Of a stretch of 42,745 nt of DNA, positions 1-42,745 are shown piece after piece. The translations under genes and the position numbers were made by a program. Below the pieces are notes generated by a model. The model had not been told where the DNA came from. It worked only from the letters and a program-made list of their open reading frames with translations, and ran no database searches. Positions within the stretch are counted from its first letter, which is position 1; each line of letters starts with the position of its first letter. The stretch is taken from assembly GCA_938040365.1 (NCBI GenBank), contig CALHXU010000082.1, positions 1 to 42,745 on the forward strand, read 5' to 3'. Origin of the DNA: an uncultured Acidimicrobiales bacterium (GTDB lineage Bacteria > Actinomycetota > Acidimicrobiia > Acidimicrobiales > SHLQ01).

Positions 1-159
1 CAAACCAAGCTGCTCAGCCATCTGCGCCCACACCGCCTCGTCATAACCAGACTCGGTCTCCATCAACTCACGAACCGTGTCCTCACCCGACTTCTCCTCC
101 AAAAACTGGCGGACAAACGAGCGAAGCTGGTCTTGTTCTTCGGTGAAGGCAAAATTCAT
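1..159 (-). CDS. Acyl-CoA dehydrogenase, N-terminal fragment (cut by window edge)
   Basis: Only the first 53 codons are in the window; the frame stays open to base 1. The protein begins MNFAFTEEQDQLRSFVRQFL, the typical opening helix of FadE-type acyl-CoA dehydrogenases (FTEEQ..LR..VR.FL), which oxidise acyl-CoA to 2-enoyl-CoA with FAD. The ATG at 157-159 is preceded on the minus strand by AGGAAG (168-173) at good spacing. The gene follows the enoyl-CoA hydratase by 50 bases on the same strand, so it is probably the fourth gene of the thiolase operon. The catalytic residue lies outside the window, so subfamily and substrate cannot be judged. Confidence 0.82.
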   Translation of the reverse strand, partial: MNFAFTEEQDQLRSFVRQFLEEKSGEDTVRELMETESGYDEAVWAQMAEQLGL

Positions 160-209
160 AGCCGTAACTTCCTTTTTGCGTTGAGTTGATTGGTGTCGTG
201 TGGGACGGG

Positions 210-971
210 TCAGGTGCCGGTCCACTCGGGGGGCCGGCGTTGCGCAAACGCTCGCGGCCCTTCTTTTGCGTCGTTCGATGAGAACACGCCATCGAACAAG
301 GTCTTTTGGAATGTCCAGTAGTCGGCTTCGCTCATGTCGACTGCTGCCTTGATGAGACGTTTTGAGGCTGAGACGGCGAGGGGCGCGTTCTTGGCGATGC
401 GCTCTGCCAAGGTCAGCGCGGTGGCGACGGCTTCGCCGCGTTCAACGAGGCGGCTGACCAATCCGAGGCCTGCGGCTTCGTCGGACAAAATTGGGTCGCC
501 GGTCAACGCCATCTCCATGGCGCGTCCATAGCCAACCCGGCTGGGCAGCCGCTGCAGGCCACCGCCTCCGGCAAAGAGGCCGACCCCGACTTCGGGAATG
601 CCAAGCTTGACTCCTTTGGCCGCAACAAGGAGGTCACAGGTCAGGGCGAGTTCGAGGCCGCCAGCGAGGGCGAATCCCTCGAGTGCGCCGATGAGCGGCT
701 TCTTGGCGCCCTTCTTGATGAACGTCATGAGGGGGCCGATGTCTTCGCCAGCGGCGAATGCCTTGAGGTCCATGCCAGCACAAAAGCCCTTGCCGGTTCC
801 GGTGAGGACCGCCGCAGTGAGCGTCGCGTCGTCTTCGAGCTCGCCGATCGCGTCGACGAGCCCGTGGGACAGATCACCGTTGATAGCGTTCATGGCGTCT
901 GGCCGATTGAGAGTGATGAGCAGCACTCGGTCGTGGCGCTCGGTCAGGACTGCGGAAGCTTCGCCTGTCAT
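210..971 (-). CDS. Enoyl-CoA hydratase/isomerase (crotonase family)
   Basis: 253 residues, normal crotonase length. The expected reaction is hydration of a 2-enoyl-CoA in beta-oxidation, in the cytoplasm. The CoA/oxyanion-hole segment FCAGMDLK is at 63-70 and GGLELAL at 104-110. Both catalytic glutamates of true hydratases appear to be present: E107 in GGLELAL and E127 in GIPEVGVG, equivalent to Glu144 and Glu164 of rat mitochondrial hydratase. Its start overlaps the end of the SDR gene by four bases (968-971), which indicates translational coupling in a thiolase-SDR-hydratase operon. Because both glutamates are kept, hydratase is favoured over isomerase. The substrate is unknown. Confidence 0.88.
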   Translation of the reverse strand: MTGEASAVLTERHDRVLLITLNRPDAMNAINGDLSHGLVDAIGELEDDATLTAAVLTGTGKGFCAGMDLKAFAAGEDIGPLMTFIKKGAKKPLIGALEGFALAGGLELALTCDLLVAAKGVKLGIPEVGVGLFAGGGGLQRLPSRVGYGRAMEMALTGDPILSDEAAGLGLVSRLVERGEAVATALTLAERIAKNAPLAVSASKRLIKAAVDMSEADYWTFQKTLFDGVFSSNDAKEGPRAFAQRRPPEWTGT

Positions 972-1744
972 TTCGGAGGCATCCGGATGCCACCGTCGAC
1001 GCGAACGGTCTCGGCGTTCATGTACGGGTTGGTGATGAGGTCCATCACCATAAAGGCAAGTTCTTCGCCGTCACCGAGGCGCTTTGGGAAGAGCACCGAT
1101 TCGCCGAGATGCGCTTTGAACTCGTCGGCCTTTTCACCACGTCCATAGATCGGGGTATCGATCAGGCCAGGGGCGATTGTGTTGACGCGAACGCCGACAG
1201 ACGAAAGGTCACGGGCGATCGGCAAGGTCATGCCGACGATGCCTCCCTTTGACGCTGAGTAGGCGCACTGGCCAATCTGTCCATCGAATGCAGCACACGA
1301 GGCCATGTTGACGATGGCGCCTCGCTGTCCGTCGTCATCGACGGGGTCGGTCTTTGCCATTGCGGCTGCGGCGCGGCTCAACATGTTGAACGAACCAACG
1401 AGGTTGATCTCGACCACCTTGCGGAACGCGTCGAGGTCGAAGGGTTCGCCGTTTCGAGCGACGGTGCGGCCAGCCCAACCAATGCCAGCTGAGTTCACGA
1501 GCGCCCGGAGCGGACCGAGCTCGCTCGCAGCGGCGATTGCGGCGTCGGCGTCTTCGGTCGAGGTGACATCGCACTTAACGAAGATCCCGCCGAGCTCCGA
1601 TGCGACTGCTTGGCCTTCGTCTTTGCGGTCGGCAATGACGACGTGGCTGCCTGCCGCTGCGAGTTGGCGGGCGGCTGCGAGGCCAATGCCCGACGCACCT
1701 CCGGTGATGATCGAGCTAGTTCCTTCAAGATTGAGTCGAGGCAT
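968..1744 (-). CDS. Short-chain dehydrogenase, 3-hydroxyacyl-CoA dehydrogenase type 2-like
   Basis: 258 residues from the ATG at 1742-1744, whose A shares the stop codon of the thiolase (TAATG). A longer in-frame extension upstream is very Arg-rich and looks like non-coding overlap with the thiolase. The cofactor motif TGGASGIG is at 14-21, followed by NSAG near 84-87. The catalytic triad appears as S149, Y162 and K166 (YSASK). The C-terminal half resembles HSD10-type 3-hydroxyacyl-CoA dehydrogenases, and the position between thiolase and hydratase supports NAD-dependent oxidation of 3-hydroxyacyl-CoA. Confidence is high for SDR and moderate for the acyl-CoA role. Confidence 0.85.
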   Translation of the reverse strand: MPRLNLEGTSSIITGGASGIGLAAARQLAAAGSHVVIADRKDEGQAVASELGGIFVKCDVTSTEDADAAIAAASELGPLRALVNSAGIGWAGRTVARNGEPFDLDAFRKVVEINLVGSFNMLSRAAAAMAKTDPVDDDGQRGAIVNMASCAAFDGQIGQCAYSASKGGIVGMTLPIARDLSSVGVRVNTIAPGLIDTPIYGRGEKADEFKAHLGESVLFPKRLGDGEELAFMVMDLITNPYMNAETVRVDGGIRMPPK

Positions 1745-2913
1745 TACGCGTCGATCCTTTCGATAAGGGTGCCGTTTGCGAGGCCGCCGCCTTCGCACAT
1801 GGCTTGGTAGCCGTAGCGGCCGTCGGTGCGTTCGAGTTCGTTGAGGAGGGTGGTCATGAGCTTGGCTCCTGAGCAGCCGAGGGGATGACCGAGGGCAATT
1901 GCGCCACCGTTGACGTTGACTTTGTCGAGGTTGACGCCAGTTTCTTTTTGCCAGGCGAGAACGACCGAAGCAAAGGCCTCGTTGATCTCGAAGAGGTCGA
2001 CATCGTCGAGCGTAATGTCGGCTTTGGCGAAGAGCTTTTCGGTGACCGGAATTGGGCCCTTCAACATGGTGACCGGGTCGGTGCCGGTCACGGCAAAGTT
2101 GCGGAAGACCGCCCGCGGCTTGAGCCCTAGTTCGTCTGCCTTTGAGCGGCTCATGATGAGTACCGCTGCAGCGCCATCGCTGATCTGGCTCGAGGTGCCC
2201 GCGGTGATCGACCCATCTTCACGAAATGCCGGCTTGAGCGAGGCGAGCCTCTCGGCGGTGGTGCCTTCACGAATACCCTCGTCTCGGGTCATCATCACGG
2301 TCTCGCCGTCGATCTCGACAGGTACGGGGATGATCTCGTTGTCGAAGCGTCCCTCGTTCGTTGCTTGCAACGCACGGCGCTGGCTTTCGGCGCCGAAGGC
2401 GTCCATATCTTCTCGGCTGATGTCGTATTCATCGGCGATCATCTCTGCGCCGATGCCCTGCGGTGGCAGGCGGGTCTCGGCATAGCGATCTTTCATGGTC
2501 TTTGGGAATGGCTTTCCGAGGCCCTCGACAATCGTCGATCCCATTGGTGTGCGGGTCATCACCTCGACACCGGCGGCGACGACCACGTCGTATGCTCCGG
2601 CCATCACACCCTGGGCAGCGAAGTGAACCGATTGTTGGCTCGAGCCGCACTGGCGGTCGACGGTCGTGGCAGGAACCGACTCTGGCCAGCCCGCCGCAAG
2701 CACCGCGTTGCGGCCAATGTTGAGCGCTTGCTCGCCAGCCTGCATAACACAACCCATGACGACGTCATCGACGAGGGCCGGGTCGAGGTTGTTGCGTTCC
2801 TCCAACGCTTTGAGAACGTGGGCGGCAAGGTCGGCTGGATGCCAATCCTTAAGCATGCCGTTGCGTCTTCCGGTTGGCGTGCGGACCGCATCGACGATGA
2901 CTGCTTCTTCCAT
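1744..2913 (-). CDS. Acetyl-CoA C-acyltransferase (thiolase)
   Basis: 389 residues, full-length thiolase. It should cleave 3-oxoacyl-CoA with CoA to release acetyl-CoA. The nucleophilic cysteine is C89 in DRQCGSSQQ. NEAF, GHPLGCSG and the C-terminal CEGGG supply the remaining active-site His and Cys loops. It is the first gene of the operon running to the hydratase and probably to the truncated acyl-CoA dehydrogenase, so one transcript would carry a near-complete beta-oxidation spiral. A promoter with an embedded palindrome lies upstream at 3031-3059. The start ATG is followed by EEAVIVDAVRTP, the usual thiolase opening. Confidence 0.93.
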   Translation of the reverse strand: MEEAVIVDAVRTPTGRRNGMLKDWHPADLAAHVLKALEERNNLDPALVDDVVMGCVMQAGEQALNIGRNAVLAAGWPESVPATTVDRQCGSSQQSVHFAAQGVMAGAYDVVVAAGVEVMTRTPMGSTIVEGLGKPFPKTMKDRYAETRLPPQGIGAEMIADEYDISREDMDAFGAESQRRALQATNEGRFDNEIIPVPVEIDGETVMMTRDEGIREGTTAERLASLKPAFREDGSITAGTSSQISDGAAAVLIMSRSKADELGLKPRAVFRNFAVTGTDPVTMLKGPIPVTEKLFAKADITLDDVDLFEINEAFASVVLAWQKETGVNLDKVNVNGGAIALGHPLGCSGAKLMTTLLNELERTDGRYGYQAMCEGGGLANGTLIERIDA

Positions 2914-2973
2914 GGGCTTCTCCTGCGTTCTGTGCCGAGCCGTTCGCTCAACGCGTGTGCCCCGACCACGGCG

Positions 2974-3003
2974 TGAGTGGCCGCTGCATGAGCGGCCGCT
3001 GCA
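2974..3003. repeat. 15-base tandem repeat in the thiolase leader
   Basis: Two adjacent 15-base units, 2974-2988 and 2989-3003, differ at one base (TGAGTGGCCGCTGCA and TGAGCGGCCGCTGCA). They lie between the predicted thiolase promoter and its start codon, so they would be transcribed as part of the 5' leader. No function is evident; a small replication-slippage duplication is the simplest reading. Confidence 0.8.
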
Positions 3004-3030
3004 TTAGTACAGGACAATATGATACAAGAT

Positions 3031-3059
3031 TGTATAGTTCGAATTCGACATATATGCAA
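3031..3059 (-). promoter_or_regulatory. Core promoter of the thiolase operon
   Basis: Read on the minus strand, TTGCAT (3054-3059) and TATACA (3031-3036) are separated by exactly 17 bases. This is close to the housekeeping sigma -35/-10 layout. Transcription would start near 3024 and leave a leader of about 110 bases. The spacer holds a TTCGAATTCGAC element, so a protein bound there would block RNA polymerase. Confidence 0.6.
3038..3049 (+). promoter_or_regulatory. TTC-N6-GAA family operator in the thiolase promoter
   Basis: TTCGAATTCGAC, containing the perfect 10-base palindrome TCGAATTCGA, lies in the spacer of the thiolase promoter. It is one of eight related sites in the window (consensus TTCGAWWWNGAA) and departs from consensus only at its last base. 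The preceding TAG matches the sites at 9204, 25271 and 42237. Repression is inferred from position; the binding protein is not shown by the sequence, though MftR is the leading candidate. Confidence 0.55.
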
Positions 3060-3128
3060 CACGGCAGGAAGTGACCTCGGGCGTCCGGACGTTCGGGTCT
3101 GTTTCTGCGCCCTTGCTTTGCTCTGTAC

Positions 3129-4307
3129 TTAGCTATCGACCCCAAGGTCTCGCCGGAATCCCTCTGGAATGAGGAGGTCGTCGGGGGACAGCTGAGCGAC
3201 GCTCGAATGACCGAGCGCCCGCAATGCCGAGTCGACCCCGTCGCGCATGATGTCGAGTACGTTTTCAACGCCAGCTTGACCGTTTGCCGCGAGACCCCAC
3301 AATGCAGCTCGTCCGAGCATGACGGCGCGTGCCCCGAACGCGAGCGCCTTGACCACGTCACTGCCGCGGCGGATCCCACCGTCGAGCACCACATCGATTT
3401 CACCGCCGACCGCTTCGGCGATTGCTGGCAACGCTCGGATCGTCGCCGGCGTCCCATCGATGTTGTTCCCGCCATGGTTCGACACCGAGATGGCGTGCAT
3501 CCCAGCATCGACGGCACGCTTGGCATCATCGACTCGCATGACCCCCTTGATCATCATTGGGCCACCCCATTCCTCGCGGAGCCATTCAAGATCTGACCAC
3601 GACGGCGGCGGGGTCATCATCCACTCGCCGTAGGACTCAAAGAACGTCGGCATATGATCGGGCGAGACCGCCATATTCGGCACCGACAGGTCGGGCAATT
3701 CGCCGGCGCGCAACCAATCGAGCAGCCAACGCGGGCGCACGATCGTCTCGGGAGCATGCTTGAGCATCGTGCGGATATCGATCTTCTCGGGGATTGTTGG
3801 GCTGCCCCAATCGCGGCTGTGCACGAACGACCAGTCGAGGGTCACGATCGCTCCAACCGCACCGGCGTCACGAGCCCGGTCCATGCGAATCACCATGTCT
3901 TCACGGGTACCCGACCAATACAGCTGAATGAAGGTCTTGGGGTTCGCAGCGACAACCTCCGCGATTGGCTTGCTCCCAAACGAGCTCAACCCCATTGCGG
4001 TCCCTCGAGCTGCAGCAGCTGCAGCAGAGGCGACCTCAGCGCGAGGGTGCACGGCTTGGACGCCGGTCGGCGAGATCAGCACCGGGATGTCGAGATGCTG
4101 GCCCATCACCTCAACCGAGAGGTCGCGACTCGCCGATAGTCCGGCGATTCGCGGAGCGAACTGCAACTCGCTAAACGCGTCGCAGTTGTCCGCTCGGGTC
4201 TGGCCGCGTTCGGCGCCCGCGTGCAGTGCGGCATGGACCGACTTTGGTAGACGTTTCGCCGACCGTTGTTCGGCAACGGCGATCGATTCGAACCAGTCAT
4301 TACTCAT
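3129..4307 (-). CDS. mftD: MftD, mycofactocin FMN-dependent maturase
   Basis: 392 residues of the FMN-dependent alpha-hydroxy-acid dehydrogenase (lactate oxidase/FMN dehydrogenase) fold. In characterised mycofactocin pathways MftD oxidatively deaminates the Val-Tyr-derived cyclic intermediate to give the redox-active dicarbonyl core (premycofactocin). Visible active-site elements are K254 (MMIKGV), H278 in SVSNHGGNN, the FMN-phosphate loop DGGIRRG (309-315) and LGR near 331-333. Its start overlaps mftF by four bases. It is the last gene of the operon here, displaced from its more usual place next to mftC. Confidence in the MftD assignment is high because of the linked mftABCEF genes. Confidence 0.93.
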   Translation of the reverse strand: MSNDWFESIAVAEQRSAKRLPKSVHAALHAGAERGQTRADNCDAFSELQFAPRIAGLSASRDLSVEVMGQHLDIPVLISPTGVQAVHPRAEVASAAAAAARGTAMGLSSFGSKPIAEVVAANPKTFIQLYWSGTREDMVIRMDRARDAGAVGAIVTLDWSFVHSRDWGSPTIPEKIDIRTMLKHAPETIVRPRWLLDWLRAGELPDLSVPNMAVSPDHMPTFFESYGEWMMTPPPSWSDLEWLREEWGGPMMIKGVMRVDDAKRAVDAGMHAISVSNHGGNNIDGTPATIRALPAIAEAVGGEIDVVLDGGIRRGSDVVKALAFGARAVMLGRAALWGLAANGQAGVENVLDIMRDGVDSALRALGHSSVAQLSPDDLLIPEGFRRDLGVDS

Positions 4308-5713
4308 GGGCGTCCTTTCGGTTTCGCAAACGGGTTGCGCTCTGATGCAGCAGAGGAAGGTGGCGGTGGTTTCCAGCGGCGCGGAATCACCGGGGTTAGG
4401 TCTCGATGATCTAGTGCCGACTTCCAGACGCCAGACCCATAGGCCACATCGCCGGCTAGATGATGGAGTGGTTGGTTCCTGTCATGGGCGAGTGGCGCCG
4501 TGGCGACGAGCGCTACGGTCATTGCCCGCCGCGACGACACGAGCATCATCACGATCGCGAACGGTGCGAAGAACTGGGTTACGTAGCGGCTGAGGCCGAG
4601 CCAGGTCTGCCAGATCGATCGGAGCGCAAATCTTGTCCGCAACGACCGAGCCGCGGCGGTCGGCGCGAGACTGGAGTGTGTCCGTGCAATCGTTGCGAGT
4701 AACGCTGCCACGAACAGTCGTGGCGCAACCGCCCAGGCGAACAGACAGGTGGCAGTAGGCCACGGCAATCCAAGGAAGTGCAGCACCTTTCCGGGGTGTC
4801 GTTTCGATAATGGTGCAGCCGATGTTCCGTACTGAAAGCGGCGGGCCATCACCGAAGCGATCTCGTGAGGCTCGTCGTGGTTGACCAAGACCGTGGGGTC
4901 ATAACGAACCGACCACCCAGCATCGGCCAGCCTCCACACGAGATCGACATCCTCCCCAACGCGTAGTTCGGGGTCGAACGCGGCGCCATCGACCGAGACC
5001 GCATCGAGGCAACGTCGTCGGACGAGTAGCGCTGCGGTGGGAACGTGGCCGATGCGGGTCAGCGCAGCCACCCGGCCTGGACGGTCGCCGAGATCGAGAA
5101 CGCCCGAACCACCGTGCTCGGCAATGACCCGCGGCGCCACCGCGGCGACCGATGGATCATCGAAGTGTGCGCACAGGGCGTCGATCCAGCCGCTGGTCGC
5201 TACACAGTCGCTGTCGATAAAGGCAATGAACTCCGAGTCGACGTGAGCGAGCGCGCAGTTGCGTGCCGCCGCTGGGCCACCGTTTTGTTTGCGTCGAATC
5301 AGCTGGACGTTATGGGTCGCGCAGATATCTGCAATCGCTCCGGGGTTTACCGACCCGTCGTCGACGACGATCGTCGGGTAGGTCGAATCGAGTGCGCGAA
5401 GGCAGCGGTCTAATTCGGCGGTCCGGTCGAGCACAGGCACCACGACGGTGACGTCGCGACGGACGTCGACCTCGCCAGGAACCGGGTGGGCCATCCCGTT
5501 GCTTATCAACGTCTGGGCGAGCACTCGGGCAGGGAGTGTCAACGGCCGGTCACCGTCACGAATCTGTCGCCACGCAATCGCACCCGGGCTCGACAGACGC
5601 AGTACTCGGAAAGGCGAACCGCCGAGCAATGTCTGTTCGGTTGCCTCGATGGTGTCGGCGTCGACTTCGACATCGAAGGTTTCGGGAAGTGATGTGGTGG
5701 CTTGGGGTGTCAT
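4304..5713 (-). CDS. mftF: MftF, mycofactocin glycosyltransferase (GT2)
   Basis: 469 residues. In known systems MftF adds a beta-1,4-glucan chain to mycofactocin. An N-terminal region of about 85 residues of the MftF type is followed by a GT-A domain with VVVPVLDR (90-97), DDGS (118-121) and the metal-binding DSD (167-169). Hydrophobic stretches follow in the C-terminal third (around FLGLPWPTATCLFAWAVAP and FFAPFAIVMMLVSS), suggesting membrane association. The start overlaps the SDR stop by four bases and the end overlaps mftD by four bases, so it is translated within the mft operon. The C-terminus is rich in Pro, Ser and Arg. Confidence 0.92.
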   Translation of the reverse strand: MTPQATTSLPETFDVEVDADTIEATEQTLLGGSPFRVLRLSSPGAIAWRQIRDGDRPLTLPARVLAQTLISNGMAHPVPGEVDVRRDVTVVVPVLDRTAELDRCLRALDSTYPTIVVDDGSVNPGAIADICATHNVQLIRRKQNGGPAAARNCALAHVDSEFIAFIDSDCVATSGWIDALCAHFDDPSVAAVAPRVIAEHGGSGVLDLGDRPGRVAALTRIGHVPTAALLVRRRCLDAVSVDGAAFDPELRVGEDVDLVWRLADAGWSVRYDPTVLVNHDEPHEIASVMARRFQYGTSAAPLSKRHPGKVLHFLGLPWPTATCLFAWAVAPRLFVAALLATIARTHSSLAPTAAARSLRTRFALRSIWQTWLGLSRYVTQFFAPFAIVMMLVSSRRAMTVALVATAPLAHDRNQPLHHLAGDVAYGSGVWKSALDHRDLTPVIPRRWKPPPPSSAASERNPFAKPKGRP

Positions 5714-6519
5714 AACGCCATCCCAGCGTCGACCGGGACCACTGCGCCGGTCATTGCGCTGTTGGCCTGACTCGCAAGGATGGTGAGCACGTGGGCAACC
5801 TCATCGGGCTCGATGAGCCGTTGCATCGGTTGCTGATTCGCGAACTCAGAAGTATCAGCAAGGTCGTACAGGCGGGCGCTTTCTCTCAGGATCGGGGTGT
5901 TCGTCGATCCCGGGCTGACGGCGTTGGCGGTGATGCCGGTGTCGCCAAGTTCGACCGCGAGCGCTCGGACGAGGCCCTCGACTCCAGCCTTTGCCGCGCA
6001 GTATGCGGCGATCATGGGAAGGCCGCGTTGCGCGCCTGCTGAACTGACGGCGAGGAAGCGTCCACTTCGCGGGGTTGGCCGTTTGAGCATCGCGGGGATC
6101 GACGCCCGAGCGAGCGCGAGCGTGCCACCGAGGTTCACCTCGATCATGGCCCGTTCTGCGGGAATCGGCATCTCCCATTGGGGAACTCCTCCAGCGATCG
6201 CGCCAGCGGCGGCGATGGCGACGTCGACGCCGCCCCACGTCTGTTCTGCCTGCTCAATGGCTGAAGCGATGGCATTCTCATCACGAACGTCGGCAACGAC
6301 GGCGATCCCTGTGCCCGCATCGGGCTGGGCGCACGCGGCGGAAACTACCGCCTCAAGTTCCGCACGGGTTCCGAGCGAGTATGGCAGCGCTGGATCGTCG
6401 GCAGCGATATCGATAGCCAGCACGGCGTAACCATTTCCGATGAGCCGGTGCACGGTCGCTGCGCCGATACCGCGAGCGGCTCCGGTCACGACGGCGACTC
6501 GGTGCACGCTCACACTCAC
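5710..6519 (-). CDS. Mycofactocin-coupled short-chain dehydrogenase
   Basis: 269 residues. The Rossmann motif TGAARGIG (12-19), AAAG (103-106), catalytic S160 and Y173/K177 (YCAAK) are present. After the second strand (AIDIA) there is an insertion of roughly 30 residues (about 41-72) before VVADVRD. Such an insertion is characteristic of mycofactocin-associated SDRs, which are known to hold NAD(H) tightly and need mycofactocin as the external acceptor. The gene is embedded between mftE and mftF with four-base overlaps on both sides. It is probably an alcohol or hydroxy-group dehydrogenase that recycles through mycofactocin; its substrate is unknown. Confidence 0.87.
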   Translation of the reverse strand: MSVSVHRVAVVTGAARGIGAATVHRLIGNGYAVLAIDIAADDPALPYSLGTRAELEAVVSAACAQPDAGTGIAVVADVRDENAIASAIEQAEQTWGGVDVAIAAAGAIAGGVPQWEMPIPAERAMIEVNLGGTLALARASIPAMLKRPTPRSGRFLAVSSAGAQRGLPMIAAYCAAKAGVEGLVRALAVELGDTGITANAVSPGSTNTPILRESARLYDLADTSEFANQQPMQRLIEPDEVAHVLTILASQANSAMTGAVVPVDAGMAL

Positions 6520-7229
6520 GCCCCCGTTCCCGTTCCCGTTCCCGAGAGAATTGGGTCGATGACGTCGAGGAGCTGTTCGAGCAACGAGTCAAGTATCTGT
6601 TCGCCTGCCTCGGCATTTGCACCGGTCGGGTCGCCAAGAACACCCGTTGGGCTGACGGGTCGCACGCCGAGCTGGCGAAGGTCGCCCGCAATGACACCGA
6701 GGGGAGCGGTATTGCCCGCCTCGGCGCGCTCGGTCGAGACGTGGGCGGGGTCGATCGCAAGGAGCATCGAGGTTTCGACAAACCCGGCGTGTGCATCACC
6801 ATCGACCCGTGGAAAGAACGCAACGACACGACGTGCTTTGGAATTGCGACTCTCGGAAACCAGCATCGCCGTTGCGCGCTGTACCGCTGCTGCGTTCCCG
6901 CCGTGTCCGCACACGAAGACCAGGTGATCAAAGGAGTTCGATGCCGAACGGCCGAGTTCGATCAGTACCGTCGCCAGCGCTTCGGTCCCGATCGAAAGCG
7001 TTCCTGGAAAGTCGGCGTGCTCGCCGCTTGCCCCGTAGGCGAGCGGGGGTGCAACGGTGATTGCATCGCGCTCCCCGTCGAGTCGTCGGCAGAGTTCGAC
7101 GGCGATGTCGGTGTCGGTTGAGAGCGGAAGGTGTGGTCCGTGTTGTTCGGTCGAGCCGAGCGGGACGACAAGAATCGTCGACCGCAGACGCTCGGCGTCG
7201 GGCCAGCTGAGCGAGGCGAGCTCAGCCAT
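6516..7229 (-). CDS. mftE: MftE, creatininase-family mycofactocin peptidase
   Basis: 237 residues from the ATG at 7227-7229. The open frame runs about 65 codons further upstream, but that part is an Arg/Pro/Ser-rich shadow of the mftC tail. MftE hydrolyses the MftC-modified precursor to release the Val-Tyr-derived fragment. Creatininase-family metal ligands are visible in GSTEQHGPHLPLSTDTD (E28, H30, D39), with GASGEH and CGHGGN further on. The gene overlaps mftC by eight bases and the following SDR by four. The C-terminus ends in a short Gly-Thr repeat (GTGTGTGA) encoded by tandem GGAACG units, a possible slippage site that seems harmless here. Confidence 0.92.
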   Translation of the reverse strand: MAELASLSWPDAERLRSTILVVPLGSTEQHGPHLPLSTDTDIAVELCRRLDGERDAITVAPPLAYGASGEHADFPGTLSIGTEALATVLIELGRSASNSFDHLVFVCGHGGNAAAVQRATAMLVSESRNSKARRVVAFFPRVDGDAHAGFVETSMLLAIDPAHVSTERAEAGNTAPLGVIAGDLRQLGVRPVSPTGVLGDPTGANAEAGEQILDSLLEQLLDVIDPILSGTGTGTGA

Positions 7230-8493
7230 CCGATCGGGGAGTAGCGTCGGGGGCAAAACCTGCGAGCGGGCTCTCGTCGCAGGCTCGCTCGGGGGTAGTC
7301 CGTTCCGTAGACGATGCTCCGACCGCGGCGAGCGGCGGCTTCGTGGTGATCGACACCGGCGTGTAGGTGAGTGCGGCTGCGGGCCGGGAATGGTCGAGCG
7401 ACGGACGAGGCGTGGTCGCTCCATCGACGTTGCCGAGGAGGTCCTCTGCGTTTCCTTTCACGCACTCAGGGTCGGGGCCGTCGAGCGGTAGGCCGGTGAA
7501 GAACTTTGCTGCCATGCATCCGCCGCGGCAACTGTCATAGGCCGAGCACGATTCGCAGGCGCCACCGCTTTGCGGTTCTCGCAGCGAGGTGAACAGATCA
7601 GATTGCTGCCACACCGCTTGGAACCCGCCGGCGTCGAGGACGTTGCCAGCGAGAAACTCGTCGTGGATCGTAAATGGACACGCATACACATCGCCGATTG
7701 GATCGATGAGACACACGACCCGACCAGCGCCACACAGGTTGAGTCCGGGGAGTGCCTCGCCGTAGGCGTTGAGATGAAAGAACGAGTCGCCGGTCAACAC
7801 CCGTTCGCCGTTGGCGACGAGCCAGTCGTACAGCTCCCGCTGTTGGGGAGCGGTTGGGTGGAGCTGGTCCCACACATCGGCGCCACGGCCCGCCGGTCGA
7901 AGACGCGTGATTCGGAGTTGGGCGGCGTACTTCTTTGCAAGCGCATCGAACGCATCGAGCTGATCGATGTTCTCACGGGTCATCACCACCGAGATCTTGA
8001 ATCCTTCGAAGCCGGCGCTCGCGAGGTTTTCCATCGCCGAGATCGCCATGTCGAACGAGCCGGGTCCTCGGACGGTGTCATTGACCTCGCGGGTGGCGCC
8101 ATCGAGCGAGATCTGCACATCGATGTAGTCGCTCTCGGCGAGCAACCGCGCCCGCTCGGGCGTCAGGTTATTGCCGTTGGTCGAGAACTTGACGCCGACG
8201 CCATTGTCGACCGCGTAGTTCACAATCTCCCAAAAGTCGGAACGAATCGTGGGTTCACCGCCGCCGATGTTCACATAGAACACGCCCATCTCGGCGAGCG
8301 TGTCGACGACGCCCTTGCACTGTTCGGTGGTGAGCTCGTTCGGGTCGCGGCGCCCCGAACTCGATAAACAATGCACGCACGCAAGGTTGCACGAGTAGGT
8401 GAGCTCCCAGGTCATACAGATCGGCGCATCGAGGCCTCGCTCGAAATGGTCGATCAGGGTCGGTGTTGTGTGAACGGCGGTCGTGGTGCTCAT
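7222..8493 (-). CDS. mftC: MftC, radical SAM peptide maturase
   Basis: 423 residues. MftC uses S-adenosylmethionine and iron-sulfur clusters to decarboxylate the C-terminal Tyr of MftA and then cross-link it to the preceding Val. The radical SAM motif is C35-x3-C39-x2-C42, followed by GGGEP. A C-terminal SPASM-type auxiliary cluster region carries CGAGRVVC, a Cys in YACPF, and CESCSAYDSC with CRGGC. A tail of about 75 residues rich in Pro, Thr and Ala follows the last Cys and looks poorly ordered. The start overlaps mftB by four bases (ATGA). The precursor with the right C-terminus lies immediately upstream, so the assignment is secure. Confidence 0.96.
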   Translation of the reverse strand: MSTTTAVHTTPTLIDHFERGLDAPICMTWELTYSCNLACVHCLSSSGRRDPNELTTEQCKGVVDTLAEMGVFYVNIGGGEPTIRSDFWEIVNYAVDNGVGVKFSTNGNNLTPERARLLAESDYIDVQISLDGATREVNDTVRGPGSFDMAISAMENLASAGFEGFKISVVMTRENIDQLDAFDALAKKYAAQLRITRLRPAGRGADVWDQLHPTAPQQRELYDWLVANGERVLTGDSFFHLNAYGEALPGLNLCGAGRVVCLIDPIGDVYACPFTIHDEFLAGNVLDAGGFQAVWQQSDLFTSLREPQSGGACESCSAYDSCRGGCMAAKFFTGLPLDGPDPECVKGNAEDLLGNVDGATTPRPSLDHSRPAAALTYTPVSITTKPPLAAVGASSTERTTPERACDESPLAGFAPDATPRSDG

Positions 8494-8828
8494 GATCTCT
8501 GCTCTTCGCTCTGGCGTGGGACGATCATGTTTGACCGTGCAAGTGTGGACAGGGCTCGCTCGTGAGCGAGGTGGTCGCCGGGAGATACTCCGGCGTCGTG
8601 CAGGGCGAGTCGAGCGGTCTCACATGAGGCCAAAAGCTCGAGGGTTGTGCGTAGCTCGGGAGACTTGACGAACGAAAGCCGTCGATCGCCGTAGTGATAG
8701 AGCAGCGCACCGAAACGCTCCGGGCGAACTTGGACCTGCTCGTGGAGGTCCCACGCTGAATCGAAGTCGAACGCGTCAGTTCTGGCCGGAGCCGCGACGT
8801 TTTGGGTGGTCGTGCCCTGCGTAGCCAT
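8490..8828 (-). CDS. mftB: MftB, mycofactocin precursor-binding chaperone
   Basis: 112 residues with a PqqD-like RiPP recognition fold. MftB binds the MftA leader and presents it to MftC. The segment VQVRPERFGALLYHYGDRRLSF followed by KSPELRTTLELL (about residues 33-67) is the recognisable core. The start is three bases after the mftA stop and the end overlaps mftC, so stoichiometric co-translation is likely. The first 20 residues (Thr/Ala/Pro) are low complexity, so a slightly later start cannot be excluded. Confidence 0.93.
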   Translation of the reverse strand: MATQGTTTQNVAAPARTDAFDFDSAWDLHEQVQVRPERFGALLYHYGDRRLSFVKSPELRTTLELLASCETARLALHDAGVSPGDHLAHERALSTLARSNMIVPRQSEEQRS

Positions 8829-8831
8829 GGA

Positions 8832-9014
8832 TTAGTACACGCCGCACATGCCGTCGATCGAGACGTCCTCGACAAGATCGGTCTCGGCAACTACGTCGCT
8901 GTCGGCGTCAGCGCTGATGGTTGGGGTTTGCCCCACGCTGTCGTCGAGAGCGACGTCTTCATGGGTTGGTTCGGCAGCGTTCGTGGCGATTGCGTTCGTG
9001 GCGTTTGAGTTCAT
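8832..9014 (-). CDS. mftA: MftA, mycofactocin precursor peptide
   Basis: 60 residues ending in IDGMCGVY, the diagnostic C-terminus of the mycofactocin precursor; the final Val-Tyr becomes the cofactor core. The peptide is longer than the roughly 30-residue precursors of many mycobacteria. The extra N-terminal portion is rich in Asn, Ala, Asp and Thr, with an acidic leader (DVVAETDLVEDVS) just before the core, where MftB would bind. The ATG at 9012-9014 has only a weak purine tract upstream (GAAAGAAG), and a later in-frame start is not obvious. It heads the operon and is divergent from mftR. Confidence 0.93.
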   Translation of the reverse strand: MNSNATNAIATNAAEPTHEDVALDDSVGQTPTISADADSDVVAETDLVEDVSIDGMCGVY

Positions 9015-9180
9015 GGCGTTTGGCTTCTTTCGTTTCTTGTGTGGTGCTGGTATGTGGTTCGACCTCGTAGAGCTGATGACTAGCGTTGAGGTGGCTGGTG
9101 AGCGTGATCTTTCGATGGGCGAAGTAGGGTTCGCTCATGTCGAGATCGACCACCTGCAGATTAACGTCGTGGTGTGACAT
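8959..9180 (-). other. Possible small upstream reading frame overlapping mftA
   Basis: A 73-codon open frame (MSHHDVNLQVVDLDMSEPYF...) fills the mftA leader and runs into the first 56 bases of mftA in another frame. In its first 45 codons, about 70 percent of third positions are G or C, which looks coding-like. No ribosome-binding site precedes the ATG at 9180; an internal ATG at 9138 is an alternative. The part overlapping mftA is Arg/His-rich, as expected of a shadow. It could be a leader peptide coupling translation to mftA, or chance. I do not recognise the protein. Confidence 0.25.
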
Positions 9181-9187
9181 AAATCAA
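9158..9187 (-). promoter_or_regulatory. Candidate mftA promoter
   Basis: On the minus strand, TTGATT (9182-9187) and TAATCT (9158-9163) are 18 bases apart, an acceptable -35/-10 pair. This would give mftA a leader of roughly 135 bases. The TTC-N6-GAA operator at 9204-9221 sits just upstream of the -35 for this promoter. It is a weak match, and other starts are possible. Confidence 0.35.
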
Positions 9188-9203
9188 CCGGTCGCCATCA
9201 AAA

Positions 9204-9221
9204 TAGTTCGAAATGGAACAT
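9204..9221 (+). promoter_or_regulatory. TTC-N6-GAA family operator between mftA and mftR
   Basis: TAGTTC-GAAATG-GAACAT contains the inverted half-sites GTTC and GAAC (9206-9219) and matches TTCGAWWWNGAA at 9207-9218. It ends 10 bases before the mftR start codon and lies in the 217-base divergent region between mftR and mftA. This is the expected place for an autoregulatory TetR operator, which makes MftR the most economical candidate for binding the whole motif family. That link is inferred from position. Confidence 0.6.
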
Positions 9222-9231
9222 CTGGGACGAA

Positions 9232-9867
9232 ATGACCGAACGACAGCGCCCGAGCAGCGACCCAACTCAACCTCGAACGCCAGCACGGGGGAGACCGCCC
9301 AGCACAACCCCGCGAGAACTCGAATTGATTGCGCTCAACCTCTTTGCCGAACACGGCTTCGAAGAGACGACGGTCGAAGCAATCGCTGCTGCGGCGAACG
9401 TCACGAGCCGGACCTTCTTTCGATATTTTCCAGGCAAAGCCGATGTTTTGTGGCAGGGCTTTGACGACGAGATTGAGGCGATGCGCGACGCGCTTGGTTC
9501 GATCGACCCGGACGAGGGCATCTTCGATGGCATTCGGACCGCGGTCCTCACGGTCAACGACTACGGCCCAGATGACCTGCCCGAACTTCGAACCCGTTTA
9601 CACCTGTTGTCGAATGAACCAGCGCTGCAAGCGCACGCCGCGCTGCGTTACGAGGCGTGGGCCGAAGCAATCAGCGCGTTTGTGGGGAGCCGGACTGGCC
9701 AGAGTCCCACCGCGCTCTATCCGTTGGTGCTTGGCCGCGCGGTTCTGGCGGCCTGCCAGGGAGCCTTCGATGTATGGGCTGACGATGCCCGCGGCGAACA
9801 GTCCGATGGTCTTGTCACTCATCTCGACGCTGCGCTTGAGCTCCTTCGGGCCGGATTCGATTCGTGA
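9232..9867 (+). CDS. mftR: MftR, TetR-family regulator of the mycofactocin locus
   Basis: 211 residues. The N-terminal DNA-binding domain contains GRPPSTTPRELELIALNLFA (20-39), HGFEETTVEAIAAAANV (41-57) and SRTFFRYFPGKADVLW (59-74), the pattern of mycofactocin-system TetR regulators. The C-terminal ligand domain is helical. In mycobacteria MftR is reported to repress the mft genes and respond to long-chain acyl-CoA, which would suit this fatty-acyl-rich island. The gene is divergent from mftA, and a palindrome lies just before its start. The ATG is close to the palindrome with little room for a ribosome-binding site, so bound MftR would block its own gene. Confidence 0.9.
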   Translation: MTERQRPSSDPTQPRTPARGRPPSTTPRELELIALNLFAEHGFEETTVEAIAAAANVTSRTFFRYFPGKADVLWQGFDDEIEAMRDALGSIDPDEGIFDGIRTAVLTVNDYGPDDLPELRTRLHLLSNEPALQAHAALRYEAWAEAISAFVGSRTGQSPTALYPLVLGRAVLAACQGAFDVWADDARGEQSDGLVTHLDAALELLRAGFDS

Positions 9868-9875
9868 GGTTGGCA

Positions 9876-9925
9876 GCGCGTGAACTACGCGACCACTTTT
9901 GCGCGTGAACTACGCGACCACTCTT
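9876..9925. repeat. 25-base tandem duplication at the end of the MaoC-like gene
   Basis: A 22-base sequence occurs at 9876-9897 and again at 9901-9922, in a 25-base unit (9876-9900 and 9901-9925). The right copy encodes the last residues and stop codon of the hydratase gene ending at 9910; the left copy is its duplicate, downstream of the stop. It lies in the 42-base convergent gap after mftR and part of the hydratase end. A recent local duplication is the simplest explanation. Confidence 0.85.
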
Positions 9926-10356
9926 GCGGTGGCCGTTGCCCGGAACACCTCGGTCCCATCCTGGTTGGTCGTCGAAATCTCAAGGTCGACTTCGCCGGTG
10001 CTGTCACTCTGGCCGTCACTGTCGGCAGTGTGGGGACGGTAGGCCACGACCTCGGCGGTTGCGCTCAGCGTGTCGCCAGGCCACACCTGATTGAGAAAAC
10101 GTCCGCCATAGGTGCGAAGCGACCCTGCGCCGAGCCAGTCGGTCAACATGGTCGACGTCAGCGCCATCGTCAGCATGCCATGAGCAAAAACTGACGGGTA
10201 CCCAGCAACCTCGGTGGCATATACCCCGTCGGTGTGGATTGGGCTGAAATCGCCACTCGCTCCCGCGTACATCACGATTTGGGTGCGGGTCAGATTCTCG
10301 ACGAGTACTTCACTATGTCGATCGCCTACCGACCAGGTCGGCGCTGCGGTGCTCAT
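9910..10356 (-). CDS. MaoC-like hot-dog hydratase, catalytic subunit
   Basis: 148 residues from the ATG at 10354-10356, chosen because GAGGACC lies about 10 bases upstream; a start 12 codons earlier would overlap the previous gene. The fold is a single hot-dog. The R-hydratase motif is visible as YAGASGDFSPIHTD, with the conserved Asp and His, followed by FAHGMLTMAL. Together with the neighbouring HadA-like protein this should form a heterodimer that hydrates 2-enoyl-CoA or dehydrates 3-hydroxyacyl-CoA. The gap between the two genes is 13 bases, and the pair is divergent from an acyl-CoA dehydrogenase gene. Confidence 0.87.
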   Translation of the reverse strand: MSTAAPTWSVGDRHSEVLVENLTRTQIVMYAGASGDFSPIHTDGVYATEVAGYPSVFAHGMLTMALTSTMLTDWLGAGSLRTYGGRFLNQVWPGDTLSATAEVVAYRPHTADSDGQSDSTGEVDLEISTTNQDGTEVFRATATARVVA

Positions 10357-10369
10357 TGGGCTGCGGTCC

Positions 10370-10873
10370 TCATTGGTCGCGGCCTTCCACATCGGACTCG
10401 ACCGACCGTTCGGTTCGCACCCCGACCTCGCGAATCGTCAGGACCCGCTCGCCATCGGCGTTTCGATAGGTGTGAATTCGCTCGGAAAAGTGCAGCGTGC
10501 CCGCTCGCTTGCTCTGCTTTTCCCATGACTCGCCGTTCGCTGTTTCGATCGTCAGTTTCTGGCCTGCGGTCATTGGCAGGTGGTATTCGAAATGCTGCTC
10601 CGCGTGCATCTCGGTTCCCCCCGACAAAATCGCTGGCGGCGTACCTGTCGCCGACTTACCCGAACCAATCCACGGCTCCCCATGGGTTGGTCGCCCCGGA
10701 TAGTTTGGATCGAAGTGTGCCGAGGCTTGCGCAAACGTCGGCGGCGCAAGCACGTCATCGAAACCGGCATCGACCGCCTCATCGCGGTCGTGGTGAACCG
10801 GGTTCGTATCGCCGATTGCCTCGGTAAATAGATGGATCAGCCCCGCCTCGACCGTGAATGTTCTCGTCGTCAT
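10370..10873 (-). CDS. FAS1-like/HadA-type MaoC dehydratase N-terminal-domain protein
   Basis: 167 residues. The sequence FTVEAGLIHLFTEAIGDTNPVHHDRDEA followed by LAPPTFAQA is typical of the HadA-type N-terminal hot-dog (FAS1-like dehydratase domain). This usually pairs with a separate catalytic MaoC subunit, here the next gene. Homologous pairs act in mycolic-acid synthesis (HadAB) or sterol side-chain degradation (ChsH1/ChsH2). The catabolic setting favours the second kind of role, but the substrate is not determined. It would be transcribed from the divergent region around 10946-10962. Confidence 0.85.
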   Translation of the reverse strand: MTTRTFTVEAGLIHLFTEAIGDTNPVHHDRDEAVDAGFDDVLAPPTFAQASAHFDPNYPGRPTHGEPWIGSGKSATGTPPAILSGGTEMHAEQHFEYHLPMTAGQKLTIETANGESWEKQSKRAGTLHFSERIHTYRNADGERVLTIREVGVRTERSVESDVEGRDQ

Positions 10874-10921
10874 CTCGAGCCTTTCTCATTACCCGCTGAA
10901 CGCAGGCGTGTGTCGCTGCGT

Positions 10922-10962
10922 CTGTCAGAAATTACTTCGGGCTGATAATATTCGAATATGAA
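10922..10962 (+). promoter_or_regulatory. Leaderless promoter and operator of the acyl-CoA dehydrogenase gene
   Basis: TAATAT (10946-10951) is a good -10 hexamer, with CTGTCA (10922-10927) 18 bases upstream as a possible -35. The -10 ends six bases before the ATG at 10958, so the transcript would begin at or beside the start codon. No ribosome-binding site is needed or seen. The operator TTCGAATATGAA (10951-10962), inside the palindrome ATATTCGAATAT (10948-10959), covers the end of the -10, the start site and the initiator codon. On the opposite strand, TATTAT and TTGCCC could form a weak promoter for the hydratase pair. Confidence 0.6.
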
Positions 10963-12184
10963 CGAAAAGGGCAAGGCTGGAACAGGTACTGACGTAAGCG
11001 ACCAAGACGATGCAAACATCGTGCGTGCGGCTGTCGAGGCGCTTCTCGATGAGTATCCGGTCGACACGACAACGACCGCAGAGTTTCTGGGCGCCCAGTT
11101 CGACCGCGGGCTGGCATGGGTGCACTTCGAAAAAGGACACGGCGGGCTCGGCGTCAACCCGAAGCTGCAACGCATCGTCACCGAAGCAGTTCGCGCCGCC
11201 GGCGGGCCCTTCTGTATGCCGATCAATCCCATTGGCTATGGAATGTGCGGGCCGACGATCCACGCGTGGGGCACCGTCGAACAAAAGGAACAGTACCTGC
11301 GGCCCCTGTTCACCTGCGAAGAGATCTGGTGTCAGCTCTTTTCCGAACCCGGCGCGGGTTCCGATGTTGCTGGCCTGTCGATGCGCGCGGTCGAAGACGG
11401 CGATGAATGGGTCGTAAATGGACAGAAGGTATGGACAACGTTGGGTCACGTGTCTCGGTATGGACTGCTCGTGACCCGCACCGATCCGGGTGTGGTCAAA
11501 CATGCCGGGCTCACCGCATTTGTGGTCGACATGGACCAGCCGACGGTCGATGTTCGGCCGCTCCGTCAGATGACCGGCGAGGCAGAATTTAACGAGGTCT
11601 ACTTCACCGACACCAGGGTCCCGGCAGACAACATGTTGGGCGAACCCGGAGATGGTTGGCGAGTCTCGGTCACCACCTTGATGAACGAACGAACCTCCCT
11701 CGGCGGTGGAACCCGCCGACGGGGCTCGGGCACTATTGGTGACCTTGTGCAGGTTTGGTCAAAGCTCGATGACGCACAGCGTTCACCTATTGCCAAGGAT
11801 CGAGTGACGAAGCTCTGGATCCGAGCAGAGGTCCACCGGTTGACAAACATGCGGGCCAGTCAGAATCGCAAGCTTGGCGAACCGGGGCCAGAGGGGTCGA
11901 TCGGCAAGCTCGAGTCGGCAAATCTGAACAAGGCGATCTACGAAGAACTCATGGCCTTGCTGGGGCCAGAATCGATGCTGTATGGCAGCTACGAGATGAC
12001 CCGACCCGACACCGCGATGAGCGGAGGTCCATGGCAGCAGCGTTTCTTGCGATCGCGCGCCAACTCGATCGAGGGCGGCACTACCGAGGTCATGTTGAAC
12101 ATCTTGGGCGAGCGTGTCCTCGGCCTCCCCGGAGATGTGCGCGTCGACCGCAACGTTCCGTGGTCCGAGGTGCCGAGAAACTAA
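10958..12184 (+). CDS. Acyl-CoA dehydrogenase (FadE type)
   Basis: 408 residues, full length. It should oxidise an acyl-CoA thioester to the 2-enoyl form with FAD, passing electrons to an electron-transfer flavoprotein. Visible segments are WCQLFSEPGAGSDVAGLSMRA, VVNGQKVWTT, and near the C-terminus SRANSIEGGTTEVMLNILGERVLGLP, where E372 is at the usual catalytic-base position. It is a single-gene unit, divergent from the hot-dog hydratase pair, which would act on its product. The ATG is used as a leaderless start. A GC-rich hairpin follows the stop. Substrate specificity cannot be read from the sequence. Confidence 0.9.
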   Translation: MNEKGKAGTGTDVSDQDDANIVRAAVEALLDEYPVDTTTTAEFLGAQFDRGLAWVHFEKGHGGLGVNPKLQRIVTEAVRAAGGPFCMPINPIGYGMCGPTIHAWGTVEQKEQYLRPLFTCEEIWCQLFSEPGAGSDVAGLSMRAVEDGDEWVVNGQKVWTTLGHVSRYGLLVTRTDPGVVKHAGLTAFVVDMDQPTVDVRPLRQMTGEAEFNEVYFTDTRVPADNMLGEPGDGWRVSVTTLMNERTSLGGGTRRRGSGTIGDLVQVWSKLDDAQRSPIAKDRVTKLWIRAEVHRLTNMRASQNRKLGEPGPEGSIGKLESANLNKAIYEELMALLGPESMLYGSYEMTRPDTAMSGGPWQQRFLRSRANSIEGGTTEVMLNILGERVLGLPGDVRVDRNVPWSEVPRN

Positions 12185-12196
12185 CCGCACTAATTG

Positions 12197-12211
12197 GCTG
12201 GCGAAGCCAGC
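12197..12211. terminator. Hairpin between convergent genes
   Basis: GCTGGC-GAA-GCCAGC is a perfect six-base-pair stem with a three-base loop, in the 40-base gap between the convergent acyl-CoA dehydrogenase and HpaB-like genes. The stem is symmetric, so it could end transcription from both sides, but no U-rich tract follows on either strand. Confidence 0.45.
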
Positions 12212-12224
12212 TCTGCTGAGATGA

Positions 12225-13613
12225 CTAGTCGGCTGAAGGAATCTCGAGCCCGGTTGCGTGCAGTGCTGCCTCGCGTGCGGCGTTGAGGTCGAAGTGTTTG
12301 CGAGTGACGATTCGTTGCGCGTACAGGCCGCCGCCGCCTTGGACCTTGGTAACGGCCTTCCAGCCGCCGAAGTTCCCAGCCGTGAGGTCGCGAATCGCAT
12401 GAAATAGTCGCGCTCGGTACTCGCCGTCTGCTGTAGCTCCGGTCATGTAACGCTTCACCGTGGCGCCAATTTCGGGGTTGTTGAGATCGGCGAGGGTCGG
12501 TGCAGTAATGACCGACCCGCCCGCAATCTCTTGGACCTTTTGGACCATGGGATGCCAGTTCGATGCGCCGAAGTATTTCCCGGCGTTCGTGTACAGCTCG
12601 TTTGGAAACATCGTGCCGTCCTCGCCCTGGCTGCCATTGCTGAGCGCCGCGTCGAGCGACGCTCGAAGCATGGTCGCGTGCATGATGAGGTCGGAGATCT
12701 TCTGGTTGATGTGGGAGACCTTCAACAATCCGTTGGCCTCGGCAATGAGATGGGCGAGCCCCACGAGCAGCTCGGCGTCATCGACCATGTGGGTGAGGCC
12801 AGCAACTCGCTCCCAGAGACCGAGCGAGTGGGCAAAGATCGCAGCCATGCCGATCTCGCCGTCGAGCATGAGGCGTTCGTTGGGCACAAAGACGTCGTCG
12901 AAGATGACCATGGCCTCGGGGAAGCTGTCGGTCGAGGAGAAGGGGGATTGTGGCCTTTCGCTCGGGGTAGGGGCAGTCGAGGTATCGACGATGGTTACGC
13001 CGGGGGCGTTGACCGGCACGCAGCACGCAATGGCGTAGTCCTCTTCACCTGGCTTCATTGCCTTGGTCGGGATGACCATGAGCTCGTGTGCGAGCGAGGC
13101 GCCGGTGATGTGGAGCTTGGCGCCGCGGATCCACACTCCTTCCTCTGAGCGCTTGACGACTCGGGTGTAGGCATCGGGGTCGCTCTGTTTACCAGGAGCG
13201 AGGCTCCGATCGCCCTTTGCGTCGGTGATGCACTGGGCGAAGCGGACGTCGCGTTCCCGGAAGTCCTCGAGCATTCCGCGAATGCGATCTGGAAAGTCGC
13301 TTGCCGCCGAAGCTTCTTCGATGCGCGACGCTGCGGTCGTCATTGCCATCATCGAGGCGTAGGTGAGCAGCGTCATGATGCCGAGCGGACGAATCGCCTC
13401 GTTTGCTTCGCGTAGATCGTCGAGCGAACGCGGAGCCATGGTGAATGGGCTGCCGTCTGGATAGAGCTCGCCGATGCGGTCGTAGCTTTGAGCGACGAGC
13501 GTGGCGCATGGCCCAATCACCGGGTGCTCGCGCACGTCATCGACGGGTTGCCCGTCGAAGTACACGGTGCGGCCATCATCGAGCGATGTGCGGTACTGAT
13601 CTGAGTTCATCAT
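12225..13613 (-). CDS. HpaB/4-hydroxybutyryl-CoA dehydratase family protein
   Basis: 462 residues. The N-terminus (YRTSLDDGRTVYFDGQPV, then HPVIGP) and the overall acyl-CoA-dehydrogenase-like fold belong to the family containing FADH2-dependent 4-hydroxyphenylacetate 3-monooxygenase (HpaB) and 4-hydroxybutyryl-CoA dehydratase (AbfD). AbfD needs a 4Fe-4S cluster held by three cysteines and a histidine. I see only scattered cysteines (GPCATL, AQCITD, IACCVP) and no matching spacing, so a flavin monooxygenase role is more likely. No small flavin reductase lies nearby. Start ATG-ATG at 13610-13613, with AGAAGGGCG upstream. It is divergent from the ABC binding-protein gene across a region bearing both operator types. 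Confidence 0.75.
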   Translation of the reverse strand: MMNSDQYRTSLDDGRTVYFDGQPVDDVREHPVIGPCATLVAQSYDRIGELYPDGSPFTMAPRSLDDLREANEAIRPLGIMTLLTYASMMAMTTAASRIEEASAASDFPDRIRGMLEDFRERDVRFAQCITDAKGDRSLAPGKQSDPDAYTRVVKRSEEGVWIRGAKLHITGASLAHELMVIPTKAMKPGEEDYAIACCVPVNAPGVTIVDTSTAPTPSERPQSPFSSTDSFPEAMVIFDDVFVPNERLMLDGEIGMAAIFAHSLGLWERVAGLTHMVDDAELLVGLAHLIAEANGLLKVSHINQKISDLIMHATMLRASLDAALSNGSQGEDGTMFPNELYTNAGKYFGASNWHPMVQKVQEIAGGSVITAPTLADLNNPEIGATVKRYMTGATADGEYRARLFHAIRDLTAGNFGGWKAVTKVQGGGGLYAQRIVTRKHFDLNAAREAALHATGLEIPSAD

Positions 13614-13628
13614 GTGACGTGCGCCCTT

Positions 13629-13642
13629 CTAGCGATTGCTCT
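13629..13642 (+). promoter_or_regulatory. Weak CTAGCG-family site upstream of the HpaB-like gene
   Basis: CTAGCG-AT-TGCTCT keeps the left half of the CTANCGARCGCTAG motif and part of the right half. It lies 16 bases before the HpaB-like start codon. Alone it would not be convincing; it gains weight from the better site at 13708. Confidence 0.3.
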
Positions 13643-13707
13643 ACTAAGTGTTTACCGGCCGACCGTGTGTCGCGCCAGCGCCCGTTTCTCGGACACTCGG
13701 AAGAAAC

Positions 13708-13721
13708 CTAGCGCTCGATAG
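13708..13721 (-). promoter_or_regulatory. CTAGCG-family operator in the HpaB/ABC divergent region
   Basis: On the minus strand the site reads CTATCG-AG-CGCTAG, one base from a perfect inverted repeat of the CTANCGARCGCTAG family. It lies about 95 bases upstream of the HpaB-like gene and about 70 bases upstream of the promoter of the ABC lipoprotein gene, so it could serve either or both. Confidence 0.55.
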
Positions 13722-13788
13722 CCTCGGATCCTCTGTCGATCGACTGCGGAGAAAAGTCTCGGGCGGAAGTTTTGGCCGAGCTGGCAAC

Positions 13789-13818
13789 CTGACTGGTATT
13801 TCGATTATGAATTATACT
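13789..13818 (+). promoter_or_regulatory. Promoter of the ABC lipoprotein operon with embedded operator
   Basis: CTGACT (13789-13794) and TATACT (13813-13818) are 18 bases apart, a good -35/-10 pair. TTCGATTATGAA (13800-13811), a member of the TTCGAWWWNGAA family, fills the spacer. Transcription would start near 13825, leaving a leader of roughly 75 bases that ends in a G-rich ribosome-binding site before the GTG at 13902. Confidence 0.6.
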
Positions 13819-13901
13819 AGTGTGAAAGATCGTCGGTACAAGTGTGCTGGCATACATGGATTCCGGGGAGTCAGAACGGCTCTGAACGGGGGGGAAAGAT
13901 T

Positions 13902-15248
13902 GTGAAGAAATCACTGAGTACAAGGCGAATGTTGATCGCCATGCTGATGGCGTTTGCACTCGTTGCTGCTGCCTGTGGCTCCGACGGGGCCGACACGTCG
14001 ACCGCCGACGAAGCAGAAGCCACCACCGAAGAAGGTGACGGCGGCGAAGAAGAAGCCATGGAAGACGAAGAAGAAGAAGCCATGGAAGATGAAGAAGAGG
14101 CGGAGCCAGAAGACAGCTCCGATGACATCTTTGGCGAGCCAAACCCCGCTGAAGGTGAACCCTTCGTTGTTGGCTTCCCTGTCGATACCGGCGGTGAAGC
14201 GCTCGATAACATTGAAGCCCAGATCGCTGGCGAAGCAACCGCTGAGTACATCAACGAGTTCCTCGGTGGTATCGAGGGACAGCCACTTGAAATTCAATTC
14301 TGCTCGACTCGCCAGTCGGTGGGATCGGCAACCGATTGTGCAAACGAGTTCATCCAAAACGGTGTCTCGGCAGTCGTCGTAGGTGCCACGCCATTCGGTG
14401 AGATCATCGCCGGAGCTGTCACCGAAGCTGGCATTCCTTACGTCGTTGCAGTCGCTGCATCGAACGCCGAGCTCGGAAGTCCAAACGCCGCAACTCTGAC
14501 CGGTGATGTCTTTGCAACCTGGGGGGCTCCTTCGGTCTTCCTCGGCGAGCAAGGCCTGTCGAACTTTGCAGTGCTCGCAATCGATGTTCCATCGGTACGA
14601 CAAGGCGCAGAGGCATTGTTCGCTCCTTCATATGAGGCAGCAGGCTTTAACGTTTCACTTGCGTTCGTGCCTCCAGGCACCGCTGACATGTCAGCGAACG
14701 TCGCTGCAGTTGCCGATGCTGACGCATGGCTCGTCCTTGGCGACGCTGCGTTCTGCACGTCTGGATTGCAGGCTGTGAAGGCCCAGTCACCAGACACGCC
14801 GATCTATGTCAGCTTCCAGTGCGTCTCACCTGATTCAGCCGAAGCAGTTGGTGGCTTTGAGGGCATCCGTGTCGTGCAGGGCACTCGCTTGGACCCAGCT
14901 GACCCAGAGACCGAACTGTTCAACGCAGTCCTCGAGCGTTACGCCGACCAACCCCTCGACGGTCTCGGCGTGGGCTTCTTGTCCGATGCATTCGTATCGA
15001 CGCTGGCCTTTGATCGACTGATGGAGGGCTACACCGGTGACGGTTCGCCCGAGTCGGTTCTCGCCCAGATCAAGGGCACGACGGCAGCACTTCCACTGAG
15101 CGGTGGAACCACGATCGACTGTGGTAACCCGCCATTGGTATTTGCTCCAAGCGTCTGCTCGGCTGGCGCATGGCTGACCGAGCTTGACTTCAATGGTGCT
15201 CCAACGACCTTTGAGTCGGTGGACACCCTAGCGATCTTCGGTGGCTGA
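13902..15248 (+). CDS. ABC transporter substrate-binding lipoprotein (branched-chain amino-acid type)
   Basis: 448 residues from a GTG start with the ribosome-binding tract GGGGGGGAAAG. An upstream in-frame ATG lacks a binding site and would spoil the signal peptide. The N-terminus KKSLSTRR, a hydrophobic core and the lipobox LVAAAC put a lipidated Cys at residue 25, so the mature protein is membrane-anchored. A highly acidic linker of about 45 residues with the repeat EEEAMEDE follows. The rest is a periplasmic-binding-protein type I domain (VGFPVDTGGEALDNIEAQIA, NGVSAVVVGATPFG). It probably feeds the LivHMG/LivF transporter at 36878-40293, which has no binding protein next to it. Confidence 0.88.
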   Translation: MKKSLSTRRMLIAMLMAFALVAAACGSDGADTSTADEAEATTEEGDGGEEEAMEDEEEEAMEDEEEAEPEDSSDDIFGEPNPAEGEPFVVGFPVDTGGEALDNIEAQIAGEATAEYINEFLGGIEGQPLEIQFCSTRQSVGSATDCANEFIQNGVSAVVVGATPFGEIIAGAVTEAGIPYVVAVAASNAELGSPNAATLTGDVFATWGAPSVFLGEQGLSNFAVLAIDVPSVRQGAEALFAPSYEAAGFNVSLAFVPPGTADMSANVAAVADADAWLVLGDAAFCTSGLQAVKAQSPDTPIYVSFQCVSPDSAEAVGGFEGIRVVQGTRLDPADPETELFNAVLERYADQPLDGLGVGFLSDAFVSTLAFDRLMEGYTGDGSPESVLAQIKGTTAALPLSGGTTIDCGNPPLVFAPSVCSAGAWLTELDFNGAPTTFESVDTLAIFGG

Positions 15249-16797
15249 TCGGACTGCTGCCGGGGCTGACGCCCCGGCAGCCGGCCGGCCCGGCGATGAA
15301 GCGAACGACGCCGACGCAACCAACGGCCACGTAGCGCAACGAACGGTGTGGACCGAAACGACCGCGGCCGAGCTTCGCTCGCGGTTCGATGCGGCACGCG
15401 CCGCACACCAACGCGATCGTTTCCCGACATTTAACGTCCGCGATGACCGGCTTCGCCGGTTGGACGAAATGATTGCGTCTCACGGCATCGAACTTGCCGA
15501 GGCGCTCGTCGAGGATTACGGGAATCGATCGTTGCTGCAGACCATCGCAGCAGAACCAATCACGGCGAGCGGTCAAGTTCGCCACACCCGTAAACATCTC
15601 AAGAAGTGGATGCGGCAACGGCGAAAGTTTGCAGGGTCGAGCTTTCATGCCATCGGCGGATCAGCAGTCCTGCAACCCCAGCCGCTCGGTGTCGTCGGCA
15701 TCATCTCGCCGTGGAACTTTCCCGTCGCCTTGACCATGGCACCACTGGCATCTGCATTGGCGGCTGGCAATCGGGCGCTCTGCAAGGTGAGTGAACTCAC
15801 CCCGAACACCGCCTCGGTGCTCGGCTCGATCACGAGCGAGTGGTTCGAAGCTGACGAGGTCTCCATGATCCTCGGAGGACCAGAGGTGGCCAAGGAGTTT
15901 ACGAAGCTCCCGTTCAACCATCTGTTCTTCACCGGGTCGACCGCTGTAGGGCGTCAGGTCATGTTGGCCGCGGCGCAGAACCTCACACCGGTAACCCTCG
16001 AACTTGGCGGGAAGTCCCCGTTTATCGTTGCCGTTGATGGCAACGTCGTCGCGGCGGCCAAGACCCTGATCTCGGGCAAGATTTTCAACGCAGGCCAGTA
16101 CTGCGTTGCGCCCGATCGGGTCTTTGTTGCGAACTCGCGCTCCGAGGAGTTCCTCGATGCATGCCGCGCCGAAGTGGCTGCCCGCAGCGAACAGATCGAC
16201 ACCACCTCGATCATCAACGAGCACCATTACGAGCGAGTGATCAACCTCCGCGACGACGCCATTGCGCGCGGCGCTGAGGAAATCGTGCTCACCAGTGACG
16301 CTCGCGATGGGTCAGAAGATGATGCAGCGGCGCCGCCGAGAACGATCGCGCCTGTGGCGCTCGTTGGCGTCGACGAATCGATGGCTATCTCGAGTGAGGA
16401 GGTGTTCGGGCCTCTCTTCACGCTCGAACGCTTCGATCACATCGACGAGGTGATTTCAGACATCAACAACGGCCCGGAGCCATTGGCGGCGTACTACTTC
16501 GGCGCCCGCAACGAGGCGTTCGAAAAGTTCGTCACCCAAACCGCGGCTGGTGGCGTTGTTGTCAACGACATCATGATCCACGTCGGCCTCGAAAACCTGC
16601 CATTCGGTGGGGTGGGGCAGAGCGGTATGGGGGCCTACCACGGACGTGCCGGCTTCGACACGTTTAGTCATCTCAAGCCGATCGTGAAGGTGCATTCACC
16701 GCTCACGCCGCGGACCACAACTCCCCCCAAACCCGAGCTGGTCGAAAAGCTCATGCGGCGAACGCTGCATCATCGTTCCGGCAAGAAGAAGAACTGA
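15241..16797 (+). CDS. Aldehyde dehydrogenase (class 3/coniferyl-aldehyde dehydrogenase-like)
   Basis: 518 residues from a GTG that overlaps the end of the lipoprotein gene by eight bases. It oxidises an aldehyde to the acid with NAD(P). Catalytic elements are N159 in SPWNFP, the loop FTGSTAVG (230-237), E254 in LELGGKSP and the nucleophile C288 in NAGQYCVAP. The first 35 residues are an Ala/Asp-rich extension, so initiation further in is possible. The C-terminus ends in a basic tail (HHRSGKKKN). The NDMA-type alcohol dehydrogenase that follows could supply its aldehyde, making an alcohol-to-acid pair beside a transporter lipoprotein. Confidence 0.88.
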   Translation: MADRTAAGADAPAAGRPGDEANDADATNGHVAQRTVWTETTAAELRSRFDAARAAHQRDRFPTFNVRDDRLRRLDEMIASHGIELAEALVEDYGNRSLLQTIAAEPITASGQVRHTRKHLKKWMRQRRKFAGSSFHAIGGSAVLQPQPLGVVGIISPWNFPVALTMAPLASALAAGNRALCKVSELTPNTASVLGSITSEWFEADEVSMILGGPEVAKEFTKLPFNHLFFTGSTAVGRQVMLAAAQNLTPVTLELGGKSPFIVAVDGNVVAAAKTLISGKIFNAGQYCVAPDRVFVANSRSEEFLDACRAEVAARSEQIDTTSIINEHHYERVINLRDDAIARGAEEIVLTSDARDGSEDDAAAPPRTIAPVALVGVDESMAISSEEVFGPLFTLERFDHIDEVISDINNGPEPLAAYYFGARNEAFEKFVTQTAAGGVVVNDIMIHVGLENLPFGGVGQSGMGAYHGRAGFDTFSHLKPIVKVHSPLTPRTTTPPKPELVEKLMRRTLHHRSGKKKN

Positions 16798-16816
16798 ATC
16801 AAGACAAAACCACAAA

Positions 16817-16832
16817 GCAACAACGATGTTGC
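16817..16832 (+). other. Small hairpin between the aldehyde and alcohol dehydrogenase genes
   Basis: GCAACA-ACGA-TGTTGC forms a six-base-pair stem with a four-base loop in the 70-base gap between the two genes. It could stabilise or process the transcript so that the alcohol dehydrogenase is expressed differently from the upstream genes. It is too weak to call a terminator. Confidence 0.3.
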
Positions 16833-16867
16833 GAGCCCACCGGCTTTCAACACCAAGGGAGGAAAAC

Positions 16868-18034
16868 ATGAAATGTCGAGCAGCAGTAGTCCACGGCCGT
16901 GGACAGGACTGGGTTATCGAGGAGATTGAAGTCGACGGCCCAAAAGCCGGAGAGGTCCTTGTCGAGTGGAGCCATGCTGGTCTCTGCCACAGTGACGAAC
17001 ACCTGATCACCGGAGAGTTCGATCCTCCGCCCGAGGTCAAGGCCGTGATGGGTATCGAAACCATCTACCCGATCATCGGTGGCCATGAAGGCTCCGGATT
17101 CGTGCGCGAAGTTGGGCCGGGCGTGACCTCGGTAGCGGTAGGCGATCACATCGCCGCAGCGTTCGTACCACCGTGCAACATGTGTCGGTACTGCCAGACC
17201 GGTAACCACGCATTGTGCGATCAAGGCGCAGGGACGTTCCTTACCGGCATGATCACCGACGGCACCAGCCGTCACTCGCTCAACGGTGAACCTATGTTGT
17301 TGATGGCAAAGCTCGGCACCTTCTCCGAATTCAGCTGCGTTGCTGAATCTCAGGTGATCAAGGTCAAAGAAGAGTACCCAATGCCCTCGGTTGCATTGGT
17401 CTCGTGTGGCGTCGCAACCGGCTGGGGCTCGGCGATCAATCGCGCCGAAGTAAGTCCTGGTGACACGGTCGTCGTCGTTGGTATTGGCGGCGTTGGTGTG
17501 AACGCGCTGCAAGGGGCTGCTGCCTCGGGAGCGAAGAACGTCATCGCGATCGATCCGATCGAGTTCAAACAGCAGGAGGCGTTAAAGTTCGGCGCAACGC
17601 ACAGCTTTGCGTCGATGGCAGAGGCACTCCAGCCAATAGCTGAGATGACCATGGGACAGATGGCCGATTCGGTCATCATGACCCCGGGCGTACTCACCGG
17701 CGACCTGATGGGCCTCGGAACAAAGCTCGCGGGCAAGGCAGGCATCATCGTGGTGACCGCCGTTGCGCCGATGGACCAGAACGAAGCGGCGATCAACCTC
17801 GCCGAAATCACGCTCTGGGCAAAGGAAATTCGTGGCACGATCTTCGGGTCGATGAGCCCGCATAACGACGTTCCACGGTTGTTGGCGCTGTATGAAGCTG
17901 GTCAGATCAAGATCGACGAGCTCGTTACCGGCACGTACAACCTCGAGGACATCAACGCTGGTTACCAAGCAATGCGCGACGGCGAAAACATCCGCGGTGT
18001 GATCAAGCACAACTCGGCTGCTTCGCAGGCCTAA
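16868..18034 (+). CDS. NDMA-type, mycofactocin-associated Zn alcohol dehydrogenase
   Basis: 388 residues from the ATG at 16868, with GGGAGGAAAA just upstream. It is a zinc-dependent medium-chain dehydrogenase: catalytic-zinc region C40-H41 (GLCHSDEH) and GGHEGSG at 71-77, structural-zinc cysteines C103, C106, C109 and C117, and a Rossmann loop VGIGGVGVN. The sequence closely follows the family of nicotinoprotein alcohol dehydrogenases assayed with N,N-dimethyl-nitrosoaniline, which occur with mycofactocin genes and keep NAD bound. It should oxidise an alcohol and pass electrons to mycofactocin made by the cluster at 3129-9014. It is probably co-transcribed with the aldehyde dehydrogenase. Confidence 0.9.
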   Translation: MKCRAAVVHGRGQDWVIEEIEVDGPKAGEVLVEWSHAGLCHSDEHLITGEFDPPPEVKAVMGIETIYPIIGGHEGSGFVREVGPGVTSVAVGDHIAAAFVPPCNMCRYCQTGNHALCDQGAGTFLTGMITDGTSRHSLNGEPMLLMAKLGTFSEFSCVAESQVIKVKEEYPMPSVALVSCGVATGWGSAINRAEVSPGDTVVVVGIGGVGVNALQGAAASGAKNVIAIDPIEFKQQEALKFGATHSFASMAEALQPIAEMTMGQMADSVIMTPGVLTGDLMGLGTKLAGKAGIIVVTAVAPMDQNEAAINLAEITLWAKEIRGTIFGSMSPHNDVPRLLALYEAGQIKIDELVTGTYNLEDINAGYQAMRDGENIRGVIKHNSAASQA

Positions 18035-18100
18035 CGATCCCCCATAGCGACGAGCGGACAGCTCATTGCCGTACATGGCGTCACGGCCGTACGGTATGGG

Positions 18101-19306
18101 TTAGTCCGCCGTTGCGATTATTCCTCGGTCGACGAGCGAACCAATCTCGTGTGCGCTGAGGCCGAGCTCTGCGAGGAGCGATTCGGTGTCGGCGCCCAGC
18201 TGGGGCGCTGGCGCAGGTTCGACGGCGAGAAAGCCATCGAACGCCACCGGAGAGCCCGGCGAGAGATAGGTGCCGACTCCAGGTTGGCTAACGGTCCGGA
18301 ACATTTCGTTGTCGGTCGAACAGCGTGGATCGTTCTCGACCAGCTCGAGGAACCCCTGGTATCGACCCCAGCACACGCCGTGTTCGTCGAATCGTGCAGC
18401 GACGTCGGCCAACTCATGTTGGCTCGTCCACCCGTTGATCAATGACTTGATCTCTTCGCGTGCAGCAAATCTGGCGCCCTCGTCGGAAAAATCGAGACCT
18501 TGGGCAACGGCGACCGCTTCGACCTCGTCGGCGGTTTCGGTGGCTGCGAGCAGGGAACGCCACTGTTTGTTGCTGATGCCGACCGCATAGATTTGCTCGT
18601 CGTCTGCCGTTGAAAACATGGCGCCGAAGGCCCCGTACAGATCGTTGCCGAATCGTTGTCGCTCCGTGCCGAGCACTTGGGCCTCGCCGACATGGCCGAG
18701 CGCCGAAACCGCGGCGAGAGCAACATCGAAGAGCGCGAGCGACATGTTGGATCCGGTGCCGGATCGGGTGCGCTGGCGATCGGCGGCGAGCATCGCAAGC
18801 GCCGCGGTCTGTCCGCAGATGAGGTCCCATGCCGCGAGGACGTTGTTGACGGGTTGATCGTGCGATGTTGGGCCGGTGACATTTGGGAAACCAACGGCGG
18901 CGTTGACGGTGTAGTCGAGGGCGGTGGAGCCATCGCGGTTGCCCGTTACCGCGAGCATGTTGAGGTCGCTTCGTCCAGCGGACAGCGTCTCATATGACAT
19001 CCAGCCCCGCGCCGGGAAGTTCGTGAGGAAGTTCCCGGCCTGGGTAATGAGTTCGGTCAGCAGCTCGCGTGCTTCGGGGGAGCGAAGGTCGACTGCGATC
19101 GACCGTTTGTTCTTATTGAGGCCAGCCCAGTACAACGAGTTTCCGTCGTCTGTGAGCGGCCATCGCCGAAAGTCGATGCCACCACCGATCTGATCGAAGC
19201 GAATGACCTCCGCGCCAAGCTGGGCGAGGGTCATGCCTCCGCTCGGTGCGGCAACAAAGGCAGAGCCTTCGATGACTCGCATTCCCTCGAGTGGTGGAAC
19301 CATCAT
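18101..19306 (-). CDS. Family III CoA-transferase (CaiB/BaiF type)
   Basis: 401 residues from the ATG at 19304-19306, chosen because GAGGAG lies eight bases upstream; the frame could also open at a TTG two codons earlier. Family III enzymes move CoA between acids through an aspartyl-CoA anhydride. LEGMRVIE near the start, GAEVIRFD (31-38), LNKNKRSIAVDLR (63-75) and the probable catalytic D161 in AAWDLICGQ are visible. The cupin gene ends two bases before its start, so the two are co-transcribed. A racemase (Amacr-like) role is the alternative, but the family-level call is firm. Confidence 0.88.
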   Translation of the reverse strand: MMVPPLEGMRVIEGSAFVAAPSGGMTLAQLGAEVIRFDQIGGGIDFRRWPLTDDGNSLYWAGLNKNKRSIAVDLRSPEARELLTELITQAGNFLTNFPARGWMSYETLSAGRSDLNMLAVTGNRDGSTALDYTVNAAVGFPNVTGPTSHDQPVNNVLAAWDLICGQTAALAMLAADRQRTRSGTGSNMSLALFDVALAAVSALGHVGEAQVLGTERQRFGNDLYGAFGAMFSTADDEQIYAVGISNKQWRSLLAATETADEVEAVAVAQGLDFSDEGARFAAREEIKSLINGWTSQHELADVAARFDEHGVCWGRYQGFLELVENDPRCSTDNEMFRTVSQPGVGTYLSPGSPVAFDGFLAVEPAPAPQLGADTESLLAELGLSAHEIGSLVDRGIIATAD

Positions 19307-19308
19307 GA

Positions 19309-19716
19309 TCAACTCTCCTCAGTCGGGGTGGTAAGTGGAGACGTCACCGCAATCGAAGCAAACACACATGCGCGCCCCTCGCTGGCGGCAGTCCGGTGGC
19401 CCTGGCCGGCGGTGTCGGTCACAAGGAGCACATCGCCTGATCGAAACTTGCGGGTAATGCCATCACTCGTGGTGACTTCCATGACTCCGTCCAACATGAT
19501 GATGAACTGTGTCCGCGGCGCCGGGTGCCAGTCCATTGTAAAACCTGCTGGAAATTCGCTAAAGACCATGCGCTGTGGCTGCAGGTCGACGGTAGCCGAA
19601 TACGGCGGGACATCTACTGGGATATCTCCTGGTGCGAGTTCGAAGCTCGCCCGCCCAAAGCGGCTCGAACCGTCCGGCGCGGTCTCGATCATCGGGTAAT
19701 CAACGGTGGATGTCAT
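19309..19716 (-). CDS. Small cupin-domain protein
   Basis: 135 residues with one beta-barrel cupin domain. The recognisable part is DWHPAPRTQFIIMLDGVMEV, then FRSGDVLLVTDTAGQGHRT, which matches cupin motifs 1 and 2 and offers His residues for metal binding. The function is unknown; such proteins next to catabolic enzymes may be small isomerases, dioxygenases or binding proteins. AAGGAAG precedes the start at good spacing. The promoter region contains a CTAGCG-family site (19737-19750) shared with the divergent ferredoxin gene. Confidence 0.82.
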   Translation of the reverse strand: MTSTVDYPMIETAPDGSSRFGRASFELAPGDIPVDVPPYSATVDLQPQRMVFSEFPAGFTMDWHPAPRTQFIIMLDGVMEVTTSDGITRKFRSGDVLLVTDTAGQGHRTAASEGRACVFASIAVTSPLTTPTEES

Positions 19717-19736
19717 AGACGCTTCCTTGCAAAACG

Positions 19737-19750
19737 CTAGCGAGCACTAG
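19737..19750 (+). promoter_or_regulatory. CTAGCG-family operator between cupin and ferredoxin genes
   Basis: CTAGCG-AG-CACTAG is an inverted repeat with one mismatch, followed by ATCGG as at the sites at 33914 and 34736. It sits 21 bases upstream of the cupin start and in the shared divergent region, so it could control both transcription units. Confidence 0.6.
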
Positions 19751-19767
19751 ATCGGGTTTCAGTGTAT

Positions 19768-19789
19768 GCTGTGACAGAACCGTCACAGC
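19768..19789. promoter_or_regulatory. Perfect 22-base inverted repeat upstream of the ferredoxin gene
   Basis: GCTGTGAC and GTCACAGC are perfect eight-base arms around the six-base loop AGAACC. It lies about 90 bases before the ferredoxin start. It could be a second operator (the TGTGAC/GTCACA half-sites recall Crp-type sites, but the spacing is two bases too long) or an RNA hairpin in the leader. It matches neither of the two recurrent motif families. Confidence 0.5.
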
Positions 19790-19878
19790 GCTCGCCGGGT
19801 GAATTCGGCGAGGTGCACCGCGACGAATACGTCGTCGGGTAAGCAATGCGGCGGGCTCGTGTCACAGGAGGCCTTTCC

Positions 19879-20202
19879 ATGACCATACGTCTCACCGTCC
19901 AACCAGCTGGCATCGAGATCGACGTCGACGCGGGTGAGTCGCTCTTGGAAGCGGCCGAGCGAGCTGGGTACTCGTGGCCGAGCGTGTGCGGCCGCCAAGG
20001 CGTGTGTTCGACCTGTTCGGTCCAGATCCTCGAGGCGAACGAGCCACTACCGGTCGCATCGTCGGCTGAACGCGAGACGCTCCAGATCTTGCCGTCCTAC
20101 CAAGACGGCGATGACGCCCTACGCCTGGCGTGTCAGATACGGCCGACGGCCGACCTCGCCGTGCGAAAGCTGGGTGTCCGCCCAATCGAGTCAAATGACT
20201 AG
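19879..20202 (+). CDS. Plant-type 2Fe-2S ferredoxin
   Basis: 107 residues from the ATG at 19879, preceded by AGGAGG. The 2Fe-2S ligands are C37-x5-C43-x2-C46 (CGRQGVCSTC) and C85 (LACQIRP), the standard plant-type/adrenodoxin-like pattern. Such small ferredoxins donate electrons to Rieske oxygenases or P450s. The Rieske oxygenase at 25570 lacks a reductase or ferredoxin of this type next to it, so this protein is a candidate donor. The gene overlaps the following crotonase gene by eight bases. Confidence 0.9.
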   Translation: MTIRLTVQPAGIEIDVDAGESLLEAAERAGYSWPSVCGRQGVCSTCSVQILEANEPLPVASSAERETLQILPSYQDGDDALRLACQIRPTADLAVRKLGVRPIESND

Positions 20203-20962
20203 CGAGCCGCAGAGCGTTACCGCACCAGCAGCCGGGGCTGGCGAGGTGCAGCTCCGCGTCGACGGAGCGATCGCCCAAATCACCCTGGCGCGACCATCGA
20301 GTCGCAACGCGCTGACCGATCAGGTCATTCGAGACCTGCTCGCCATCCTCGACGAGGTCGGGAGTTCAACGACGGTGCGGGCTGTGATCCTCGAAGGGGA
20401 AGGGTCAACGTTTTGTGCTGGCGGAGACACCAAAGTGCCCACCCGACTGACGTCGCCGTCGCAGGCGGAGCGTCTCGAGATGGCCGAGCTCTACGGTCGG
20501 GCATTCGCCCGACTCGACAATCTCCCACAAGCTACGATCGCCCGAGTTCGCGGTCCAGCGATCGGCGGCGGGGCGTTGCTCGCAATCACCTGTGACCTCC
20601 GAGTCTGTGATTTTTCCGCAGTTTTCCGCTTCCCCGAAGTCCCGATGGGTCAATACCTCATGGCCGCAGGAACATCTCGGCTCGTCCGTGAGCTCGGCGT
20701 GCCTCGAACTCGAGACCTCCTGCTGACCGGCCGTTCACTCGACGCTACTGCCGCGCTCGACTGGGGCGTGGTCACACGCGTGGTCGAGGGTGACGCGCTG
20801 GATGCGCACGTCGATGAGATGGCCGCCGGGATTGCAGCTATCCCAGGGAACACGGCCCGAATGACCCTCGAGTCGATTCGCTCCTGTTCGTCAAAGGCGG
20901 CCTCGTCATGGGCCGACGACTATCTGGCAACGCTTCCCAAACCAGAGACACCAGAGCGGTAG
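20195..20962 (+). CDS. Crotonase-family protein lacking one hydratase glutamate
   Basis: 255 residues from the ATG at 20195, which overlaps the ferredoxin stop. The frame is open much further upstream, but that part lies over the ferredoxin gene. The CoA/oxyanion segment FCAGGDTK is at 73-80 and GGGALLA at 124-130. At the position of the first hydratase glutamate (GGGCELA in classical hydratases) there is L128, whereas the second glutamate is kept as E148 (FPEVPMG). That pattern resembles delta3,delta2-enoyl-CoA isomerases and other crotonases more than true hydratases. The call rests on motif alignment by eye. Confidence 0.82.
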   Translation: MTSEPQSVTAPAAGAGEVQLRVDGAIAQITLARPSSRNALTDQVIRDLLAILDEVGSSTTVRAVILEGEGSTFCAGGDTKVPTRLTSPSQAERLEMAELYGRAFARLDNLPQATIARVRGPAIGGGALLAITCDLRVCDFSAVFRFPEVPMGQYLMAAGTSRLVRELGVPRTRDLLLTGRSLDATAALDWGVVTRVVEGDALDAHVDEMAAGIAAIPGNTARMTLESIRSCSSKAASSWADDYLATLPKPETPER

Positions 20963-20999
20963 CTGCGCCTCAGCAGAGACTTCGCACCCAATGCCAGCG

Positions 21000-21413
21000 C
21001 TACTTCTTGCCGGTGAACGTCCGGATTGCGTGGTTGGTGTCGGTGAATTCGCTCACGGTCGCAATGGCGCCATCTCGGCATTCAAAGACCCAGCAGTACC
21101 GATTCTTGTACTCGCCTCCAGCGTTGAGGTCGGCGGTGAGGGTAAGCACAACCACGCCAACGGCGCCTTCGACGATCGTCATCTCGATGCTGCGAGACAT
21201 CGAGTCGAGGTCGAGAAACTTTGCTGCGGCCGCGCCCGACAGCGCCGTCGCCACGTCATCTCGCCCGGTCGTTGGGCGACCGATCGACCTCGGAGGCAAG
21301 AACTCGGCGTCGTCGGTAAGCATTCCGGCAATGGACTCGACGTCGCGGGCGTTCCACGCCTCGACAAACCCCTCGAGAAGTTCTCGTGTCTGCTCTGTGT
21401 TCATCTCGCTCAT
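21000..21413 (-). CDS. SnoaL-like/NTF2-fold small protein
   Basis: About 137 residues. The opening EQTRELLEGFVEAWNARD, then LTDDAEFLPP and the beta-rich end (EYKNRYCWVFECRDGAIATV) fit the SnoaL/ketosteroid-isomerase-like NTF2 fold. These act as small isomerases, cyclases or binding proteins. Starts at 21416, 21413 and 21404 are all ATG with weak ribosome-binding sites, and a TTG at 21461 would give a longer form; 21413 is a compromise. It is divergent from the acyl-CoA synthetase gene across a CTAGCG-family site. The function is unknown. Confidence 0.72.
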   Translation of the reverse strand: MSEMNTEQTRELLEGFVEAWNARDVESIAGMLTDDAEFLPPRSIGRPTTGRDDVATALSGAAAAKFLDLDSMSRSIEMTIVEGAVGVVVLTLTADLNAGGEYKNRYCWVFECRDGAIATVSEFTDTNHAIRTFTGKK

Positions 21414-21499
21414 CATTCCCAACATGTCACGACCGTGTACGGCCTCGGTGTCGCTGGCCAACGTTTCGTCCAGCGTTGCTATCCAGCTTTTCGGAAAGT

Positions 21500-21513
21500 C
21501 TAACGAGCGCTAG
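21500..21513 (+). promoter_or_regulatory. CTAGCG-family operator between SnoaL-like and synthetase genes
   Basis: CTAACG-AG-CGCTAG is a near-perfect inverted repeat (one mismatch) in the divergent region, about 85 bases from the SnoaL-like start and 108 bases before the synthetase start. Confidence 0.6.
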
Positions 21514-21621
21514 GCTAAATCATCTACCGGGTGTCGGGGGACGGTGACACGCCACTGCGACACGTCACCGGGACACGCCTATGCGATGCTGACGACAATT
21601 CGAGAAGGGGCCAGGGACACG

Positions 21622-23226
21622 ATGCGACTTACGAAGTCAGAGGTTCCGCCGGACTGCTCGGCGAACCTTGTGGATACCTCGCTCGGCGCGCACTTCGCCG
21701 CAGCGGCCGCACAACACCCCGAGCGGGAGTTTCTGATCTTCGCCTCAGATGACGGCGTCACGCAACGGCTGACCTACGGCGACATGGTCGAGCGAGCAAC
21801 CGTGGCGGCACACGCCTTGCTGTCTGAGTTCGACGTCGGCGAACGGGTTGCGATCTGGGCGCCGAACAACGTCGAATGGGTGACCTTCCAGCTCGGTGCA
21901 GCGCTCGCTGGACTCACCATCGTCACCGTCAACCCTGCCCTCGTGGCAGCAGAGGTACAGCACATCCTCTCTCAATCGAGGGCGGCAGGTATTGCGCACG
22001 CCGACGAATGGCGCGGGAACCAGATGACCGAGATCGTGGCCGAATTGTCGCCCGCACTCTCTGACCTTCGCACGGTGATACCGCTCGGCGAGTGGGACGA
22101 TTTCGTGTCTCGGGAGCACCCGGTGGCCGACCTGCCGATGGTCGACGCTGGTTCACCAATGATGATCCAGTACACCTCGGGAACAACCGGCCAACCCAAA
22201 GGCGTCGTCCTTTCACATCACGGATGCGTGAACAACGCCCGGATGATGGTCCACCGGTTCGAACTGCCCGAAGCGAGTCGATGGCTTGGCGTACTTCCGC
22301 TCTTTCACGTTGGCGGGAGCGTCATCAACATCATCGGCACGATGAGCGTCGGTGGCACGCTCGTTCTGCAAGACAAGTTCGATGCCGACGAGGCAGTACG
22401 AGCACTTGAGGAGGAGTCGATCAACTATGTTGCTGCCGTCCCAACGATGCTCCTCGCAATGATCGAGGTCCAGCGTGAGGCGCCCCGTGACATCTCCTCG
22501 TTGTGCGCGGTCATGGGCGGTGGTGCAACGGTTCCGCCCGAGATGGTCCGTGCAATCGAGTCGGGTCTCGGCGTGCCGTTCGGGACGATGTATGGCAGTA
22601 CCGAAACGAGCGCGATGGTCACCAACTCGCGGCTCGACGATTCGGTCGAGGACAAGTCGTCAAATGCCGGTCCCCCCATCCCACAAGTCGAAGTTCGAAT
22701 CACCAACCCCGATACCGGAGCCGTCGTCGATGTCGGCTCGGTCGGCAGCATCGAGGTGCGGAGCTTCGGGGTCATGATGGAATACTTTGACATGCCTGCC
22801 GAAACGGCGGCGGCGATCGATGAAGACGGCTGGTTCACCACCGGCGACCTCGGCTCGGTCGATGACCGCGGTTACCTCACCATTCGGGGCCGACTGAAAG
22901 AGATGATCATCCGGGGCGGCGAGAACATCTACCCCGCCGAGATCGAAAAGGTGCTGCACGACCACGAGGCGATTGGAATGGTGGCCGTGGTTGGGGTGCC
23001 CGACGAGCGCCTCGGCGAAGAGATCGCGGCATTTGTCCAGCTTCGTCCCGGACACGCCTGCACGGCAAACGACCTCGAGGCCTTTGCGCGATCACGGCTC
23101 GCCCGGTTCAAGGTGCCGAGAAAGTGGCACCTGGTCGATGAGTTCCCGTTGACGCCATCGGGCAAGGTACAAAAGCATCGACTCGACGAGAGTATTGGCC
23201 GAGCGCTATTGCCCGAGGGGGACTAA
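21622..23226 (+). CDS. Acyl-CoA synthetase (AMP-forming)
   Basis: 534 residues from the ATG at 21622, with AGGG upstream; the frame stays open 26 codons earlier without a good binding site. It activates a carboxylic acid with ATP and CoA through an acyl-adenylate. Motifs are YTSGTTGQPKG (P-loop), MYGSTETSAM (adenine binding), TGDLGSVDDRGY and the C-terminal hinge RLKEMIIRGGENIYPAEIE, with the catalytic Lys near the end in PSGKVQKHRL. It shares one base with the start of the FadH-like gene (TAATG), so the two are translationally coupled. The true substrate is unknown. Confidence 0.9.
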   Translation: MRLTKSEVPPDCSANLVDTSLGAHFAAAAAQHPEREFLIFASDDGVTQRLTYGDMVERATVAAHALLSEFDVGERVAIWAPNNVEWVTFQLGAALAGLTIVTVNPALVAAEVQHILSQSRAAGIAHADEWRGNQMTEIVAELSPALSDLRTVIPLGEWDDFVSREHPVADLPMVDAGSPMMIQYTSGTTGQPKGVVLSHHGCVNNARMMVHRFELPEASRWLGVLPLFHVGGSVINIIGTMSVGGTLVLQDKFDADEAVRALEEESINYVAAVPTMLLAMIEVQREAPRDISSLCAVMGGGATVPPEMVRAIESGLGVPFGTMYGSTETSAMVTNSRLDDSVEDKSSNAGPPIPQVEVRITNPDTGAVVDVGSVGSIEVRSFGVMMEYFDMPAETAAAIDEDGWFTTGDLGSVDDRGYLTIRGRLKEMIIRGGENIYPAEIEKVLHDHEAIGMVAVVGVPDERLGEEIAAFVQLRPGHACTANDLEAFARSRLARFKVPRKWHLVDEFPLTPSGKVQKHRLDESIGRALLPEGD

Positions 23227-25241
23227 TGGAGATTGATTCGAACTCGACCGAGGCGTTTCCACACGTCAACTCCTCGTTAGCGATCGGCGAGGTCGTCGTC
23301 AAAAACCGAATCGTACGATGTTCCCACGGCACCGGGATGGTCAACGCCGGCCGGCTCACCGACGAGTGGATTGCCTATCACGAGCAACGCGCTCGTGGGG
23401 GAGTGGGGCTCACGATCCTCGAGGCTGCGGGCGTGCACGAGACATGGACCACCGAGATCGACGTTTCGACCGACGCGATCATCGACGACTTCAAAGCGCT
23501 CGTCGAAAAGACCTCGCCGCACGGGATGGCTGTCTTTCAACAGCTGTGGTTAGGTCCGGGGCCAAACGGCATCTGGTTCAATGGCGCCGATTCTCCGCTG
23601 TCGGCGTCGGCGGTGCCCGTACCAATATCGGGCTACATGCCAACACCGGTCACGATCGAACAGATCGACGAGATGGTCGAGGCAATGGTCAAGGCTGCGC
23701 TTCGATGTGTTGCCGGTGGTCTCGATGGCGTCGAGATCCATTCGGGACACGGCTACTTGCTCGGCTCGTTTCTTTCGCCGATCACCAACCGTCGCGAGGA
23801 CGAATACGGCGGCTCCGAGGCTGGACGAACGGCCTTTCTGCGACGCATTCTCTCCGAGGTGCGCGACGCGGTTGGGTCCGACTTTCCCGTCGGGGTACGC
23901 GTCAGTGCCGATGAGGGAGTTGACGGAGGGCTTCGGGCAAATGACGTTGCAAGAATCGTCTCGTCGCTCTGTGACGACGGCCTGGTCGATTTTGTCGACA
24001 TCAGCAACGGGACTCAGTTCAAGATCGACCAGATCTTTGCGTCTGCGATTGCACCGCACATGTATGAAATGCCGTCATCGGCAGTCGTTGCCGCAGCATC
24101 GACTGTCCCGGCGATCGTCACCGGCCGTTTCTTGACGCTCGACGAAGCAGAACAAGTGCTCGCTGCGGGGAACGCCGATCTGGTATCGATGGTGCGGGCA
24201 ACGATCGCCGACCCTGAGCTCGTCAATAAGTCTTTGCGGGGCGACGTTGCGTCGGTTCGCCCGTGCATTGCTTGTAACCAAGGGTGCCTGGGTGGAGTTC
24301 GTGGCCCAATGCGGCATCTGTACTGCGCGGTGAACGCCGGTGCGGGTCGAGAGTTGCAGCTCGGAGACGCAAAGATTTCGCCAACAAGCGCCCAGCGTCG
24401 GGTCGCTGTGGTCGGGGGTGGGCCCGCCGGACTCGAAGCAGCGCGCGTGGCTGCAACTGCGGGCCATTCGGTCGTGCTCTATGAGCGCAACGACGAGCTC
24501 GGCGGTCAGCTTCGGTTGACCAGGCGCAGTCCTCGGCGTTCCGATACCGCGGCGGTCGTGAACTATTGGGAGTCCGAGCTCGACCGCCTCGGCGTCGACG
24601 TGCGGCTCGGGGTCGACGTTGGTCAAAACGGCGAGGGTGTCGACCCCTGTGACGAGGTGATCATCGCTGTTGGGTCTGAGCCTCGTCTCGATGGACGCCA
24701 GCTCTGGAGTCCAGACTCGGTGATCTCGGGTTGGGGTGCGCTTTCGACGTCGTCGAGTTGGGATGTGCTGTCCGGTGCGAGCAGGCAGGGCCGGTCGGTG
24801 CTGCTCTACGACGAGGGCGGACGCTACGAGGCAATCGATGCTGCTGGCCGTCTTGTCGAGGACGGCGCCGAGGTGTTCTTCGTGACGCCGTTCTTTGTGT
24901 TTGGTACCCGCGTCGAAGCGACCGAGAAGGGGTGGGAGGACCGGATTCGACCCCATTACCGCCACCTCATCGCCGCGCCGAACTTCACGTTGCACCCAAA
25001 CAGCCAGATCCGCGAGGTCACCTCGGAGTCGGCCACGATTCAGACGCTCGAAGGCGGTCCGAGCCAGACCATCTCGGTCGACGAGCTGGTGATGGTCACG
25101 GCCAATCTGCCCGCTGTGGTGCCGTCCTTTGATGACCTGGCGAGCACTGTTGTTGGCGATGCAGCGGGCGTGCGCACGCTCGAATCTGCGGTGTGGGAGA
25201 GCCACAGGCACGCCCTTTCTTTGTCGAATTCGGCCGATTGA
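23226..25241 (+). CDS. FadH/OYE-family flavin oxidoreductase with 4Fe-4S cluster
   Basis: 671 residues, the length of bacterial 2,4-dienoyl-CoA reductase. An old-yellow-enzyme TIM barrel (about 1-340, with HSGHGYLLGSFLSPITNRR) binds FMN. C347, C350, C354 and C367 (CIACNQGC...YC) hold a 4Fe-4S cluster, and a C-terminal half with VVGGGPAGLEAARVAA (near 395) binds FAD and NAD(P)H. It may reduce a dienoyl- or enoyl-type double bond. A related FadH/OYE subfamily is recurrently linked to mycofactocin loci, and membership is plausible here, but I cannot verify it. It is in an operon with the acyl-CoA synthetase. Confidence 0.88.
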   Translation: MEIDSNSTEAFPHVNSSLAIGEVVVKNRIVRCSHGTGMVNAGRLTDEWIAYHEQRARGGVGLTILEAAGVHETWTTEIDVSTDAIIDDFKALVEKTSPHGMAVFQQLWLGPGPNGIWFNGADSPLSASAVPVPISGYMPTPVTIEQIDEMVEAMVKAALRCVAGGLDGVEIHSGHGYLLGSFLSPITNRREDEYGGSEAGRTAFLRRILSEVRDAVGSDFPVGVRVSADEGVDGGLRANDVARIVSSLCDDGLVDFVDISNGTQFKIDQIFASAIAPHMYEMPSSAVVAAASTVPAIVTGRFLTLDEAEQVLAAGNADLVSMVRATIADPELVNKSLRGDVASVRPCIACNQGCLGGVRGPMRHLYCAVNAGAGRELQLGDAKISPTSAQRRVAVVGGGPAGLEAARVAATAGHSVVLYERNDELGGQLRLTRRSPRRSDTAAVVNYWESELDRLGVDVRLGVDVGQNGEGVDPCDEVIIAVGSEPRLDGRQLWSPDSVISGWGALSTSSSWDVLSGASRQGRSVLLYDEGGRYEAIDAAGRLVEDGAEVFFVTPFFVFGTRVEATEKGWEDRIRPHYRHLIAAPNFTLHPNSQIREVTSESATIQTLEGGPSQTISVDELVMVTANLPAVVPSFDDLASTVVGDAAGVRTLESAVWESHRHALSLSNSAD

Positions 25242-25273
25242 GGGCCGATTGCGGACGGCCTGGACCGCAATAG

Positions 25274-25285
25274 TTCGAATTCGAA
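25274..25285 (+). promoter_or_regulatory. TTC-N6-GAA operator, upstream copy, Rieske operon
   Basis: TTCGAATTCGAA is a perfect 12-base palindrome located just before the -35 of the Rieske operon promoter. TAG precedes it, as at three other sites of the family. A second site lies 24 bases further on, centre to centre, a little over two helical turns, so cooperative binding is possible. Confidence 0.6.
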
Positions 25286-25287
25286 AT

Positions 25288-25316
25288 TTGACGATCATTC
25301 GAAATAGAAATAGTGT
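25288..25316 (+). promoter_or_regulatory. Core promoter of the Rieske operon
   Basis: TTGACG (25288-25293) and TAGTGT (25311-25316) are 17 bases apart. The spacer holds the operator TTCGAAATAGAA (25298-25309). The start would be near 25323, about 50 bases before the first start codon. Confidence 0.6.
25298..25309 (+). promoter_or_regulatory. TTC-N6-GAA operator, downstream copy, Rieske operon
   Basis: TTCGAAATAGAA lies in the promoter spacer. The 13-base sequence TTCGAAATAGAAA that includes it recurs on the minus strand at 27023-27035, in front of the ferredoxin-P450 operon. Both oxygenase operons therefore carry an identical element. Confidence 0.6.
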
Positions 25317-25372
25317 GCGAGTGAGCGGCGGAGTCGCCGTTGCACGTGCCGTCGACCAAGGAGGAGCGATCG

Positions 25373-25573
25373 ATGCCTGCATCACCGCATCCGTACATGA
25401 ACTCAACCTATGAGATTCAGCGCGATGGTCGGGTGCTCGTTCGCGACAACGATGCCGGTACAAGCGGCATCTTTGACGAGCTTGGCCGTTGGTGTGAGGG
25501 CGAACTTCGCTTCGCCGACATCCAGTTCGTGCGTTGGGTTGCCGAGACCGAAGAATTTGAAGGGGACGAATGA
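25373..25573 (+). CDS. Small hypothetical protein ahead of the Rieske oxygenase
   Basis: 66 residues from the ATG at 25373, with a strong AAGGAGG upstream; an ATG at 25397 is the alternative. The core, YEIQRDGRVLVRDNDAG then GIFDELGRWCEGELRFADIQ and FVRWV, looks like a compact globular domain rather than a peptide. Its end overlaps the Rieske gene by four bases (ATGA), so it is co-translated with it. I do not recognise a family with certainty. A small accessory or regulatory subunit of the oxygenase is a reasonable guess from position alone. Confidence 0.7.
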   Translation: MPASPHPYMNSTYEIQRDGRVLVRDNDAGTSGIFDELGRWCEGELRFADIQFVRWVAETEEFEGDE

Positions 25574-26967
25574 CCGACCTAGCTGACCGAGATGGTGTTT
25601 CCGATGTGCCGGTAGAGATGCCCCGATCGGCGGGGCGCAGTGTCAATGACGTGCTCTCCCACGAGAGCACCTACCAGAACGTGCCGTCGTCGCTGCTGAT
25701 CGAATCGCCCGAGCTCATCGAGCCCGGCGTCATCGACATCGAGCGGTATACCTCCTATGACTTTCACCGCCGTGAGGTCGAACACCTCTGGCGCAAGACC
25801 TGGCAGATGGCATGTCGTCTCGAGCACATCCCAAATGTCGGCGACCACGTGGTCTATCGCATCGTCGATGACTCGATCGTCGTTGTTCGAATCAGCGAGG
25901 ACGAAATCCGCGCCTATCACAACACGTGTTTGCATCGTGGAACCGAACTTCGTCCCGAGGACGGAAACGTCCCGTTCTTCCGGTGTCCCTTCCACGCATG
26001 GACTTGGAATCTCGACGGCACGCTGATTTCGGCGACGAGCGACTGGGACCTCCCCGACTTTGATCCCGACAACTTCTGTTTGCCTCAAGCCAAGGTTGCG
26101 GTCTGGGGCGGGTTTGTCTTTATCAACATGGACGAAGACTGCCCGTCGTTCGAGGAGTACGCCGAGAACTTCCCCGATCTCATGGCCGAGTTCCCATTGG
26201 AGCATCGACGTATCCGCACCCACGTCGCTGGCGTGATCGATGCGAACTGGAAGGTCACGCTCGAGGCGTTTATCGAGGTGTACCACGTGTTTGCCACCCA
26301 CCCGCAGATCGCTCCTTATCAGGCCGATGAGGCTACGCAGTACGACGTTTGGGGCGATCATGTGAACCGCAAGATCACCAACGGGGGCATCGTCTCGCCC
26401 CACATCAGCACGTCGAATGATGACGAGACCATCGTTCGGATGATGTTCGCAGACTTCTTCAGCATCGAGGACACCGATTCGGTGACGGTTCCCGAGGGGA
26501 AGTCCGCCCGCGACATCATTGCAGCGAAGTTGCGCGAGCAGGTCTCTGAGCGCACGGGTGTTCCACTCGATCATGTGAGTAACACCGAGATGATGGACGG
26601 GATCGAGTTCTTCCTCTTCCCGAACTTTGCGCCGTGGGTCGGCTATGCACTGCCGATGGTGTACCGGGTTCGGCCAAATGGAGATACCCCCGACAGTTCG
26701 ATCTTTGAGGTCATGTTGTTGTCGCCGGTCGAGGATCCAGATGACACGACGCCGCCGCCCGAGGTGCAATGGATCGACGGCGATTGGCGTGTGGTCGAAG
26801 AGCTCGGCGTACTCGGTCCTGCCTATAACCAAGACATGGGCAACTTGCCGCGAGTGCAACGAGGGTTGAAAGCGTCGGGCAATGGCAAGGTGCAGTTCTT
26901 GCGGTATCAGGAGATGCGGTTGCGCCATTTCCATCGGACGTTGATGAAGTACCTCGACGCGGAGTGA
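25570..26967 (+). CDS. Rieske non-heme iron oxygenase, alpha subunit
   Basis: 465 residues. The Rieske 2Fe-2S ligands are C120-x-H122 (NTCLHRG) and C139-x2-H142 (FRCPFHAW). The mononuclear iron site is formed by H239 and H244 in EAFIEVYHVFATHPQ, with an Asp expected further on (around YNQDMGNL). These enzymes hydroxylate or demethylate aromatic, alicyclic or steroid-type substrates, using electrons from a ferredoxin and reductase. No beta subunit or reductase is adjacent, which favours a homotrimeric KshA-like or demethylase-like enzyme. The substrate is not identifiable. Two operator copies flank and overlap its promoter. Confidence 0.92.
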   Translation: MTDLADRDGVSDVPVEMPRSAGRSVNDVLSHESTYQNVPSSLLIESPELIEPGVIDIERYTSYDFHRREVEHLWRKTWQMACRLEHIPNVGDHVVYRIVDDSIVVVRISEDEIRAYHNTCLHRGTELRPEDGNVPFFRCPFHAWTWNLDGTLISATSDWDLPDFDPDNFCLPQAKVAVWGGFVFINMDEDCPSFEEYAENFPDLMAEFPLEHRRIRTHVAGVIDANWKVTLEAFIEVYHVFATHPQIAPYQADEATQYDVWGDHVNRKITNGGIVSPHISTSNDDETIVRMMFADFFSIEDTDSVTVPEGKSARDIIAAKLREQVSERTGVPLDHVSNTEMMDGIEFFLFPNFAPWVGYALPMVYRVRPNGDTPDSSIFEVMLLSPVEDPDDTTPPPEVQWIDGDWRVVEELGVLGPAYNQDMGNLPRVQRGLKASGNGKVQFLRYQEMRLRHFHRTLMKYLDAE

Positions 26968-26984
26968 TTCAGGGTCGAGCCGGT

Positions 26985-27008
26985 GGGCGCCCGGATTGAC
27001 AGGCGCCC
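26985..27008 (+). terminator. GC-rich hairpin after the Rieske gene
   Basis: GGGCGCC and GGCGCCC are perfect seven-base arms with a ten-base loop, starting 18 bases after the Rieske stop. No U-tract follows closely. It separates the Rieske unit from the ferredoxin-P450 unit, which has its own operator immediately downstream, so a terminator or attenuator role is likely. Confidence 0.5.
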
Positions 27009-27023
27009 CGGCGTTCGATATGT

Positions 27024-27035
27024 TTCTATTTCGAA
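27024..27035 (-). promoter_or_regulatory. TTC-N6-GAA operator of the ferredoxin-P450 operon
   Basis: On the minus strand the site reads TTCGAAATAGAA, identical to the copy at 25298-25309. It lies about 70 bases before the ferredoxin start. AT-rich sequence around it (GATATGTTTCTATTT) may include the -10, but I cannot fix the promoter. A small GACC-GAAA-GGTC hairpin with a GNRA-type loop (27057-27068) lies in the presumed leader. Confidence 0.55.
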
Positions 27036-27103
27036 ATGTGCAGAACTGAACAGATTGACCGAAAGGTCGATCCTCACCACTGCACATGATGGAGGGGGAG
27101 ACA

Positions 27104-27310
27104 GTGTCAACGATTCGAGTCGATTCTGATCGATGCCAGGGCCACGCCATGTGTGTCACACAGGCACCGTCACTCGTCGATGTCGACGACCTTGGCTTCG
27201 CCGTCATCATTGGTGACGGCACGCTGAGCACGCCCGAACATCACGAACAGGCGGAGCGCGCGGTTGCCTGTTGCCCCGAACAAGCGCTACACGTGGAGGA
27301 CGAATCATGA
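27104..27310 (+). CDS. 3Fe-4S ferredoxin (P450 redox partner)
   Basis: 68 residues from a GTG with GGAGGGGG a few bases upstream; an ATG at 27086 would extend over that binding site. Cluster ligands are C11, C17 (CQGHAMC, with H14 at the position where 4Fe-4S proteins have a Cys) and C57 in CCPEQAL. This is the single-cluster 3Fe-4S type found beside actinobacterial P450 genes. Its end overlaps the P450 start by four bases, so it is almost certainly the electron donor for that enzyme. A ferredoxin reductase is not present in the window. Confidence 0.92.
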   Translation: MSTIRVDSDRCQGHAMCVTQAPSLVDVDDLGFAVIIGDGTLSTPEHHEQAERAVACCPEQALHVEDES

Positions 27311-28470
27311 CGGACACACCGTTTGACCATCTCGAAATTGCCCTGCAGGCCGACGCGAGCGATCGCTTGTCCGCTGAACGGGAGAAGTGTCCGGTCCAAC
27401 ACTCGTCGGCACACGATGGGTTCTGGGCGTTTCTTGGGTACGAACACGTTGGCGATGCCGCACGCGACCCCGAGACGTACTCGTCAGCGTCTGGCGTCAC
27501 GATTCCCGCGCACGCTTTTCCCATGGCGCTGCCTCCCATCGAGGCCGATCCGCCATTGCACATGCAGGTGCGCGGTCCATTGCTTCCACGGCTCGCCCCC
27601 GGTGTGATGAACGATCTCGAAGACGATCTACGAGCCATGGTTACCGGCTTGATCGATGAGTTCATCGAATCTGGCAGCGCAGACTTGGCAGCCGATCTGA
27701 GCATCCCGTTCCCGGGCATGTCGATCGGCAAGCTCATGAATGTGCCAGATGACGACGTCGCCATGCTCCGACACATGACTGCACACCTGATGCAGAACTC
27801 GACCGACACCGACATGATCATGCAAGCAATGGGCTTCTTTCAGAAGCTGTACGAGGACCGGCTTGCGAATCCTGCCGAGGATCTTCCTACGGCGATCCTC
27901 GAGCTCGAAATAGACGGAGAGCAAATCGGCAACGAACAGTTCCTCGCCATCATGGCGATGGTCATGATGGCCGGCCTCGATACGACGGCGAACGCCGCCG
28001 GCACCATGTTCGAGCTGATCGGCGCCAACCCCGAGGTGCGTCAAGCCCTCATCGACGATCCGGCAAAGATTCCACAAGCGGTCGAAGAGTTCTTGCGCTA
28101 CGCAACGCCGCTCCACGCGAGCGGTCGCACCACGACCAGCGACGTCGAGGTTGAGGGGTGCCCGGTCGGCGCTGGAGACAAGGTCTTGCTCAACTGGCTC
28201 GCCGCGAATCACGATCCAGCCGAGTTCGAAGAACCCGACACGCTCAACATCGAACGTTTCCCGAACCGCCACTTTGCCTTTGGTACCGGCCCGCATCGCT
28301 GCCTCGGTATTCACCTCGCTCGTATGCAACTCAAGCTGCTTGCCGAGGAAGTGCTCGCACGGTTACCCGACTACCAGGTCGATGAAGCGTCGGTCGAACG
28401 GTACGTCGGCGTCACGAGAGGCCTCTCGTCGCTGCCGGTCACCTTCACTGCTGGCACCACTGCCTCGTGA
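27307..28470 (+). CDS. Cytochrome P450
   Basis: 387 residues from the ATG overlapping the ferredoxin stop. It is a soluble class I bacterial P450. The oxygen-binding helix has AGLDTTAN, the ExxR motif is EEFLR, and the heme loop is FGTGPHRCLG with the thiolate C332. It should hydroxylate a hydrophobic substrate using the upstream 3Fe-4S ferredoxin. The downstream genes (acyl-CoA dehydrogenase, DUF35, thiolase-like, SDR) suggest the product is processed as a CoA thioester, as with terminal or side-chain hydroxylation of terpenoids or steroids, but the exact CYP family cannot be set here. Confidence 0.93.
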   Translation: MTDTPFDHLEIALQADASDRLSAEREKCPVQHSSAHDGFWAFLGYEHVGDAARDPETYSSASGVTIPAHAFPMALPPIEADPPLHMQVRGPLLPRLAPGVMNDLEDDLRAMVTGLIDEFIESGSADLAADLSIPFPGMSIGKLMNVPDDDVAMLRHMTAHLMQNSTDTDMIMQAMGFFQKLYEDRLANPAEDLPTAILELEIDGEQIGNEQFLAIMAMVMMAGLDTTANAAGTMFELIGANPEVRQALIDDPAKIPQAVEEFLRYATPLHASGRTTTSDVEVEGCPVGAGDKVLLNWLAANHDPAEFEEPDTLNIERFPNRHFAFGTGPHRCLGIHLARMQLKLLAEEVLARLPDYQVDEASVERYVGVTRGLSSLPVTFTAGTTAS

Positions 28471-29711
28471 CAGATATGTCAACGGCCGACGATGTCGAAT
28501 CTCCAGAACTGGCGGCATTTCGAGCAGAGGTGCGGGCGTGGCTCGAGGCTGAAGCCGAATTGGCCGAAGTAGCGGACTCGCAAGGTTCGTTGCTTTCGAG
28601 CCCGACCGAAGACGACCTGCCAGAAGCTCGTCGACTGCAAGAAGCGCTCAGCGCTGCAGGTCTCGCTGGGATTAGCTGGCCCGCAGAATATGGGGGCCGC
28701 GGTCTATCGGTGATCGAGGAGCTGATCTTCAGCGAAGAATCCGCGGCGTTCCACCTGCCCGTCGACATCTTTGTCATCGGCACCCATTTGGTGGGCCCGA
28801 CCCTGATCAGCCACGGCACCCCAGAACAGCAAGACCGTTTCCTTCCAAGGATTCTCGACGGCAGCGACGTGTGGTGCCAGTTGTTTTCCGAGCCCGAGGC
28901 AGGTTCAGACCTTGCCAGTCTGCGGACAACCGCAGTTGCCGACGGCGACGAATGGACCCTCAACGGTCAAAAGGTATGGACCTCTGGTGCCCTGACCTCG
29001 AACTGGGGCATCCTTCCCGCGCGCACCGATCCTTCGGTCCCCAAGCACCGGGGCATCTCGTACTTTGCGGTTCGGATGGACAGCCCTGGGGTTACGATCC
29101 GACCGCTGAAGCAGATGAGCGGCCACGAACATTTCTGTGAAGTGTTTCTCGACGACGTCAGGGTTCCGAACGATCAGCTCATCGGCGGGGAGAGCAACGG
29201 GTGGGCAGTGACGCGCACGACCCTGCAGAACGAGCGGCACATGACCGGAGCGTCCCATGGCGCCGTCAACTTCGATTCGTTGCTCGAGCTTGCAAAGGCG
29301 ACCAACCCCGACGGCGACAAGATCGACTCCGCCCTGCGCGAGCGGCTGATAAAGACCTTCATCCAAAGCGAGATACTTCGGATTATCGGGCTCCGAACCA
29401 CGACCGCGCTCTTGCAGGGGAAAGAACCCGGGCCAGAGTCCTCGGTGGCCAAGCTCGCCGTTGCGAACATGGTGCGCGACGCAGCCGACCTCGCCCTCGA
29501 ACTCATGGGCCCGACTGCGGTTGCCCAAGACGTCGGCGCCGAAATCGATGGGTGGGTCGACTTTTTCTTGATGGCGCCCGCTCTGCGAATCGCAGGCGGA
29601 ACCGACGAGATCCAACGAAACATCCTCGCCGAGCGCGTGCTCGGTCTTCCGCGTGAAGATGACCCCACCCGGTCGGTGGCGTTCAACGCCCGGTCGGCAA
29701 CGAACACCTGA
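28467..29711 (+). CDS. Acyl-CoA dehydrogenase (FadE type)
   Basis: 414 residues from a GTG that overlaps the P450 stop; an ATG three codons later is equally possible. WCQLFSEPEAGSDLASLRT, LNGQKVWTSGA and the C-terminal GGTDEIQRNILAERVLGLP are the standard flavin- and CoA-binding segments. It should introduce a double bond into an acyl-CoA. It differs clearly from the dehydrogenase at 10958, so the two probably have different substrates or positions of attack. Sterol side-chain dehydrogenases often work as pairs of unlike subunits, but no second copy is adjacent here. Confidence 0.9.
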   Translation: MTDMSTADDVESPELAAFRAEVRAWLEAEAELAEVADSQGSLLSSPTEDDLPEARRLQEALSAAGLAGISWPAEYGGRGLSVIEELIFSEESAAFHLPVDIFVIGTHLVGPTLISHGTPEQQDRFLPRILDGSDVWCQLFSEPEAGSDLASLRTTAVADGDEWTLNGQKVWTSGALTSNWGILPARTDPSVPKHRGISYFAVRMDSPGVTIRPLKQMSGHEHFCEVFLDDVRVPNDQLIGGESNGWAVTRTTLQNERHMTGASHGAVNFDSLLELAKATNPDGDKIDSALRERLIKTFIQSEILRIIGLRTTTALLQGKEPGPESSVAKLAVANMVRDAADLALELMGPTAVAQDVGAEIDGWVDFFLMAPALRIAGGTDEIQRNILAERVLGLPREDDPTRSVAFNARSATNT

Positions 29712-29719
29712 GGCAAGAC

Positions 29720-30148
29720 ATGACGACGAACGAACCGGCGCAGCGATCGAAGTCGCCTGCGCAATACTCCTTCGATGACCACGGGGCGGTGTCGATCCAC
29801 GGGTCGAAGAGCGACTCGCTCGGCACGCTCTACTGGCCGCCGCGCCTGCGGTGCCCGAGAAGCGGCGGCACGGTAAGTCCCACACTTCTCTCGACGACGG
29901 CGACGCTGTACTCGTGGAGCTTTGTGGTGATGCCATGGCGAGGCGACGTTGCACCCAACGGCAATCCCGACGGCTACGGCGTTGGTTTGGTCGATCTCGA
30001 CGACGATGGTCCGCGCATGGCCGTCGTGTTAATGGGCGATGCCGAATCGTTCGTGATCGGGGAGACATTCGAAGCGCGAGAGCTGCCCTTCACGACCGTC
30101 GATGGCAATCCCCAATCGATCCTCGCCTTTGAACCGAGCGCCTCATGA
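29720..30148 (+). CDS. DUF35 OB-fold protein with degenerate zinc site
   Basis: 142 residues. The segment LGTLYWPPRLRCPRSGG (34-50) matches the start of DUF35 acyl-CoA-associated OB-fold proteins, but the zinc ribbon is eroded. Only C45 remains of the usual CxxC pairs (CPRSG in place of CPxCG). The OB part follows (TLYSWSFVVMP, then GYGVGLVDLDDDGPRMAVVLMG). Stand-alone DUF35 proteins partner thiolase-like enzymes. The next gene, a thiolase-like protein, overlaps its end by four bases (ATGA), which strongly suggests a heteromeric complex. The RBS GAGGCAAG precedes the ATG. Confidence 0.82.
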   Translation: MTTNEPAQRSKSPAQYSFDDHGAVSIHGSKSDSLGTLYWPPRLRCPRSGGTVSPTLLSTTATLYSWSFVVMPWRGDVAPNGNPDGYGVGLVDLDDDGPRMAVVLMGDAESFVIGETFEARELPFTTVDGNPQSILAFEPSAS

Positions 30149-31299
30149 GCTTTTCAAACGACGTCTTCGTCCTCGGTGTCGGCATGAGCCGCTTCGGTGG
30201 CCCAGCCCAACAACTCGACGAGCGGATCATCGCTGCATCGCTCGAAGCGATCGAAGACGCCGGTGTTCCCTACGCCGATGTCGAGTCGCTTTACCTCGGC
30301 ACGTCGCTTGCCGCATCTACCTACGGGCCTCCAGTCGTCAAAGACCTTGGCCTTACCGGGCTTCCGGTGACACGAATCGAAAACGCGTCGGCCACAGGCG
30401 GAGCGACGTTCTATGAAGCTGTCCAAGCAGTGGGCAGCGGGCGGCTCGACCTCGCGATGGGCATTGCCTTTGACGACCCGAGCACAAGCGCGGTTCCCGA
30501 CTTCAACGAGGTCGAAGGGATCAGCCCGGTCCTCGATCCGTTCGTCCCCCCAATGGCGTTCTTTTCGATGTGGGCAGTGCGACGAATGCACGAGGCTGGC
30601 ACGACCGCAGAAACGCTCGCGATGATCGCTGCGAAGAATTGGAACAACGCTCGCCTCAATCCAAACGCCGAACGTCAGGCCACCGAGGAGATCACGGTCG
30701 AACGAGTGCTGGGTTCGCGAATGTTGGCGTACCCACACACCGCACGAATGGCTGCCCCCCAGGGCGCAGGCGCCGCCGCGGTGATCGTAGGTTCAAAGAA
30801 AGCACTCGAGCGTTACGGCATTGCTGCTCGCGTACGCGTCACCGCAGCCCAAGCACACTCCGAGCGCTACGCCGACGGACACCTGTTCACCGGCGCAATT
30901 ATTGGACCGCCCGAGATGATCGAGCGAGCGGCATTCTCGGCATATGAACAAGCAGGAATCGAACCCACCGACCTCGGCGTCATTGCGTTCCACGACGCCT
31001 ATGCGATCGAAGAGCTCTTGTACTACGAGTCGGTTGGCCTCTGCGCCCCAGGCGACGGCGACGGGCTCGTCCATGACGGCCAAACCCAACTCGGCGGACG
31101 TTTCCCGACGTCGACCGACGGCGGTTTCATTGGGCGCGGTCACCCATCGGGGCCAACAGGCCTCGCACAAATCTGGGAACTGACCCACCAGCTGCGTGGC
31201 ACTGCGGGGGATCGCCAAGTAGCGAATCCCCGGAACGGATTGGCACACATCGTTGGCGGCGGGTCCGTGTGTTACGCCCACATTCTTCAATCGGTCTAA
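30145..31299 (+). CDS. Thiolase-like (SCP-x/Ltp type) protein without the nucleophilic Cys
   Basis: 384 residues of the SCP-x thiolase family. The nucleophile loop, NNCATGS in working thiolases, reads IENASATGG (78-86) here, so S82 replaces the catalytic Cys. H333 (GRGHPSG) and C376 are kept. Tyr residues stand at Y286 (FHDAYAIEE) and Y377 (GSVCYAHIL). In sterol degradation, Ltp2 is such a Cys-less thiolase-like protein that, with a DUF35 partner, performs a retro-aldol cleavage using tyrosines. The adjoining DUF35 gene makes an aldolase role the best inference. A plain thiolase activity seems unlikely. Confidence 0.85.
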   Translation: MSFSNDVFVLGVGMSRFGGPAQQLDERIIAASLEAIEDAGVPYADVESLYLGTSLAASTYGPPVVKDLGLTGLPVTRIENASATGGATFYEAVQAVGSGRLDLAMGIAFDDPSTSAVPDFNEVEGISPVLDPFVPPMAFFSMWAVRRMHEAGTTAETLAMIAAKNWNNARLNPNAERQATEEITVERVLGSRMLAYPHTARMAAPQGAGAAAVIVGSKKALERYGIAARVRVTAAQAHSERYADGHLFTGAIIGPPEMIERAAFSAYEQAGIEPTDLGVIAFHDAYAIEELLYYESVGLCAPGDGDGLVHDGQTQLGGRFPTSTDGGFIGRGHPSGPTGLAQIWELTHQLRGTAGDRQVANPRNGLAHIVGGGSVCYAHILQSV

Positions 31300-31317
31300 T
31301 CAGGAAAGAGAAATCAC

Positions 31318-32220
31318 GTGAGTATTGACTTTAGTGATCAGGTCGCCGTCGTCACCGGCGCTGGAACCGGCCTCGGACGTAGCCACGCGCTCGAGCTGGC
31401 AGCCCGAGGCGCCGCCGTAGTGGTCAACGACCTCCACAACCCTGCGAACGATGGGCCGTCAAGCGCGCAGGGAGTTGTCGACGAGATCGTTAGTCTCGGC
31501 GGGGCCGCACTCGCAAACCACGACTCGGTTTCGACCCCTGAAGGCGGCGCGGCCATCGTCGAGGCTGCAGTGGGCGAGTTTGGGCGTATCGATGTGGTTA
31601 TCAACAATGCGGGCATCGTCCGAGACGGGTCGTTCGCAAAGCTTCCACTCGAGTCCATCCATTCGGTTCTCGACGTGCACCTTCGGGCTGCGTTCTACGT
31701 AACCCAGCCAGCCTTTGTGAAGATGAAAGAACAGAACTACGGCCGGATCGTCTTTACGACGTCGGGTGCCGGGCTGTTTGGAAACTTCGGGCAGGCAAAC
31801 TATGCCGCTGCGAAGACCGGCCTAATCGGACTCGCCAATGTCCTCGCAATCGAAGGTGCCCGGTATGGCATTTGCGCGAACTCGATCGCTCCGGCGGCGA
31901 GGACGCAGATGAACGAAGGACTCCTCGGCGATCTGACCGATGCCCTCGACCCCGAACTCGTGTCATCGATGGTCGTGTTCTTGGCCTCGCGCGAGTGCGA
32001 GGCGACCGGCGAGATCTACTCGGCGATGGGCGGCAGATACGCCCGGGTATTCACTGGTCTGACCACCGGCTGGTTTGCCGGATTCGACAATCGCCCGACC
32101 GCCGACGATGTGCTCGCAAACATCGACCACATCAACGCCGAGGCGGGATACCGCGTGCCCACCGACGTGACCACCGAGGTCGACGAACTCAACGCCTACC
32201 TCAGGGAAGCACAAGGCTGA
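31318..32220 (+). CDS. Short-chain dehydrogenase, MFE-2 (HSD17B4)-like
   Basis: 300 residues from a GTG with AGGAAAGAG upstream. The motif TGAGTGLGRSHA (13-24), VNDLHN (37-42), NNAG (96-99), and S149, Y162 and K166 (YAAAK) form a complete SDR active site. The sequence and its C-terminal extension follow the dehydrogenase domain of peroxisomal multifunctional enzyme 2, which oxidises (3R)-hydroxyacyl-CoA. It is the last gene of the ferredoxin-P450 operon, 18 bases after the thiolase-like gene. The hot-dog hydratase pair at 9910-10873 would make (R)-type hydroxyacyl-CoA substrates. Confidence 0.87.
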   Translation: MSIDFSDQVAVVTGAGTGLGRSHALELAARGAAVVVNDLHNPANDGPSSAQGVVDEIVSLGGAALANHDSVSTPEGGAAIVEAAVGEFGRIDVVINNAGIVRDGSFAKLPLESIHSVLDVHLRAAFYVTQPAFVKMKEQNYGRIVFTTSGAGLFGNFGQANYAAAKTGLIGLANVLAIEGARYGICANSIAPAARTQMNEGLLGDLTDALDPELVSSMVVFLASRECEATGEIYSAMGGRYARVFTGLTTGWFAGFDNRPTADDVLANIDHINAEAGYRVPTDVTTEVDELNAYLREAQG

Positions 32221-32224
32221 CGCT

Positions 32225-32246
32225 TACGGCTGTTCTACGCAGCCTT
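32225..32246. terminator. Imperfect hairpin between convergent SDR and synthetase genes
   Basis: TACGGCTG and CAGCCTTA pair over seven of eight positions around a seven-base loop in the 24-base convergent gap. The ten-base sequence CTTACGGCTG also occurs twice (32223-32232 and 32244-32253). A bidirectional terminator is possible, but no U-tract follows. Confidence 0.35.
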
Positions 32247-33849
32247 ACGGCTGGGCAAGTTCCTTTGCGAGAGCACCGAGGCGGGTGTAGTCGAGCTTCC
32301 CATTGGGTGCCCGATCGAGGCTCTCAACTGCAAAGAGCAGGCGCGGAATCTTGTATCCAGCGATCGACTCGCGACATGAGTCGCGGATCGAGTCCTCATC
32401 GAGGACTGCACCCACAGCAAGCTGCACCACGCCGGTCACGACCTGGCCGAACCGTTCATCGGGAACACCAACGACCGCGGCATCGACGATGTCGGGATGG
32501 GCTTTGAGCGCGGTCTCGACCTCATCGGGGTAGACCTTCTCTCCACCGGTATTGATCGTTCCCGATCCGCGTCCCAGAAATTCGATCGTTCCCTCAGCCG
32601 ACAATGTGGCGTAGTCGCCAGCAACGGCAAATCGTTGGCCGTCGACGGTGATAAAGGTCGAGGCGGTCTTTTCAGGGTCGTTGTGATAGCCGAGTGGGAT
32701 CCGTCCGCCGACGGCGAGCCGTCCAACTTCAGATGACCCAGGGGTAACGTCGCGGCCATCGTCGGTCAGGAGGCGAGTGTTCGGCCCGAGGTGAAAACGG
32801 CCAGTTTCGCCATCGCCAGCCGAACGAGAAACCGATGAGGCCGCACCGAGCGCTTCGGACGAACCGAGTGCATCGATAATGATCAGGCTCGGCGACAACG
32901 CGTGCAAACGTGCCTTGACGTCATTGCTGAGCGTTGCACCCGACGAGACAATGACGCGCAGCGATGTGAGGTTCCATCGATCTGGATCCTCGTCGATTGC
33001 GGCGAGAAGCGGCCGTGTCTGCGCATCGCCGATCAATACCAAGCTGGCAACAGCACTCGCGTCGACCGCATCGAGCAGGGCGCGAGCATCGAAGCGGCCA
33101 GGGGGCAACAGCACGACCGTGCCGCCGATCGACAAGGCGCTCATGGCCGACCCTGCGCCCGTTCCGTGCATGAGCGGACACGCCGGCAACACGATCGGTC
33201 CGCGAGTTTGGGTCTGGGTCGCAACGATGTCGAGATCGGCCGCCTCGCCAAACGGCCGCAAGGAGGTGTTGTTGAGCGCACCGAACCAGTCGTCTTGACG
33301 CCAGAGCACACCTTTAGGGCTGCCGGTGGTGCCACCGGTGTAGAGCATGTAGATGTCATCGCCGGACCGACCCCACGGTGCTTCGGCCGAGATGGACTCG
33401 GTCGACTGTGTCTGGTCGTCGAAGGTGGGGCCCGCCACCGTTGCATACTCGTCGGGGACGCGGAGCCACCACTTCACCGAAGGAACCGAATCCCGAACGG
33501 CGTCGACGATCTCGTCGAACGTCGCGTCGTAGATCACACCGACGGCGCCGCTGTCATTCCACAGGTGGACGAGCTCGTCGCCGACGTACCGATAGTTCGT
33601 GTTGACCGGCACGAGCCCGGCTTTGAACATGGCGAACATCGACTCGAGGTACGCCGAACCGTTAAAGAGGTACTGGGCGACACGATCTTGGTGCGTTACG
33701 CCCTGTTCGAGCATCCAGTGTGCAAGCCCATTTGCCCGCTCGTCGAAGGTTCGCCACGAGACCACGTCGTCGCCTTGGATAATCGCAGGCCGGTCGGGAT
33801 GGTTCCGCGCAATGACTTCCCACACATCAGCAAAGTTCCAGCTACCCAC
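32245..33849 (-). CDS. Acyl-CoA synthetase (AMP-forming)
   Basis: 534 residues from a GTG at 33847-33849, chosen because related synthetases begin close to WNFADVWE and GAGGG lies just upstream; a GTG seven codons earlier is possible. Motifs are LYTGGTTGSPKG (AMP-binding P-loop), LGSSEALG, VAGDYATLSAEGTIEF and the hinge GRGSGTINTGGEKVYPDEVE, with the catalytic Lys near the end in APNGKLDY. It activates a carboxylic acid as CoA thioester. It is a monocistronic minus-strand gene with its start codons inside a tandem repeat and a CTAGCG-family operator 65 bases upstream. The second synthetase at 21622 has the same operator type. Confidence 0.9.
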   Translation of the reverse strand: MGSWNFADVWEVIARNHPDRPAIIQGDDVVSWRTFDERANGLAHWMLEQGVTHQDRVAQYLFNGSAYLESMFAMFKAGLVPVNTNYRYVGDELVHLWNDSGAVGVIYDATFDEIVDAVRDSVPSVKWWLRVPDEYATVAGPTFDDQTQSTESISAEAPWGRSGDDIYMLYTGGTTGSPKGVLWRQDDWFGALNNTSLRPFGEAADLDIVATQTQTRGPIVLPACPLMHGTGAGSAMSALSIGGTVVLLPPGRFDARALLDAVDASAVASLVLIGDAQTRPLLAAIDEDPDRWNLTSLRVIVSSGATLSNDVKARLHALSPSLIIIDALGSSEALGAASSVSRSAGDGETGRFHLGPNTRLLTDDGRDVTPGSSEVGRLAVGGRIPLGYHNDPEKTASTFITVDGQRFAVAGDYATLSAEGTIEFLGRGSGTINTGGEKVYPDEVETALKAHPDIVDAAVVGVPDERFGQVVTGVVQLAVGAVLDEDSIRDSCRESIAGYKIPRLLFAVESLDRAPNGKLDYTRLGALAKELAQP

Positions 33850-33873
33850 GACACCCTCTACCCACGACACCCT
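33843..33873. repeat. 16-base tandem repeat across the synthetase start
   Basis: The 15-base sequence TACCCACGACACCCT occurs at 33843-33857 and 33859-33873. On the minus strand each copy contains a GTG, giving two in-frame possible starts 21 bases apart. The repeat could alter initiation or simply be a slippage product. Confidence 0.75.
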
Positions 33874-33913
33874 TTACGACAGCCTCTGGCGACCAACTCG
33901 CGATGCGCAAACC

Positions 33914-33927
33914 CTATCGAACGCTAG
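33914..33927 (+). promoter_or_regulatory. CTAGCG-family operator of the acyl-CoA synthetase
   Basis: CTATCG-AA-CGCTAG lies between the synthetase start and the TetR gene end. Together with its flank it shares CGAACGCTAGATCGGA (16 bases) with the site at 34736, so the recognised element may extend beyond the 14-base core. Confidence 0.65.
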
Positions 33928-33955
33928 ATCGGAAGTCTAGCTCGATTGTGGCGTG

Positions 33956-34639
33956 TCAGGAATTGTTGAATCCGGAGAGTTGGTTCTCGGTACCTTCTGT
34001 CGAGAGTCCGGACATGAGGAGTCGGCTAAAGTCGTCGGCGTACTCATGGGGGCGACGGCGTGAGCCCGGCCGTACGCAAATCGCGTACCAGTGCAGGGTT
34101 CCCATGATGGCAATACGGGCGCTCGGCAGGGAAATATCTCGAAAGATCCCGCGCTCTTGGCCGTCGAGAAGGATCTGATCGAGGGCGGCATCGAGTCGGT
34201 TGCGTCCGTCCTCCATGAGCGCGCTGGCCTCGTCGGGAAGTGCGTGGCGCTCCCGGAAGAATGCGACCATTCGGCTGTGGTAACGCTCGATTGTGTCGGT
34301 CTGGATCTCGATAAACCGGCGAAGTTTATCGCGCGGGTCCCGGTCGGATTTTGCCAGCTCTTCGAGGGGTTCGAGGAGAACATCGATCACCGACTGGTGC
34401 AGGAGCACCAAAATATTGACCTTGTTCCCAACGTGGTAGTACAGCGTTGGTTGCGACACGTCGGCAGCTTCGGCCAGGTCGCGCACCGTCGTTGCATGAA
34501 AACCGTTCGTCACAAAGAAGTCGGCGGCAATATCGAGGATCTCCTCACGTCTCGCATTCGACTTATCGGTGCGGGGCGAAGCAACATCGGCCCCAGTCGT
34601 ATCGTCGACCGCTGCGCCGTCGTTCGAATCTCGTCCCAT
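33956..34639 (-). CDS. TetR-family transcriptional regulator
   Basis: 227 residues from the ATG at 34637-34639, with GAGGAG upstream; the frame is open nine codons earlier. The first 28 residues are unstructured. The DNA-binding domain follows: ARREEILDIAADFFVTNGF (29-47), then ATTVRDLAEAADVSQPTLYYHVGNK (49-73). The C-terminal helical domain (VLLEPLEELAKSDRDPRDKL onwards) should bind a ligand, plausibly an acyl-CoA given the neighbours. It is divergent from the E1 alpha gene, with two CTAGCG-type sites in between and another beyond its end. It is therefore the natural candidate to bind that motif; this is inference from position. Confidence 0.87.
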   Translation of the reverse strand: MGRDSNDGAAVDDTTGADVASPRTDKSNARREEILDIAADFFVTNGFHATTVRDLAEAADVSQPTLYYHVGNKVNILVLLHQSVIDVLLEPLEELAKSDRDPRDKLRRFIEIQTDTIERYHSRMVAFFRERHALPDEASALMEDGRNRLDAALDQILLDGQERGIFRDISLPSARIAIMGTLHWYAICVRPGSRRRPHEYADDFSRLLMSGLSTEGTENQLSGFNNS

Positions 34640-34669
34640 GTGACTCCTCGGAGGTGGCAAACGCACAAT

Positions 34670-34683
34670 GTAGCAAACGTTCG
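34670..34683 (+). promoter_or_regulatory. Weak second CTAGCG-type site near the TetR start
   Basis: GTAGCA-AA-CGTTCG matches 10 of 14 positions of CTAGCGAACGCTAG and lies 31 bases before the TetR start codon, 66 bases from the strong site at 34736. It could be the autoregulatory half of a two-site arrangement. Confidence 0.35.
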
Positions 34684-34735
34684 CTCAGTTTGTTTGTTTC
34701 ATAGGTTGTGTGCCTGACCCGTGAGCGTCTACTGT

Positions 34736-34749
34736 GTAGCGAACGCTAG
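34736..34749 (+). promoter_or_regulatory. CTAGCG-family operator in the TetR/E1 divergent region
   Basis: GTAGCG-AA-CGCTAG, followed by ATCGGA, lies 42 bases before the E1 alpha start and about 97 bases from the TetR start. It shares 16 contiguous bases with the site at 33914. This is the usual place for a TetR operator that controls both the regulator and the divergent operon. Confidence 0.65.
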
Positions 34750-34790
34750 ATCGGACGTCTCCGAACGGACGATTTCGGCTGGAGAAGTCG

Positions 34791-35828
34791 ATGAGGGGAA
34801 AGGTGCTCCCAGTGCACGAAGCTGGACATGACGCCATGACGAACACACTGCCAGATCGAGCGGCGCTCGAGTGGATGTACTCGACGATGTTGCTGGCCAA
34901 GATGGCCGACGAGCGCGCTGCCGACGAGGCGCGCAAGGGGCTCCTCGCAGCGGCGCTCTATCCCGTGCGTGGCCTCGAAGCGGTGTGCGCGGCGATGGGC
35001 GTTGCGATGGCACCACAAGACCAGATGGTTTCGAGTTATCGGAACCTCGGCGACGCATTGTCTCGAAAGATTCCGCTTCGCGCCATCATTGCCGAGGCCT
35101 ACGGACGAATGGGAGGCACGTCGAAAGGCAAGGGTGGCACCATGCACCTGACCGACAACGAACGAGGCCTCATCGCGACGACCGGAATCGTCGGTGCGGG
35201 TATGCCACTCGCCGTCGGACTCGGGCTCGCTGCCCAACTCGACAAGTCAGATCGTGCCATCGCCGTAACGTTCGGCGATGGAGCGACATCGATCGGCGCA
35301 GCCCATGAGTCGTTCAACCTCGCTGCACTGTGGAAGCTCCCCGTCGTGTTTGTTTGTCAGAACAACCAATGGGGTGAACACACACCGCTGGCCGAGTACG
35401 CTGCCAACCCAAACTTGGCCGAACGCACCGCTGCCTATGGTCTCCACGCCGAGGCGGTCGATGGCTTTGACCCAATGGCAACCCTACAAAGTATCGGTGG
35501 AGCGCTCGACCGGGCCCGGGCTGGCGAAGGCCCGAGCTTCATCGAATGCCGCTCGTATCGGCTCACCGGACACTCGGGATTGTCGGACTATTCCTACGTC
35601 CCCACAGAGGAGTTGGCCGCCGCGTTAGCGCGGGACCCAGCGCCGACCTTCCGCACCTGGCTTGAACAAAACGGCCACGTCGACGCTGCGACCCTCGACC
35701 AGATCGAACAGACCGCCGTCGAAACCGTCGACGACGCTTTTGCCTTTGCACAACAAAGCCCACATCCGTCGCCCGACGAACTCATGGCCGACGTGTATGC
35801 CTCACCTGAAGGAGTGCCAACCCGATGA
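34791..35828 (+). CDS. 2-oxoacid/acetoin dehydrogenase E1, alpha subunit
   Basis: 345 residues from the ATG at 34791, preceded by GGAGAAG; an ATG 15 codons later is possible. The thiamine-diphosphate motif is GDG (162-164) to NN (191-192), and MGGTSKGKGGTMHL and TTGIVGAGMPLAVG are typical of the pyruvate/acetoin/branched-chain E1 alpha family. With the beta subunit it decarboxylates a 2-oxoacid (or cleaves acetoin) and passes the acyl group to a lipoyl E2. The end overlaps the beta gene by four bases. No E2 or E3 gene is in the window, so which complex it joins is unknown. Confidence 0.9.
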   Translation: MRGKVLPVHEAGHDAMTNTLPDRAALEWMYSTMLLAKMADERAADEARKGLLAAALYPVRGLEAVCAAMGVAMAPQDQMVSSYRNLGDALSRKIPLRAIIAEAYGRMGGTSKGKGGTMHLTDNERGLIATTGIVGAGMPLAVGLGLAAQLDKSDRAIAVTFGDGATSIGAAHESFNLAALWKLPVVFVCQNNQWGEHTPLAEYAANPNLAERTAAYGLHAEAVDGFDPMATLQSIGGALDRARAGEGPSFIECRSYRLTGHSGLSDYSYVPTEELAAALARDPAPTFRTWLEQNGHVDAATLDQIEQTAVETVDDAFAFAQQSPHPSPDELMADVYASPEGVPTR

Positions 35829-36853
35829 CCACCGTCGAATCGGCTACCGACACCAAACAAATGACGATCGTCGCCGCGATCCAGAACGCACTCGACATCG
35901 CGCTCGGCCTCGATGAGCGCGTGATCATCCTCGGCGAGGACATCGCCGATCCAATCGGCGGGGTCATGAAGGCCACCAAGGGGTTGTCGACCAAGCACGG
36001 CCTCGATCGCGTTCGAGCCACGCCCATTGTCGAACAGACCATCATTGGCACCGCGGTCGGCGCAGCGCTGGGTGGCTACCGACCTGTCGCCGAGATCATG
36101 TTTATGGACTTCTTGTGCCAGGCCATGGACCAGATCATCAACCACGCCGCCAAGTCTCGGTACATGTCGGGCGGACACTCTCCAGCGCCGATCGTCGTAC
36201 GTGCAATGATCGGCGACTCAAAGTTTGGAGCCCAGCACTCCCAGGCACTCGAAGGCTGGTTCATGCACACCCCGGGATTGAAGGTCGTGATGCCATCGAA
36301 CCCCTACGACACGAAGGGGCTGTTGCTGTCGGCGATCTTCGACGACGACCCGGTCATCTTCATCGAGAACATGGGAATGTCCTATTCGATCAAGGGAGAG
36401 GTGCCGACCGGCGACTACCGAGTGCCACTCGGCGAAGCCTCGGTGCTCCGCGAAGGGTCCGACATCACCCTCATCACCTATGGCGCTGAGGTGCACCCAT
36501 CGATGGCAGCGGCCCAGGCGCTCGAGGGCGAGATCAGCGTCGAGGTGATCGATCTTCGAAGCTTGGTGCCACTCGACATCTCGACGTGTGTGCGGTCGGT
36601 ATCTGAAACAAAGCGGGCGATCGTCGTGCACGGATCGACCGAGTTCTGCGGGCCGGGGGCAGAGGTCGCAACCCAACTCACCGATCGACTCTTCGGAACG
36701 CTCGACGTTCCCGTGGCGCGCCATGGCGCAACCTACACGCCGGTGCCGTTCTCCCAGCAGCTTCACTCGACACCGACAGAGGAGTCGATCATCGCTGCGA
36801 TCAGGACACTCCGACAGCGCGACGCCGTGGGTCAACACCCAGAGAGCATCTGA
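35825..36853 (+). CDS. 2-oxoacid/acetoin dehydrogenase E1, beta subunit
   Basis: 342 residues. It contains the transketolase-type pyrimidine-binding region (ILGEDIADPIGGVMKATKGL, TPIVEQTIIGTAVGAALGG, MDFLCQAMDQIINHAAK) and a C-terminal transketolase domain (VLREGSDITLITYGAEV). It forms the alpha2-beta2 E1 with the preceding gene. The gap to the transporter gene is 24 bases, so E1 and transporter probably share a transcript. The substrate may be acetoin, pyruvate, a branched-chain oxoacid or an atypical compound; the sequence as read by eye does not decide. Confidence 0.9.
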   Translation: MTTVESATDTKQMTIVAAIQNALDIALGLDERVIILGEDIADPIGGVMKATKGLSTKHGLDRVRATPIVEQTIIGTAVGAALGGYRPVAEIMFMDFLCQAMDQIINHAAKSRYMSGGHSPAPIVVRAMIGDSKFGAQHSQALEGWFMHTPGLKVVMPSNPYDTKGLLLSAIFDDDPVIFIENMGMSYSIKGEVPTGDYRVPLGEASVLREGSDITLITYGAEVHPSMAAAQALEGEISVEVIDLRSLVPLDISTCVRSVSETKRAIVVHGSTEFCGPGAEVATQLTDRLFGTLDVPVARHGATYTPVPFSQQLHSTPTEESIIAAIRTLRQRDAVGQHPESI

Positions 36854-36877
36854 GCGAAAGATACGCCGGGGGGAACT

Positions 36878-39598
36878 GTGCAACACGTCCAATTCTTGCT
36901 TCTAGGTCTCGGGAATGGCGCGGTATTTGCTGCGCTCGGCCTCGGCCTTGTCGTTACCTTCCGAAGCTCGGGCGTCCTGAACTTTGCAGTTGGCGCGCAA
37001 GCGCTCTTCGCCGCGTACATATACGCGTTCTTGCGAGATGGCAGGCTCTTCAACCCCATCCCGGGGTTCCCCGAATTCATCGACATCGGCGGCGATCCGG
37101 GCCTCGCGATCTCCATGATCGCTGCGGTGTTCGTATCGGTGGTGTTGAGCTTGCTGTTCTTCCTCCTCATCTTCCGACCGCTCCGCCACGCTCCTCCGGT
37201 GGCGGCAGCGGTCGCTTCAGTCGGGCTGATGGTGACCCTCCAAGCCGTCATGGCCCAGCGGGTCGGCACTAGGCCGGTCAACGTCGATGCCATCTTCCCG
37301 CGCGACATCTGGCAGCTGAACGGCGCGCCGATCCAACTCGACCGAATGTGGTTCGCCGGAACCGTCGTACTGCTCGCAGTGCTGCTCGGCGCGCTCTTTC
37401 AATTCACGACGTTTGGATTGCGCACCCGAGCAGCAGCGGCAAACGAAAAAGGCGCGGTCGTAACCGGGCTTGGCCCAGACCGAATCGCAGCGCTGAACTG
37501 GGCGTTGACCGGCGGCGTTGTCGGTCTCGCCGGAGTGCTCATTGCGCCAATCGCAACCCTGGTCCCGGTCGCCTACACCTTGTTCGTGATCCCGGCGATG
37601 GCAGCGGCCCTCGTCGGCCAGTTCCGTGCGCTCGCCCCTACTGCAATCGGCGGCATTGCCCTTGGAATGTTGCAGTCGGAAATGACCTTCCTCCAGGTTC
37701 GCTTCGATTCGTTGCCGAGCTGGATCGTGCCGTCGAGCGGCCTACCCGAGATGTTGCCATTGCTATTGATCCTCATCGTGCTGGTGCTTCGGACGCGGCC
37801 GATCACGTCGCGCGGGGTTGAGCTGCGTGAGTCGCTCAGTGCCGCACCGCGGCCTACCTATGTCTGGCTTCCAGCCGGTGCAGCGCTCGTTCTTGGAACC
37901 ATCTTGATCTTGGTGCTCTCGTCGGCGTGGCGTCTGGCGCTGATCACGTCGATGGCCTCTGCGGTCATTGCCCTCAGCATGGTTCTGATCACCGGATACG
38001 GCGGACAGATCTCGCTGGCCCAGTTCACGCTCGGGGGAGCGGCCGGCTTCCTACTGAGTAATTTGTCCGACGACCTGGGTATCCCGTTTCCAATCGCCCC
38101 GCTGCTTGCAGCACTGGGGGCCGCGGTGCTCGGCGTGCTCGTAGGGTTACCGGCGTTGCGGGTGCGCGGGTTGTCCCTCGGCGTCGTGACGCTCGCTCTG
38201 TCGGTCGCGATCGAAGCGGTGTGGTTCCGCAATACCGACTTTAACGGTGGCAGTAGTGGGGCGGTCGTTGCCGAGCCGTCGTTGTTCGGTATCGACCTCG
38301 ACGTTGGATCGGGCTTGGCGTTCCCAAGCGATGCCTTTGCGATTTTGTGTCTCGTAGTCCTCGTCGCGACGGCGGTCGGCGTTGCGCTGCTTCGTCAGTC
38401 TCGCTTCGGTTCGGCGCTCATGGCCGTGCGGGTGAACGAGCGATCCGCAGCCGCGGCCGGAATCGACGTGGTGCGCACCAAACTCACGATCTTTGCGATT
38501 GGCTCGTTCGTCGCCGGTCTTGGCGGCGCGCTCATCTCGTATCGACAAAGCGTGGCAAGTTTCGACCTGTTCCCGACGTTGCTTGGACTCGGGTTGTTCG
38601 CAACGGTTTACCTGTCGGGCATCACGTCGGTGAGCGGCGGCATTCTCGCTGGTTTCCTCGCCATCAACGGGGTCGTCTTCAAGGCGACCGACGAATTCAT
38701 TGGTCTCGGGGCCTGGTACAACGCAATCACCGGCGTGCTGCTCATTGTCACCATCATCTCGTACCCCAATGGTCTCGTCGGGCCGATCCACGAGTTCCGG
38801 CGATCGGCGCGACGTGCCGGCGCTGACGAGAGCGCGTCTGGGCTCGAGCCAGTCGAAGAGGCACCATCTTCCGAACGAGGATCGGAGGGCAAAGAGACGC
38901 TGATGTCCCTCGACTCGGTGACGGTGAAGTACGGCAACGTGGTTGCGAACAGCGACGTGACCTTCGATCTCGCTGCGGGTTCGATCACCGGGCTGATCGG
39001 TCCGAACGGCGCGGGCAAATCGACCTTGCTCGACGCGCTCACCGGTTTTGCGCCCTATACGGGCTCGGTAAAGGCGCTCGGCCAAGGCTTCGATGATTTG
39101 CAGCCCCACGAACGAACTCGTAGCGGTGTAGCGCGAACCTTTCAATCAGCGCAGCTCTGCGAGGAACTGACGGTCACCGAGAACGTCGAGATTGGACGCC
39201 TTGGCGACTCTGTTGAAGCGACAGACGAGGCGATTGCGGCGACCGGTCTCAGCGATCTCGTCGACCGTCCGGTGAGCGATCTGTCGCAGGGACAACGCCA
39301 GTTGGTAGCACTCGCCCGTGCGCTGGCGGCAAGGCCGGCGATTCTCCTGTTGGACGAACCCGCCGGCGGGCTCGATTCAACCGAGAGCAAGATTTTGGGG
39401 GATCGGCTTCGCCACATATCGCAGGACGGTGTGGCGATTCTGCTCATCGATCACGATATGGGGTTGATCATGGAGGTCTCGGACCACGTGGTTGTGCTGG
39501 ACTTCGGTGAGGTAATTGCATCCGGGGCGCCCGAAGCGGTCCGACGCGACGAACTGGTCGCCCAGGCCTACCTCGGTCGATCGGGGGCAGCATCATGA
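36878..39598 (+). CDS. Fused LivH-LivM permease and LivG ATPase
   Basis: 906 residues from a GTG preceded by GGGGGGAA. Three usually separate Liv components are joined. The LivH-like permease spans about 1-310, the LivM-like permease about 326-640, a charged linker about 640-672 (rich in Glu, Ser and Gly), and the LivG-like ATPase 676-906. In the ATPase, Walker A is GPNGAGKST (near 707-715), the signature is LSQGQRQ (near 802, in place of LSGGQ) and Walker B is ILLLDEP (near 822). The frame is uninterrupted, so this is a true fusion in the given sequence. It should import a carboxylate or amino-acid-like compound with LivF and the lipoprotein at 13902. Confidence 0.9.
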   Translation: MQHVQFLLLGLGNGAVFAALGLGLVVTFRSSGVLNFAVGAQALFAAYIYAFLRDGRLFNPIPGFPEFIDIGGDPGLAISMIAAVFVSVVLSLLFFLLIFRPLRHAPPVAAAVASVGLMVTLQAVMAQRVGTRPVNVDAIFPRDIWQLNGAPIQLDRMWFAGTVVLLAVLLGALFQFTTFGLRTRAAAANEKGAVVTGLGPDRIAALNWALTGGVVGLAGVLIAPIATLVPVAYTLFVIPAMAAALVGQFRALAPTAIGGIALGMLQSEMTFLQVRFDSLPSWIVPSSGLPEMLPLLLILIVLVLRTRPITSRGVELRESLSAAPRPTYVWLPAGAALVLGTILILVLSSAWRLALITSMASAVIALSMVLITGYGGQISLAQFTLGGAAGFLLSNLSDDLGIPFPIAPLLAALGAAVLGVLVGLPALRVRGLSLGVVTLALSVAIEAVWFRNTDFNGGSSGAVVAEPSLFGIDLDVGSGLAFPSDAFAILCLVVLVATAVGVALLRQSRFGSALMAVRVNERSAAAAGIDVVRTKLTIFAIGSFVAGLGGALISYRQSVASFDLFPTLLGLGLFATVYLSGITSVSGGILAGFLAINGVVFKATDEFIGLGAWYNAITGVLLIVTIISYPNGLVGPIHEFRRSARRAGADESASGLEPVEEAPSSERGSEGKETLMSLDSVTVKYGNVVANSDVTFDLAAGSITGLIGPNGAGKSTLLDALTGFAPYTGSVKALGQGFDDLQPHERTRSGVARTFQSAQLCEELTVTENVEIGRLGDSVEATDEAIAATGLSDLVDRPVSDLSQGQRQLVALARALAARPAILLLDEPAGGLDSTESKILGDRLRHISQDGVAILLIDHDMGLIMEVSDHVVVLDFGEVIASGAPEAVRRDELVAQAYLGRSGAAS

Positions 39599-40293
39599 CG
39601 GTTCGATTGGCAGTCGACGCGTTGTCGGGTGGGTACGGCAAGGTCCGAGTGGTGCGCGACATAAACGTGACGGTCGAGTCCGGTGAGGTCCTTGCGATTC
39701 TTGGACCGAACGGGGCGGGAAAGACAACGACGCTGCTGACGATCGCCGGCATGCTCGCGCGACATGCAGGGACCGTGACCGTCGATGGTCAGGAAATGGG
39801 ATCTGGTGATCCGGTCGAAACCAATCACAATGGGGTCGTGCTGGTGCCAGACGACCGAGCGCTCTTTCAGCCGCTGACGGTCGCAGAGCATCTCGAACTG
39901 GCATGTCAGAAGACCAAGCGGAACCCCCGCGAACTCCTCGATGTCTTTCCGACCCTCGAGAAACGGTGGGGGGTAGCGGCGGGAAACCTGTCGGGTGGTG
40001 AACAGCAAATGTTGGCGCTTGCGCGAGGCCTTGCGCAGAACCCACGCGTGCTGCTGATCGATGAGATGAGCATGGGGCTTGCGCCGATCATCGTCGAGCA
40101 TCTGTTGCCGGTGGTGCGCCAGGCTGCAGCAGAGCACGGCGCGGCGGTCGTGCTCGTCGAACAACACGTGTCGCTCGCGCTCGAGGTTGCCGATCACGCC
40201 ATGGTGATAGCCCACGGCGAGGTCGTGCTCCATGCGACCGCCGAGGAGTTGCGAAAGAACGAGGGTGCGCTCGACGCGGCCTATCTCGGCTAA
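39595..40293 (+). CDS. livF: LivF-type ABC transporter ATPase
   Basis: 232 residues, overlapping the fusion gene by four bases. Walker A GPNGAGKTT is at 37-45, the signature is LSGGEQQ, Walker B is VLLIDEM, followed by SMGLAP, typical of LivF. The switch His is in VEQHVSLAL. It would pair with the ATPase domain of the fused protein to power import. It lacks a binding-protein gene next to it; the only candidate in the window is the lipoprotein at 13902-15248, which lies under both types of putative operator. Confidence 0.93.
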   Translation: MTVRLAVDALSGGYGKVRVVRDINVTVESGEVLAILGPNGAGKTTTLLTIAGMLARHAGTVTVDGQEMGSGDPVETNHNGVVLVPDDRALFQPLTVAEHLELACQKTKRNPRELLDVFPTLEKRWGVAAGNLSGGEQQMLALARGLAQNPRVLLIDEMSMGLAPIIVEHLLPVVRQAAAEHGAAVVLVEQHVSLALEVADHAMVIAHGEVVLHATAEELRKNEGALDAAYLG

Positions 40294-40338
40294 CCCATAG
40301 TGCACCAAACCAGGTCTGTCAGAACCAACCATCTAGAA

Positions 40339-40352
40339 CTAGCGCTCGATCG
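40339..40352 (-). promoter_or_regulatory. CTAGCG-family site, upstream copy, monooxygenase gene
   Basis: On the minus strand the site reads CGATCG-AG-CGCTAG, with a perfect right half and a partial left half. It is 65 bases upstream of the perfect site at 40404, close to the 66-base distance seen between the two sites at 34670 and 34736. Confidence 0.4.
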
Positions 40353-40403
40353 CTATGGCACCACCGGCGGCGGCAAAGTTCTGTGAACTGAACCTTCTTG
40401 AGG

Positions 40404-40417
40404 CTAGCGAACGCTAG
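40404..40417 (+). promoter_or_regulatory. Perfect CTAGCG-family operator of the monooxygenase gene
   Basis: CTAGCG-AA-CGCTAG has perfect six-base arms around AA, the best member of the family. It lies 47 bases before the monooxygenase start, in a 171-base gap after livF. The likely -10 is TAGACT at 40428-40433, so a bound protein would sit at the promoter. Confidence 0.7.
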
Positions 40418-40464
40418 ATATCGCGCGTAGACTAGGCATACGAAGAACGCATGAGGCAACTGGG

Positions 40465-42117
40465 ATGAGCGAAGAACAGGCGCAGGACATACCCGAGCAG
40501 CGGGGATCGATGCCAGATCACGAGGCGCTCGTAATCGGTGCTGGTGTTGCCGGGATCTACCAGATCAAGCGGCTCACCGATATGGGTGTCGACGCGATGC
40601 TCATCGAAGCCGATGAAGACCTCGGCGGAACATGGTTTCGAAATCGATACCCGGGGGCTCGATTCGATTCAGAGAGCTACACCTACGGTTACTCCTTTTC
40701 AAAAGAACTGCTGAACGAGTGGAGCTGGAGTGAGCGTTTCTCTGGCCAACCCGAGAATCTCCGCTACTTGAACTTCGTTGCCGACAAGTTCGATCTGCGA
40801 AAGCACATGCGGTTCAACTGTCGCGTCGCATCGATGCGGTTCGATGAAGACGAGTCTTTCTGGACGATTACGCTCACCAACGGCCAGGAGATGAGCGCCC
40901 GGTTCGTCGTGTCCGGGCTTGGTCTGTTGTCTATGCCGACCCCACCCCGGTTCGACGGAATGGAAACCTTTGAGGGGGAGTCATGGCACACCTACTACTG
41001 GCCCAAAGAACCGGTCGACCTGTCGGATAAGCGGGTTGCGGTTATCGGCACTGGCGCGACCGGTATCCAAGTGATTGCCGAGATTGCCGACAAGGTTGGG
41101 CACCTCACTGTGCTGCAACGCCGCCCAAACTGGAGCGCGCCGCTCAACAATGCGCCGATTAGTCCTGAAGAGATGGACGACATTCGCTCCCGATACGACG
41201 AGATTTACGCGGCGTGTGCTCGAACGCCGGGTGGGTTTGAACACGAACCCGACCGTCGAGGCTTCTGGAATGTTACCCGCGAGGAGCGGTTGGCCATATG
41301 GGATGACCTCTACGAACAGCCGGGCTTCGGTATCTGGCTTCGGAACTTCGCCGAGATCTTCACCGACGAAGAGGCCGGCGCCGAATTCTCTGAATACATC
41401 GCCGACCGGATCCGCGCTCGCGTCGACGACCCTGAGATCGCCGACAAGCTCATCCCTAAAGACCATCTATTCGGGATGCAGCGAGTACCCCTCGAGACCA
41501 AGTACTTCGAGGTGTACAACCAGCCCAACGTCGACCTCGTCGATGTGACCGCAACGCCGATTGAGGCCATTACGCCGACTGGTGTGAAGACCACCGAAGC
41601 CGAGTTCGAGTTCGATGTCATCGTGTATGCAACCGGATTCGACGCGATCACCGGAGCCTATGACCGCATCGACATTTCAGGCATCGGTGGCCAACGCTTG
41701 GGCGAGAAGTGGTCGGACGGGCCAACGACCTACATGGGCCTCATGGTCAATGGGTTCCCGAACTTGTTCATGATTGCTGGCCCGCAGGGCGCCTCGGCCT
41801 CCAGCAATTTCCCTCGGAGTATCGAACAAGCGGTCAACTGGATCTCGGACCTTCTCGGACATGTCCGCGACAATGGAGCGTCTCGGGTTGAGGCGACCGA
41901 GGCTGCACAGGTCGATTGGACGACCCATGTCGCGTCGATGTACCCGCGCTTTTTGATCGGTCGCGGCAAAGGATGGATCACGGGTTATAACTCCAACGTC
42001 GAAGGCCGTGTCGAGGGCGTGATCCGCCATGGCGTCTACAACGGTGGAGCGCCGAAATATCACAAGCGTCTCAAAGAGATCAAGGAACGCGGGTACGAGG
42101 GTGTCGCAATCACCTGA
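40465..42117 (+). CDS. Baeyer-Villiger-type flavin monooxygenase
   Basis: 550 residues. There are two Rossmann motifs, GAGVAG (25-30, FAD) and GTGATG (195-200, NADPH). The Baeyer-Villiger fingerprint FxGxxxHxxxWP is present as F169 to P180 (FEGESWHTYYWP). The region GGTWFRNRYPGARFDSES (54-71) matches cyclohexanone/steroid-type enzymes. Such enzymes insert oxygen next to a ketone, turning cyclic ketones into lactones. It is a single gene with its own operator. An ATG at residue 16 is an alternative start. The ketone substrate, perhaps formed by the SDRs in this island, is unknown. Confidence 0.92.
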   Translation: MSEEQAQDIPEQRGSMPDHEALVIGAGVAGIYQIKRLTDMGVDAMLIEADEDLGGTWFRNRYPGARFDSESYTYGYSFSKELLNEWSWSERFSGQPENLRYLNFVADKFDLRKHMRFNCRVASMRFDEDESFWTITLTNGQEMSARFVVSGLGLLSMPTPPRFDGMETFEGESWHTYYWPKEPVDLSDKRVAVIGTGATGIQVIAEIADKVGHLTVLQRRPNWSAPLNNAPISPEEMDDIRSRYDEIYAACARTPGGFEHEPDRRGFWNVTREERLAIWDDLYEQPGFGIWLRNFAEIFTDEEAGAEFSEYIADRIRARVDDPEIADKLIPKDHLFGMQRVPLETKYFEVYNQPNVDLVDVTATPIEAITPTGVKTTEAEFEFDVIVYATGFDAITGAYDRIDISGIGGQRLGEKWSDGPTTYMGLMVNGFPNLFMIAGPQGASASSNFPRSIEQAVNWISDLLGHVRDNGASRVEATEAAQVDWTTHVASMYPRFLIGRGKGWITGYNSNVEGRVEGVIRHGVYNGGAPKYHKRLKEIKERGYEGVAIT

Positions 42118-42236
42118 CCGGTCATTCTCTGACACCGCCATCACCTCAAACTGCCCTCACGTCAAACGACAGGGTGTGGCTATGGCAAGCGGTCCGCTCG
42201 CCGCGTGACTATACAAATGCGACCATTCGTGTAATG

Positions 42237-42254
42237 TAGTTCGATATAGAACTA
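42237..42254 (+). promoter_or_regulatory. TTC-N6-GAA operator of the AveC-like gene
   Basis: TAGTTC-GATATA-GAACTA has perfect six-base inverted arms, the most symmetric member of the TTCGAWWWNGAA family (core 42240-42251). TAATGT (42232-42237), a possible -10, abuts it. It is 63 bases before the start codon of the truncated membrane-protein gene. Confidence 0.65.
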
Positions 42255-42316
42255 TTCGGTATTGACGCAAGCGCGCAGTGCTGCACGTACTCGTCTCGTG
42301 AACCAAGGGGGAAGAA

Positions 42317-42745
42317 ATGGCCGTAGCTGATATTCCGTCAGCACTCAGTCGACCAGTAGTGGCTGCTGAGCCAAAGAAGATCGTGCCGATCAAATGGTGG
42401 GCTGGCTTTGGTGTGATCGCCATCTCGATCCAGGCCTACGCGTTTTTCGATTGGATCTTCCTGAGCGGCAACTTCAACGCGACCGATCCTGGCCCGGACC
42501 CCATCCCGACGAACATCTCTGTTGGCATCTGGGCCTTCCAAGCCATTGGACTCATCTGTGGCATCGTTGGCCTCTACTGGTTCTTCCTTCGCCCGTGGCG
42601 AAAGAAGATCCCACTCGGGCTCGATAGCTATATGGTCGCTGGCCTGTACTTGGTGTTTTGGCAGGACCCGATTCTGAACTACTTCCAGAACTGGGCCACC
42701 TACAACGCAGGGGTCTACGACTTTGGTAGTTGGGCATCGAGCATC
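42317..42745 (+). CDS. AveC-like integral membrane protein (cut by window edge)
   Basis: The frame is open to the last base (143 codons). The ATG follows AAGGGGGAAGAA. Three hydrophobic segments are visible: about 27-49, 70-91 and 104-123, the last including VFWQDPILNYFQ. The WQDPxLNYF sequence followed by TYN and GSW near the C-terminal end of the fragment resembles actinobacterial proteins annotated as the AveC family (related to avermectin AveC). Such proteins occur near terpenoid or steroid catabolic genes, but their role there is not established. The call is from recall of the pattern and is tentative. Confidence 0.7.
   Translation, partial: MAVADIPSALSRPVVAAEPKKIVPIKWWAGFGVIAISIQAYAFFDWIFLSGNFNATDPGPDPIPTNISVGIWAFQAIGLICGIVGLYWFFLRPWRKKIPLGLDSYMVAGLYLVFWQDPILNYFQNWATYNAGVYDFGSWASSI

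Follow-up and report, generated by a model that had tools for sequence, protein, structure and literature searches.

A palindromic operator common to promoters of an uncultured Acidimicrobiales island for CoA-thioester catabolism, with two MarR paralogues as candidate readers

The stretch of DNA analysed here (the window, 42,745 nucleotides of an uncultured Acidimicrobiales bacterium, genome G000) carries mycofactocin (mft) genes in an island that looks like one for steroid- or terpene-like degradation, and a palindrome, TTCGAWWWNGAA (motif A), recurs ahead of so many of its genes as to raise the question of whether it is an operator and, if so, which protein reads it. The first-pass annotation had listed eight sites of a common layout and suggested the mycofactocin regulator MftR as their possible reader. 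The coordinates of all eight are correct, seven sites being exact and that at 3038 one mismatch off (the pattern gives eight rows for seven distinct places, 25274 being its own reverse complement); TAG does stand in front of four of them (3038, 9207, 25274 and 42240), and the form TAGTTC-N6-GAACTA is found at 42240. The chance expectation had been put at well under one in the window, in agreement with the mean of 0.12 and maximum of 2 seen in 100 dinucleotide shuffles. The description of the sites as intergenic holds except at 10951, which is not strictly so because the ATG (10958) of an acyl-CoA dehydrogenase gene falls within the site.

A symmetric 20-bp matrix was built from the window (20-bp form ATAGTTCGAA/TTCGAACTAT), with 15 bits as the main threshold; in the window, its own training sequence, it finds eight sites of at least 15 bits, as against 0.13 expected. 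These are given here with their counterparts in the sister species, G004, and in two more distant Acidimicrobiales, G482 (= G013) and G481 (= G059).

3034-3053: promoter of the thiolase-SDR-enoyl-CoA hydratase genes (minus strand, 2913-210), 29.7 bits; 19 of 20 bases kept in G004, versus 46% across the remaining intergenic region
9203-9222: before mftR (12-mer at 9207-9218, mftR start at 9232), 23.1 bits; 0 of 20 bases aligned in G004
10947-10966: over the start codon of the acyl-CoA dehydrogenase gene 10958-12184, 18.2 bits; all 11 of the 11 bases outside the gene kept in G004
13796-13815: promoter of the substrate-binding protein, aldehyde dehydrogenase and NDMA-dependent alcohol dehydrogenase genes, abutting the -10, 25.9 bits; G004 25.5 bits, G482 23.4 bits
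25270-25289: site 1 of the Rieske oxygenase promoter, 31.9 bits, the strongest in the window; G004 31.9 bits
25294-25313: site 2 of the Rieske promoter, in its likely -35/-10 spacer, 24.9 bits; present in G004 together with a third tandem copy, with a single strong site at this promoter in G482 (27.7 bits) and in G481 (30.4 bits)
27020-27039: ferredoxin-P450 promoter, just past TTGACA-17-TATGTT, 24.9 bits; G004 26.3 bits, G482 16.5 bits
42236-42255: upstream of the AveC-like gene, 28.6 bits; G004 21.5 bits, G482 22.1 bits, G481 13.0 bits

Promoters were called with a simple scorer based on the -35 and -10 consensus hexamers, TTGACA and TATAAT. Three sites had been assigned to -35/-10 spacers; this stands, as likely, for 13800 and 25298, but 27024 lies directly downstream of its -10, and 42240 precedes TTGACG (by eye; the scorer placed other weak pairs higher there). 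For 3038 and 9207 no clear placement emerged. Where promoters could be compared, the position near the core promoter is kept: the site at 13796-13815 adjoins TATACT both in G000 and in G004 (by script) and GATACT in G482 (by eye), while at the AveC-like promoter of both G004 and G482 the site spans 22 to 11 bases upstream of the -35.

Over the whole G000 assembly TTCGAWWWNGAA occurs at 25 distinct places, and its density is far from equal: 7 in the 42.7 kb of the window (164 per Mb) versus 18 in the remaining 3.58 Mb (5.0 per Mb), 33-fold lower. The same pattern read backwards, as a genome-wide control, gives 3 rows versus 34. Fifteen of the 18 places beyond the window were classified: 12 lie within ORFs of at least 240 aa and three (C120:181, C120:2147 and C207:9221) outside such ORFs. 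The split is only approximate, since three window sites, 25274, 25298 and 27024, are likewise overlapped by long antisense ORFs. C120:2147 is upstream of a related SDR / CoA-transferase pair. An open frame of 300 codons contains C246:1429, which scores 15.9 bits, and one of 400 codons contains C269:2300; in the stretches examined of C156, C207, C183, C269 and C105, which like C246 were chosen for an exact match, nothing reaches 15 bits.

Two contigs chosen regardless of the motif tell the same story in the relatives: contig C1 of G004 has 10 sites of at least 15 bits (0.23 expected), and C64, the 45-kb island contig of G482, has six (0.07 expected), nearly all of them upstream of orthologous operons. 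In G481, three further sites lie on C44 and C203, in stretches chosen for exact matches, while the main island contig, C291, which carries its MarR, has none of at least 15 bits and four of 11-14 bits. Matches at C291:23698 (exact, inside a P450 gene) and at C64:1778 of G482 (14.1 bits, at no orthologous promoter) were set aside. Motif A is found at orthologous promoters in the sister species and more patchily in the two distant ones. Being denser here than elsewhere in the genome and conserved in relatives, it is, as had been proposed, one operator common to many island promoters, that of a real regulon for a CoA-thioester catabolic island.

The features that bear on its reader are these.

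8490-8828, minus strand: mftB, with which the mft series B-C-E-SDR-F-D opens; the series extends as far as 3129 (the stop codon of mftA ends at 8832)
9162-9189: element between mftA and mftR, 28 bp identical in G004, a candidate operator for MftR (or a Crp-like protein)
9232-9867, plus strand: mftR, TetR family (TIGR03968 match of 213.4 bits, short of the curated 224.9; PDB 8x0a, a chain named MftR, matched at E 2.7e-26)
33956-34666, minus strand: second TetR-family regulator (TetR_N and TetR_C_24)
34737-34748: motif B (TAGCGAACGCTA), in the promoter region common to the second TetR and PDH-E1-like genes
40405-40416: motif B before the flavin monooxygenase gene 40465-42117 (exact copy at G004 C1:37638)
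G000 contig C229, L080:595-1110 and L080:3826-4326, both minus strand: two MarR-family paralogues

That MftR reads motif A, so that acyl-CoA controls mycofactocin synthesis along with the catabolic units, is suggested by the 23-bit site just ahead of mftR, by the position of mftR beside island genes in both G000 and G004, and by a recognition region which differs from that of the M. tuberculosis-type chain, so that the operator may differ too. MftR is nevertheless probably not the reader, because the mftR site is missing in G004, where the six other promoters retain 70-100% of their motif A bases, because none of the mft contig stretches examined in G482 and G481 carries a site of at least 15 bits, and because in the draft genome of G481 no MftR orthologue was found (best TetR 27% identity). 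The footprinted operator of M. smegmatis MftR, T-N2-GGCA-N5-TGCC-N2-A in the excerpted text of PMC8728441, is of another sequence than TTCGAWWWNGAA and of odd rather than even symmetry; GGCA-N5-TGCC matches the window twice (24080 and 31794), neither time at a motif A site. MftR was thus rejected as first choice, and this reading is very unlikely. MftR probably constitutes a separate layer, using the conserved 9162-9189 element, which differs from motif A and has the form TGTGACATTAATCAAC in G013; in the mycobacterial system, likewise, mftR adjoins the mft genes and a conserved element precedes mftA. MftR-like matches in the order mostly lack a link to mft genes: among 18 loci examined (L023-L040), another mft gene adjoins the TetR gene in four (G000, G004, G013 and G078), and at L033 the neighbour is only a 28% SDR match. 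The second TetR, which matches KstR2 chains at about E 2e-17 (better matches exist), is present in the island of G000, G004, G482 and G481, but it is a highly improbable reader of motif A and was rejected, since its own promoter carries palindrome B in G000, G004 (exact copy at C1:31991) and G482 (exact copy at C64:32618), and no motif A appears there in a window scan at 8 bits. No exact copy of motif B precedes this gene in G481. In matching KstR2 and adjoining CoA ligase and oxygenase genes it resembles the KstR2-like TetR regulons of steroid catabolism; palindrome B here is TAGCGANCGCTA, presumably distinct from the KstR2 motif.

With MftR and the second TetR eliminated, the two MarR paralogues are favoured, and these island-borne candidates are, judging by sequence, more likely than MftR to read motif A. 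Their genes lie outside the window on C229, a contig picked because it holds an exact motif match and linked to the window by synteny and by an overlap of 370 bp (96.8%, 12 mismatches). Both match PF01047, the MarR winged-helix domain, above cut-off, and all six copies, from four genomes, share one helix, TLIHPPxMTYTxDWL, and one wing, VDRRS, without variation. A MarR profile search of 397 genomes of the order gave matches of E 1e-25 or better in only G000, G004, G013 and G059; since the query had been built from the last three, only the G000 match and the absence elsewhere are informative. G481 and G482 were themselves located through MarR, and motif A was afterwards found at their island genes. 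Class-wide, with 395 genomes searched, the first MarR profile had matches of at least E 1e-10 strength in 60 (best outside G000, 8.7e-22). Among 30 of these MarR loci (L081-L110, none much longer than 3 kb, 29 of them outside G000) TTCNAWWTNGAA matched at one, L093, which says little because the MarR2 locus of the window genome itself, L081, gave no match; the recognition helix, where shown, is a different one.

The MarR1 gene lies downstream of a thioesterase gene, the promoter of which carries weak sites in pairs (G000, G004). MarR2 comes after Rieske2 and a ligase gene, and weak sites in the ligase promoter score 14.4 bits in G000, 15.2 in G004 and 12.1 in G482. A matrix match at L080:1836, coding and inside the thioesterase gene, was set aside. 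The MarR genes' own promoters have the weakest motif A sites (11-15 bits in G000 and G004, 12.1 in G482), and that of MarR2 in G481 has none of at least 11 bits. G004 has a third MarR (L062:6567-7079), which was discarded as a candidate, its best G000 match being 32% identical; its promoter has one 10-bit match (C1:47134).

As expected for a MarR-family regulon, motif A, scored here as 20 bp, is a 16-20 bp palindrome in its target promoters. In the excerpted text of PMC6798810, the MarR protein MhqR of S. aureus binds TATCTCGAA-aTCGAaATA; the MhqR operator, in Staphylococcus and Bacillus, is also a palindrome with a TCGAA/TTCGA core and overlaps a start site, and the B. subtilis regulon likewise comprises several operons. 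The MhqR genes, however, are for quinone detoxification and belong to another phylum. According to the portion of PMC5487221 seen, binding of CoA thioesters causes CouR and FerC to let go, and CouR/FerC/HcaR-type proteins are MarR repressors of CoA-thioester catabolism, as is proposed for this island, though they act on lignin-derived acids, while motif A extends to roughly eight promoters in some 53 kb. The MarR profile has CouR among its PDB matches (6c28, E 3.8e-9). Among the matches listed, judged by title and start of abstract, none in searches on MarR with mycofactocin, or on Acidimicrobi-, mycofactocin and regulon, describes a motif A system, and a search on MarR-family operators, acyl-CoA and palindromes gave none holding TTCGAA.

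A regulator whose gene lies elsewhere than in the island, such as an IclR, GntR or Crp protein or a further MarR, would account for the likely regulon members on other contigs (G000 C120:2147; G481 C44 and C203) and for the MarR genes having such weak motif A sites of their own. Exact pattern counts in nine further members of the genus, however, none a MarR carrier where listed, give 4-27 rows per genome, spread across contigs, so that an island-borne reader fits better and an outside one is rather doubtful. As for motif A being a core-promoter or sigma-factor element rather than an operator, several sites do touch a likely -35 or -10, but its palindromic form, its varying position (in the spacer, past the -10, ahead of the -35) and its rarity in the remaining genome make this scarcely credible.

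The reading we prefer, at a probability of roughly 0.6, is of an island-wide operator read by the two MarR paralogues, with MftR probably as a separate layer. Dimers of MarR1 and MarR2 would bind motif A over the spacer, the -10 or the start site at several promoters and block transcription there, leaving once a CoA thioester or another early substrate intermediate accumulates; the oxygenases, P450, dehydrogenases, beta-oxidation genes and transporter substrate-binding protein would then be induced jointly. As to mftR, it has an operator copy in the window species and none in the sister species.

One tentative possibility, which we consider less probable than not, is that the MarR pair, with its near-identical recognition helices, and the KstR2-like TetR, with its own palindrome, make up a two-operator control of a mycofactocin-dependent polycyclic catabolic island, whose substrate would be steroid- or terpenoid-like, and that the MarR operator has reached mftR. 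If so, substrate sensing would also determine how much cofactor regulator is present, a feed-forward link absent from the sister species. The MarR reading sets cofactor regulation, by MftR, apart from substrate regulation and gives a mycofactocin-linked catabolic island of uncultured Acidimicrobiales a testable operator, a target list and candidate regulators; the motif A operators could also act as sensors for finding the island's substrate.

The exact core of the recurrent palindrome, TTCGAWWWNGAA (motif A), is found at 7 places in the window (42,745 bp, 61% G+C; contig C82 of the 3.63-Mb draft genome G000) versus 0.12 expected, and at 18 places in the remaining 3.58 Mb of that genome, bearing out its proposed concentration in the island. 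The same island is present in a sister species, an uncultured Acidimicrobiales MAG (G004; contig CALKGG010000001.1, here C1), where 7 exact places lie on the 66.8-kb island contig versus 8 in the remaining genome. Two more distant Acidimicrobiales, G482 (= G013) and G481 (= G059, both equated by identical match coordinates), have 4 of 24 distinct exact places on the 44.9-kb island contig C64 and 1 of 13, intragenic, on island contig C291, respectively. Nine other genomes of the genus each carry, among the matches listed, 4-27 exact rows, scattered over contigs; the genomes compared are mostly draft metagenome assemblies.

A 20-bp symmetric matrix (consensus ATAGTTCGAA-TTCGAACTAT) was built from the eight window sites, which, as its training set, score 18-32 bits. 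Ten stretches were scanned, each against 30 first-order random copies; G004 C1, G482 C64 and G481 C291 were chosen without regard to motif A, while C229, G481 C44 and G481 C203 were fetched for the exact matches they hold. Mirror and complement controls over the ten stretches gave no site of at least 15 bits, and one of at least 11 bits in 3 of the 10.

Motif A sites of at least 15 bits, observed / expected
Window (training sequence): 8 / 0.13
G004 C1: 10 / 0.23
G482 C64: 6 / 0.07
G481 C291: 0 / 0.03
C229 (motif-selected; one of the two intragenic): 2 / 0.07
G481 C44 (motif-selected): 1 / 0.0
G481 C203 (motif-selected): 2 / 0.0

C229 (10.9 kb, also of G000) overlaps the right end of the window (42376-42745) by 370 bp at 96.8% identity (12 mismatches) and is collinear in gene order with G004 C1, and is therefore likely the window's continuation, perhaps as a strain variant. 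The overlap itself may mark a break in the assembly combined with strain variation; alternatively, the two stretches may be near-identical copies.

Island promoters carry motif A in all four genomes: the signal is strong in G000, G004 and G482, and in G481 it is found chiefly at Rieske1.

Motif A at orthologous promoters (bits)
Rieske1: G000 31.9 + 24.9; G004 31.9, 26.8, 24.3; G482 27.7; G481 30.4
Substrate-binding protein-ALDH-ADH: G000 25.9; G004 25.5; G482 23.4; G481 13.7 (before the substrate-binding gene; 14.1 + 11.5 before a separate ALDH gene)
Ferredoxin-P450: G000 24.9; G004 26.3; G482 16.5; G481 none of at least 11
AveC-like: G000 28.6; G004 21.5; G482 22.1; G481 13.0
Thiolase1: G000 29.7; G004 26.5; no such gene seen on the G482 and G481 contigs that were read
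ACAD1: G000 18.2; G004 18.2; not seen in G482 and G481
VWA-domain gene: G000 21.2; G004 15.5
Off-island SDR-CoA transferase pair: G000 25.4 (C120:2147); G482 18.3 + 18.9; G481 24.9 + 17.0 (SDR merely 44% identical); G004 none of at least 8 directly before the SDR, 22.8 + 20.4 elsewhere on the same 7.1-kb contig
MarR2 operon: G000 14.4; G004 15.2; G482 12.1; G481 none of at least 11
MarR1 operon: G000 11.3 + 14.9; G004 11.7 + 11.8; MarR1 not seen in G482 and G481

Between the window and G004, 19/20, 11/11, 19/20, 38/40, 18/20 and 14/20 site bases are kept, versus 31-72% of the remainder of each intergenic region; the mftR site lies in a gap of the alignment and so keeps 0/20.

Within the window the candidate readers are MftR and a second, KstR2-like TetR. 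The first-pass annotation had suggested that motif A may be under MftR, a proposal that is not supported: the mftR promoter site (23.1 bits in G000) is absent in G004, and G482 has none. No mftR was found in G481, and the mft-gene stretches on G482 C22 (first 12 of 15.6 kb), G482 C180 and G481 C54 hold no site of at least 15 bits; C180 has one 13.5-bit site (14748), which lies roughly 1 kb downstream of mftR. The M. smegmatis MftR operator is described as the palindrome T-N2-GGCA-N5-TGCC-N2-A, still bound after single changes in it (PMC8728441). A 28-bp element between mftA and mftR (window 9162-9189) is identical in G004, and reads TGTGACATTAATCAAC in G013 and TTGACACTCAGTGTCAA in genome G078; by eye, these elements and the M. 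smegmatis site share a TGNCA-N5-TGNCA scheme, to which the window's fit is imperfect. The element is a candidate MftR site, or a Crp-like one (TGTGA-N6-TCA). The window MftR has VTSRTFFRYFPGK as its recognition region, PDB 8x0a (named MftR) has IARRTLFRYYASK; given this difference, the window operator cannot be transferred from a known MftR with certainty.

The second TetR (33956-34666, minus strand) has a palindrome of its own, motif B (TAGCGANCGCTA), in its promoter in G000 (window 34737), G004 and G482; the exact form was not found in that promoter in G481, where it precedes a CoA ligase (L112:16781). It also lies before a flavin monooxygenase in G000 (window 40405) and G004. Across G000 the exact form occurs 4 times (twice in the window, once at the off-island pair on C120 and once on C201), with 5 rows of the reversed control, and G004 has 5 forward versus 3 reversed rows; with the control comparable, the evidence for motif B is place and conservation, not count. 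Weaker forms occur at window 13628, 13708, 19736, 21502 and 33917.

Outside the window, the favoured candidates are two MarR proteins (PF01047) encoded on C229 (L080:595-1110 and L080:3826-4326), 56% identical and nearly the same in recognition helix and wing. A MarR query against genome contigs gave 3 loci, one in G004 and the others, a single copy each, in G481 and G482, whose proteins share the recognition helix of the C229 pair. Of 397 genomes in the order searched with a profile, four contain this MarR at E 1e-25 or better (G000, G004, G013, G059); since the profile was built from three of these (G004, G013, G059), the informative part is its absence from any further genome.

The island encodes CoA ligases (the one beside Rieske2 named by eye), acyl-CoA dehydrogenases, thiolases, Rieske oxygenases (Rieske2 with a KshA C-terminal domain), the flavin monooxygenase, an NDMA-dependent alcohol dehydrogenase, a P450 with ferredoxin, a branched-chain-type ABC transporter, a ChsH2-like OB-fold protein (below Pfam's cut-off) and an OYE-family oxidoreductase (best NCBIfam match mycofact_OYE_2, below cut-off). 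Such a gene set points to the breakdown of a polycyclic or terpenoid acid.

Window features
27098-27304: gene for a small 4Fe-4S ferredoxin (Fer4_15) that opens the P450 operon
About 19882-20100: reading frame that by eye resembles a 2Fe-2S ferredoxin, preceding the enoyl-CoA hydratase ORF
19934-20962: enoyl-CoA hydratase ORF as listed, its first 100 codons apparently out of frame

The site abuts TATACT at the substrate-binding protein gene in G000 and G004 (GATACT in G482, by eye), lies within the likely spacer at Rieske1 in G000, G004 and G482, and follows TTGACA-17-TATRTT at the P450 genes in G000 and G004; no clear promoter was found there in G482. Roughly half of the sites in the window touch a probable core promoter or a start site, so steric repression is likeliest, the bound regulator blocking the promoter there and a pathway CoA thioester releasing it from motif A. 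Such a proposed mechanism would resemble that of CouR and FerC, repressors released by CoA thioesters (PMC5487221). At the AveC-like gene the site occupies the stretch 22 to 11 bases upstream of the -35 in G004 and G482, seemingly likewise in G000 by eye, which would allow activation instead; PenR is a MarR activator (PMC5487221).

Should the mftR site serve for repression, MftR, which in M. smegmatis represses mft, would rise with substrate; one may then speculate that it forms a feed-forward brake on mft, which acyl-CoA could release.
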